Positions 1 to 64,000 of a DNA stretch of 64,000 nt are shown in pieces. The stretch's first letter is position 1. Every line of letters starts with the position of its first letter. Origin of the DNA: Pomacea canaliculata (taxonomy: Eukaryota > Mollusca > Gastropoda > Architaenioglossa > Ampullariidae); contig NC_037590.1 of assembly GCF_003073045.1 (NCBI RefSeq), positions 38,742,751 to 38,806,750 of the forward strand, in the 5' to 3' direction. Both the position numbers and the translations under genes were made by a program. The notes beneath the pieces are model-generated. The model worked only from the letters and a program-made list of their open reading frames with translations, had not been told where the DNA came from and searched no databases.

Positions 1-2034
1 TTTGAATAAATCAATAAAAACAAAAAGTAGAAAATGAATAAATAATGAAAATAAAGTTTTCAACAAAGTGTTTCTTCACCAACAGCAGTATGCATTCATA
101 TGCGTGTGTCCACTTGTATATTCAAATGTTTGCATATGTTTTCATGCAAATCCCCAAAAGTATATGCATTTACAGATTAATAGCTACTGCTTATGCAGAC
201 ACTGTACCTCAACATGCTCAACCACTTTACCTTGTGCACCTACAACAGAGAGAAGATTGACAGCAGCACATTTTCTGGACTATGCAAACAGATCCAAGAA
301 ATTATGCTACAGTACTCTGAAAAAAAAGGGGGGACTGTACTTCCAGACAGTGATGCCTCTTCACGTCAATGTTAATTGTGAATGGATGTTACATTAAGTG
401 AACCCAACATTACATTGGAATTCCACCCCTACACACACATTCTGAAAAGAAGGTACAGGTACTACCTTAAAAAAAAAGGGTCAGAATTACAAACCAGTTG
501 TGATCTGGTTCCAAAGAATAATGCTAGGATGACTATATGTTAATCAACAATTGGCCTTTTGTTGAGAATGAAGGTCAGACCTTTCTTAGAAATATGGAAG
601 CTCATGAATCACCTGTCCTGCACAATAGGCCGCTTAGCATATTGGCAGTACAGGTAGCATCACATGTTCCACTCACTAGAAAACATCTGTAATTTCCACC
701 CTAAAAGAATTTTTACAAGAAGAAATAAACTAAGGGACACAACTCAATACCAAGGAGAAAATAAGCTATAATTTCTATTTGTACCCAGTGTAGCTATTTT
801 TAAATTACATAAAGTGCAGGTGGGAGAGAATGTCATTAAAGAGGCAAAGGTAATGTTCCTTTTTGTAAATAAAACCATGACATATTCAACCACTGTGGTA
901 TTTTTACTGGGACAGAACATCAAATATCAGGAAACAGTCACTAAACCAATGAAAAATGTTTGAACTTATAAAACTACTTTTTAAAAAAAATCTACTGTTG
1001 CAAGATGAGTTCATTTTCTATAAGCAAAATTAGGTCTCATGTTTGATTCGCAGAAAGCAGCTACGTACTTCATAACTGGTCTTGACAAGCTAGATAACGG
1101 TCCTGTAACAGAGTTCACATGCAGCCATTGCAATGGCAACATAATACATTCCCATATTCATACCTGTAATTACCTGTACTAAGTACCTAGATACAATTGG
1201 CTAAACTGTGTCCTTGCGATAAACTTCGTTCCTAATTGAACACTACTAATCAACAGAATGACCAGCACATGTTTAGGCTGTAGTCTATGTTTGTACATGA
1301 TGATATTCCTCTCATTTGTTTTCTGGTGTATTACTGGCAGGTAAAGAAAAAAAATTATAATTGAAATAAAAGTCACATTTTTTTCATTAAATAGAACTAA
1401 AGTCTACAACTGTCAACAGAAACCTAAAATGGTTTTTATTAACAACTATGTATTCAACACTAAAGGTTGATGGTTATGTTTCAAATATTGCTTAAACCTG
1501 ACATCATCCTCTTATACAGCTTGCAACAGCACACTACATGTTATGTGTTTTAAAATTAAGATGATGATTGTTGTTAGCCTTTCATGCTTGGTATAAAGAT
1601 GAGCCAAATTACAGTGAAAATGAAGAAGACATTTTCAATGCTATGTACAAAATGAGAATGAACAATGGGATAAATTAAATAAAGGTATAAATGCTTTTTA
1701 CGTAGAGGCAGGTCTCTTCGCCTGAAGCTGGGAACACTGATCCCAAGTCACCAAACAATGTTGGGTTAAGTCATACTACACTGCTTGACGGTCTATTTGC
1801 GAAACAACACTTGCAGACATCAGACCTACCTAAACTGGGCCACTGCCAGATTTATCTAAGGTGTGAACTGCTATAAAGTAGTCGACCTGATAGAAAATGC
1901 AAAAACATGGGTCGACTGACCAAGATTCAAACATAACATTACAAAGATGTAATCCCATACTTACCGGCTGGTGTTAAAAAGACCAATAAGTGTCTTTGAA
2001 TCAGAGGTAGTAAATCTGATTTCATACATTAGGG
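1..2034. other. AT-rich stretch without a recognised gene, 3' side of bZIP-A
   Basis: No open frame here has splice signals, codon structure or a recognisable domain. The stretch lies downstream of the minus-strand bZIP-A gene and may hold the end of its 3' untranslated region; several TTTATT words (AATAAA on the minus strand), for example near 1435, could serve as poly(A) signals. Confidence 0.5.
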
Positions 2035-2231
2035 CAGCGGTTCTCAACCTTTTACTAGTGATGCCCCCCTGACGAACAAAGGTACATCCGCGCGCCCCCC
2101 TTAGCCAGCAATGTAAGCTAATTTTATTAATACCGGTTTAAGAAACTAAAAAAATGACCACCTTCGCACCCCCTTTTTAAGCACGTCACGCCCACCCCAG
2201 GGGGGCGCGCCCCACAGGTTGAGAACCGCTG
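2035..2231. mobile_element. hAT-type MITE with 8-bp target-site duplication
   Basis: A 197-bp element begins CAGCGGTTCTCAACCT and ends with the exact reverse complement of that 16-mer. It is flanked on both sides by the same 8-bp word, cattaggg (2027-2034 and 2232-2239). Eight-base duplications and CAG...CTG ends are the hallmark of hAT elements, and this terminal sequence closely resembles those of known Charlie-like non-autonomous families. It has no coding capacity. The intact duplication and matched ends suggest a fairly recent insertion. It sits about 300 bp downstream of the bZIP-A stop and carries an AATAAA word on the gene's strand (2123-2128), so it may supply a poly(A) site. Confidence 0.88.
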
Positions 2232-2528
2232 CATTAGGGGACATGATACACCACTGGCATATGGTGCAACAGTAAGCCAAAACCTGAAAATTCCATGAAT
2301 GTTCTAATGTTTCAACTCTTAAAGAGTGTATCAAAATTTTTAAGACTACTTCCAAAAAATCAAAGGTAAAGATGCTTGTTTCCTCAACTGGAATCATGCA
2401 TAGCTGGCAACTATCTTCAATCTTTAAAACTTGGAGAAGATTACTCAGTGCTAACTGTTTCAGTGCCAGTGTCATCTGGAAGCATGCTGGAAAAAGTTAT
2501 CTGAAAAATGTCACACCTTACTGCAGTC

Positions 2529-4762
2529 TTATAGAAGAAAAGTAATATCACAGTCGACTACATTCTGACTTCCTTCACTACTCTCATGTATGACAGAAGC
2601 CAACTCCAGGTTGCTAAAAGTTTGTCCTTGGAAAGCATGAGTCATGCCCCCTTCCAGCAACACAGCAGCCTGAGTCATGTTCACATTTTCACGGTGCTGA
2701 GGATGAAATACTTGAGGCAACTGGGATACACTGTTGTGATGTGGCACAGTAGCATTTGTCAGCATGGTTCTGGTATAGTAACTTGATGGAGATGTTGTAA
2801 TTACTTCTGGTCTGCAGATATCCACTCCTTGTTGGTGTGGGTGCTTGTTGGCAGCAATCTGATTCATCAGTTCAGCATACTGGGCACGCCTTATAGCCAA
2901 ATGTTTAATGGATCCATCCTTTGTTCGAACCGTGATGTAATGAATATCTGGGTCCTTAGAGGAAAGTTTTTGTGGTAGATCTTCTGCGTTGGGACTAACA
3001 GATTTCATGTTATAAGGACTATCTGAAACTCCAAAATCGAAACACTGATTTGAGGCTATTGTTTTATTTCCTGAAACCTGCCCTGTTAATGCAGTAAGAG
3101 ATTCATTTCCATTTCCAGCCAAAATGGAAGAACTTGCCGTTGGCAATGGGCTCATGGATTCAGACCCAGTGCTGTCTTCAGAGCTTAAACTGATAGAAGA
3201 GCTAGAAGTATATTCCTCTGAAGGCATCTGAAGCAAGGCATCCATGAATTTATCCAAATCAGCGACTGTATTTCTTTGCTCCACAACACAGCCTTGGCGC
3301 TTGTGTTCCTCAATTTCCTTCTTGTAGCGCTTGCATTTTTTGATCAACTTCATTTTCTCGTCTGCAAGCCTTCTGTTGTCATCTTGCAGCTCCTGATTTT
3401 TCTGTGCAAACGGGACATTGTGTATACAATGAAAAAAAATTCAATATTACCAACAAAACTTTTCAACATGCATCAATAAATGCAGATTTCAAATAGGAAA
3501 AGATGACAAAAATGATAAATTTATTAAAATGTATCATCACTAGAAGAAGCAGAATCTAACTGTATCTAGAATTTTCTTCTTTACCTTCTGAAGTTCCTCT
3601 GTCAAATGCAGCTTCTTATCACGACATCGTTTTGCTGCCTCACGGTTTTTTAGTCGCCTCAGGTTTTTGTCTTCACTAGAGCATTCCTCCTAAAGATAAA
3701 GAATTTCTTTTTAATGGTCAAATTCCAGCCCAGATAAAATTTTTCTGCCTCATGTTGGCCATCTTGTACTGTGTTTTGAAACAATGAAAACTAAAATAAA
3801 ATAGATGGCTTAAGGGATCAGTAAACGTTCACCAATTTTTACATGGGCATAATCATATTGTTGTAAAACAAATCAAGAGTAGTCTCCCCTGTTCAACAAA
3901 ACCTACATCAATGGATATGGTCAAGCTTGTAAAGCCATAAGGAGATTGCAATATACTTCCACAGTTTTAATGAAGTGAAACTAATGCACATGCTTTAAAA
4001 AGTGGGGGGAAACAGACAATAACATTAAGAATGGCAGCTTGAATCGTGTTGTATACACCTGCTGCAAAGTTAATGGAACAGCCTAGAGTGACCTTAGACA
4101 TTAACAGTCACTTTTGAAAGTGTCTGCAATTCTATCTGATGAGAGGCATGTTTTGTGGACAGAGTTTCATCAACTTTCATCAGACCGCTGATTCTGTATA
4201 CCTACAAGCAGGACCACCACAATGAGGCTGTCCTTCGACTTCTGAACTCTACTGTGTGCAAATGAATGTAGATCATATGCAAGCCTGAACCATAATTGTA
4301 TGAGGGTCTATATGGAACAGATATTAATGTGTTGTTTCTTGATTCTGCTTCTCACTGGCCCTCATTTGTGGTTCCAATAATAAAAATTAAATATGCTTTA
4401 AAAGACTAGCATCAGGCTTCCTCTAAAGCCGTTTGGAACAAGATTTTTTTTAAATGCACACAAGGACTGTTATCAATGGTGGTCAAAGTAAAAGGACCAC
4501 AGCATTTACAATGAAAACCAGGTACTGATGCATGCACACACACACACACAATGCACAGGCATATCTAATTATATCTGCATATACAATTAACTAGAAGTTG
4601 AAATACAACCCAGATACAAACATCTACCATTGTGTGGTTTAGGTTGGCAGATGTCTGAGTACTGCTGCTTGATGCAAGATTGCCTTTATGGTCAGTGGCC
4701 TTGAATATGTTTGAAGATCCCATGGTAGAATTTTTGCTTCTCAAATTTCTCTTCGATGACAT
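2529..4762 (-). CDS. bZIP transcription factor A (ATF/AP-1-like), three coding exons
   Basis: The coding exons, in transcript order, are 4762-4628 (45 codons), 3689-3585 (35 codons) and 3401-2529 (290 codons plus stop), joined by phase-0 GT-AG introns into about 370 residues. Exon 2 encodes the basic region with NREAAKRCR, which fits the bZIP signature N-x2-A-A-x2-C/S-R. Exon 3 opens with the zipper and ends it with EIEEHKRQGC, like the H-x-C end of ATF2, Fos and ATF3 zippers. A Ser-rich stretch follows, then a conserved module at about residues 230-262 (IHYITVRTKDGSIKHLAI, then QYAELM) shared only with bZIP-C. The protein should be a nuclear, dimerising DNA-binding regulator. The start at 4762 is the only ATG in frame before the basic region that gives a sensible N-terminus. 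The subfamily is uncertain. Confidence 0.88.
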
Positions 4763-5429
4763 TCTACCTGTAGCTATATACACATATGACAATTATGATA
4801 ATGTGTGGCAAATGATCTTCAAAGGCACCATCATGTCCATCCAAAGCACTTATAAATCAAAGTACACTTTTATGGAAACCTTTATGTCAACGGGATAATT
4901 TAACTTAAGGGCACACTGCATTACCTATGCCTATGGAAATTCCCAATACAGTTAAAACACGCTAATGGACAAAATGCACAAAAAAAATGTTAACTGCACA
5001 ATGTAATAAAATCAGTGACAACAATAAAAAGGATTACAATTATAAATACGAATTTATGGCTTAAATATGTTTTACAGTACATGATTATTACAGTTTACTG
5101 CACCTGGGGAAAATGAGATTATTTTCACTCTTACACTTACAGTACAAAAAGCAAGCTTGAAAATTGCATCACGTGAACTTTTTTAAAATCGAGAACGCCC
5201 AAGTATATATATTTCTTACTCTCAATGCACTACTATATATATATATCACATTAGATGGTACTTCCATATGCAATAACGTGTATTTTAACAATACGGTAGA
5301 GCAAATATACTTACCTACTGCATGCAGCTCTCCCAGTTGTCACAGTTGCACGCTGTGGAGAGTGCAGCGCCTCTCCGTGAAGAGAACACACCGGGGGTTC
5401 AACGTTCAGTTTTAGACTGAAGCACTCAC

Positions 5430-5480
5430 CTTCATCCTTTTGATCCTGTCTTCAATTTTCTTTTACATAAACAATTATTA
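5430..5480 (-). other. Probable 5' non-coding exon of bZIP-A
   Basis: On the minus strand the segment ends in ATGAAG followed by the near-consensus donor GTGAGTGC at 5430/5429. The probable acceptor (CTACAG) lies just upstream of the bZIP-A start codon, and the exon after it begins GTAGAATG. The upstream edge is not visible and 5480 is a guess. If spliced so, the ATG at the exon end opens a 10-codon uORF that overlaps the main start in another frame. Confidence 0.4.
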
Positions 5481-7045
5481 ATTAAAGTTCAAATGCATCT
5501 CTGTCTTTAATTTTATTACTAACGCAGGTCGGTTTTGGTTGCCTTCTCACCCCTTAGGCTTGCGGTCTGCATAACGGTAGCTGCCAGCGAAAAATGGCCA
5601 ATATTTTTTTTTAATTTTCAGATTAGTAGATCGGAGAATTCCCGAAAGCACGTCACAGCAAGCAGACGAGGGAACGCGCGATGTGTGTGTACGTGAAGCC
5701 GACCAATCAGCTTGACCAACATTTGCATAATTTATGTAACTGGCATTCTAGGTGGAATATTTTCAAATCTCTTTTTTGTGTGAATCTTTAATATTCGTAG
5801 TATACTAAGTTCCTTTCTCAATATAAAATATGTACAAGTATGCCTGTTTTGAGTATGATTTTAATAAATGTTCGGTCACCTCGTATCTGACCCTTATAAC
5901 ATCCAAGATACCAAATAGGTGATTTGCATAAAAGTGGAAATCCCCTCTTATCCCAAACCGAAACTGTTACACCTAATCTGGCATTCGGGAAATTCCGTTC
6001 TCACACAGATTCAATGTAAAGGTACGTCACACCACTTGCCGTATCTCTAGAATGTTGACCGCTCAATTACTAGATTATAAATATAGCGAAAAGGCTTAGG
6101 CTCTTTTAGTTTGACGTCAGTTGTGCGCGAATTCCCGACATTAGGAAACCCTGACGCACGCTTAGGTGTCGCTTTGGGTCGAGTAAAAAGAGCCTGAGCC
6201 CTTCTGACCAGGAGCTAGCTATAGGCTGTCAGAAGCCAGGAGCCTTCAATACTGGTAGGTGTTGTCGTTTTCTTCTCCACCCCTTCCTTAAATAAACAAT
6301 TACTTTAGTTTAAATGTTCATTTTAAAGTCAAATCTTTTTCTGATTTATATAACTATTATAACTTCTTTCGTAACAACTAAATTGCTTGAGGTTCCCTGA
6401 CGTTGATATATATCGATCCTTGAAAGTGTATACATAATAGTCTATCACTTTAGCTTTTTATTATTCAATTACAACAATTATAGTCTTTGGCATAAGAATT
6501 AAGATTCTATGTTGCTTTCAATATTTGACATTTTGTCACAGGGATTCCAAACTTTTAAATAATTTGTAAAAATAATTCATTATGCCCTGTTATATGTGTG
6601 TCAGGAGAATCACAACCTTGTACAAGTATTACACTTCCGCGGGAGGATTAAGATATTAAGAACATTCGTCTTATTGACTATTGAAATAATAAATTTCTCT
6701 GTACCACTCTTAATTATAGGCTATAGTGACAGACATCTTTTTTTTTGAAAAAAGCTTTCATAGACATCAATAATCCAAAAGTTTATGTTGATCTTTAATT
6801 TATTGGTTGTGCTTGATTAGCTGCATGTCCTTTAATTGTCATGAGGCTTACTTCGATCAGCATGAAACTGGTTCAATGTGGATTTAGAATTCTTGTCATT
6901 GATGTGTAGGTGGCATACCTTACTATTGTCACAATGTTTATAGTACCGACATGCAGCATTTAGAACAAGAAAGTTACCCTATTATCACTCTGGCTGTTTT
7001 TTTTTTCTCCCCCCTATCAAGGGTTACCTGCCCTGCTGTCAGCAC
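5481..7045. promoter_or_regulatory. Divergent intergenic promoter region between bZIP-A and bZIP-B
   Basis: This 1.5-kb gap separates two head-to-head bZIP genes. It holds CACGTCAC at 5649-5656, TACGTCAC at 6023-6030 and a perfect CRE at 6112-6119, all known core sites for CREB/ATF factors. No coding exon is apparent. Shared control of both genes is inferred from the layout and the sites. Confidence 0.5.
6112..6119. promoter_or_regulatory. Perfect cAMP-response element (CRE)
   Basis: The octamer TGACGTCA is the palindromic CREB/ATF binding site. It lies about 0.7 kb from the presumed A 5' exon and about 0.95 kb upstream of the B TATA-like box, in the shared promoter gap. Confidence 0.5.
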
Positions 7046-7052
7046 TATAAAG
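7046..7052 (+). promoter_or_regulatory. TATA-like box of bZIP-B
   Basis: TATAAAG lies 153 bp upstream of the bZIP-B start codon, leaving room for a 5' leader of about 120 nt. No other TATA-like word is so well placed. Confidence 0.45.
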
Positions 7053-7166
7053 AGATAATTTCGTAATCTTTCGAGACCACGAGTGAAAAGTCTCTTTTGT
7101 GAGACAAGCGAGACGAGAGAAGAGAGAAAAAGAAGCAAAGGCAAACCAAGAAGGAAAAAAACTCTC

Positions 7167-7193
7167 ATGTGTAGTCTAGAAGACAACACCTGA
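7167..7193 (+). promoter_or_regulatory. Upstream ORF of bZIP-B
   Basis: An 8-codon ORF (MCSLEDNT, then TGA) lies in the presumed leader and stops only 5 nt before the main ATG at 7199. Such a short uORF usually tunes translation of the main frame, as in ATF4 and CHOP. Its use here is inferred. Confidence 0.45.
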
Positions 7194-7198
7194 CAACA

Positions 7199-8988
7199 AT
7201 GGACGACGGGAAAAATGGGCTGCTCTCAGTACTTCGGGAGAAGAGAAAAAGTGAAGAATCAGAAGAAGACCTGCCTGAAGACCTCTCCCTAAAAAAACAA
7301 TGCACTGAGGTATGTTCCCAAGACTGAGCATGATCTTTGACTTTGCTTCATTCTTAATGTAGTGTTAGTCACACTTTGCTCTAATGTTTCCATTGGCAGG
7401 CACAAAAAATTCCCAAAAAGGATTAATAAAGTTGTTTTGTATTTGTAATTTTTGTGTTTGTAACTATTTCTCATTATTTGGTATCATGTTGTTGTTGCTG
7501 TTGAGTAGGAGAGAAAGAAGTGCTTCTACCTAAAGGCAACTATTTCGTGTTATGTGTGCTCAAAGTGCACATTCCTTTTAGAAAAAAAGGGGAGATGATT
7601 ATGTGGGATAGGCTTAATGGAAGTCTAAGTGTCAGATTAATCTGTCATTTGCAGATGAGCGACGAGGAAACTTCAAGACAATTGGAGAGGCGCCGAAGAA
7701 ACAAAGAAGCAGCAGAAAAAAGCAGGAAGAAAAGGAAGGAAGAGTTTGAAAAGCTGCAGTCAGTAAGTACCAATGAACAGACTCATTACATTAAAATCAA
7801 AAGAGTATAATAATAAATGCAAAATTTGTAAAGCGCATACTCACACTCCTACGGAGCATGCTTTTAGCACCTAAGAACAAGAACAAAATATCAACAGCAT
7901 ACAAGGGACAGGAAACAAACAATATATGAACTATAACAGAATAAAATCAAATACAGAAAATGCAAAGAGGAACCAAATAACAAGAACAAGTAGACACTTC
8001 TTCAAAAAGCAATTTCATGGCGATGAAAGAGTCTTGACTTTGTCTTTCTTGACACATAAACTTAAAACCTTTAAACATAAAAAGGAAAAACCCTGTTCTC
8101 TGATTTGGAGATTTTTATCTAGAGGAAGTGGTTTATAAAAATTTTATTCCAGAGAATTATGACACTTTTGTAAATTAACGACTTTTTAAATTATAACAGG
8201 AAAATGTCAGGCTGAGTCAAGAAAAATGTGAACTGGCAGCGATGATATCGGCATTGAAAGAAATGCTGGCAAAGGAGCATCAAGATAACAAGGAACTGCA
8301 AATGAAAAATGACACCCTTAAGCGCTGGATAGCCAAAAGAGCTCAAGAACTGGGCCTCAACAAGCACAGCATCATGCAGCGCAAAGAAACTCAGCCTCAG
8401 AGAAATGGAGACAATGAGACATGCTATTCTAGTGATGAAGCATCACTTGATGAAGCTCCAACACCGAGCAGCAAAGAAGCCAGCCCACTAAAGGAAAATG
8501 CCCAGAGTTTGCCCAGAGTTGCACAAAAGGTTGAAAGAAATGTTCCAGTGTTGACCACCACAGCAACCAAAGTGAAACCAATGCTGCATACACCATGGAT
8601 TGTTGGAGAGAATGATATGGCAGTTCCTGAAAAGCAAACAAGGCTGAAGATGAAACAGGATGAAAATCAAGAAAATATGACTGCTCATAAAGTACAGTCC
8701 CAAGAGCACATTAATGTTCCAGGAGATAAATATTTATACCTACCTGATGGTCGAGTCCTCATTGTGCAGGGTAGTGTACTGCAAACACCCTCCCCACCAC
8801 CCAGCCCTCCTCAGCCTCAGAGCATGCCATTCTATATGCCTTATAATATTGGCAGCCAGAAGCCTGTTTTGGGTGGAGACACCCAAGAAAGTCTGATGGG
8901 CTCGCCAAATGTCCTTGACTCTAACTCCAAGGCTGCCATCGAGGCTTTGCTGAAACTTGGCTATGAGGTTAAAATATCACATGGCTAA
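7199..8988 (+). CDS. bZIP transcription factor B, three coding exons
   Basis: The coding exons are 7199-7309 (37 codons), 7655-7762 (36 codons) and 8200-8988 (262 codons plus stop), all joined in phase 0, giving about 335 residues. Exon 1 (start MDDGKNGLLS) is similar to exon 1 of bZIP-D. Exon 2 encodes the basic region NKEAAEKSRKKRK. Exon 3 begins with the zipper (ENVRLSQEKCEL), then LKRWIAKRAQELGL, a Pro-rich stretch and a C-terminal AIEALLKLGYEVKISHG. The last block and the block YLYLPDGRVLIV recur in bZIP-D, so the two are paralogues. The expected role is as a nuclear DNA-binding dimer. Intron 2 contains a dispersed repeat. The class of bZIP is not one I can name with confidence. Confidence 0.9.
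7808..8000 (+). repeat. Dispersed 'gcgcatactcacactc' repeat, copy in bZIP-B intron 2
   Basis: The stretch aligns by eye with 18232-18420: both run from an ataataaa start through a 'gcata.tcacactc' core, a 'tgct.t.agc.cctaagaa' block and 'aagaggaac.a..taacaa'. A shorter piece is at 37325-37385. It looks like a SINE or the non-coding tail of a retroposon. Confidence 0.6.
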
Positions 8989-11900
8989 AGTGCTGCTATT
9001 TTCCTACTTAGTCCACTCCTACATCCAGCACATTGATGACTGTTCATCAAGTCAGATATAAAATATGAATGCATGTCCCTGATAAATAAAAATGATGGTC
9101 TCTATTTATTGTATTAAAATCAAAACACTTTGCTCTACTGGATTAACATTAAACTCATGTTACAGTGAAGCAAACTTCTTTGTGAGAGATCACAAACAAG
9201 AAGTTCTGCTTAATACATGCTTTCCAACAAACATTTCCATTTTCCCTTCTCACTCTCTTGACTGATGGCTAACACTGTTTTATTTTGATGTTATTACTTC
9301 TGTGTGATTGATAAATATTTTAAGAGCATTGTTTTTGCTATATAAGGGCATACTTGTTCTATTTTACTTTAAATTTTCTTGGCTGTTTTTGGTTAGATCT
9401 TAACTGTTGACCAATATTGTAAATATTGTCTTGTAAACTGTAAACATATTGCAGCACATAGTGTCCTTTGGAAGAGCAGGTGGGCTGTCTCAGTTGACAG
9501 TCATGTGACCCAAATGTATAAGCCCTTGATAATTCTGTAATTGAGAAATAATAAATCATAAAGAGTATAGCATCAGTTTTTTAAGATGTGCTCAGCACGT
9601 TAGGTGTTAGATAATTATGATCGTGGTGTTTGGCATTTGGCTTGGCGACTGGTGTTCTTGATGAGTCTCACATTACAGTCACTTTGCTGGAGACAGCAGA
9701 CTTAGTGGGATTTAGTCAAGGGCATAATTTTGAACTGGAAAATGTCTATTGTGGACCAGAAATTTTGTTATTTCGTAAAACTAATTTAGTTCCTAGGAGT
9801 ATTTCATTTTAGCAAGACTAGTGTAGGTATCAATCTGGGCTGACATTTTGGGATAAGATGGTCTACTGCTCATAGTTTTTTGCTTATTTAACCAAACCCC
9901 AACCCAAATGGATATCAGCTGACAGCTTCGCCTGTTCCATGTTTCTTTCTTTTGATACAAAATCAAACAATGCTGCATGGTTCTTATGATTTTTTTATTT
10001 TTAAATGTTCATGGGAACCTCTGATGCTCCAAATATACTTCAAATGTCTTATGAATGCAGATACATATACAGAGATGTATATTTGTCTTGCATTAGAAAA
10101 TGCTTTAATAAATAAGTTTTAAGAGTATTGCGATGATGTGCTTGGTAGTGGATAGAAATGGCCATAGCATGAAGAAAGGGTCACGGTGTCTGCCTTCGTG
10201 AGAGATCACATTTTGACAGACATCATAAACCTAACTTCAAGATTATATAGCAGTTTTTTTATGTAACTAATTTTATCTACACTACAGCAATTTTTATGGG
10301 TTTTTTGTTGGTATAAATGATCAAGTGTAGCTTGTGTATTACTGACTTCATTGAAAATTCTTTTTAAAAAAAAATTAACACTATTCTTAATAGATTTTGT
10401 GTTTGTAGGTCTCTTGTAATTTTTAATAACATAAGGTTTAAAAAAATTGTACTTTAGATTGTTTAATTGCATTTATGATACACGTCCTCATTATTGTTTG
10501 CTAAAAAGATCTGAGAGGTGCAGGGTGTTGACTAACTGCATGTGTGCGCATAGGTGTCAAGTCTTCTGTGGCACAACTGCCCATTTTGAGGCTACCTTTA
10601 TGGTGTCACAGCTGACAGGTGTCTCTGCATACACTCAAGAAAAACTCTGTACCCTTTAGCTGCTGAGATTAGTGCTGGAGACAGTCAACTTTTTTTAAGC
10701 AGTTGTGGTTTGAGTTGAGAGTGTATGAATTAACAGATACAAAATGCTTCACACTTTATGCAAATGTGCTGATTCCTCCCTCTCTGATCTTAATTCAGAT
10801 TAGAATAAGCATAATAATTAAAAATCAATATTTCTTTCTGCCAATGTAAAGATGATTCTTAAGATAAGACATATTTTTTGTATTAGAGTATCCATTAGAG
10901 TTTTTGTCTAATTTTTTATGAAGCACAAATACAAAAAATGAAAGTTAAAAGTGTCGAGCAAATAGTGTATCTGTTGATCTCTTAAACAAGAACTGTTCAG
11001 GAATCAACTGTGTATATCCTATGGAAATGATAATAATTGAAAACTATTGACAAGACAATTAGAATAGTGTTTTATATATAATTTCCATCAAGGATTTGGG
11101 AGATTCTAGCATACCTACTGGTAGCCATACCACGTAATTTTGAGAGCATAACTCCTGTTTCATTTGTTGCTAATAACTGCTTGATCATTTCCATTTTCCA
11201 CTGTTGCTGTTGCTCATATTGACTTTACTGCTAAGGTGAGCACTGATGTCTGCCTAGTGAGAGATCACCTCGGGCAAGCACAGTCACCACCTATGCATAC
11301 ATCCTTCATTCTTAAATGTTATCATAATTTCCTCTTTCCCTAAAGAATACCACACCATAACACTACGCAATGCATGGATTAAAAAGCCAGATGTCATTTA
11401 TGTAGTTTAAGGATCTATTTATCATTTAATGTGTCTAAAGTAATATTTACAGTCTGAAACTGTTTTAGAGGATCTGCACCATCTAAGGAGACATTTATCT
11501 CTTTAAAAAACTAATGCTAAAACTAAGAAGACTTAAACATTCACAACTATCAATTGATGAATGGTAAAGCTCAGATACTTTACATAAAGTTTTTTTTTTA
11601 AATAGTCTTTTTGGCTACATTTCTGGAATCTGAATTCTATGTCAAATCTTTTTAGAACAATAAACATGGAAATATACTATTTTCTGTTGCACAATTGTTT
11701 AAATCATATAAAAGTCCATGGCAAGAGGCATTGTATGTATTGAGCTACACTTTTTATATAGAAATTGTATATTGCATGCATTTCAGTGCTTTGTAGTGTA
11801 CATAGCAAAATAATAATGCCCTATATCAAGACAATATAGTACCAATGTATTGAATTTGAATCATTTCCTGAATCAGAATTCAAAGATAGTGTCTTCATCA

Positions 11901-13194
11901 GTCCTGATTTACTTATGCATTTGACAGATTATATTTTGTTTTTAGACTATTGATTCCCGTGTAAGTATATATACAAGTTTTTTTTAATCCTTTAGTGCCA
12001 TATTCAGAAGTTTTCTTGATGTTATTAACCTACCGGTGCAGTGAACTGTAGCTTGATATCTTTTTTTAAAATTGATACATTTTGCACACAATGTTTGCTT
12101 CTTTCTTTATGGTGTTATAAATAAAGCAGAGTGTAGTGAAGATTGTGTCCGTGTGATCAAATCCACACTGTTTTGTCTGATTCTCACCAAATTTGGCAGG
12201 ATATTCCTTTTGACTATGACTTTCAGTCATGGGCTATATTTGGTTGCTCAAGAACGTTTTTATTTTTAATGCTTATGTTCTCCACTATGTTTTAAGACAC
12301 GTTACCAGTGGCTTCAGATGAAAAAAATGAATGACTGCAACACACACATATATATATGCATTTAACAAACGTTGACAATGTTGTTATTTGAAACGGCACC
12401 AATAACCACACACACAGGTACACAGTCATATATAGTGATAGTTTCTGCAACTCTGCAGTTATTTTCCCCTTATTGTTGTGCCCCAGTTGCCCAAAACTGG
12501 CTGTTAGCTGTAGACGGACATATCATCAGTATGAGTGTTTCAGTATTGTGCTACACAGAAGCTGCGAATAAATAAGCTTGGGGCAAATTTGATAACAGCA
12601 GTCCACTCTCCATTCAACCAATGTCGAGCACCAAAACTAGGTGGAACTACACATTATTTTAGTCACATTCCCTTATAACCCCAGGCTGCGTAATTTTTTT
12701 TTAAGTCCCTGTCATCTGGTTCACTAAAGACAGTTATTAACAGCACACAACTCCCCAAACCATGTAATGGAACAAAATGGACTTATGGAGAAGCTGTCGA
12801 TCATTTAAATTGCTGCATTTTTGCACCACTTGTAGTGGGGAGCAGTTGACACAGGCCTCCAGCATGATGAAATATGCTCATCCTTTACATTTCTATTCCA
12901 TAGATTTTGTTTTTATTTCTAAGGTTATGATTTTTTTTATCACATAAAGAGAGAATTCAAGGCCCCTTAAGTTTTCAGTTGTGACTATATAGTTTGAAAA
13001 GTTATTTTCACTAGCTGCACAGAATAATGGGTGACCTCTGGGTCCTGTGTCACGGGAGGAGGGTGGGGGGGCAGATAAACAAGAGTAAAATGGTTTTACT
13101 GAGGCCCTAACTGCTTTACCTTGGAATGTGATATGGGACTCCTATACCCATGTATTACTATCAACAGTGTCATATGACAGTCTATGGAATAAAC
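8989..13194. other. bZIP-B 3' UTR and intergenic AT-rich DNA
   Basis: The first part is probably the B 3' untranslated region, with poly(A) signals at 9085-9090 and others further on near 9550 and 10110. No other coding exon was recognised; the short frames here lack splice context. Confidence 0.45.
9085..9090 (+). terminator. Poly(A) signal AATAAA of bZIP-B
   Basis: This is the first canonical AATAAA, about 97 nt after the B stop codon. Further AATAAA words downstream allow longer 3' ends. Confidence 0.5.
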
Positions 13195-13640
13195 ACCAGC
13201 ACTAATATGAATAAAGTCTCGGCTACTGGCAACGATAAAGCAGATATCTGTATGTATGGAGTACAGTTAAAAGAGATAAAAAACTGTAAGTACTTGTAAG
13301 CCACACTATGACAGCTACGCAACACAGATATCTTTATCAGTATCATGATAAAAACATCAATGGACAGGGTCACAGTATAACATCAGCTTTATTACAAAGC
13401 ACAATATGTACAAGTCCCTTGTACCAGTCCTGCTTTATGGATGTAAATCATGACTGCTCACCAATACAGAGGAGACAGTACTGTTAAAAACAGAACTCAA
13501 CATATGGACAGCTGTACAGCTTTCTGAAGATGGTTGTCTGGAGAGGGCGGAAATACAAGGTCTGTAGAAAAGTGCAAGAAGAAATTGGACAGGGAAGTCT
13601 TCATGTAAAAGGACCATGAAAATATGAAGTACACTGAAGA
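13195..13640 (+). mobile_element. Decayed RTE-type LINE fragment (C-terminal part)
   Basis: Translated in shifting frames, the stretch gives the pattern typical of the region after the reverse transcriptase in RTE-clade LINEs: a 'CKYL.AT' block, then 'MYKSLVPVLLYGCKS', then an 'NTEETVLLKTELNIW' block matching the usual 'LYGCE(S/T)WTLTADTE' end. It is 5'-truncated, contains stops and frame changes, and shows no clear tail. Confidence 0.7.
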
Positions 13641-16600
13641 CTTTAAAAAAATCATGAAACTTGGCCTTGAAAAAGATGCTAAAATTTATGTAGAAATTAC
13701 AGGTAGGAAGGAATGTGTTGCAATTTGCTTTTATCATGATAACACGTCACACCTGGGTGCATCTGATTGGAAGACGACTCCTCTTCACAGCCTTGATTCG
13801 GTCTTCTGGAAATAAAGTGCCCAGGAGACCAGCCTTGCACAACATGCCACTTTCTAAAATGCCAGCCTGATAGAGCATTTGTATCAAGAAAGTCCCACAA
13901 ATATTACCATCAGAACATGGGACAAATGGGTGCCAAAGGGTTGGTCTGGTTAGACTTAATCGTCCTTTTCCAGGAGTGCTTTAGATTTGATGCTCCAGTG
14001 AAATGAAATGAAGAAAAGCTGGACCACTTATTTTTCTGCTACTTTTTGAAAGCAGTAACTTTGGATTGAACACATCTTCATGCACTTTTAAACATATTTG
14101 GTTCTGTGTCATCGACTCGAATAATGTACTTTGCTCCTTATCCTTTGTGTATATTTTATTCAGTGTTTACATTTTTATCATTTGCATTTGTCTGCCACCA
14201 ACCTCTAAAATTTATGAGTATATTGAACTCATTGTATTTATTTGTTGTCATGTGCTGCATTCAGCAATCAAACACTTTGACGCTGAAGTGTTCCAAACAA
14301 GTTGTATTTGGCAAAAACACAGAGATCAATCATGGATGACAGAAGTGACCCTCAGCCAGAAAACCTAAAACATGAAAGCACTGGATCTTTTCTGCGAAGC
14401 GTAACACATGATAACTCGCTAATCACTATATCAACTAGTTTCATTTGCTTTTCTGCATGTGTATTTCATCCTGTATATATTGCTTGCATGTGTTATCAAG
14501 CTGCTTTACTCTATGTATATATTTTGTGTACTCTATATTTACATGCCATGAATTTGTATATGTTGCTTTGCCCTATGTATGTGCATACACAGCAACTTTT
14601 GGCGTTTTTTCTAGGCCAACTTTCATAGCCTTTGAATGTTTTTCTTGTCTGGCCTTCAGTGTCATTGCCCACTTTGGATTTATGTCACAGATCTGTACAG
14701 TTTGCTGAATATATGCTAATATATTGCACATTGAAAACATGTTTGCATCGGTTTTTTGCACTGCTCTTTTGTTTAAGTGTATAGAGTTCACTACCAAGCA
14801 GAGAAATCTGCCAGTACAATACAGTGCATTTTTGACAAAAACTGTATCCAAGCTGTAATGAATTTATTACCTATGAAAGAAAAACAATTTTATCAAAATG
14901 AAAAACAAATGAAGTAATGATCGAAGGACTATTTACAATCAACTGTCATTGTTAGTGTCTTTGTTTTTTTCCATAAATTATATCCTCCAGTTTTTAGCAT
15001 TTTCTGCAGGAACATTAATTTAAAAAAATATTACTAATTATGAAAACTGCCAACATTCTGCAACGTAGGAAATATGTTTCAACATAAACAAGCCTGGATA
15101 CTGGTGAAAAATGTTGCAATTGCACTTTGATGAACAAGCAAATTAAATGATTCTCTTAATGTATCCTTATATGTTCAACAGTAATCCCGTTATAGACATT
15201 TCAAGCATCCCAGTAATTTTATACCCAACACATTCAGCTAATATTTAAAAAATCCTTTTTAATAACAACACTCATTATGAAAAGCAGTTCGAATAACATC
15301 ACTTTGCAATGAAGTTGAAGCAAATAGGAAGTCATCAATGTGGGGAAAAATGAGACGCAACCAACATGTGTTTAAGAATTAAATTTTGCACAGATTATTT
15401 AAATTTTAGAACATGTATTTCAAATTACTAAAGCATTTTCAATTTCTCTTTTTTTTTCTGTGGCAATATATAATGGCTTATCGTGCATATTTATGGACAG
15501 GTTGAACCCCGATGCCCCTCTCGGGGATAAGGATACAACCAGTATGTCCAATGCACAAGTAAATGGAAGAATTGAAAGCAGGAACCCAATATAAGCTTTT
15601 TCATCTGAATGGATTAGAATGCATCAGCTTTCTTAGGAAGGCCAAACTGATTTACCAAGTTTCTGTAGGAACTGGTGTCTACACAAACAAAAAACTTTCT
15701 GCATTATATGACTACTTTTCACAAATTTTACTTGTTTTAACCACTCAGTCTGGCAATGAGAAATGCACTGCCTGTATCTGGATTTCCCTATGATACTTTC
15801 TCAGAAAGTTTCTCTGCTCTCAATACTTTTCCGGTTTGCAATTTTTCAACATTAACCCTTGCTCTTCTTTTCATAACAGTATATTTACCATAAAGAATTT
15901 CTTCATGCTTTTCTCAGAAGAATCACATTTTAAGCAAGAATATTTCTTACTGCTGCAAGGAGTATCAGGTGAAACTGACAAACTTTGACTATAAAAACAG
16001 AGAATCACATTCTTATGATTTACTTTGAAAGAAGTAGCCAGTTTGACAAGTTCATTACAAATAAAAATCTTTCAAATAAGCAATGCACATGCAATAGGAA
16101 ATTAATTCAAGTGTGAAAAAAAACACTTTATATATGTCACTCAAATACATCTCAAAAACACCATCAGGTCATCTTTCTTGGCATTTCTTTAGAGTGAATG
16201 GGGGAAGGGATCCCAAATAAAATCCACCTAGGACATTTTGTGGTAAAAAAGATTAAATAATAAAATGCTGTTGCTCTGTAATCTCATTCCTATAATTCTG
16301 CAAGAAGAACAGGTTTTTTTCTCACTATACAGTTATTCTGAACTTGTGTTTTGCTACTGAGAGACTGCCGTCAAGTCTTTGACAAGCTAGATATCTTGAC
16401 TTCTTTGGTTGATAAATTAGCTGTTTTGATAAAGTATATAACTTACTGCTATAAACAGCAAGACGCTACATCAGCACTACAAGGCACTGTCAACTTGCTG
16501 ACACACTTAATGACATCTCTGTCTAAAAAAGTGCATTTGCCAGCATTATGAAGCACCTTTAGTACTGCAGGTAATGTCTGCTTTCATATGACTCTGACCT

Positions 16601-17016
16601 ATCACCAATCTGTATTTTTGAACAAGCTGAAACTACTTATGTATACAGTTTTGATACTAAAAATGAAATGTCATGAATCCAGACAAAGCATTCCATGTAG
16701 TTTTTTTTTTCTATAAACACAAGGTTATCTAAATCGATTCTCTTTGGCTTAGTAGAATTTTAAAATAACTGAGTACCCCCAACCTCACTCTAAACAAAAT
16801 TTGTTCCAAGAAATCAGAACAGAAAATCTCTTTGAAACATTATTTTTACAGTTAGGTCTCATCAAGAAAAACAAAAATTTCATTTTTCATCAAGTGCCAT
16901 CTACTCTCAGACTTTTTGCAAAGCCACATTTTGCAGCCAGCAAAAACTAAACAGGAAAAAACTGAAACTAAAATGAGATAGAAGACAGCAAAAGCATGCC
17001 CATATTGACACCCATT
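13641..17016. other. Intergenic region without a recognised gene
   Basis: AT-rich DNA with several open frames around 14.1-14.7 kb that have no domain, splice signal or compositional bias of real coding sequence. A short GC-rich hairpin-like word lies at about 15506-15530 (ccccgatgcccctctcgggg). The 3' part may include the 3' UTR of the minus-strand bZIP-E gene. Confidence 0.45.
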
Positions 17017-17944
17017 TTAGGCATCTTCATCTGGAAGGCAGCAAACATGTGTCATGCAAGAGTACATCTGGTGGTAGAGACGCAGGCAGTTGTTCAGAGT
17101 ACGGATATCTTGTTCCAATTGAAGTTTCTCCTCGTACAGTTCCATGGACTTCTGTAAAGAAAGAATATGTAAGAATGAGAACCTCCGGCACTCAAAGAGC
17201 TAAAATAGTCTCTAGCAATAAGAATGTACACACTAGGCATGCACAATATTTTTCACATTTTAGTGAGGTTCTAAATCAGTTGTGGAAGAAAAAAACTTAA
17301 AGCTAGAAAATCTGTTTGCAAGATGATAATATGAAGAGGTCAAATGAATAGCAATCATTATCATCGTGTAGTCTGCAGCTATATATATGTATCCTAACTG
17401 ATGCTAATTATGTAAATATATAAGAACCTTAAAAGTAACATTCTTCAACAACCTTCAAAAGAGTCTCCTTTCTCTTTTTCTTGGCAAGGTGAGACTTTTT
17501 AGCTGCTTCTTTGTTGTGAAGTTTTCTAATGGCAACCTTCATTTCCTGTTAACACACAAACATATGCAAAACTGAAAGGAAAAAAAACCTGTAAAATAAC
17601 AGAATAGTCCTATTTTCCTTTTTTTCAACCTTTTTGCATTGGTCATATTTCACCCAAAAATGCTTAAATAGCATAAAAAAGCAGACAGTCAACTTAAATT
17701 GGATCCCACCTACCTTGGCTTTTTCTTTTCTACTAGTAACAGTTGGTGGTGGATGGTGGTTCACAAAATTGTGAGCAGTTTTGTTTGACTTTTGATTGCT
17801 GGGATGAGAATCAGGTCTCGTCTGTGAAAACGGTTTGGCAGTGTCTCCACTGCTTGTTATGAAGCTAAACAGTGTTTGTGTGGTAAATGCTTCTGAGTTT
17901 GGATGGCTGGTCACATACTGCACATGTTCACTGTACATTGGCAT
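17017..17944 (-). CDS. Short bZIP factor E with altered basic region, three coding exons
   Basis: The coding exons are 17944-17714 (77 codons), 17545-17453 (31 codons) and 17151-17017 (44 codons plus stop), in phase 0, giving about 152 residues. Exon 2 reads RKLHNKEAAKKSHLAKKKRKE: the bZIP asparagine and both alanines are present, but the invariant arginine (N+8) is histidine. Exon 3 is a short zipper (MELYEEKLQLEQDIRTLNN) with a Cys/His-rich end. The donor of exon 2 is GTTGTT, a weak match, but the junction falls exactly where the paralogues have theirs. Size and layout resemble ATF3, JDP2 or BATF. It may bind DNA weakly or act as a dimer partner that blocks others. An acceptor at 17970 implies an upstream 5' exon. 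Confidence 0.78.
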
Positions 17945-17948
17945 GTCC

Positions 17949-17960
17949 TCAAACTGTCAT
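17949..17960 (-). promoter_or_regulatory. Minimal upstream ORF of bZIP-E
   Basis: ATG ACA GTT TGA sits in the same exon as the E start and ends 4 nt before the main ATG. It lies after a good acceptor (ttttgttag at 17970), so it should be in the mRNA. A role in re-initiation is inferred. Confidence 0.4.
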
Positions 17961-17969
17961 TTCTTCCTC

Positions 17970-18231
17970 CTAACAAAAACAGATACATATAGTACAAATT
18001 ATAACTTGTAGATTAAAATGTTCAATATCAGGATGTGAAGCCTGTTAATATTTAACATAGTGTTGTCAAAAGTCAGCATGTCATTTATTTCTGTGTGTAT
18101 TTGTGGCTAGCAAACATTTAATGTCAAAACATTTTTAGATGACTGTCATGTTGGTTGAAAATACATGTACATTACAGAAGGCAAAGGCTATCAATTGATT
18201 TTAGATTAATATTTTTCAAACATATTTATAA
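17970..18231. other. Upstream flank of bZIP-E
   Basis: Probable intron separating the E coding exons from an unseen 5' exon. Nothing else recognised. Confidence 0.3.
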
Positions 18232-18560
18232 CAATAAATAATAAACGCACAATTTATACAGTGCATAATCACACTCAAAAAGAAGTATGCTCTCAGCCCC
18301 TAAGAAAAGTAGGAGACATGGACAGCAAACAAAGGACTAAAGGAGAAACAACTATGCAAGCATAAAAAAACAAAGAAGACACAAAGAGGAACTAGCTAAC
18401 AATGATGTAGAGTGTCATAAATCTGCAGAAGTCATAAATCATAAAACAAGCAGATGGATTAGTCAATTGACAATAATCACAACTACAATCTATTGACAGC
18501 CATGTTGATTGATGTAAGGAGTGATGCTTGTGGAACAGATGTGTTTTAAGTGCACCTTTA
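18232..18560 (+). repeat. Dispersed repeat, second copy
   Basis: This copy of the 7808-8000 family shares the 'gcata.tcacactc' core, the 'cctaagaaa' block and 'aagaggaac', and extends further to 'gtgttttaagtgcacctttaaagg', a motif common near the end of such molluscan repeats. Boundaries are approximate. Confidence 0.55.
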
Positions 18561-18856
18561 AAGGTGTTTGATGGTGTGTAGATGGCGGATATGGAAGGGA
18601 AGAGAATTTCAATGTTCTGCAGTAACTAAAAATCTGACGACCATATATGCATTTCAGTATAAAGTAATATCTATGACAGTTGACAAATCAGTCATAAGGT
18701 CAGGATGTCTTTATTTTGAAATGAAAGTCCCACATAGAAAGATGCATATTCACATTCTGTTGTCGAAAGATTTTAGCAGTGCCTCTACTGATCAGTGCAA
18801 GGTGATAATTATGCAGAATAATTAATGAAAAAAAGTCTTTTTTGTTATGCAATGGC

Positions 18857-18864
18857 TGACGTCA
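18857..18864. promoter_or_regulatory. CRE palindrome next to a C/EBP-like site, upstream of bZIP-E
   Basis: TGACGTCA lies 4 bp after TTATGCAAT (18845-18853), a good C/EBP or C/EBP-ATF site. The pair is about 0.9 kb upstream of the E start codon and could be its promoter, since the E 5' exon is still unplaced. Confidence 0.45.
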
Positions 18865-21800
18865 GACACAACTGAAAGTCGTATTACGAGCTGATCGTAT
18901 GTTGAATGTTTGTGAAGTTGGCAGAATTACCCTCTAATGAAACAGAATCATGTATTGTAAGCAGATCAAGAATGGGCCAAGACTCAAACTTGTAAATGTT
19001 TACAATTCTACGTCTTTGTAATAAAATTGATATTTGGATAAATTCCTCATAAGAAAACTTTTATTTAGCTCACATCTTTCTACAATAAACTAACAAAACC
19101 AAGGATAGCCGAGAAGAGAGGAATAATAAAACACTAAACTTTCGTTTCGGTTCAACAATATGTACGCACAAAATTACTACATGATTATGTCTGTTTAGTG
19201 CGCTAAGTCAACTGCTATCATTTAAAAGCATTTGATTGACTATTCCTCAGAACATGTAGCAAGTAATTATCAAATCTTAGCATTCGTTTTACTCGCCAAC
19301 TGTTTCTCGGAAACCAAGAACCGGAAACAGGAAGTTGTTCGAAGGGGAGTAACTGCTCTCAGAGTGGCTGTTGGGGGTGGGGAGATGCCATTATAGGTTT
19401 CATATGCCAAGGTTCAGCATGACAAGGACTTTTGACGTGTTGAGGAGGGTCGAATACACAGCCATAAAATAAGCAGTTTTATAATTTTATGGTTTTATAC
19501 GAATTCATTTTTGAATACTCACTAAAAGGCAGACGATTTCAAGACTTCGTCTAAACATAAAATATTTTATATAGTCGATCATCGGCTCCACGATAATGAT
19601 CTGATGCACTAAACAGTTTTTTTTCCTTTGTGTGTGTGTGTGGGGGGTAATCGTTGCTTTTTTTCTTTTAAGTGTAGGATGTTTACAAGACCTCACAATC
19701 AGGGATTTTCTGACTTTCTGGAGGAGTTTTATTTTGCTTTAAAGGGGGTGACGGAGTGCGTGAGTAAAAGCTAAACTGAAGCCCGTCAGATAATGTATGG
19801 CACGTATACATGACAGCGAATAACAGTGACTACAGATAAATCTAATTCATGAAAATCGAGCGCTGTTTCCATTTTTAGGGCACGCACACATATGGATGCA
19901 GGTATACACAATGACAGTGCAAAAACACGAACGTATGCACACCTCAAAAGACCAATTAAACAGACCCTGATCACAAGAAGACATAACTATTTCAAGCTAA
20001 TGAGAATAAGACCAATAATACCAACCATGAGAAACTAAGGACCTAACACATAAATGCGTGTACAGACTATATTATAGTTGTTTCATGACGGAAAGACAAT
20101 ACTCCTTGCAAACCAATGAGAGCAAATGCTGGTACTGGCAATCTTCCTTAGCTGTTTCGAACAAATCCTGTAAGTAATACTTAGCGTATAATATCTAAAT
20201 AGTGATACATGTACTGACAAGTTAGCTACTTAAAATAAGTGGCGTATGTCATACTTACGACAAACCATTTAGCGCATTTACCTAAATTGAAGTTCGTGTT
20301 AACATCATTTCAAATAATTAGGGACGTGCTTAACACTGATGACAAACTAGTTAGTGCCTGATGTATAAATGTATAACAACCTAAGCTGTTTCAAAACTGG
20401 TGACAATTATGCCTAACATGCATCATGGCAAACGGACAATTTTTGTTTCAGCTAAAGCCAACAATACGCAACACCAATGGTAAACAAGTTGTACTGGGCC
20501 TGACACATTGTTATACTGACAACTTCAGTTTGTTTCAAAAAAAAAAAAATGCTTAAGCCAGTAGTACGTAACATAACGAGTCAATCATACTAACCAACAG
20601 GTGATGTTAATGTGTAACAAACTACAAAATGGTGAACAGTTAGCTGACAGATCGAAAGGCTGCAATAACTTCCAGCTTAAAAAGACGCCATCTTTAAGCA
20701 CATTTTAAATACTATAAAGTGCTTACATACATAGTATACATACCAACACAGTACAAGTTGTCGATCTAACCAGCGTCACTTGCACACTAGACGATGGAAT
20801 GACTACCGGGATAACATCATTTAGTTCATGACTAATCGAAATCAGGTATTACTAAAACTGCCGAGGCCTACGCCAGCAACGTACGCTGTTCCAGGGATTA
20901 CGCGCTGGAGCGTGGGCTGGTTCGCGACCTTAAGAAAGTATTCACGAGTGCTCTATGCGTCATCAAAAGTAGACCCACTACAGCAAATACACACGACTAT
21001 TTTGCAACATTACACCGTCCTTCTGAACATAAGGACGTACATTAGTACAATCTGGGAAAACCGATCGACGTTGTCAGGACGTACCATTACGTCATTAGCG
21101 TAGTATTTCTTGTTCAGTAGATACAAACAACGATGATAAAATTGTTGATTTAAGCTATGTAAATAAAGGTTTTATCTTTAAAAAATTTTCATCGCTGACG
21201 TGAAGAAGATCCGAAAGAGGAAAGTTGTACTCACAGGAGTGGGTGTTCCAAATTTTCCACCACCACCACCAACCTATACAAGAAAGTGTTCATGCATTTG
21301 GCAGACAGGATTAACCGATGATTTAACTATAAGAAAAGTCAACAAGAGAGCTTTTCCAATACGGAAACTATAATATAGTAATTATGCATCTCAGCCGAGG
21401 TTTTCGTTTTCCTGTGCGGGTGAAGAAAGTGCGTGTGCGTGTGTGTGTGCGTGTGTGTGAGGGGGGGGGGGCGAATAACACGGATTCTATTGACAAGTCA
21501 TCTGTTACACTAGAATTTAAGGAGTTTAATTCTACATAATCTATTGACATGCAATACTTTTAGTGTCAGAAGAGACGGAAAGGGAAGCTCGATATCGTCC
21601 AAAAAACAATGACCGTGACAGTGACCGCATGTCAAAATGCGGATTTTTCTCCATTTGCCGATCACGACTGTAAATTAGTGAAAAGCAATTCACAAACAAA
21701 AGACCTTACATTTTTCCCCCACAAAGACAGCAGTATCGAGAAGTTGACAAGTTTTATTGGCGATGATGCAGCAAGTTGAGCTAGCAAGTTATTACTCATT

Positions 21801-22929
21801 TCGGCAAGTCCCAATCTTGTCTGTAGAGGGACTCAATTTCCACGACTTAAGCCGATTTGGCAGGCAGCCAATGACTCATTTATCAGCACTGATAATACAC
21901 TTTGCTTCTGAAAAATTGACCTATGATCTTCTGGTAATAAAACATAGGTCATCGATTATCTCAATCCTATTTTCGGGTCAGTTTAATAATACAGAAGTTT
22001 TCTACCTTCATTTTCTTTCTCTAGGCTCATTTTTTCTTCAATAAAAAACGTTCGGCATGTAAATCATTTTCAAAGTTAAAACATTAAATTGAAAAGGACA
22101 AATAAATTTAGCATCCAAAATTTATTATCTTATTGCTGATTGTAGGGTGTGTAGGTACGAGTACCTGGAGGTACGACGGCCGAGTCGCTGTCGAGGTTAT
22201 AGGTATTTACAGGGTGTCCATCATATTCTAACGAGTTTCTAAGTTCCAGCATGTTCAAGTGGCTTGTCTAGCGATTCTAGTCTTTCGGAACTTACCGTAA
22301 TTCGTAAACATTACAAGCGAAGTCAAAAATAGCTAATGACACAAATAGACACACCGAAGATCGACATATGCGGGCTCACGCATTTCTCAGAATATTCAAG
22401 TATTTTTTTTTTCAGATAAAAGGAAGAATTACCGATTCGACATCACCCTACGAAAGCAATGGTATTGCCTCTAGTACAACAGAATTTTCATGCCTATCCC
22501 ATTGAGCTGCCACTTCATCTGTCAAGCTTATGCTTTTCTATTTATTCCAGAAAATCTAATCTTAACGGTTACTGAAATCTTACAAATTATGTGGGACGTT
22601 GTTTTGGTGCCTCAGCTTCCTGCCATGTGTTCTGAGTATAGTTAGCGTGGGTCAGTTATCGTTTTCCTGCAAAGATTTTATGACAGTGACTTTGTAATAT
22701 GTAGATCTCTGCATTTCTGGCTGAATAATAGTAATTAAAAGAAGAAGTACATTTCCCCACCCGAATATGTATGCGCGATATGTTTCCCAAGTACAGATGT
22801 GGTGGGGGAAGAGGTATGAGACAGACATCACAATTGAGCACAAACAAGCACAACACGTGAACGTATATAAGCTTTACCACCCAGACATCTGTTTACATAT
22901 TTCTACATGGTTGTGTAGGACATGACCTC
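18865..22929. other. Intergenic region without a recognised gene
   Basis: AT-rich DNA with a GT-rich microsatellite ending in a G run at about 21428-21471 and a CRE variant TTACGTCA at 21087-21094. No coding exon could be supported. Confidence 0.45.
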
Positions 22930-23165
22930 GTCACACGTGGTTCACCTCTAAGGTAACGATCTCCACGCAATCAGATGCCGTTACTCTTCGCCAGGTGATA
23001 TCTGGTCTTCCCTGTATGCTCCTTCTTTGTGGCAGTGTCCCTCCAAACTTAGTCATGCATCTCTTTCCCGTGAGACATGTTCTGTTCTTATCTAGTGAAC
23101 GCTCCTTACAAGTCTGAGTATGTGCTATATAAATCTCGCATTTTCTATTATGATTATTGGACAAT
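22930..23165 (+). mobile_element. Possible 5'-truncated LINE 3' end
   Basis: The end, 'gtgctatataaatctcgcatttt' followed by attat words, resembles the 'gcgctatataaat...(att)n' tail common to CR1/L2-type LINEs and their SINE partners in molluscs. No reverse-transcriptase coding sequence is left. Confidence 0.35.
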
Positions 23166-24049
23166 GCTTCATGGAAGGATGACAACTTTCTTAGATCATT
23201 GTGTATCGTCAGCCTCAGGCCGTTTAAAACACAGCTACAATATCAAATGAATGTTCATATAAATTCAAACTGCTCAAGGCTCTAGAGGTAATTTCAGTCT
23301 TCTTGTCGGTCCTGGCTATTCCGCCCAGCATCTACTTGTCTTCTTGCAGGTAAGCGACATTGCCCGAAATAATGAGGTTTCGGCAGATTTTCATCACTAG
23401 ACTAGGCTGTCCAAAGTTCAGTACCATCACGTTTATATTTCTTTCTTTCTTCCTTCCTTGGACTAAGAGAGACGCGCAATCGTCTCGATCGATCCACTCT
23501 GCAAAAGTTACAAGTAGCTTTTTGTTAAAACTTGATTTTGCGACGTTGGAAGTGATTCCTTTTTATCCATTCCCTGCTGTCTGTCGTATAACCCAGTCTA
23601 TGCGAGGCTGCTGGAAGCTGATGGAGTGGAACGGTTGTTTCATGTTCTCGGTTTTTACCTTGAAAATATTGGTCGCCACTGTACGGGGGTTGTTTGTTGT
23701 GTTTTGATTTGTGATTTTTTTAAATCTTAGTTCTTGAGTTCTTGTTCACTCTCCAGATGGCGAGGTTTAATTTGTTCTTCTTTTACATACTACTCCCTTC
23801 CTCTCTGGGGCGCAGGCCAATCACAAGTGCTCCTTTAGTTCGACTTTGCTTTTCTTTCTCGCTCTATTGGTAGCCTATCGTGTTTGTTTTTTGTCCTCGT
23901 CTCTAATAAGTCTTCCTTTGCTTCTTTATTTTCTATAACCATGTTCTGTGATGCTAGATGCAAGTTTTTGTAAAGTGTGACCAATGTCAATTTCTCCTTC
24001 CATGGGCTCTTGGCTCGTGTTTTACCTGAGGTCTTCAAAACTGATAGTG
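23166..24049. other. Intergenic region, nothing recognised
   Basis: Frames at 23360-23707 and 23835-24038 have no recognisable domain or splice context. Confidence 0.4.
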
Positions 24050-24305
24050 TCTGTCTAGTTGATCCACAGTATTTCGTGTATTAATAAAGGTCTGCAGTCC
24101 TTTCATATTTGTCTTCCGCCATGTCCCTGGCCCAGACAAAAGAAGTGAACCATGGGATTTGAACCGGTGGCCGTAGTTATAAAGGGGTCGCAAAAGGTGC
24201 TTAGGGTGAAGAAAACCTGAACAGTGTCGGATGGGTGTGATGATTTCAAAAAAAAAAAAAAAATACTCCTTTGCTTGAGTTCCCAATTTTTCCCAGGGGT
24301 AAACA
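24050..24305 (-). mobile_element. Possible tRNA-related SINE
   Basis: On the minus strand the stretch contains GGTTCAAATCC (about 24154-24164), a good Pol III B box, preceded by a block that could hold a degenerate A box. A conserved-looking body follows (TCTGGGCCAGGGACATGGCGG). An A run lies at about 24250. The ends are unclear. Confidence 0.4.
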
Positions 24306-24401
24306 ACTCACCTTCGCTTCATAACTACCACCACTATTCCCTGGAACAGCTGTCGGCTGTTTTCTCCGGACACTCACACGGTTTTTCCTTTTCATCATAA
24401 G

Positions 24402-25307
24402 TAGTATAAGCTTGTGCTATCCATCCCCCTTTTGGAAAGCCAGAATGGGGAGCCGTGACGTTACAGCGGGAAGCGGCCATCTTGGCGAAAGTCTCTATGG
24501 GGAAGGTTATCTTGGTGAGGTCACATCCGTTGTGGCTATTTTGGTGATGTAATATCCGTGCCCCCTAATGACCTTATCTTACCAAAAAATGACTCGCCCC
24601 TTGTTATCCCACGTGTGGTTGTTGCTGAGACCCCCTTTAGTGTGGGAAAATGTCTGCATTGAAAGAGCCCGTTTCGTCAAAGCTTAGAAAAGTGTATACT
24701 TTAATCAACTTTGTCCACCAGTCGCCACGAGGAGGCAGGGCTCTGTTTGACTGGTAAAAATATTTTTGAGGCATAGAGAACAAGAAAACTGTTATCACAG
24801 TTTTGAAGATATATCACAGTCTAAACGGGAGCAGCACTCTCAAATGTCTAACGGGACGGTAGTCACCTCATCGTCGAGCACCTTTTGCTTGATGTACAGA
24901 TATGACAATAAATTTCTATGTTGCTGGTAGGTAGACATAGATTTACCATCTGTTTTAAAACCAGTGTTGCATCCACCACTGGTTTATTGTGTTTATAAAA
25001 CGTGTTTGAAATTGTTGTGATCAAGTTGATTTTGGTGTTTGTTTAGACTTTAGACCCTTGGTGCTAAGTTTTTGCGTGTAAACCGAAACAAATGTAAGTT
25101 TTGCTGCAGAGGAGCCACCACCAAAATGGCCGCAACGGATGTGACCTTTTCAAAATGGCCGCTCCGGATATGACATCACCAAAATGGCCGCAACGGATGC
25201 GTTCTCATCAAGATGGCCGCCCCCATAGAGACTTCCGCCAATATAGCCGCTTCTGGCTGTTACGTCACCGCTCCCAAATGGGGGATGGATAGCACATGCC
25301 TATACTA
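24402..25307. mobile_element. ~0.9-kb DNA element with long inverted repeats
   Basis: The left arm (24402 to about 24560) and the reverse complement of the right arm (25307 back to about 25130) match closely: both start tagtata, continue with 'tgtgctatccatccccc', then 'gtgacgt.aca', 'gaagcggc.at.ttggcg.aagtctctatgggg' and repeated 'ggccattttggtga' blocks. Outermost bases may include a TA duplication. The interior (24570-25090) has no transposase. It looks like a non-autonomous foldback or MITE-like transposon. The arms carry CRE-like TGACGTAA and repeated ATGGCCGC words. Confidence 0.75.
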
Positions 25308-26973
25308 TTATCATTCTATTCCTCTCAAAGCGGGAAATAGTCATTTCTCTAGTGTGTATTTGGTTACTTTATTTAGGGTGACGAACCTTTAAAACTTGAG
25401 ACAGCTTACACATGTAAAGTACCATATATTAGCATACTACGCGCGTTCGTGTGTGTGTGTGTGTTTGCATGCGCTCACACATGTGAGTGTATGAGTGTAT
25501 GCTTCTGAGAGAAAGAGAGCAGTTATTTTAGTAAAGAGTCGCTCTGTTTTTGTAACATCTATTGTTTTGTTTTTTTAATTTTAAAAAATGGGATGCGAGA
25601 AATGAAAGAAGAGGGAGAGAGTATGTAATGTACTGATATGCTATCTTATAATATCGAGCTGAGAGGAGAGATGGAAGAGAGTATAAAAACCAAAAGTATG
25701 TTCCTTCATCGCAATCCTTGGGAAAAGAAATATTTCTCTCAAAGTGCTTCACTTCCTTTCAATTATATATTTATTTTGAGACTTGGTTTTGGAGTAAAGA
25801 GTTACTCTTTCGCGCTGCCTACCATTTATTTATGAAGCTTCAGTATATTTGTTTACAGCCAAGATGTGTATGTACATATTTATTTACCTGAAGCTTAGCA
25901 ATACAACAAATAATCCTGCTTCAGCGTGTGTTGAAAACTTATAAAAAATGCAACACAAGAAATAGTAAGATATATTCACACACACACACCTTTTTAAAAA
26001 TGAATTTCTGTCACTATCACACATTTGATGAATACATTTAGTCCACATGCACACACTGCGGAATCTTTCTCTGTCCTCCATATCTCTCACACATACGCAC
26101 AGGCAAACATACACCAGGCACCATCCTCACTCCACCTCCACCCCTAGACCCCCCTTCCTATTTACTTCACAGCCTTGGCACAAAATAATAATAAGCACAG
26201 TACACAGCTAATTCTAACCGACATCGAACTGCACTACATTATATGTAACAATCCAAATCTCTAGACTTTCTTTACTTTTTCTGCGATGTGAATTGTTTGA
26301 GGAAGTATTGTTAAAGATTTTAAACTTTACTACAATAACCGAAATTATTTGGAGGACTATACTAACACACCCTGTCTACCACCGACATAAGGTGAACCAG
26401 GAACATAACAAGGCAAGGGAGACAATCGCTATGCTAGTTATTGAACTATCATGGCGATGGTAAAATCACTTCCTAGGTAGCAAAAAAAAAAAAAAGAAAA
26501 AAAAAAAAAGAAATGGAGGTTGATGTGCTAATCGACGATTGTCTTAGAGGTAATGGGCAACATTGAATGAAGAGGCTCAACCGCTCATACGAAGAGTACA
26601 AAAATATCTGTGCTTCCTGATATTGTAGCTTTACATGATAAAGGCAGAAGAGACAGACTTGAGTGTAGTGCGCAGCTTAGCTTAGTTAAATCTTAGAGAT
26701 GGCTATACTTAGCTAAAATTTTGCCTTTAAGAAGGGAGTGCTAGAGTAGGTGAGGTGTCACGTGACAAAAATGGTTGCAGTGAGATGTATTTCACGTACG
26801 TGCAACCGTACAACGAGTAAGAAGTTTTTTTTTTTTTTTTTTTTAAGTTTGCCTGTGCTTAAGAGCACTTATCAGCGGTGTTAAACTGCTTTTTGAGTTT
26901 TCATTTCGGGAAGAAAAACACTTTGTCCAGTTTTTCGTCTCTATCAACTATCTACAAGTCCATGGTTTTTGTT

Positions 26974-27004
<31 letters not shown>

Positions 27005-27098
27005 TTTTTTGTTTTTTTTTTTTGCTAATTCGGCCTGCAAGGTCCCTTTAGTTTTACTAACTGTCCAAATTTATCTTCTCAGTAGCCCCATTGACTCG
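25308..27098. other. Intergenic DNA and bZIP-C 3' UTR side, with homopolymers
   Basis: Contains A-rich tracts at about 26480-26512, a T run at about 26826-26844 and a T-rich tract at about 26960-27025. The last 200 bp probably belong to the C 3' UTR. No other gene was recognised. Confidence 0.45.
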
Positions 27099-29950
27099 CT
27101 ATGAGATGGACGCTGAGTCGAGGACCTCCATGCTGTTGTACTTCAAGTATTCCATTATCTGTGTCGTGCTCATGGACATCAGCACCTCTCCCGACTCAGT
27201 CTCTGTTCCTCCAAGTAACCCCATGCTCGGTTCGTCTGAACCCCAGCCATTGCTGTTCGTCTGGTCAACGGGCTGCAGGTTGACAGGGGTGTCGCTTTGG
27301 GTTGCAAAGTGTACCCCGGGAACATGCTGCATCGGGATGTTCACCAGAGTCGTGAAAGTCTTCGGCAACGGCAAGGATGTTTGTCGGGTCACTTCAGTGG
27401 AAGGCGAAGCGGTCGCACTTAGGTCACCAGGGGTGTCCTGCTTGGTCGACCGCTGTGAGTGTAGAAGGGTGCCAAAGGGTTGTCCAGTCGTCGTCATGCT
27501 TACGTCATCCTGCGAAACGGGTTTGCTAAAGGATTGAATGCTCTCGTTGGCGAAGAGCGTGGCAGGAGTCTCGCGCTGACTCGCGCAAGCAGTACGAGAG
27601 AATGTGGACTTTGTGGACCCGAACGCTGCTTCCCGCAACTTCACGGCAGGTAAGATGTCGTCATATGATGGAACTCTCACTTCCGTTGGTGCACGCGGCC
27701 CGTTGGAAAGGTTTAGATCACACTGTTGTTGTTTTGGCTGCTGGTGGTGGTGGTGCTGCTGCTGCGGATAGCCCACCATCCTTGAGGTCACATCAGCTGA
27801 AGACGTCTGAGCAAAAACGGACTGTGATGTTTGAGGTGGCCTGCTCATTGGATTCTTCATCAGCGAACCCACCTTGGCACTGGAAGTCACAAAGGTCGAG
27901 CTTGTGCTGTTCGCTTCAATTAGCCCAGGCGCCCCAGGCCGAATTTTCAGCTGGGTCTGTCCTGGAAGACTGTCAGAACTGCGAACACCAGATCGTTCTA
28001 CGGTTTGCAGGTATGCCATTAAAGCCCTGATCTTTGCCTCGCTTTGCTTCTCGCCAGCTACCTTTTCTTGGGTTTCCCACATCTGTCTCGAGCTGCCAGC
28101 GACCTTCTCAACATTGCACGTAACTTTCGCTGGCACCTCCTTCTTGACGAGGGGATCGTTCGACAGGTTGCAGGAGGGCAGGACCTGAAAGTCCTGTGGC
28201 TCAGTCTTGATCGACCGAGAGACTGCATCTACGGCAAGGAACTGCAGGTTGCTCTGCAAGCTTTTGCCTTGAAGCATATTCATGAGATCTTTCTTCACGC
28301 GCTGCACGTGCTCTTCCTCGGCATCCTCCTCGGTTTTGATGGTGATGTGGGTATCAGCCTCATCTTTTGTTACATTTTTCATGACGCTGAGAATGTCATC
28401 CATGGTGTCCAGCCTCTGGCAGTTGTCGTCTTCCAGTGTGGGATCCGAAACGAAGTTGCTACTCTCAGTGTTCGTAGAAGAATTGTGGAACAATGGGGCT
28501 ACGATGTTCTGTTTGATACCAGAAACTACCGGCTGCTGCTGCTGCTGAGGAGGATGTAGTTGCTCCTGCATTAGGTATTGTGGCAGCGGTTGTTGTTGTT
28601 GTTGTTGCGGCTGCTGCTGTTGGTGCTGTTGTTGTTTCTTTTGCTGCTGCTGGACAAGCTCGATCTTTTGCATGAGCGTTACATACTGGCTGTGTTCCAA
28701 GGCCAGGGTCTTAATAGACCCATCCTTATTTCTCACCCTGATGTGGTGAATCTCTGAAGCCTGCTTTGTCACGTTGGTATGGTTTACTTTTGGACAGCAC
28801 ATGCCGTGTGCTGTAGACCTTTCAGTAGAAGCACACTGCCAGGCAGCGTCAACATGCAAGCCAGGAGTGGGCACTGGGGGGAGAGTTAAAGCCTGCTCAC
28901 CACCATAAGAGGTGGGAAGAGAAGCAGGTGGGGGGCGAGGACTGACACTAGGAGCCGGACTGGTGCTGGGGGCAGGGCTAGTGCTGGAGGCTGAGCTCGG
29001 CGCTGGGGAAGAGACCTGCGGCGGTGGGTGGGATGCTTCAGCATGCAGGACATCCTCGAGGTCGTACGGGGTTTGAAAGTGGGGCACGGAGCAGCCGTGG
29101 AGTTTGTGCTGCTCGATCTCCTGCTGGTAAGTGCGACACTTTTGAATCAGCTCCTCCTTCTCTTCTGCCAGCTGCCGATTCTCCTGCTCCAGCTGTTCGT
29201 TCCTCTGATCACACCACAGACATTGAAACGTGAGTCATTAACAGTTACTTTCCATGATACAGCGTCTTAACGAAAACACACACACACACACACACAAAAT
29301 AAAAACAAACGAAAACAAACAAACAAACCGACGTACATATGTCAGTATACAACGAAACATATATTTTTCCATTTTCTAATCTTGAGACCTGGGGAATCGT
29401 GTCGTTGACCAGAACAGTTGTATTTCCATCAGCCAGTAACAAATTAACTCTAGTCATTGAAGGTCTTACTATGGTCATCTTCAATTCGATCTTGTCATAG
29501 ACAAGTTTGCAATTGTTACATGCAAATTTATTCAGGTCATTAATAACAAACCATACCTTGGTCAATTCTTCCGTTTGTTGCAATTTCTTTTCACGACATC
29601 TTTTAGCAGCTTCTCGGTTTTTCTGGCGCTTCAGTTCTTGCTGGTCATCGAGAGGTTCCTGAACAAACCATAATTTTTGTCAATATTTGTTCATGGATCA
29701 ACCTGTCTGTTTATTATCCCTCTGCTTGTTCGCCTCTCCCTTCTCTCGTTCTGTGTGGGTGTGTGTTATATTATACATGTGTGTGTGGTGGTGGATGTCA
29801 GACGAGCACACAAGTCACACACCCACATACCTCTTTGATCTTCCGCTTCCGTGATGAGGTTTGTTTGCTGGAGCTGCTGCTGCTGCTGTCGTCGTCGCTA
29901 GGCTCATTTCCCCACTGAGGTAATCCTGTCGTGGTGCTCTGATCCGACAT
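27099..29950 (-). CDS. Large bZIP transcription factor C, Gln/Pro/Ser-rich, three coding exons
   Basis: The coding exons are 29950-29831 (40 codons), 29658-29557 (34 codons) and 29204-27099 (701 codons plus stop), all in phase 0, giving about 775 residues. Exon 1 (MSDQSTTTGLPQW) is acidic and Ser-rich and ends in a basic SRKRKIKE. Exon 2 holds the basic region NREAAKRCREKK. Exon 3 starts with the zipper and ends it with EIEQHKLHGC. Then come a Pro/Ser stretch (about 120-175), the A-like module at about 224-255 (IHHIRVRNKDGSIKTLAL, QYVTLM), a Gln-rich tract at about 256-298, and SUMO-type sites (IKTE twice, VKKE). This is a typical activator layout. It is the paralogue of bZIP-A, twice as long. 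An acceptor before the start implies a 5' non-coding exon. Confidence 0.92.
28539..28660 (-). repeat. Gln-coding CAG/CAA tract in bZIP-C
   Basis: A mixed CAG/CAA run encodes a Gln-rich domain of about 40 residues. Purely coding and in frame. Such tracts are often length-variable and act as transactivation segments. Confidence 0.85.
29205..29556 (-). other. bZIP-C intron 2 with a CA microsatellite
   Basis: This 352-nt intron between the basic-region and zipper exons holds a (CA)n run at about 29275-29297. Open frames across it are read-through of the flanking exon. Confidence 0.7.
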
Positions 29951-32900
29951 TTGCGTCGGCTCGGTGATCACTGCAAGAACAAATACGATAACTAAAGAAC
30001 CAGAAAAATTATGATATGGTTCCTTGTGATCATGACCTGTTGATACCGCTACCCTCTCTTCCGTAAATTCTTGGTCAATAATTTCTAGAACACTTCTTTA
30101 TCCAGTTCACTCTTTAACAGGTCGCATGTATAAACACGAAAACGAAAATGAAATCGCATACATTTTTCGTTTTGTCGAAACCAAAACTAAAAAAAAAACG
30201 CAGGATAAATTTCCGGTATTGCAGTGAGGAAAAAAAACCCGGAAATGATATTATAAAATATAAAGGTAAGTTAGGGAGGGAATCAATACCGGAGACCTAT
30301 CTGACCCTGTTTGACCACATGTCATTCCCTGTCCCAGGTGTAACTGGGGATTTTTATATTCTGTACTTCTTCTCCACCTAACACCCTAGAAAATTAACAT
30401 GTCCATAATTATATGCATTGTATATTTGTGTATAGATTAATATGTATATGTTATTGTCCCGGTAGAGAGAGACCGAAAAAAGAGTAAAAAGTGTGAAAAT
30501 TTGTCGAAGGTTAATGGAGACCGGAGACGTACAGGTGTGTAGAAGGAGGCTACTATAAAAACGACGGAAAATGACCGAAATTCTGCTTCTTTTGAAAACT
30601 TGTTTTTATTAAATTTGTTGATCTGTGTCCGCAAGGACGTGTATATAATGCGAATTAGTGATGTCTGCGAGGATGAGATGCCGAGAGAAACTAAGGGAAA
30701 TAACCGCGTCACCAACATCCAACAACAGTACAGAGCACTGCGGACTCTCCCTCTTCCGCGAATAGGTGGAAAACCCACAATCTATTTATAGTAACAGAGT
30801 GACTAGACTAATCTACTCCTCCATAGTTCCGTTACGATTAGAATAAAATATCTACATAAGCCTATAAATAGTAAATAATTTACATTTATTTGCATATTAC
30901 TTATTTACTTACAAGAGACGTGAGTGCTATCTCATACAAATAAAGATTAACTCCTTATATATTTACAACAAAATAGCGTAGATAGAGATAAAAGACTTAT
31001 TTTCTTTTGATGTCTGAACAAAGAAGATAACCTCGGTTTGACGTTTCAAACGCTTACTTTTTATCTGCTAAACCCGTCTCATACAGTAAAGATAGTGATT
31101 GACACTAATATATAGACTACATTTGTTATTGATTGAGCATAATTGACGATACTGAGAAGAACAACTAATATATGCATATATATATAGTTCTTGTCCCTAT
31201 CGAAGGAATTAGTGAATAATGTCGCTGAGTAGAATTTGTTTCGGTAAAAGCAAAACAGCAAACCTATAACTGCTTTGTAGTTGTTCGTGGTAAATTACAT
31301 AAAGTTGATAGGTGTATTAGTTTCGTAATGTAATTTTAGGTAGTGGTGTCCTTTTATGTCTTGGTATAACTTTGTTATATTTTAGTTTAGTACCTCATAC
31401 TTGAGTCCCATTCTGTAGTCAGTCCCCAGTTTTTTGTTACAAAACTGTAAATGATTCAATACTTGTTACAGGAGAATCTATACGAATTAATACATACGTT
31501 ACATAGTTCATGACGGACATATACCACAAACATGGATATGCATAGTAAGATGATGAAGTCTCAGGCACATTAACAAGTGAATTAAAACAAATATCAAAGA
31601 CAACTTACCCATTCTTAGGTCCACCCAATTTGCCAGAGTTAATTACAGCTGTGGTGTGTCTGTGTGGAAATAAGTTAATGACCTTGTTGATGCAATGACT
31701 TATTAAGTAGAATGAGACCACATCTGCTCAAGAGGCAACTACGGTTTCGACTGTGGAAAGATCATCACAGGCGTCGACGTAGTTAAATCGAAGTGTGTTA
31801 TATTTAGTAAGGGATTTCTCCGATTCTATTCCAAGAATAAGATCCGCCTCCCTTATATCGTCTACTCAACGGAAGTATGAGGCAGTGAGCTAAATTTAGC
31901 ATTTTTCTCGTTTACTTTCCCTTTCTTCCTAAAACAATGAAGAGAACAACGAATATCTAAAAAAGGTAGGGCTACTGGGAATGCCCGAATGAGCGGAGAT
32001 TTCCGCAGACAGAAAACGTAAATTCCTGTTGAAATATCACCTACTGTCTAGAAGATTTGCCTTGAAAATGTGGGTGCACATTCGATTCGTTTATTACACA
32101 TATATTTTCTTACCTTTGAGAAATGTTTATCGTCTGTTGTTTATGCATTATAGACTCCATCCATCCTTAATTTGGTTTACTTTGTTTCGTCACCTTGAAC
32201 GAAATTTTTTAATAAAAGCTCTAAAATACCACAAATAATACAAACTAAATTTCTCATTGTTTAAGAGAAAAAAAGTGTTTATAAATTGTTTTCATCCAGT
32301 AACAAATTATTACAGCTATAATAAATTAATGTATAAATTATTTCGAGCATGAATGTTTCCTGTTTCCAGAAATAGAACTACTTATGACACGACAGTGGAA
32401 ATCCCCTCGGGCTAAAAATGATTCTGTAGCTGCCAAGGCATGCAAGAATTTCCGATATTACAAATGCATGACTCGACTCTATTCTTGTCTATGATTCGAC
32501 TCTTTACATTGCATCTCCAGTCGGCTTGAGAATCAGTTTGGCAGAAGGCTCAAAGCAAGGTAGACATTCGTTTTACCTCTTTTTTTCCTTCTTTTGCACC
32601 TGAATTTTGTATGCACTAGAATCACACACGATTTAGATAACACGTATGTTTTGATTTTAATAAATATTAATATATTTTTCCTCTACCTTTGATGAGCAAT
32701 GGCGTATAGCACGACAGCCATGTTGCCGTTGTCCCTCCTCTGTAAACCTCATGTCCCCGCTAGGCATAACAACAAGAAATCAACATGTATGAATAGACTA
32801 TTTTTACTGTATTCTCTTATTAATCCCGTTTTCACATTTGGAAGCAATGGTTTATTTCTGAGAGTGCTTCCAAGAGTAACCCTTATCTCTGGAACGATAT

Positions 32901-33470
32901 TAATTCATAAAACCTTATTAGGTAGAGATGTTCTTGACATGAAAATATTTAGAAAAACGTTCTCTGCTAAACAACAGAATGTGTCAAGACAACAAGAGTC
33001 CCATAAAATACAAGTTTGTCAAACTCAAAAGATAATAGCTTAAAGCATGGAAACATGAAAATCAGACAGATTTTCCAAGTGATTGACTTATAAAAAGGTG
33101 ATTTCTTTTTTAAGGAAGCCCCCATGTGTAAAAGCAATTAAGTTGATAGTTTTCGCAACATTTTGATAGTTGGTAATAAAGCAGACATGTTTACAATTAT
33201 ATTTTCATTTCTATACAATCATTGCAGTATCATTCTCAACATTCCTCCCACTGCTGTTTTGACTGAATACCTGTAGCTATATATCATACACAGATTTCCT
33301 CCCCAGTTCAATTCTGTACAAACTTGCAGACAAATATTTTCTTTCTTGGTTTAGAGTTCCACTGGCGTCTGAAGCGATTCATCAAAAGGTTAAAGTCACA
33401 AACTTCTTGTTGTTGTGAAAGAAACTACTAAAGACTACAGATTACACAACAGTTTTGTGTCTACGCCACC
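29951..33470. other. Divergent gap between bZIP-C and bZIP-D
   Basis: AT-rich 3.5-kb gap between head-to-head genes. It should hold the C 5' exon(s), both promoters and the D leader (about the last 100 bp, with no upstream ATG in the final 90 bp). Half-CRE words TGACGT occur (for example about 31039), but no perfect CRE was seen. Frames at 30437-30791 and 32699-33043 are unsupported. Confidence 0.45.
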
Positions 33471-36243
33471 ATGTGTGACGGAAAAGACAAACTTCGACAG
33501 AGACTGAAAGAAAAGAGGGTCAACGAAGGTTTGGGAGATATACCGGATGATCTATTCGAGAAGAAACCTCGTCACGAAGTAAGTCAAACAAAAAGCTTTA
33601 AAGTCTTCGATCTTGAATTTCTGTCATGTGACTGGGCAGTGGTCAAAACGAGATTTAATTTGTTCAAAAGGATGTGTCTGAATAACAGTAATTTGTATAA
33701 AACTAATCACAATATTGGTCACTTAAAAAATGTTTATTCTAATAGAATTATATCGTTCGTAAACACACAGATTTTTCTTTTTGCGTTTGGTCTGTTCCTT
33801 TTGATTTCTGTAGTTATGCAAAAAAAAAGTTTCAGTTTAATGCGGTCTATAATGACAGCAAATAAAGAAAGATCAAAGCATGTGCTTGGCACTGCCATAT
33901 ATACAGTCATATAACATACAATTGCTAGGTAACACTGCCACACTACTCACACACACACTCTACTCATTTACTCACCTTTTGGCTAAATGTTTCAGATGAC
34001 CCAAGAAGAGAAAACCAAGACTGCAGAAAGACGAAAGAAAAACAAAGAAGCTGCAGAAAAAAGCCGAAAGAGGAAAAAGGAGGAATTTGAACGACTTCAG
34101 CTGGTATGTATTCGCAAGAAATATCTTTTAATAACGAGGTTGTAATGCTGCGGTGTTTTTTTCCCAGACACCGATCGCATCTTCTGTCTTTATGGTTAAC
34201 ATATGTCCTCTGGATGAAGTAATATATATGATGACAATTAGGACTTTCATATATGTCAGTAAAGATAACTCTCAGAAATTTTACTCTTGTGCAAATGCGT
34301 CAATAATAGGTAATGTCCTCCAGAAAAAAAAAGAAAAATTCTATAAGGGAAAAAAAAGGAAACAAATGCTAAACAAATATGTGGAAAATAATGATTTTGC
34401 ATACACGACACTTCTTGAAAAAGCACGAACTTGTGACTTGTTTTGTATTTTAATAATAATAAATAATAATATTTTTATTTTTATTGCTCTTTTGTCAACC
34501 ATTAAAGGTGGGCTCAAAGCTCTTTACTAAAATACACACAAATATAATAAGAATGGATGCTGGTCTAAAAGACAGTTGTAGAATCGCTGTATATTTGTGA
34601 CCTTCCCCTATCACAGTCTGTAGTCAGTCAGATTAGTCTGAGCGGCAAATATTTCACTGAGCTTCCTGGAGGAACATGATGTCAATTATTGCAGACTGGT
34701 CTTTACTCCAAGCAAAGCTTGCTGTGATAGGTCGACATTGTGAAGCAGCTGTAGGAAGGCAATCAGAGTTTGAGGTCGACACTGCCGATACACAGACCTC
34801 ACATCTAAGTAATGAGAAGATGGCGCAGATGTGACAGTAGAAATAAAACGGCAGAGGAAAAAGATGAAAAGTGGCGCAGACACAGAAATCCATTCACGAA
34901 CGTAGCAAATATCGTAACAGATGTACTGATGAACACTAGACACAAAACTTCACGCAGATCAACTGACAAGTAAGAAAAGTGAGTGAGAGGAGTCACCCTC
35001 CAGCCAGTTAGGCGAAATGACATCATTCCCTTCATTTTAAACTGAGAACATTTCTGCTAGAAAATATTAAATTGATAAACCCAGAAAATAATATAAAGGA
35101 AAAATAGGAGAGTAACTAAAATAATATTTTTTTTTCCAGGAGAACGACCAGTTGACGCAAGATAAATGCGATCTAACAGCACTAATCCAATCACTGAAGG
35201 ATAAACTGCAAGAGCAGAGACAGACTAACGAGAGACTGCAGCTGACCAACGAGAGCCTGAAGCGATGGATCGCCAAGAGGGCAAACGAACTGGGACTGGG
35301 GAAGCATTTCTACAAAGACCTCAAGAACAAACAACAGAAGCACCAGCACAGTACAGCGCACGACGCCGGCGACAGCATGGACTCCAGCGACTCCGTCCTT
35401 CGCGGGGATCCGTCCTTTGGAAGCCACAGTTTACAATCCGACAAAGACAATGGCAATACGAGGCTGCAGGCGTCTCCTAGGACAATGAGCTCAACCGATG
35501 CTCTTCCTGCTTCGCCGGGAAACGCGGAAAGCCCTACCCACGTAAGCTCCGCCTCCGCGCGAGATCTCCCAGCATCCTGTATCACAGAGCCGTCTGACGT
35601 GTCGTCCACGTACAACAACGTCCCGCACGAACCAAGATCCCCCGACCAAACTTGCGATGGTGAGCAGATTGTGGTGAGCGGCCACGTAGAGCATGGTGAG
35701 CAAGGCGATGTATACTATGAACATGTAGGCGAAGAAGAAGTGGTGTACCTGACACCTGGCACCATACTAGTAGTGCACGACGATCCACAGGTGCCGTCGG
35801 TGACCAGCAGCTCCTCTCCGCAACACCCGGAGGGGTCAGAGGTCGTCAGCAGCATCTCGAAGGCCATGGCAGTTCTCAACGGGGACGTTGGTGACGCCGT
35901 GGCCAGCACCGTTAATGTCAGCAGCGCCAGTCACGTTGACACAGAGGTCGCCATCGAGACTCTACTAAGGCAAGGCTATAAAGTCGAGATGCCGAGTGCA
36001 GGAGTTCTTAGGAAGAGCGGGAAGAGAGAAGCCCACGGTGAGGAGAATGTCGTCCAGGTGGAGCTGGACCACAACTACAGGACTGTCCCAGTGGGCCTGG
36101 CTCCCCAGCTTCCTGCCACCACAGGCGTGGGGGCTGCTCCCCCCGGGACCGGGGTGCAAGTGACGGCTGGTTCTCAACAGTTTCGCATGATTCCGATCAG
36201 TGAGAGCCAGTACTTAACTCTCAACATGCCGGTCACAGTGTGA
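33471..36243 (+). CDS. bZIP transcription factor D, three coding exons
   Basis: The coding exons are 33471-33578 (36 codons), 33996-34103 (36 codons) and 35140-36243 (367 codons plus stop), in phase 0, giving about 439 residues. The start has a strong context (gccaccATG). Exon 1 (MCDGKDKLRQRLKEKR) matches exon 1 of B. Exon 2 holds the basic region NKEAAEKSRKRKKEEF. Exon 3 carries the zipper (ENDQLTQDKCDL), then LKRWIAKRANELGL, a long Ser/Asp-rich middle, VVYLTPGTILVV, and AIETLLRQGYKVEMP. Beyond the point where B ends, D has about 80 more residues, finishing in RMIPISESQYLTLNMPVTV. It is the paralogue of B; the expected role is a nuclear DNA-binding dimer. Codon use is GC-richer than in B. 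Confidence 0.92.
34104..35139 (+). other. bZIP-D intron 2
   Basis: 1036-nt intron in the same place as the 437-nt intron of bZIP-B. Frames inside it, such as 34153-34530, are not coding as far as can be seen. Confidence 0.7.
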
Positions 36244-39200
36244 GGTCAAGCAGATGAACCGTGCGCCTGACCTGACCAGGACCATAATTAAAGCTGTTTG
36301 TAGTAGAATCTGAAAACTTTTTATCATCTTATATCTTGGCTATCACATCGACTGCCATTGACCTGTACCTAAAGGCAGTCTTAATTATTTTACTAAAGTT
36401 CGGAAACTGTTTGAAGGCATCAGCTGCCTCAGTAATCTTATTTTAAAGAAATCAAGGTGGAGAAAACTTTGAGTCAGTTTGTACTTGTAAACATGTATCG
36501 TTGTGAGTGGAGTGAGAGGTAATGCATTTTGTTTTAATTTTGGAGTTTCAGAAGAAAATGATTTGTTTCATTGGTGGCCAAGGCTTTCCCTCTTGTGTAG
36601 TTTATTGAGAGATAATACTCCAAGAGAAGGTAAGCCAAGAAGGCCTACAACTTTTCTGAACGCCTTCAACTGCTTTTGAGACCAAAATGGTTGTCATTTG
36701 ATCAAAAATTGACCTGAACCTTCATTATCAATTGTCTTGTTTGACATTACATCCTTTGACATGAACTTTCTTTCTCTCTGTCTTTACTTTTTCCTTTCTT
36801 TCTACCTTCTTTTATTCCCTCCTTTTTTCTATGTGGTGTTTTATCAGCTCCTATTTCCCGTTACAATTTTTTAATCTGTCATTTGACTTAAATGTTAACA
36901 TATTAAATTATGTACCTAGTGTTCATATTTGAATATCTGTACTTGTAATGTTTTCTCTGTGTAATGTTTTATTTTCTTTCGATGCTGACAGATTTTTAAA
37001 TGTCAAATATTTTTTGTTAACTGTGTGTTTTGTTTTCGGAAAGTTACTAGCATATGTTACATCATGCTTAGGGATAAATGTATTTTGACATAATGTAAAT
37101 GGCATAAGAAAATAAGAAAATAAGTGAATAGTTTAAGTGTAGTACAGACCTTCCTCTTTGTTGACACTGAGCTGGTGCAGAGAGAAGACAGAAAGCATCT
37201 AGCTGCATTGACTTGAATATGAAGATGAAATTTGTTCAGGATAGCATTGCCATGAAATAGTTGAAATGCTAATGTTATGAAGTATCTTTTATAAATAACC
37301 TCGACAAGATGTTTAAAAGGGAGATTTAAAATTTAATAATAAAATTACTGATTACCTGCGCACATTCCTACGGATTATATACATGTATTTTTATGTAAAC
37401 ATTTCTATAGAAATCTTTGAATGTTATTTCTCAGTTAGAAAGTAATGTAGTTCAAATGGTTTTTTTTTTTAAATTTATGTTTACATATCTTTTGTCAGCA
37501 TCGGATTTAAACGTTTTCGCTTTTTTTCCGATGACTGTTGGCCTGCTGTAGGTTGGCCTCACTTTTCTAGCAGGCCAGACAGTAAAAATTTCACAATATC
37601 TAGGCAATGGCAAGCATGGTCTTATCTGCCCCGGGGACGGGGTGAAAGAGAGAGACAAAGAAAAGAAAGAGTAGGAAAGAAACAGCTGGAGAGTTATAGC
37701 TGGCGAGGTACTTTTTTTTCATAGTTAAATTTTTAAACATTGTGAATAGATGAGATAAGTAATTATCCCTGCTTTGAGTACAGTATTGTTATAGCATACA
37801 ACTGTTTGTGTTGTTAAGTAGTTAGTGTGTTTGTCTTTTTCTGGATGCGTGAAATTGTCTGCCTTGCTCATTTTATAATCAAATCGACCCGCCGTAGAGA
37901 TAATGAGCTTAGAGCAATGTTTTCACTTTATGTGCATTACCTATGATCTAGTTCTGTGATGATAGCTCTTGAAAAATGTACCCTTTCCACTTACACCTAG
38001 AAATAGCTGGCTTTGTCCAGTATAGATACAAAGAGAGAAGTTAACCAGTTTTCTCGCAATTCAGATATGTGTAAAAGATTATTGTATCTCCGCAACAAAA
38101 TTTGAATTTCTTCTTTACGCTTCTGTAAACATGAGTTATCCGTGGATATGGCCTAAACCATATTTTGCACCACTCTTTTTTTTTTTTTTTTTTGCCGCTT
38201 GCTGTGTCTCCCACCCAACCCCAGCCACCACCCTTTTCCCCTCGCGGAGATAAAGAAGGTGATATGGAATGTTAACAGAGTAGTCTCCTCACGCTCATTC
38301 ATCTGCTTTCTAGTTGGCTAGGGGGCGTCGTCTGTGACATACACTAAGAGCACCCGGACGTAGGTCCTCTTCCTTTCATCAAGTTTTGCCAAACAGGGAT
38401 TTCCCCCAGCAGTGTGTCACGTGTCACTGTGTGTGGGGAGGGTTGGGGGACGGGAATGTTGGTGCGAGAGACGTTTGAAAACTGAGAAGTTTTTAGCATA
38501 ACGTCTCATCGCACCGATGTTAAGATGTAAAAAAATTTAAAGTATGGTTCAAATCTGGATTTTAAAATGTGTTTTTCCGTACCAACGTATCTGATTACAT
38601 TGCCAAAAAACTGCACAGCGTTGTTAAACTTTGTTAGCAATGTAAAGTAAGGGGTGTGTCTTAACTCTTATCTTTTTATTCATCTTTACTGGCCGGTGCA
38701 CCATTACCTTCTGCGCCGGGGACATGGCTATAAGTGCTTCTTGATAAGATGACTTGCTTGAGTGAAAATATATATATAACATACTCTGCAGATATGTCGT
38801 TCACAACTTATCGTCCTCACCCAGGCATGGCTTAAGGGGATCTTAGAAAGTTGTGCTTGATAGGCACCTTTGCTAACAGTGCCGGAAGTATGGACAACAA
38901 ATAAGCGATATTTTCCACACATTGGAGTGGTACAACTGAGTCATTTTCCTGATACATTAAATAATTCATCCTCCTGCACAAGGGAACCACCTGTTATTTT
39001 AGGAATTAAAATTGCTGTGATGCAAAAAATATGGTTATAATTATACATATGAAGAGTGAATGTCTTAGTAGAACCCTATATGATGGAAGCAAATGGATGG
39101 TGATATAATTGTTGTCAAGGTGCTGTGTGTACTCAAGGAAACCAGCACACCTTGTCCTAGAGGAAAATAAAGAATACAAAAAGTTCACAATACTTTTGAG

Positions 39201-39600
39201 TTTGTAGTGCGCGAGCAGGTGTGTCTCTTTGTGCCTGTGTTAGTGTATGTGTTTTGATTATTTCACTTGAATGTTATTTCTTCTCCCAACGCCATCTTAT
39301 TTAGTAACTCTTCTGTCTCTTTGAGGGCTTGTCTGTATTTCTGCGCTTGTGTGAACGCACTGCCCATACTAACTCCCACGCTTCATCAGGTGCTGGTAAA
39401 CAATCGTTCACTCAGCTAAACAATCCGTTTATCCGATCAAACACACCTACGTAGAAATACATAATTATTCAACAAACTCATCACACACACACACACAGAG
39501 AAACATTTTCAAGTAGTGAATATGAACAGTGACTCGAACTGTACTTCACCGATTTATGGCGTCTCTCTTATCTTGAAGCTTAAAAAATATATATAAATAA
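36244..39600. other. bZIP-D 3' UTR and intergenic DNA
   Basis: A poly(A) signal variant ATTAAA lies at about 36287, and AATAAA-like words follow further on. A short copy of the dispersed repeat is at 37325-37385 and a T run at about 38178-38193. No coding exon recognised. Confidence 0.4.
37325..37385 (+). repeat. Short fragment of the dispersed repeat
   Basis: The words 'aataataaaattac' and 'gcgcacattcctacgga' match the start of the 7808-8000 copy ('gcgcatactcacactcctacgga'). Confidence 0.45.
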
Positions 39601-39675
39601 ATAATGGGGAGAATAGATGGTGATTTCCCGTCATATGAAACCGGAAGTCGGGGTAGAAAGCCCGTTGACCGACCT

Positions 39676-39754
39676 TGACGTCACTGTTGCCAGGGCCACC
39701 TTCGCCGTCTCGCATGCACACGACACAGACTGCGACAACATGAGGGGAATCCCC
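39676..39754. promoter_or_regulatory. Promoter-like segment with CRE and kappa-B-type palindromes
   Basis: A perfect CRE (39676-39683) and a perfect palindromic GGGGAATCCCC (39744-39754), the classic NF-kappa-B/Dorsal site, lie 60 bp apart in a locally GC-richer block. A strong donor (GTGAGTGC) follows at 40172 on the plus strand, so a promoter and first exon may be here. Confidence 0.4.
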
Positions 39755-40569
39755 TATGTAATGACACATAAAGCCCGGTACATACACACTGCGCGTGTTG
39801 CATCATAACACGGGTTTTAAAAATGTCGGCGACAGAGAAGAATTAACAAGGAATAATATAATAAAGCTCACACACAGGTGTGGGCTGTTACCTTATAGCC
39901 ACTACCGATATTTTAACATAAAAATGAAAAGCTAAATGTTAATACATTGCTGTACGGTGTCCGCCCACTTACAAAGTCTCCTTTAGTGACAGCCATGAAT
40001 TTGCCCTCGGCTATATCTAACTTGTTTGCTGACTTGAAATGAAAAAAAATTATGCACATAGATCTTCGAATAATGAATATTATTTTCTACATGATGCTGA
40101 AATTTGTGCACTTTGCTGTTTTGCAAAAATTGAGAATGATATAGCGATATCTTTACAAAGGCGGAGCCGTGGTGAGTGCGACTATTTTCATGCCATGGGA
40201 ATCCCATCTCGCTATTTTTCGATTGTTATTATAGAAGACATTTTTCTGCACCGATTCTTGCTGGATAGTAGAGAGGGACATCTTCTTTCAGATTCTGTCG
40301 GATTCTACTGTTTCGGAAACGGTAAGAACTCTTATCTAAAGCTTACATTGTTGTATGTAGGTGCGCTCGCACCTTGCTGTCAGGTGGTGGATGGATGGGT
40401 AGCAAGCGGTGGTGGTCTGAGGGACAAGAGAGGTTATTTTTGAGGTTACGAATTACAGTCGCGGAATGTTGTAAATTTATGAACGAAGAAATAAATAATC
40501 GGAAATTTTTTTTGTAGGAGACATGACAGATGTTGATTGTGACAGAGAATAACTAGTAAGTCTTAACAG

Positions 40570-40636
40570 AACGGAGGAAAATGGTACGTAGGAAGAAACA
40601 AGTTGCGAATGAGAAAGAAATCATGAAGTTAGAATT
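40570..40636 (+). other. Candidate small exon with start codon
   Basis: Bounded by an acceptor (cttaacag) and a consensus donor (GTAAGT at 40637), it contains an ATG at 40581 opening a basic frame (MVRRKKQVANEKEIMKLE) that ends in phase 2. It could join 43669-43803 in phase. There is no homology I recognise, so this may be chance or part of a non-coding RNA. Confidence 0.25.
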
Positions 40637-42646
40637 GTAAGTTTTGTTTTGGCTTCATCGTTTGTGTCTGTGCATCATAATTTAATTAATACGCGTGCAC
40701 AGTCCGTCACCATTTGGCTACATGATCTTGTGTTTTACGAAAGCTTGAGGTTTAAAGTGCATCCTCTTTGACATTTTTAGAGTAAAAATATAACACCAGG
40801 AAAGAAAAACTGCAGCTCTGACGCCGGTCGTGCATTCCTACCATGCACATGTAAACTCACACTCATGCATAATGACCTCGCATATTCTGAGACAACTCTT
40901 CCACAGACTAGAGATGTAGGGAGGGACAAAAACAAAACAATCTTCAACTCGAACTTTTTATTGAGGTAACAGCAACCATCATCATCGTCCTCATTAATAA
41001 TCATCAATCATCACACAATCATCATCATTAGAACAGTAAGCAGTTCTTTCGCCTCTAAGTAGTAAAACAAAAAAAAAAATTAAGCGTATATTTGTATAGC
41101 GATACTTACATATAAAGGAAATAAGAAAGAGTGTATACGAGAGAGAAAGAGAGAGATTACTGAAGGTAGAAGAATGTAAAGACATACTGATAAACAAATG
41201 CATAGCCCGATAACAGACATATCTCAGAAGCTGATAACATTAAAGAACATTATTGAGAACAATACAAGTCATTGTTGGTAAAGTCAAAACGGAGTGCTAA
41301 AGAGAAAGGAGAACCTTTTTAAATAAGAAAAAAATCAAAGCGAGATGAGTTCTATGCTTACAGAAACTTAGCCAGAATTGTGACGAGAAGTCTTAAATGT
41401 AAAATATTATCAACTGGAGTAGAACAAGATATCTCCTATTGGTTCACAATACGGAAGAGACAATGACTATAACCATACATGACAATTCGTATTCTACAGC
41501 AAGACCGCGAGAGGGAATCCACCTGCCACATACGGTCAGCTATAGTGGGGAGACGGGGTGGCTGTCTAGGAATGTGCTGATTGAGTAGGACAGCGAGGTC
41601 CCTTGAATCCTGCGATATTAAAACAGATGTAACAACAATACCCTGTTTATGTGTCTTAGGGAGGCAAGAATAAAACCAGACTCTCTAATTAAAAATGAGA
41701 TTGCATTGTGCAAAAAGTAGCCTGGAACTAGACTTTTCTACGTGTGATTATAATGAGTGTTGAGCACGAACTACTTAACATCTTCCTCACTTCTTCCCAG
41801 TTTACAAAGCTGCTTTGCCTTGATATGGCCTTAGCTGCTGGCTCCGATCCTCACTCCTCATCACTTTTTTCAGCTCTGTACGCCAATGTACGCAGTGGAT
41901 CAAGATATTTGTCAACAACAGTCATAACTTTAAACAATTTTTAAAAGCTTTTTCATTAGTGACATAAGTGCAAATACTCATTATCTGTAACTAACCCTGC
42001 TCTCTGTCTCTCTCTTTCTCTCTCTCTCACACACACTTTTTTTTTAAATGGCTGTGCCAAATGTCTTTATATCATAGTTAAAAGATTTATTTATCACATT
42101 ATAAAAACTAATAGGTGTTGAAAGCTTTCATTCACTCGTGTTTCATTTTGTGAGACTAGGACTCGCACTAGCAGCATCCCTCACGTAAAGGTTGTTCATG
42201 GTCAGAAATTTATAATGAAATTCAAAGAAATTCGTTTGGAGCTCTAACCTTGAGGGATGTTGTCTTTCTATTGTTCTATTACCGGTATTCTTTTGGGGGA
42301 TTTCTGACATTCCGATATACGTTCATATTAGCCAAGTCCGATAGCGGGCATACTAACAGAGCTTATTTACATGTGCTCTAAGACAACAGTGGAACACAAT
42401 ATAATTGACAAACCGATAAAGTTATCTCTTTCATAAATTAATTAAAAGTAATGTTTTACACAATTTGATAAAGAATGCAATAAAAAGAAATTACATACTC
42501 AGCAAGTACTGCTTATTGATAGTAGGAATATCATGATCATTAAAATTAAACTTAATCCGGAACAAGGTAGTTTGTTTCTTTGGAAAGACATTGTCATGCA
42601 AATGGTTCCACCTCTGTCCAGTGCAAAGTTTTCAGGCTGATCAAAC

Positions 42647-42680
<34 letters not shown>

Positions 42681-44049
42681 CAACCGATGGTGTGCATGTG
42701 GGTCTCGCGGTTTCCTGCGACACATTTATTAAGATATGAATCTCTTTAATAGTATCCTGTCTGCATTCAGCAACAGTTAATACCATCACGCTGTTACTGA
42801 CAATTTTCCAAACGGCAAATGTCGAGCGCTTAGTCTAAGAAGAGAAACTTTCCCCTGACTTTAGTGAGGGTGGGCCACTCTCCTTCAGTGTTTTGAAAAA
42901 TAATTTAAATTTGTTCACGCTTAGAAGGTGTCGTCTGAACTATGAAAGGAAAGGATCTTTTGATAAGGAAAATTCATATTGACATTTTCCAGCGAAATGT
43001 GAAAAAATATCCATTGTGGAAAGATAAGTAGTTAAATAATATTGTATAACAATGTTATACATAAAATATGAAATACTCATAAAATAAAACCATAAACTGA
43101 AAGCATACAACCGAAAATTTCGGCACACTTTTTAATGAGCAAAACTTTGTTCGTGGTTCTTTAAGGAAACAAAACTAAAGATTCGATATCGTATCACCCA
43201 GCTTACACTCTAGCGAATGCCATCAAAACAGGATCATTAAAACTAGTGCTCAAAATTAGAATTCCGGTTTTGGTCGAAATATCTTGTCATGAATGTATTA
43301 AATACTGTATATATATATATGCTTTAGTTAATGGTGCAGATTAAGTGATAGCTTATGACAATGATCTTCTTTCTTACTCTTTTTCTTATCTTCTATTCTT
43401 TCTCTTTTTGTTCGGGTGTCGTCAGTGCTATAGTTGCCTAGTTGTACTGCCTTGCTTTGCATTTCTTCATTACAAATGTTACAACAACAAAACAGAATCT
43501 TCATCATTATCGTCGTCATGGCCATTTATGATGTGCATTATTATAAATTTAATGCGGAGTTCATCATTGTTTAAAATAGCAACATGATGGAGCTACTGCG
43601 CTTACTTGTCAGACAGACAAGAGGTTATTCCCCTCCCAAACAGTTAATTAACTGTACTTTTTTTTTAGGTTGATGTCAGCGGGAATTTCCGGTCACATGC
43701 ATCAGACTGCGCCGGATGGGAGTTCTCGTGTGCTGGATGCTTTTGTGCTTTGGGAACTCTTCTGCGCTGTCTAGGCAGCCTGCCATTGGTCATCAACACT
43801 GAGGTACTCATTCCTTATACGGATACACATATGCAATGATGTGGCATATTTGTATATTTTTGTTTGTTTGAGAGGTAAGGATAGGAGGCGGAAAGAAACA
43901 CAAAGAAATAAAAAAATGACTTCTAGAACATGTAAAGTAGGCATGCAAGATGTAAAAAAAAAAATTAGATCCTGTAACTTTTAAGACGTCAGCTGTTAGA
44001 ATATATTTTTTAAATGTGAATGATAACGCTTACATCTTGTCTAGCTTTG
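40637..44049. other. Intergenic or intronic DNA without a recognised gene
   Basis: Contains a long A run at about 42651-42679, CT-rich simple sequence near 42000-42030 and one possible exon at 43669-43803. No other feature could be supported. Confidence 0.4.
43669..43803 (+). other. Candidate exon after a polypyrimidine acceptor
   Basis: A strong acceptor (a T run ending in AG at 43668) and a donor (GAG/GTACTC at 43804) bracket a 135-nt GC-richer segment. One frame is fully open. A second frame, which fits the phase left by 40570-40636, stays open for 33 codons and then stops at 43769-43771. No family is recognised. Confidence 0.25.
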
Positions 44050-44400
44050 GTTAATAATAAGGATAAGTATAGTTATATAGCGCATTTCTCCACTATAGAG
44101 CAGACTCAACCCGCTTTACAAAATAATAGCGAATGATCATCAGTAGATCACATGATATTGAAGTAGAGAGGATACAGCGGACAGCAACAACTGTACGTGT
44201 GACCTCACAGCGAATGGCGCGAAGAAACTTATGGCGAGATAAATGAGCTTGACAGTCGAAGGGACAATAGAAACCCGTAGTTGAAACCAAAAATTTCGCA
44301 GACAAGCAGATCGTTGAACCCTGTGTCAAATAATATGCCCGAAACTCACAACAGGTCGACGAAGGCAACCTCAAAAATCTAGGAGCTCGGCCCAACAGCC
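44050..44400 (+). repeat. Dispersed 'tatatagcgcatttctcc' element
   Basis: Begins with taataataagg and the core 'tatatagcgcatttctcc', followed by 'cgctttaca', the pattern of a very common molluscan repeat. The reverse complement of the same core occurs at about 62973-62990. Minus-strand frames across it are not genes. Confidence 0.45.
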
Positions 44401-44974
44401 GGTCATGCAAAGGGACATCACTCTACATTAGAAGACAACTGCGGTCTGACTGTATGAATGCACGCAATGCCGATCTCGTGTTTATCGCTGTTAACCTGGC
44501 TGAATCCTGTCGGTGATGAGGCTGCCATGTCCGATCTAACATCTAACAGAATTTATCCTGTAGTTTTACCCTAGGGTATCGCGCTGACAGGATTGCTGGC
44601 CTATTCAGAGATTCTCTGAAGGAGTGTGTCTTACAATCTTACAGTGACTTTGAAGTTGGTACATTGAAAGTAAACCACTATTAACAGTGCGTGACTTTCC
44701 AGTGCTTCTATCCTCCTCCTCCCAGTTATAAAAATAAACAAGCAAAAACATAACGGGCTTTGTAGTTCCGACTTCCTCGACCAGTTTAATCTCCTTGAGC
44801 GGCATACATCAGCTAACACCAACTGTTAACTTTCAGTATGACCCATCCTCATCCCACTTTGACATGAACATGAGATGAGGCAACTGATTCATCAACCTAC
44901 ACGTAACTGACACCCCCACTTGACGAAGACCGCTCTGATACGGGTAGCAAACGACTTACTATCTGTTTGAGATA
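44401..44974. other. Gap between repeat elements, nothing recognised
   Basis: No coding or structural signal seen; it may belong to the decayed LINE that follows. Confidence 0.3.
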
Positions 44975-45872
44975 ATGGTCAGATATCAATCCTGTCTACT
45001 CTTGATCTTTCGGCTGCTTTTGACACTTTGAACCACCACATTCTCTTCCAGAGGATTCGTTCAACCTTTGGCCTCTCCCGCGCAGTTCTAGGTTGGTTCG
45101 CCTCCTATCTGTTCCCACCCAGTCGGTTAGTGTCCCCTGCTTCCGCAGCTCAACATGCTGCTGTGCAATACGAAGTACCTCAGAGTTGACGAACAAATTA
45201 AAGCACAACGACGAAAAATGGTCACCCGATAGCCCCTGAACATATGCTTAAACATACTACGTCCACACCATTCCATTTCTCTGGATCCCTTAGTACTTTT
45301 TCCCAGTCTGCCGGAAATCTAGGAGTAATTTTCGACACTTCATTGTCTTTCGAGAATCATGTTAAAACGGTCTCATGTCTATCTTTCTTGAACTGTCGCA
45401 TTCGACATATCTTCGCTGTTGCTTTCCCCAAGCAGCTTATGCCGGCATTTGTATTGTCCAGGCTCAGCTCTTTGTTCAAGCATCTCACTGATCACCTTTC
45501 GACAAGCTCCAGAGAGCTCAGAACAATGCTATTCACATTGTACTCGGCAAAGTGGAAGGCCGATCATGTCACACCACTACTGCGTGATCTGACCGGCTGC
45601 CAGTTCGTGTTCGAATCGAATTCAAGATCGCCATTCTTTGCTATCGTGTTGTTTATGTCCTTGCTCCAATCTGAGCTAGTGTCATCCTACCAACCTGACA
45701 GCTCTGCTCTGCCCACTTCGGATTTTTGACTTTCCAACTTATCAGTTGAAGAAGTTCAGCCGTCACTCCCTGTCGATCTCTGGCCCCAGTATCTGGAATG
45801 TCATGTCTCTATCTTTGCGTACAACGGACCCACTACATGCTTTCCTGTCTCGATTATAAGAATATTAACACC
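44975..45872 (+). mobile_element. Decayed CR1/L2-like LINE fragment
   Basis: Frame-shifting translation shows the reverse-transcriptase block [15 protein letters not shown], then a [14 protein letters not shown] block, and after a gap the C-terminal blocks NLGVIFDTSLSFENHV, a 'LPVRVRIEFKIA' block and 'GPSIWNVMSLSLRTTDPLHAF'. The order and spacing are those of the end of ORF2 in CR1/L2/Rex-type LINEs. The FADD-type catalytic part is missing, and there are several stops and frame changes, so it is an old copy. It ends about 190 bp before bZIP-F. Confidence 0.8.
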
Positions 45873-46059
45873 AACTGTAATTGTTCTGTCCTGGCTGTCA
45901 TTTTCCCCATACTCTTATCTCTGTTATCCTTCATATTCCGGGCATTGTTAACGGTTCGTGTGAGTGTACGTTAACTGAACAGGTGAGTGATATGTATGTC
46001 GTACCTAACTGAACCGTCTGTCTTATGGATCGGTTGATTCCAGGTTCGTCGTTTCTGCC

Positions 46060-46257
46060 ATGGATCCGGTGCTTCAGTATCCTTCCTCGCCGGTCGTCGA
46101 TTACATCTTTAACAGCGACAGCGACAGCGACAGCGATAATGACAGCGAGTCAGATTTGCTGTTTCCAGAGTTTGATCTTGAACTGTCCTGCGGAGATTGC
46201 ACTGATCCTATCTCCAAAGGGTTAGGAAAAATAACTCAGGCGATGATGATGATGATG

Positions 46258-46308
<51 letters not shown>

Positions 46309-47165
46309 TATTATTATTATTATTATTATAGCAACAATAATACATTTTGAGAAGTATCACAGCAGCTTATTCACAACTGTATAGATTTTGAATTCACTAA
46401 ATAAACCTACTTAGTCTCATAAAAAAATCAACCCATTCCTTACCTTGATTTCACCTAGCCACCCTTAAATAAATAAATGAGCATATAAGAATATTTCTGC
46501 CTGCTGCTGCTTTCGTCGGGCTGTGTATACAAACCCATGCATTCTTTATATTCTCTTTTGTCTATCATGGCATCAGTCGAACGCCCTGTGTGTTGCTCCG
46601 GCAGGTCGGATGCGGGCATCTCACAGGAGGTGCAGTCCGCCCTGGCGACCGCGCTGTCCAGCCAGTCACTGACTCCCATTCTGAAGGAGGAGCTGCGCTG
46701 TAAGATCCAGCTGAATCGCCTGCTGCACGGCCAGGAGGAGATCACTGCAGATTTTTCCGAAAAATCGAGTTCGGTTAGAGAACTTGAGTCGACGTTCTCG
46801 TGTTTTCTACATGTTTGCCTTTAAACCCATGTTCGAAAGTCTTGTGGTCAAATGACCAAACCAAATGAGAAGAAAAAGAAGGGTTTTGGTGGTGGTGGTG
46901 TGGTGGTGGTGGTGGTGGTGGTGGTGGTGTGGTGGTGGTGGTAGTGGTGGTGGTGCATGATTATGGTGATGGTGGTAGTGCATGATGATGGTGAAAGGGG
47001 TGGTGCATGATAATGATGAATTTCTTAAGCTTATTGCCACAGATGTCAGTGGAAGAGATAGTGAAGAAAAACCGAAAACTGGAGCAGAACAGAATGTCAG
47101 CCCACAAATCGCGACTGAAACAGAAAACTCTTGAAGAAAACATTAAATCTGTGCGTACAGTATAA

Positions 47166-47218
<53 letters not shown>

Positions 47219-48099
47219 CACCTACGTGCTGCGACTTTCACTGAATGGCTGCAGTTTGTGTATGTGTGCGCGTGCATGAATACACTCGAAAGCAAACGCA
47301 AAGCGAGAATTGTGTTTTCAAACAACATATTGCATTATCATATTCATTCTTAAGCTTACATCAACATATACCATTGGCATTTCAACTGCAAGACCTTATA
47401 GTAAGGAATTTGGAGGATGGTTATTAAGGTCGAGTCTCCCCCTAAACCTATTGAAACAGTTCATGTATCTTATCGGCCAATGGTGATGAGTGGATAAGTA
47501 AGAGAGACCGCTGAGAGAAAAAAAAACAAAAACAAAAAAACAAAAAAAAAAAAAACAACAACAACAACCGAAAACCCGGTTCTGTCTTTTTCAGCTTGAT
47601 TCACATCTTACCTAAACGTTCTTTCAGCAGAAAAAAATCTACACAAGTAGTTCTTTGTGTTACCCGTTGGGCTGATACCTTGAAAGAAAGATAATCCCAG
47701 AAATAATTTCTTTTTTTAACAGATAAGACAACTTGTTGTTGGGACTTTTAGATTCACTGTTTCTTTTATTAATCTACGGTTTTGTTTACGGGTTTTCTTG
47801 TTTGTTTGTATTTTTTGTTTTTTTCACGTTTTGTGACCACTGTGCTGTTGCAGCGACTGGCGTCCCTGGAGCGACACAATGCCTGGCTGGGTGAGCAAGT
47901 GAAGTCGCTACGGCATGCCTGCAGCTTGGCGCGCCAGTGGCTGGGCCAACATGAAGAATGTCTGCAGCACACAGCAAAACTGGTTTATGCAGGAAGAGAT
48001 CAACCATCCTCGCCGTCATTGTCGTCGACAGATGCGCAGAGTGTAGGAGTGCAGCACCTACTGTGTGCCGCGACAAACGGTCAGGGGTCAAACGTGTAA
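46060..48099 (+). CDS. bZIP factor F (Fos/ATF3/BATF-like), four coding exons
   Basis: The coding exons are 46060-46220, 46605-46773, 47043-47150 and 47854-48099. The first junction is phase 2 and the next two phase 0, giving 227 residues. Exon 1 (MDPVLQYPSSPVVDY) carries a run of Ser-Asp pairs and an acidic, hydrophobic LLFPEFDLEL. Exon 2 is a linker. Exon 3 holds the basic region NRMSAHKSRLKQK: N and R are kept but the first Ala of the A-A pair is Ser. Exon 4 gives the zipper (RLASLERHNAWLGEQVKSL) and ends it in LGQHEECL, like BATF, JDP2 and ATF3. The exon 1 donor (GTTAGG) is weak, but phases agree throughout. Introns carry long microsatellites. It is probably a dimer partner in the AP-1/ATF network. 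Confidence 0.82.
46254..46330 (+). repeat. (ATT)n microsatellite in bZIP-F intron 1
   Basis: A run of ATT units with a short ATG-unit start. The frame across it is a shadow of the repeat. Confidence 0.9.
46886..46963 (+). repeat. (GGT)n microsatellite in bZIP-F intron 2
   Basis: About 75 bp of nearly pure GGT units. On the minus strand it reads as His/Pro runs, which are not a gene. Confidence 0.9.
47165..47218 (+). repeat. (GTCT)n microsatellite in bZIP-F intron 3
   Basis: About 13 tetranucleotide units starting 15 bp after the exon 3 donor. The frames VCLS... and DRQT... are shadows of it. Confidence 0.9.
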
Positions 48100-48454
48100 A
48101 GAAAGGTTGCAACGCACAGGAGACAGTTGTGTCAACAATAACATTTCGAAAACCGCTGTATCGGGGTGTGCACGAGCATTATTCGGAGACTTTTGCTAAT
48201 GTAGGGGGAACAACCGTTTAACATTTAGCATGGCGAACGCATAGGAGAGACCTTATTTTATCTTTTTTCAGTTTTCTTACTCTTTACAGTTATATTCTCC
48301 ATTTTTCTGACCCCCACCACCACCCCCGCCACCTCCACTTAACCTCCTCACATTATATATTTTGTGTTAGTAGTAACGTGCACTAACATACACAGACGAG
48401 AGAGCGAGCGAGGGTGGAATCCTGAGAGCTGTCTTCTCTTACTGCTATTTTGTA

Positions 48455-48460
48455 AATAAA
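48455..48460 (+). terminator. Poly(A) signal AATAAA of bZIP-F
   Basis: First canonical signal on the gene's strand, about 355 nt after the F stop. Confidence 0.55.
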
Positions 48461-49690
48461 GATGATCATGTGATAGCATGTCGCTGGTTAAGAATGGAAT
48501 ACCCTTCTCATCAGCGGAGTTTGTTTGTCTGTCTGTTTCTGTTACTTTATCTCTGTCGGTCGTTTGGTTGGTCGGTTTTTCTTCTGTTATTTTCTTTTCC
48601 CTTTGTTTTTTGTGTGCGTGTTTTTTTTTAATAGATGATATCATAATTGAGAGAAGGAAATTGTTTTCAGTCTTTCAACACCGTTTGGGCTCCTTGTCAT
48701 TGCATGGTATTTTCAATTGCTTGATTTCCAACTTTTTCTTTTACAACACAATGGAGGCAGTAGACACATGTAATCACCGATATCTTCGTGCACTGAAGTA
48801 TGACAATCTCTTGAACGTATCCCACAGTTCATAAGCAACCTTTTTCTAATAGTATAAATAACAAGAACTATTCAACTGATTTAATTATCTTTCTGTAGGA
48901 AAGTTAATTTGCTTTAAAATTACACTAACATTAAAAATTTTATTTCACAAAACATTTTTGTGGAGAAACGTATAATCGGATAACATTGAAAAATTGGATT
49001 AATTACTAAAACCAATCATGTGTGCATAACAATTAAATAAAATGTACACACTATTACTGAAATTATTATCGCTGTTTCATTAAACTTTCATGATCCATGA
49101 GCTGTTGCTTTTATTCAATGCATGGGATATTTTGTCTGTCAGGTATTTTTTTATGTTAATTTCGTATATATACAACAACTTATAAAATTAGAAGTGAAAA
49201 TGACCGAAAAAAGATTATTAGAAGAAAGGAAGAATTAAAAAATGAATGAGTAGCAGTAATAATCGTCACAATTATAAATTACCCGCTAAAGACACATGCA
49301 GTTGCTTATAATAAAAATGACATTAAAAAGATAATCGTCTCTTATGCGACTGTTAAAACTTCTTTTTAAAAGTGCTCGAAATTTAAATTACAAGTTTATT
49401 TCGGTCGTATTTTTGTACTTTTTTCTGCATTGTGAAATTCTTATCGTATTATGTTTGTGCTGTCTAGTATCGAAATAATTCGCCGTACTAGAAAACAATA
49501 GATCGTCGTCACTGACAGTGAGCGATGCTATAAAATGACATTTTTAAAAAAAGCTTTTAAAAATGTTTATAAAGGAAAAAAAATCTGTCTTCAAAATAAT
49601 TTTACGAGAAAATAACCATACAAAGTTAAAGGAAGAAGACCAAGGGAAGGAAGTCTGGTCTGATGCGCTTTTCTCATCTCTTGAGTTATT
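48461..49690. other. AT-rich intergenic DNA, nothing recognised
   Basis: No coding signal, repeat family or splice structure could be supported. Confidence 0.4.
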
Positions 49691-50230
49691 TGCCCCTTGT
49701 TTGATACATGGCCTCGAGAGGTCACTACAATTTATAACGTGAACGACAGTTTGACTTTCGTCGTGAGAAGCCGAGTGTGCGAGCGGTTATGTTCAGGAGC
49801 GACTGTTTGTCATGTGTCCACGAGGCTTGGTTATTTAGCAACGATGCTAGCCACGAAAGGGCTGTTGTGTGCGCGAGCGAGCCCTTGCGAGATCGAGCTC
49901 TCGCGCCAAGCCGCCTGAGTGGCGACAAGAGGCAGACGAGCTGGCTAGCTGAGACTGGAGAGGTGGGATTGCAAGGGTGTCCCACTTGAAACTTTTTAAC
50001 CTCTCCGCCTTCGTTCAAGTACTGCCTGTGCTTCATAGACTTGAACGTATTCAACCCTTTCTGCAGATCCCTTGTGCATGGCGAGCTTTGTGAAGCGAAT
50101 CAAGAGGCACTACTCTCAGCTCGCCAAAGCAAACTACAACCACTGAATCCACTGCAAGGGTTGCTCGCGATCTTTCAGCGGTGCTCATGCTCCGATGGTT
50201 GGCTGTCAGCATTAACCGCAGCAGGTAGGC
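49691..50230 (+). promoter_or_regulatory. GC/CpG-richer block, possible first exon and promoter of the BTB gene
   Basis: This block stands out from its AT-rich surroundings by many CpGs (gcgcgagcgagc, ctctcgcgcc). It ends near CAGCAG/GTAGGC at about 50224, a fair donor. A 22-codon frame beginning MASFVKRIKRHY starts at about 50079 in a good context. The BTB coding exon has an acceptor just upstream of its start and thus needs an upstream exon; this is the best candidate in the window. Confidence 0.3.
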
Positions 50231-53200
50231 AAGGCATGCTAATTCCCCCGAGTGTTTACCAAGCCAGCAGGTAGTAGTCAACTTCTGCGCCATACAACAC
50301 TGAGGTGACTCGTCCACGCCGAATGACATTCACAAGTATCTATTATTTTTATCCCGTTATGCAGGATAAATAAGAAAGATTTTCATTTCTTTTAACTGTT
50401 GATTTGTTTCCTCAGGCGGAATTATTTACCAGTCTTTGTGAGAAAATAGAATTATACAAGAATGTGCATTATGGATCCATGAATCATAATGTTACTGATG
50501 TGCTGTTATCATGTGTAACTTGATCATTCATATACAATCCTGGATAAAACTATGTGATTTGAATGTGCCAAATCGCTGCAATCTGTTGTGAGCAAAGTAG
50601 TAAGTGTTATTAACACTCTCTGGAATAGAAGCAAGTGAGGACAGTTTAATAGAAGGCCTCTGAGTTTTAAGATCTAATCTTCTGATTCAAGTTATCTTCT
50701 GATTTAATATCAAATTAATATATCATAACTAGGAGATGTACAAAAATCCTGTATTCCTGAAATACTGAGATTGTGTTGATATAGGCAGTATATCCAGTAA
50801 GGGTAGTGTTTAAGTGATATTTCCTTTCATATTCTTTTCAGGATATGTTACATGCTTTGTTTTATAATTGCTTTGAATATTTATTATTTTGTGTAGTTTG
50901 TGTTTGTTCTGATGCTATATGCTAAATACATAATTTAACGTAGATTGCTACTCATTCATATTATATATATATCTGTAAGTACTTGTGTAGACATGCAACT
51001 CTGCAGACACATAATCATGCATGTCCTGATATCCACATGTAAAGAGAAAAATTTATGTTCACCAAATCATACATTCATTAATGTAAAAAGTTATTTTTTA
51101 TTTTAATCTAGATATAAAAAAAAATGGTTAAGATCTACAACTACTCTTTTTTAAATTTCTGGAAAACTAAAAGAAGGTAGTTTAAATGCATTTTATGTTT
51201 TTTTAAAGTATCGTGATATCAGAGCCCTTTTAGTGAGATGGATGGTGGATTTCTTGGCTGCTTCCATTTTAATCTCATTTATTTTAAAGCATTCTGTGTC
51301 GGTGTCAGAGTATTGTATCTGGTAACTGTTGGCTGTCTGGTACTTACTACATACCAGCAAATTGTTACTAATCAAAACATAAATAACTAAAGGGTCTTTC
51401 TCTGTACTTTTCATATAATCATTTTCATAAGAACATAACCAACAGTTGTATGGTATCTTCATCTTTGTGTATATTATTGTCTCCAAATTATAGCAGTAGT
51501 GACAATGACCATGTTCAGCGAGAGCTGTGTTGATCATCCCCTCCCTCATTACACCAATTTATAAATTAGTTGTTAATTTTTTCAGGATGCTGGGCTCTGG
51601 TCTAGTTCTTTAGTCATTCACATGAGTCATTTAGCTACCGAGGTATTTCTTGTTTGTGCTTGTCAGAAAACCAGCCAAGTTCTACCTTCCTTCATCATTG
51701 GCTAGGCGGTTGCCAGACTGATCATAACTATAGATGTGGGCAGCTAAGCTCCTGCAAAACTGATCACTTGCAGGTCAAATACTTTCTGTACACAGCACGG
51801 GAGTAATGCCGCAAGAGCAGTCCCTTTCTAAATTCGCCCGTTCACATTATAATGGTAATGAGTGATGTCTCCGCCTGTGCCTTCGGGACCGCTGGCTATC
51901 AGTATCATTTTTGTCTCGTCTAAGGGTTTATGTTGACTTTTACTGTCTTCTGTTGATCTGTGCTTTTATTGCTGCATTTCCCTCTTTTCTGGATTGTTCT
52001 TTGATGCCTGTGCCAAGTCATTTCTACATAGAGACATCGTCCACAAACGGTCTCTGCAGCCCGTTTTTCGTTTGGCCATCTTGTCTGCAGTTTTTCGTTT
52101 TGCGGGATTCATCGTTTCAAGTTCAGTGCAAACGTGATTTGTTCTGCTCAACGGACCATGCAGTCTTTTCTGATCCACGAACCATGTGGTAACGTGGACA
52201 TTTTCTGCAGATTACGTTTCGGAGCTATGAACAATGACTGAACTGGGTTTTTGTCATTCAACATCGTGCTCCAGACAACTAGTGTTCACAAAATCTTCGG
52301 TGCCTGTATTATGCTCTATTCTATAATCAACTGTTTCCCCAAGATGCTTATTGAAAACAAAACTTCCAACGAAGTGTTCACATTTTAACCTTTCTCCTTT
52401 TCGTCCTGACTGCAGGACCTTGCTGCTTTTGATGGTGTGTTGTGTATTTTTAATATTTGCTGTTGATATACTTCGGTCTAAGTATGTGTATTCAATTAAT
52501 TACGAGTCTGTGATCGTTTTTTTTTTTTTTTTTTTTGTTTTGCTTTGTTTTCTTATTGTGTACTTTCAAGTGTGCTATAACAATTCTAATCATTATCATA
52601 TCCTTCTCTCAGTCTTGCAACATCACATAAAAATCTAATTATTATTTATTATATCCTTCTATCTGCCTTACAACATCACACACAAACTGCTGAAACCTAG
52701 GTGAACAGTCAGTTCATTCAAGCGATTCCAGTTACAGAGCTTGTACGGGCGCTAGCTTCAATACAGAAAGAGTTCAGGTGTGTTTTGTCCTCGCAAAGAA
52801 GCAAGACCCTCCGATGCAGCAGGGGTAGGGGGGGGGTGGGATAGACAGCGCGTGGGTGACAGAATTGCAGTGGTTTATCGCCAGAAATTAGCATTCAGCT
52901 TGCTCTTTAAAAACGAGGAGCAAAATACGTCACTTCACTGGAGTCGGCACCTGCACAGATGAACTCCCTGGCGCAGAGGTAGGCTTTTCGTGTGTACGCG
53001 TGGTTAGCTCACATGAAAGATGTGTCGGCTGCTTATCGAAGGAAAGGAGAGGCCATGTGCCGAGGTCTGGCAAACGCGATCGCCAAAACATGAGTGACTA
53101 CATGAACGCTGAGTGGTTGCAGTGCTGGTATAAACTATTATAGAGAAACTTGCCCCTTCATTTTGAATGACTGCGGTATAATGGTTTGCGTGGATAAAAA

Positions 53201-55310
53201 AAAGGGAATGATAATAAAAATGATGTTGATGATGATGTAAAAGTTTTAAGGGAAGTGAACTGATTTTGTGTACTTAGCACACTCAAGTTGAACCTGCAAA
53301 GTTCAGCTTGGTAGATTCTCATTTTGCATTGCTTTATCCATTTAACTCTTGACCCGATCAAATAATAATTAAAAAATTGCATTTCGTATTTCATTTTGAC
53401 AGGATGGTAGCAGTAACGAAGACAGCGGTCATCCTTATTAACAAGAACGATTGTGGAAAAAGGTCGTGACACCAGCTGTGTACTTGCTCCTCAGATGACC
53501 CAGCACGAGCTGATACTAGTGCTCTTGTAAAAGTCTAAATGTCATGACAGCAATTTCCAGAGCAGATAAAGTTAGCAGAGGTGCCGCTCCGTTTGAAAAT
53601 GACGGCCTTATCGCGCTGCTGTGTCCTGGAGTGCTTCAGAATGAAGTTTTCCTAATTGCTTGGCAGCGTTACCTGCCACTTAACCTGGACAGCAAAATTT
53701 ATCTTCTTTAATGCAGAACATTCTGGGACCATAAAAATTAAACGATAACTTCCGGTCCTGGATGTCCAGTCCCGCGAAAAGTGAAGGCTTTTGATGGTAA
53801 TCGTAGTGTTCTGTGGCGACTTTAACAACATAATCGTTGTATTAACCTTTTCCGAGCAGCATTTGTGTGTGTGTGTGGTCACACGGCGCCGGAACATTCA
53901 AAGATTTCATTTACATAACCAGTGCAAATATGCCAGACAGGTTGGAGTCCCGATGGTTAGGATACAGATCTGGATGTGGCCATAGGCTGCGTCCTTAAGC
54001 AGACGCGTGTTGGGGGAGGGGAGGACGGAGGAAGAGTCTACTGCCTAAATAATGCTGACAAGGAATGGCTGATGTTGATGAATGGGCTCGCCATGTAGAC
54101 TACGCCGAGTTTTGATGTTGGACTTGTAGTCGAGGCGGTGACACAGAAATGAATGAGTGCGTGATATCTGCGGTCTGGCTTTCTGAAATGAACCGATGAA
54201 TCATCAGAAGGGCCAGATTAAGAGAAATGTGTTTGCTGTTGGTAAGCTGCGGATTCAAAAGAAGCGGCAGTGCCGAGGTTCTTCGTGCTTGTTTAATAAC
54301 GGAAGCAGAATATGTTTGCATCTCCTCGTCAATGTACAGTTTAAAATGCGTTGGGATGCCTTTAATGATGCGTAGACAGTTGTGCGCACATACACGTATA
54401 TAACTAGAAATAGTTCACATACGAACTTGCTGCTTTTAATTTAAATATTGAAGAGATCGAGGATGGTAATATCCAACTTCACATTCACTCCCCTTTCAGC
54501 TAACCTTTCTCTGTGTTCTTGTTTCGTTGAGTGCAGAAGTCTACCCTCACTGCACGTGCTGTCGTTTATAGACAATCTTAATTTTACATTTTTACCCCCG
54601 GGAACCTCTCTGGCTCTAAGAGCCAAAGGGCCGCTGAGATTGGTTGCCGGTGTTTTGTCTTGTAAACGAACGCATTTCCGTTTTGGAGGGAGAGCCTGCG
54701 CACTCACACGGTCCGCGGGAACGTGGGTCTCTGGGAGTGGGGATGTGTCGGTGTCCGCGCTTGTAACTCGGTGTGGATGGAGATGGCAAACATATGTTCG
54801 CATCTGAATATTCGTACTCGTAACATGGAGATGGCGAAAGTGTTTAAATGTCATTTGATGTCCACATATGTGTTTATATATCTTGCAGAGCAAACGGGGG
54901 TTTCGATACGTATGGACTCATTTTAAATATGTTTCAAAACTAATGTGTAATGATGGATTTATACTCGTTGATGAAATCATGTGAAGTCGTGCAAGAGACA
55001 TGCTGAAGTTATATATTGATACAAGTTTGTATAAGCATAAGATAATGTATTGCTTGAAAATATAACACGTACGCACGCGCGAGCGATTTGCTGTCTTGTA
55101 ATATTTAAAAAGTATATTTAATCGCAGTTCTCGTTTCTTTTGATGTGTTTCATAGCCCTGCTCATATCTTGATCTACGTGCGGTTTTCACTGACCATACA
55201 GTGTATACATGCACATTGATATTTGATACCTACTCATCGGTTAAGAAGTTATCGTGATAGCGATTGTGAAATTTCATTTCTTATTTAACTTTTTCTTTAT
55301 TATTATTTTG
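50231..55310. other. Intergenic or 5'-intron DNA upstream of the BTB gene
   Basis: Includes a T run at about 52517-52536. Frames at 51193-51549, 51911-52192 and 54441-54893 show no recognised domain. Apart from simple repeats, nothing could be supported. Confidence 0.4.
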
Positions 55311-55385
55311 CAGGTAGTTCGGATTACCAGGTGTGCGAGCCTTGGCCTCTGACAGCAGCTGCCGTTGTTTTGGGAGACTTTTATC

Positions 55386-55586
55386 ATGTCCCTTGCGCAG
55401 GGAGATGAAGCGATTCAGTGCCCCTCCCGCCTTGTACCCACCTCCCAGTCAGCCGCCCAGCACCAGCAGCGAGGCCCCCGCTGGCATCGACGCCACCGCA
55501 ACCTCCGGCAACGGCAACGGCCTGGGGCCACCCCCTTCCCTGCAGCAGCAGCACCACCCCCACGACCCTTCCGGCAAACGCGTTAA
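55386..55586 (+). promoter_or_regulatory. Overlapping upstream ORF of the BTB gene
   Basis: An ATG at 55386 (MSLAQGDEAIQ) precedes the BTB start by 19 nt in another frame and overlaps it to about 55586. It lies after the acceptor at 55312, so it should be in the mRNA. If used, it would lower BTB translation. Confidence 0.4.
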
Positions 55587-56772
55587 GACCGAGCAGACGT
55601 TCGAATCACTTTTCGACGTAGAGAACCACAGTGACGTCATCGTCAGAGTGAATGGCGACCAGTTCGTGTTCCACGCACACCGCGTCATCCTGGAGATGAA
55701 GAGTGACGTCATGGCTCGGCTGCTGGCGGGGCTGGTGGAGAAGCAGCACGAGGACGATGAGGAGGAGGGAGGCGTGACGTCAGTGGGGAGCCGCTTCGTG
55801 CCGGTGTTGCGCGTGACAGAGGACCCGGAGTGCAGCCAGGTCTTCTCTCGCTTCCTGTACTTCCTGTACAGCGGAGCCGTGTGGCTGCATCAAGACTACG
55901 TCCTGCCGCTGTTTCGGCTAGCCCACAAGTACAATGTCAGGCCGCTGTTGGCTCACTGCGAGACCTATATCCTGCAGGTGCTAGCCAAGTCGTGCTCCGG
56001 TCCCCACCATTCCGACCCACGTCCCATGCACCCGCATGGACACCACCAACACAACTTCAGCTATAGCTACAGCCACCACCATCCTCATCATCACAGCCTG
56101 CACCACAGTCATTCACCTTCTTCAGCCCCTACCACCGCCAACCTGAACTGCCCGCCGTACACCGGCTCGGGGTTCCCACTGGAAGTGATCTGTGATCTTT
56201 ACGAGGACGACGTGTTTGCTGGGGACGTCGGTCAGACGTGTTTCCGGGTGTTGTGCTGCCAGTTTCGGCAGCTGGTAAGGTTGCCACGTTGGACCAGATG
56301 CCGGGTGCAGACGGTATGTGAGCTCATCTCCAGCGACCAGTGCAGCGTAGAAGAGAATCTCATCCTGGTCTCGGCCACCGACTACATGAAGCAGAACAAC
56401 CTGTCGGACAAGAAGCAGATCGAAAGCATCTTGGCCAACATCCGTTACCCCTGCCTGAACCGCCGCCTGCTGTACCACCTGCACAAAAACGGCAGCTTTA
56501 AGAACTTTCCCTACATTCAGGAGCTAATGCTGAACGCCATGAAGTACCACTGTTTTAAGGACCTAGCCGAGGCCAAAGAGGATTTTGTCGGGGTGCAGTT
56601 CACTCCTCGCATCGGCGGGGGACAGCCCCTGCGGCGAGCCTCCATGCAGATGGCAGTGGCAGCACCCACAACGGACTGCTACCCAGAACACATGGCGTTT
56701 CCTGAGTCGGCGTTCTCGCTGGAATCTGAGTTACCCGTTGTTTTGACCCGGTCTAGGCATTCTCAAGTGTAA
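55405..56772 (+). CDS. BTB/BACK-domain protein, BTBD17/Tango10-like
   Basis: The coding part lies in one exon of 455 residues after an acceptor at about 55312. A Pro/Ser/Gln-rich head (1-65) includes KRVKTE, a nuclear-type basic patch and SUMO-like site. The BTB fold spans about 66-195 (HSDVIVRVNGDQFVFHAHRVIL; FLYFLYSGAVWL; LAHKYNVRPLLAHC). A His-rich linker (about 201-237) follows, then a BACK-type helical region (about 255-385: VICDLYEDDVF; NIRYPCLNRRLLYHL; IQELMLNAMKYHCF). Order and length fit BTBD17 and the fly Tango10 group, which are thought to be adaptors, in part for cullin-3 ligases. The start at 55405 is the first ATG in this frame. Strong third-position GC contrasts with its flanks. 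It is not part of the bZIP family. Confidence 0.9.
   Translation: MKRFSAPPALYPPPSQPPSTSSEAPAGIDATATSGNGNGLGPPPSLQQQHHPHDPSGKRVKTEQTFESLFDVENHSDVIVRVNGDQFVFHAHRVILEMKSDVMARLLAGLVEKQHEDDEEEGGVTSVGSRFVPVLRVTEDPECSQVFSRFLYFLYSGAVWLHQDYVLPLFRLAHKYNVRPLLAHCETYILQVLAKSCSGPHHSDPRPMHPHGHHQHNFSYSYSHHHPHHHSLHHSHSPSSAPTTANLNCPPYTGSGFPLEVICDLYEDDVFAGDVGQTCFRVLCCQFRQLVRLPRWTRCRVQTVCELISSDQCSVEENLILVSATDYMKQNNLSDKKQIESILANIRYPCLNRRLLYHLHKNGSFKNFPYIQELMLNAMKYHCFKDLAEAKEDFVGVQFTPRIGGGQPLRRASMQMAVAAPTTDCYPEHMAFPESAFSLESELPVVLTRSRHSQV
55632..55782. promoter_or_regulatory. Three perfect CRE palindromes in the BTB coding exon
   Basis: TGACGTCA occurs at 55632-55639, 55704-55711 and 55775-55782, spaced 72 and 71 bp. 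The first two lie over Ser-Asp-Val codons, the third is read in another frame. Close to a start codon, they could act as an intragenic CREB/ATF element. Confidence 0.4.
56030..56115 (+). repeat. His-coding CAC/CAT-rich tract in the BTB gene
   Basis: Encodes the His-rich linker between the BTB and BACK regions. In frame, with mixed codons. Confidence 0.8.
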
Positions 56773-57497
56773 AAGCGACTCTATACGTGTGTGTGAGCGT
56801 GTGTGCGTGGAGTCAGAAGTTTCATGTGATGAGCTGCTATTATTGTGGATGAAACTATTTTCACTGGTGTACGAGAACCAGCACACTAGCGACGTTATTA
56901 AGAATGCATAGCGGTGCTTAGAAAGTGTTGCATGGTTCGTCTTTCTCTTGGCCAAGTCGAGTAGACAGCAGTTTAGTACTTCATGTGGGCCTTGCCACGC
57001 ATAGCTCTCGCGCTTAAACAGATACGGATTTTTTTTAAAGCCATAAAATCACTAGTTTCTCTTGACAAGCTTACTTTGTACTAGTTTTTGTTTTTTCCAG
57101 TGGCTTTCACCTTTATTACAGCCGAAGATTTTGCTAGATGCACCTATTACGCGGGAGGTGCAGTAGTGTTAAGAATGCATATGATTATATATTGATATAA
57201 ATGTTAAGCTTTCGTTATCTCAAGACCGTCTTTCTCAATAATGGGATCACTTAGAAAGAACTTAATAAAAGATAGCGATGTTGTATTAAGAAGGGAAAAT
57301 GCCAAATAGGAAAGAGAGAACTGATTTTTGTGTGCGTGGAAAGCGATACGTGGGCCAGAAAGACTTTTTTCTAATTTTCTGGACAGCTGCTTGGTAACAA
57401 GTTGAAATCAGAAGTTTAGAGAATTTAATTAGGAACTACGGTGATGTCGTATGACTCAGCACTAAAACGCCTTTCTGAACGCTTATGTTGTATAGTC

Positions 57498-57503
57498 AAT
57501 AAA
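57498..57503 (+). terminator. Poly(A) signal AATAAA of the BTB gene
   Basis: Lies 726 nt after the stop. An earlier AATAAA at 57264-57269 is an alternative. Confidence 0.4.
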
Positions 57504-60500
57504 ATCTAGTTTACTATGCCGACGGACATTGTATCTGACACAAACTCTTAATTTTAAGTCATTTAAAGTGAAAAGTATCGACACAATGTGACTAAGATAA
57601 ACTTATTTTAACAGCTGAGACAGTGAAATACACTTATTTTAGTATCTGTCTCCTAACATGAAAATACGAATTCAGCAGGACAGTGACAAGAGCTCCTTGT
57701 TACTCTGTTAGGATTGGAGTAAACAGTTATGAACGGCCTGCATCTGCCAGTGTGACTATTCGCTGAACTGCCGTCCCTTATGGAAACACGTCTTCGGTCA
57801 TAATCTCTTTTTTTTTTTTTAACTTCTGACAATTGTGTTTTTCGATAGCTGCGCAACTCTACCGGACGCTGAGCGAACACACACAAGCTGGGCTAATAGG
57901 GGTGAGATATCAGAACTAGAGATATAACTCTTATAGCTTGAACTAGTGACGCAGATTAGAGATTGAATAAATGCTTCAGTGGTTATCTGCAAACCTCGTA
58001 CAGCCCCGCCTGTGTCAAGATGGCGATCCCTCAGTTCCGCAGCACTGATAAAAGCTTTACTGCAGTCGTCAGGCAGGCGCCGGCGGCTTTAATATGCCAA
58101 ATAAAAACGACACGCGATTGCTGCTGATCAATCCCATCCTGCAGCCGCTGCTGGTCTGTGACAGGTCTCTAGCTTCTGCCAGCCATCATTGTTTGGGGGG
58201 TAGGATGCAGGTTAGTAAGGGGGGGGGGGGGGGGCGAGTTTGAGGCACAACTCGCCGCCTCCCTTGCGTGATCGGTTATCCGGGTTCCTCGACCATCATT
58301 CTCTGTGCGGCTGTCATCTCCGCCCACCTGCTTTCTGTTGGCTTTTAATTGGTAACGCCCTTCGCGAGGTGATTGGGATGTCGTGCTGGTTATGAGCATC
58401 ATCGACCTGTGCGTGTGTGTGCGCGCACGCACATAATCACTCACGCATCGTGCCACGTGACGCTGGTGTGCAGCGAAGTGAATGCGTGACGTACAGACGG
58501 TTGGTGGATTTAACACCTCATTGCTACTCTTCTCCGAGCTTTGGTGCAAACGTTTTATCGTTTTTTTGGAGGGAGATGGTGTGGGGTGGGGTCGTATGAA
58601 TGTAGTGAAAGGCGTTTTATGCAGCAGTTTGGAGCATACAAATCTAAAGTTTACCATAGAAGATGAGATAGGCTTCGATGCCATATGCGCTTGACATGGT
58701 GAAGCAGTTCATTGCGCCACCGGCTATGAGGCCCGTTATATTTGGTGTGAAATAAATGAATAAAAAGCGTGAACGTGCGCAAACACACGCACACACAGAT
58801 TTGACAACGTCTTCATAAGAGCGTGTGATAAAGCGAGACACCCGATAACACAATGATATACATGTAATGGGAACTAGTGAGGGGAGGGGCAGAACGAGGG
58901 ATAACTTGGCAGCGCTGCGCCCAGATTTTAGTCTGAAAATTCAGGTCCTGGTAGGCGCAAAGACGTTTAACGCCCCGACCCCTCATTTTTTACGGTGGGG
59001 TCCCTACCCCCTATACCATCCCTGGTACCGTTGTGTAGCGGTACGCATGCATCATAATTCTGTGCGTGATCTGAAGAACTCTTCCTCCCCTCCCGTCACT
59101 ATCTTTTTCTCTCTCAATCTCTCTCACACACACCACTTTCTTTCTAGAACAGCTGAAGATAGTGCGGGTTCACCGGCTGTGTACTTTGTTAATTAGGACA
59201 CGCGTTACAAGACAGTCTCAGAAATATTTCCTTTTGCCTGGAATGAAATTTTTACCTGCGCAAAAACTACATGCACCCTCTCGTGATATGGGAGATTATT
59301 AGAATACCGCTACCACCAGGTCTCCCCATCCATGGGGTAAAGGATAAGGAGCGCACCGATCTCCATCGCCTGTCTCTCATCCCCCTTCTCTCTCTCTATT
59401 CCCCCCATACCCCACCGACAGAGCATGCTAGCAAGGTTTTCGTGCAGATAGTTGAGGCCGCAATATTACCTGCCCTTGCCCGCAGCGGTTGCCTGGCGCT
59501 TTGCTGTCTACGTGTACTCGACTACCTACTCCACTGTCTACACGTACTCCACTGTCTACACTCTGTACGCTCTACTGGCCTCGTGTCGATGATAGACGAT
59601 TTGCTTTCAGCTATTGGCCTGCGTGCTTCGCGATGCGGATCGAAATTGTTGCTTTGACGCTTAATTAAGCTTCGGGCACACGACAATCCAAAAACATTTT
59701 TCTTTTTTTAAGTTTGAGGAAACAGCTTCTCAGTTGTTGACAAACCGATTTTGGGGGATTGCTAGTCACACGAGCGAACTTTTAAGTAAGCTTTTTTTTC
59801 TGGAAACTGTGCGTGACAGCAGAGTCTCCTTATTAATTACTTTGGTGGAGTTTATGGATGCTGAAATGCTCATGCTTGCATCATATAATATAGGCAATGA
59901 AACAGGATGGGAGCGGGTGAGACTCAGGGTTGAAAAAAGAAGGTAGCGTGTAGAAGTGAGAAGCCTTGGTGGTCTTATCACTGAGGGCACTAACGTTTCA
60001 GTCCAATGTCCCATTTCTATCTGTATGCTGCATTTTTTCAACACTTCTTAAAAAAAAAAAAGCCTGACCATCTAATTGCGGGTTAATGTATCTTTTTTGT
60101 GGTTGTATTTGTAGACCAGGGTATGATTAATCTGTAAATTCACCACACATTTTTAGTGATCAAATCATCCCATATGTTAATACATAACTTTAATTAATGA
60201 CAGACTCATAGGAGTATGATTTTCTTTCTTTTACACGCCGATGGTGCGGGACACGCAGATATTCTTCAGTAAACAGTATATTCATCATTAAAAAAAAAAT
60301 CTACGATAAACTTTCGAAGCGATGTCGCCGTGACATACCGTGTGAAAAACAAGCATTTTGTCTTTCTCGTGTGCCCGAAGCTTTAGCCTACCTGTTTCGC
60401 GATACAGATCGAAAATAATTGCGTTTGTCAGTCTGGACGGACTATGCCTTATTTTCCTTTCAGGCTGCCGGGTGGGGACGTGTGAGATGTTCTCCTCGAG

Positions 60501-62814
60501 TACAAGACTTTTATCACTCTACAACGCTTTCCAGTGCTTATCCCGTTGTACAATTTTGTTGGGGCGGGGGTTGCATTTTTTTTAGGTGGGTTGGTGGAAT
60601 AGGAGGTGGTCGATGTAGAACTTGTTGACTTATGCTCAAGTCTGAATTGTTAAGAAGTGCGAGTAGGCTGTTTTGTGATTCTGGCAACATTTTCTGTGTT
60701 CCTAAGCTGCCGTTACGCATGGCCGTGGTTTTAATTGTTATTAAAGTTAAAGTGAAGTATTACATTTTGCAGTGTGCGTTTTTTGTTTGTTTGTTTTGTC
60801 TGTCACTGTCATCCTTATCACATTCATCATCATTGCGTTTGTTGAATATGACTTGTAGAAGAAAAGGTCTTTGTGTTGACGTGATCATGCATCCAAAAAT
60901 TTTACAGATAACGGAGGCATTAGAAGCCACATGTTTTTTTGTTTTTTTTTAAACAGCACTCTTTATGTTTATTTATTAAACAATTTGAGTGTTGCTCTTT
61001 TGACAGGCTTTTGAGATCGAAGCCATTCTATTTGACGGATCTCTCTCTTACACACATACAATAAATAAAAAGGAAAACTAACAAGACATAGCCAGCTAGA
61101 AGGATGCGTTATTAAGTTATTTTGAAACTCCGAGTCCATTATACTGGCCTAACGCCAAACCCTTTCTTAAAGCCTCGGATGATCTACGGCCTCCTGTAAT
61201 TTGATGCAAGTGAAATGTGAAAAGTTGAGTTAGGGCTCAAGACTTTTAAATAGAAGGTAGGTAGCAACATGATTTATTAGGAAAGTTAAAAGCGTCGGAA
61301 GAAAAGAGTTCGACTCCGCCTGAACACAATGAACCACTCACAGTTCTTAACCACGGTGAACCAACCACCTACTGAAATCGTTACTGAACTAAAGAAATTA
61401 TTAGAGATCGGAGTTCCTCTACACAAGTCATTATTATGATCAAGTAGTTTAAGAAAGTTATAAACTATATTAATGAAGAAAATCCCGTGAAGTTGTTTAC
61501 GAAAACAAACAAGAAAACTGTCTAGCGAGAAGCACCAAAGATTTACTGGTGTGAGTCCTGCATGAGCGTGGGCAGCAGTGAAAATGCTGCGAACCTGAGC
61601 AGACAATGCAACAGGTGTAAAACAGCGGGTATGCACAGAGACCCACAAAAAAGACCAGTGCATTGCATTGAAAAGAGCGACTTCCGAAATAAAAACTGGT
61701 TTTTTGCATTAACATTTTTTGGGAGAAAGTATGTTTTTTTTTATTTTTTATGGTCATGGTGTTGCGCAGGAAGTAACGACATTGGCCACGTCTGTGGCCG
61801 TCTCTCTGTTTTTCTCATTCTCAGCTTCACTTTCCCCTATTCCCCTCAGGGTGAGCAAAACACGAAGAAGAGTTCAACAATGTCTCAACATCAAAAAAAA
61901 AAAAAAAAAGAAGGCTGTGGTGAGAGTGGGCAGGCGGGTAAAACCATTTGAGAGACAAAAATAAAGAGGAATTTTAGCCTTATAAAATTGTGACTGGTGA
62001 CTTCAAATGCATCGCCTCTTTGTTTCTGAGATAAAAATTGATTAAGAATTCTCCTGAGTCCTTAACATTTTTACGCGGGTTCTATAGACTTCTTGTTCTT
62101 ATTATTATCATATTTATGAGTATAATCATCGTTCATGGACATATATTCAAGCAAATATTTGTCTCTTCTGTTGTCCTCGCTGGATATTACAAATTGAGAC
62201 AAGGCCACAAGAAAGAAGGTGTTTTAGACATCAAGTGTGTTTCTTTTTCTCTTCTCTTTTCCCCCTTTATAATGCCTTCCATTCTTAGTGCATTCTTGAG
62301 ACATGAGAAACTCCACCGGAGGGGGACCACCCCGGAGGTGAATGTGAGTCTGGAAAGTGCTAGCAGCAGAGCCGCTGCGGGAAAGTTTTTTTTTCAGAGC
62401 AAACACAATGTCCGCAATTCTCGTTGCTTGTAGGCGAGAAGGAAGCAAACCTCATTGTCAAGATCCTCCTGGGGCTGCCGCACGAATCAACGATAACTAA
62501 CAAGGAAGATTGTCAACAACGAAGAGGTTTGGGAGCGACAAACAGGCCCCCATGCCGCCGCAGGAATGATGCCCCAGTAAAGCAGCTGGAATCGCTTCAA
62601 ATTACAGCAACCTAAGTGAGAAGCATTTGTACTTTAAAAGAAAAAAAGTAAGCTCAAAAATTGATTTTGCAGGTGCAAATTACATCCAGTGCTCCTCGTT
62701 TCGCTATTCGCACGGTAGTCACATTCGAGGGTCTTAAGGACGGCTTGAGACTTTATATAGCTCTGTCGATCGTTAACAGTCGAAAAAAAAAATCACATTT
62801 GTTAAGTGGTTAGA
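57504..62814. other. 3' flank of the BTB gene, no recognised gene
   Basis: Contains a G run at about 58220-58234, CpG-richer patches at 58000-58200 and 58870-59050, and several short frames without domain or splice support. Confidence 0.4.
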
Positions 62815-63035
62815 AAGGAGACTCTAAACTGTAAAAGAGTTAAGACCCACCTCTTTCAGCCATTTCATCCGTAGTTGGTGGTCTCCCTTTCTCGCATGCA
62901 TTCTCTCCCTTTCCCCTCCTTATGTCACTGTATTGAGAAAATTGTTTCTCGTGCTGCTTTTCGTTTAAGTGCATGTAAGAGAAATGCGCTATATACCTGT
63001 TTTAAATAGTATTATTATTTTATTATGAGGTTATT
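62815..63035 (+). mobile_element. 5'-truncated LINE 3' end
   Basis: Starts with a frame reading VKELRPTSFSHF, resembling the 'LKTHLF' end of CR1/L2-type ORF2. It continues through a pyrimidine-rich 3' UTR to 'gcatgtaagagaaatgcgctatata' and an attatt tail, the standard end of these elements. Confidence 0.55.
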
Positions 63036-63144
63036 ATATAAAAATTATGAGCTCCTATATAATAGACAATTAGCCAAACCTGGAAACTCATACAACTTGC
63101 ATGGATCTTGGAATAGCTTGCACTAATTTTTCTTTGAGGATGTC

Positions 63145-63375
63145 CGGCAGTGTAATAGCTAACACACTCGCTGGTTATCTATTTAGTAACAGGCCTTTTG
63201 TTCAGATTTCGTCTCGGGACCCTCTGTATGTGACACCTATTAGTATCTAGGGCTGGTCATCGGGGTTTTTCTCCGAGTATTCCGATTTCCTCTGACTCTT
63301 CCTTCATAATGCGAAATCACTCTAGGCGAAAGCACATTCCTGCTAATCCAACCAACCAATCAAGTTACTGTTTAC
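63145..63375 (+). mobile_element. tRNA-derived SINE with a conserved central domain
   Basis: A degenerate A box (about 63160-63180) and B box (gttcagatttcg, about 63202-63213) are followed by 'ggggtttttctccgagtattccgatttcctc', a motif shared by many invertebrate SINEs ('gggttttctccgggtactccggtttcctc'). The end 'ccaaccaaccaatc' may be the tail. Probably old. Confidence 0.5.
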
Positions 63376-64000
63376 TTTTAAACACTAATTCCTTTTACAT
63401 TTCTTTAATTCTCGAATGCGCAAATACTCGGGCATGAGAGAATGAGAGGTCTCTTCGCGTAAAGGTAAACCCAGTGATATTGAAATTGAAAGTCCAGGAG
63501 TGAAGTATATAGACACCAACAGCACTGTCAGCACAGAGAAGCTAGGACATATATACCTGTATTTAAAAAGTTAGTAAAAAAAACAGCAACAAATATAGTT
63601 TATAGCGTGGGGTGTTTTTTTTTCGAGTTTGCAAAACAAACTTAACAATACCTGGTCAAAAAAAAAATAAAAATCTCAGAAAAAAGTACGGCAGGCAAGA
63701 CAGACGAGAACTAAGTCATAAGCTTTGCAAAGCTCGGCTCCAGCTTTTGTAATTACTCATCGGAACACCTAATGTCGGTGATAGGAGAGCGCCGTGCGGT
63801 AATAATGCAGGGTTAATGGACTGCTGTAGCGGCGCCACACCATTGCAGTTAACTGTCGTCCCGTCAGCGGCTACCGTCGGCACGGCAACCGCGTTATGGG
63901 CCGTTAAAGGTGTATGTGCCTCACCAAAAGGAGCCTTCGGCTATGAGGCAGAACGCGAGCGACAGGTTCCAACCACTTTACCACACCGCTGATCTTTTGT
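63376..64000. other. End of window; GC-richer block at 63720-64000
   Basis: No coding frame is supported. The last 280 bp are GC-richer and rich in homeodomain-like TAAT words (gtaattactc, ggtaataatg, gggttaatgg). Confidence 0.35.

Follow-up and report, generated by a model that had tools for sequence, protein, structure and literature searches.

The window analysed here, 64,000 nucleotides of the Pomacea canaliculata genome (NC_037590.1, positions 38,742,751 to 38,806,750), carries six bZIP genes, A, B, E, C, D and F, each with three exons and together occupying positions 2529-48099, i.e., from the stop of gene A to the stop of gene F. In all six, the basic region is encoded by a small exon that, as read from the DNA, has AG...GT borders and a phase-0 intron on either side; the zipper forms the start of the following exon (Table 1). 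This architecture agrees in every position and exon size with what a sequence-only reading of the window had proposed. The basic-region exons were located by looser phase-0 exon scans, stricter regular-expression scans for the basic region having picked up none of the six, and the splice junctions of the cluster genes were predicted from sequence alone. After splicing, intact open frames of 370 (A), 335 (B), 152 (E), 775 (C), 439 (D) and 186 (F) amino acids are obtained. Pfam bZIP models match all six joined bZIPs with E-values below 0.001, and five of them pass the curated Pfam cut-off, the exception being gene E (22.4 vs 27.6 bits and 20.1 vs 22.3). A Pfam search with the final exons of A, B, C and D gave no family above cut-off.

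Table 1. Exons of the six bZIP genes and two palindromic sites (window coordinates)
Feature	Position	Strand	Basis and remarks
Gene A exon 1, 45 codons	4628..4762	-	spliced model; without ATF3-type motif
Gene A basic-region exon, 35 codons	3585..3689	-	exon scan, spliced model
Gene A zipper and C-terminal exon	2529..3401	-	spliced model; His33
Gene B exon 1, 37 codons	7199..7309	+	spliced model; alignable to D exon 1
Gene B basic-region exon, 36 codons	7655..7762	+	exon scan, spliced model
Gene B zipper and C-terminal exon	8200..8988	+	spliced model
Gene E exon 1, 77 codons	17714..17944	-	spliced model
Gene E basic-region exon, 31 codons, invariant Arg to His	17453..17545	-	exon scan, spliced model
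Gene E zipper exon, holds protein end	17017..17151	-	spliced model
Gene C exon 1, 40 codons	29831..29950	-	spliced model
Gene C basic-region exon, 34 codons	29557..29658	-	exon scan, spliced model
Gene C zipper and long C-terminal exon	27099..29204	-	spliced model; His33
Gene D exon 1, 36 codons, N-terminal motif	33471..33578	+	spliced model; 15.0 bits
Gene D basic-region exon, 36 codons	33996..34103	+	exon scan, spliced model
Gene D zipper and C-terminal exon	35140..36243	+	spliced model
Gene F exon 1, 69 codons, N-terminal motif	46567..46773	+	spliced model; 36.2 bits
Gene F basic-region exon, 36 codons	47043..47150	+	exon scan, spliced model
Gene F zipper and C-terminal exon	47854..48099	+	spliced model; His33
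TGACGTCA, CRE-type palindrome, between divergent genes A and B	6112..6119	.	
TGACGTCA, 913 bp upstream of gene E ATG	18857..18864	.	

A seventh gene, G, lies on the minus strand 15-17 kb upstream of the window (approximately C1:38,725,667-38,727,369), and the seven genes span 65 kb. A profile scan of both flanks, 40 kb on the upstream side of the window and 20 kb on the downstream side, revealed no further basic exons. Elsewhere in the genome we found FOS and 12 more genes of the FOS/ATF3 build, which gives at least 19 such genes plus FOS, with clusters on two scaffolds. The total of 20 is a lower bound, as the Pfam scan (PF07716) found A and C and missed B, D, E, F and FOS; within the C8 clusters, the sequence covered was that of the gene loci.

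All 20 genes (the seven cluster genes, FOS and the 12 others) have a phase-0 donor exactly 21 codons past the invariant Asn, and their zipper register counted from this intron is fixed, with Leu12 and Leu19 in every one. The snail FOS was identified by its best match among solved structures, FosB (1.4e-17; JunD, 1.7e-5). The donor at Asn+21 is present at none of 27 other bZIP-like loci, which are those returned by our searches rather than a random sample: 19 were counted first, and eight (L018, L019, L022, L039, L040, L041, L042 and L045) were added later. Each of these eight lacks a GT at Asn+21, and the frame stops at N+26 in L039 and at N+13 in L045. Left out of the comparison were L044, judged not to be a bZIP locus, the window genes L006, L021 and L025, and the duplicate rows L023, L024, L026 and L027, which equal L003, L001, L005 and L004, respectively. 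In the snail CREB and ATF2 genes, an intron interrupts the codon right after the invariant Asn and the +21 site is read through; genes A-G, with their intron at +21, do not have the structure of the snail CREB locus. The intron frame of the cluster recurs in the FOS gene of the snail and is not private to the cluster, and the Asn+21 intron marks a FOS/ATF3-type gene. As the same donor occurs in FOS and in 12 genes elsewhere, the frame is no evidence for local duplication, for which it had originally been invoked.

Protein sequence gives a less uniform picture. A profile was built from the 13 bZIPs of the FOS/ATF3 build from elsewhere in the genome; its members, each left out in turn, score 39.8-62.4 bits, F scores 39.8 and JUN 39.6, and the remaining window genes score 31.5 (C), 29.8 (A), 28.6 (E), 24.8 (D) and 19.4 bits (B). 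By their bZIP sequences alone, A-E evidently do not file as FOS/ATF3. The N-terminal exon motif KEELRxxIxxKRxxxGxxE, which is common to genes elsewhere in the genome and which we take to be a feature of human ATF3, is present in F and D, whose scores were reached by none of 1273 and none of 1785 scored shuffles, respectively. The profile score of gene B is chance-like (equalled by 423 of 1778 scored shuffles), and its alignment to the motif of one particular gene is better than each of 500 shuffles; profile scoring found no motif in exon 1 of A, C or E. F is probably an ATF3-like gene. His33 occurs in 15 of the 20 genes, including A, C and F, and is absent in B, D, E and G. Among 19 other bZIP loci it occurs in one, JUN, and it was dropped as a FOS/ATF3-specific mark for this reason. 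The HxxxGC-type ending of A and C is also seen in JUN.

Could the cluster consist of unrelated ancient bZIP families (e.g., CREB-like A/C and PAR-like B/D) that happen to be adjacent, with introns alike by chance or convergence? We consider this unlikely, even though the bZIP of gene C, the only window gene searched against solved structures, is nearer to GCN4 (2.3e-4) and CREB1 (5.6e-4) than to JunD (0.0021) and c-Fos (0.017), and although A-E score no higher than JUN on the FOS/ATF3-type profile. A 59-column tree did not recover a clade of the cluster genes with FOS and the ATF3-like genes, and F grouped weakly with genes of the other scaffold. Joining all seven genes to the FOS/ATF3 set, A and C included, gave an AU p of 0.143, yet this arrangement was excluded by two measures (bp-RELL 0.028, c-ELW 0.030); joining the set without A and C was excluded by none. 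A placement of the genes in unrelated ancient families, which the sequence-only reading would have taken as a refutation, was not found with this low-powered tree, though for A and C two tests lean that way. Against separate origins stand the absence of the +21 intron from the CREB, ATF2 and other comparison loci, the identical zipper register, and His33 in A and C.

The genes are arranged in the order G(-)A(-)B(+) E(-)C(-)D(+) F(+), in which G and E, A and C, and B and D are paralogue pairs, with order and strands alike in both triplets. The E-G alignment scores 178, against runner-up scores of 82 (E) and 93 (G), B+D and E+G each have a bootstrap of 100 in the 59-column tree, and A-C and B-D are mutual best matches by a wide margin, with 58-59% bZIP identity. 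Synonymous sites are saturated in A-C and B-D, the two pairs tested, which implies that the duplication is old. The dN values of the bZIPs are 0.35 (A-C) and 0.31 (B-D), and in both pairs the bZIP has apparently been held by purifying selection since duplication. The proposed local duplication thus stands on module order and on the three pairs. That it proceeded serially from one gene was not borne out, as the tree neither unites the seven genes nor rejects their union (AU p 0.319). A recent origin of the cluster, specific to the snail, by serial tandem duplication from a single gene would fit the close spacing, the three clear pairs, and the lack of close relatives of A, E and G outside the cluster in whole-genome searches; however, the saturation, the failure to recover one clade and the match of gene F to genes on another scaffold make it quite improbable. 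Uncollapsed haplotypes or pseudogenes are extremely unlikely: heterozygous alternative contigs were filtered during assembly of this species (PMC6129957), a point on the side of an artefact, but the copies have diverged to the identity and saturation given above, and the six frames are intact with GT/AG sites.

On balance, we think it rather probable that this is a seven-gene cluster of the FOS/ATF3 (AP-1) three-exon build, formed by an old tandem block duplication with the ATF3-like F adjacent, that it belongs to a larger genomic set, and that its products dimerise and have the DNA-binding and inhibitory roles proposed below. Six of the seven genes would have arisen when a module of an E-type, an A-type and a B-type gene was tandemly duplicated long ago, F being an ATF3-like neighbour beside the duplicated module.

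Regulatory sites were also surveyed. TRE sites number 9 in the window vs 11.6 expected, and CRE palindromes 6 vs 0.80 expected, with none of 100 shuffles containing as many. One palindrome is located in the A-B interval, and E and G each have one upstream; C, D and F have none in their proximal 2.5 kb of upstream sequence. As three of the six fall inside the frame of a BTB-like gene, and as the other fetched loci are no poorer (31 palindromes in 270,203 bases of overlapping loci), the excess was given no evidential weight. Two weak genome matches, L063 and L070, were inspected and judged to be due to chance.

Within the basic region, the invariant, DNA-contacting Arg at N+8 (NxxAAxx(C/S)R) is conserved in 39 of 41 rows, including A, B, C, D and F, the two exceptions being E (His) and G (Asn). 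The cluster genes presumably encode dimerising transcription factors, for which the following roles can be proposed: A/C and B/D, whose basic regions are all complete, would bind DNA, A/C having in addition long C-terminal tails and B/D a longer zipper; E/G, without the invariant Arg, may be inhibitory partners that still dimerise but bind DNA weakly, thereby dampening the others; and F would be a short ATF3-like regulator. More tentatively, a self-contained circuit might have been copied as a unit within an expansion of AP-1-type genes to about 20, each copy holding two AP-1-like DNA binders that differ in zipper type plus a built-in inhibitor whose Arg was lost before copying; we regard this as possible but doubtful.

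Vertebrate FOS, JDP2 and BATF lie near one another and have an exon frame in common. The cluster resembles FOS and ATF3/JDP2 in its short phase-0 basic exon, followed by an exon that starts with the zipper in the same register (tested on the snail FOS), and in His33 (A, C and F) and the N-terminal motif (F and D). It differs from them in the packing of seven genes into 65 kb, the long C-terminal tails of A, C, B and D, the loss of the Arg in E and G, and the A-E bZIPs, which are too diverged for the family profile. Inhibitory bZIPs of the CHOP/DDIT3 type and ICER-like ones likewise keep a zipper with an altered basic region, as E and G do, and E is also short; however, they belong to another family with other residues changed, and inhibition by E/G is putative.

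AP-1-type bZIPs set stress and immediate-early responses, and P. canaliculata is noted for its stress tolerance. For the tunicate Ciona, a single Fos and a single Atf3 are reported (PMC8369891); compared with that set, the snail also has a clear FOS, but at least 19 further genes of the FOS/ATF3 build. The animal bZIP complement has been called remarkably stable in a survey that covers 18 animal genomes with one mollusc (PMC4736632). About 20 genes of the FOS/ATF3 build in one snail, with clusters on two scaffolds, would depart strongly from the stability described there. Should E and G prove to be inhibitors, the duplicated block would be a natural experiment in activator-inhibitor linkage.

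In spliced models built from the sequence, genes A, B, E, C, D and F each have three coding exons, two phase-0 introns and an unbroken frame. The six bZIP genes proposed in the sequence-only reading were therefore borne out, as were its sizes for the small exon carrying the basic region (A 35, B 36, E 31, C 34, D 36 and F 36 codons). That reading had also taken the shared introns around this exon as a pointer to local duplication. To place them in context, further bZIP loci were gathered from this genome (440,159,624 bases in 24 contigs, the window being C1:38,742,751-38,806,750) with ten protein searches and two Pfam searches. Eleven further genes of the cluster's exon design were found on contig C8 (six at 21.94-22.11 Mb and five at 28.09-28.21 Mb) and one more on C1 at 38.13 Mb. 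The same design is seen in a gene at C8:22.21 Mb, which is FOS because its best match among solved structures was FosB (1.4e-17), JunD being far weaker (1.7e-5).

In all 20 genes (six in the window, the flanking gene G, 12 elsewhere and FOS), a GT lies exactly 21 codons after the invariant Asn of the basic region. An in-frame AG stands 15 codons 5' of this Asn in 15 of the 20 (18 codons scanned); the other five are A, C, E, G and one C8 gene, whose most distant AG in that span is 14, 13, 10, 14 and 14 codons before the Asn, respectively. None of the 19 other bZIP loci has a GT at this point, through which their reading frame continues, nor do eight further bZIP-like loci initially left aside, two of whose frames have a stop near the site. 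Snail CREB and ATF2 have an acceptor within the codon immediately after Asn. Being common to genes of this build and absent from the other loci, the frame is a mark of a FOS/ATF3-type gene, is expected without local duplication, and is not special to the cluster.

Several other loci deserve mention. The genes of this build on C8 form two groups, at 21.94-22.21 Mb (six genes in the same stretch as FOS) and 28.09-28.21 Mb (five genes; L031-L038, L049, L050, L053 and L059 overall), and Phe occupies the base-contact Cys/Ser position (NxxAAxxFR) in six of the 11. Very similar bZIP-like frames form a repeated family (C7:24829260, C7:24832530, C2:14790080, C2:14816678 and C2:12643430; L018, L019, L022, L045 and L042), one member of which, L045, is interrupted by an in-frame stop. 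This family may represent a mobile or retro-copied gene. By eye, L039 (C12:14722500-14726000) has a C/EBP-like basic region, and its frame stops at N+26 (counting from Asn), where the zipper is expected.

The flanks, 40 kb upstream and 20 kb downstream of the window, yielded one extra gene, G.

Exons of gene G, upstream of the window
Feature	Position	Strand
Basic-region exon	C1:38,726,064-38,726,168	-
Zipper exon	from C1:38,725,789	-
Candidate exon 1	from C1:38,727,369	-

G and E are paralogues: their mutual alignment scores 178, against runner-up scores of 93 (G) and 82 (E). From left to right the genes run G(-) A(-) B(+) E(-) C(-) D(+) F(+), the pairs being G~E, A~C and B~D. On a plain reading, a single tandem duplication of a three-gene block would explain both order and strands; random arrangements would show three pairs in repeated order with matching strands about 0.8% of the time (6/90 x 1/8), a figure computed after the order was known. 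Local duplication thus stands on the block order and the pairs, and not on the shared intron frame. The duplication is old, since synonymous sites are saturated in the bZIPs of A-C and B-D (difference proportions 0.83 and 0.85), dN being 0.35 and 0.31. The C-terminal parts of A and C have a 33-codon stretch in common (55% identity), and the alignment of B and D likewise shows shared C-terminal stretches; conservation therefore extends beyond the bZIP. The A/C stretch, IHxIxVRxKDGSIKxLAxxxxQYxxLMxxI (window 2847-2945 in A, minus strand, with its counterpart in C), looks by eye like a small strand-strand-helix unit and has no Pfam match. Also by eye, a frame between D and F (window 45202-45729, +) resembles the final portion of a reverse transcriptase from a non-LTR retrotransposon, and a BTB-like gene lies downstream of the cluster (window 55318-56772, +), its frame holding three TGACGTCA palindromes in 151 bases (window 55632-55782).

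A tree on 59 columns, G included, united B+D and E+G with support of 100 each, left other relationships open, and placed F among the C8 genes at a node (support 75) that also holds ATF4. On these columns the AU test rejected none of five constrained alternatives (p 0.143 to 0.48), including that of all seven cluster genes together (0.319). Joining all seven to the FOS/ATF3 set gave an AU value of 0.143, yet two other measures exclude it, bp-RELL at 0.028 and c-ELW at 0.030, whereas no measure excludes the same constraint without A and C. A and C are therefore the least secure members of this set. In the bZIP profile, F alone among A-F reaches the level of the family's weakest members, JUN equals F, and A, B, C, D and E score lower. 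Hence bZIP sequence by itself does not file A-E as FOS/ATF3, which counts against the preferred explanation, an AP-1-like cluster.

Other marks were compared among the same 20 genes. Leu occurs at zipper positions 12 and 19, numbered from the intron, in all of them, and His at position 33 in 15 (A, C, F, FOS and all 11 C8 genes), being absent from B, D, E, G and the 38.13-Mb C1 gene. Among the 19 other bZIP loci only JUN has this His, which makes it a mark of AP-1 and rules it out as one specific to FOS/ATF3. Six genes outside the window have a motif in an exon upstream of the basic-region exon. F matches it at 36.2 bits and D at 15.0 bits, a level reached by 0/1273 and 0/1785 scored shuffles, respectively; we take it to be the ATF3 N-terminal motif. 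Its profile scores are chance-like against shuffles in A, C and E, and in B (423/1778 shuffles as good); B aligned pairwise with one C8 gene's motif scored above each of 500 shuffles.

A survey covering 49 genomes, 18 of them from animals and with Lottia as its single mollusc, calls the animal bZIP complement remarkably stable and places the FOS-ATF3 split along the bilaterian stem (PMC4736632). Ciona has a single Fos and a single Atf3, exons not being mentioned in the available part of that paper (PMC8369891), and in the available part of the Nautilus genome paper bZIP appears in a reference title only (PMC8257504). Among the matches listed, no account of this cluster was found in the open-access literature.

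The cluster genes have complete zippers, and their basic regions read NxxAAxxCR in A and C, NxxAAxxSR in B and D, and NxxSAxxSR in F. Among 41 rows, the invariant Arg at N+8 is absent from E and G only, E being also the shortest of the six window models (152 aa). In solved bZIPs, this Arg contacts DNA. If lost once, it was lost before the duplication; as the residue is His in one gene and Asn in the other (E and G, respectively), two independent losses are possible. In B, D, E and G the second, third and fourth core "a" residues are Lys, Ile and Leu; the core Lys would disfavour self-pairing, and these four would therefore pair with partner proteins. A-D may act on CRE- or AP-1-like sites, while E and G, without the DNA-contacting Arg, may act as inhibitors.
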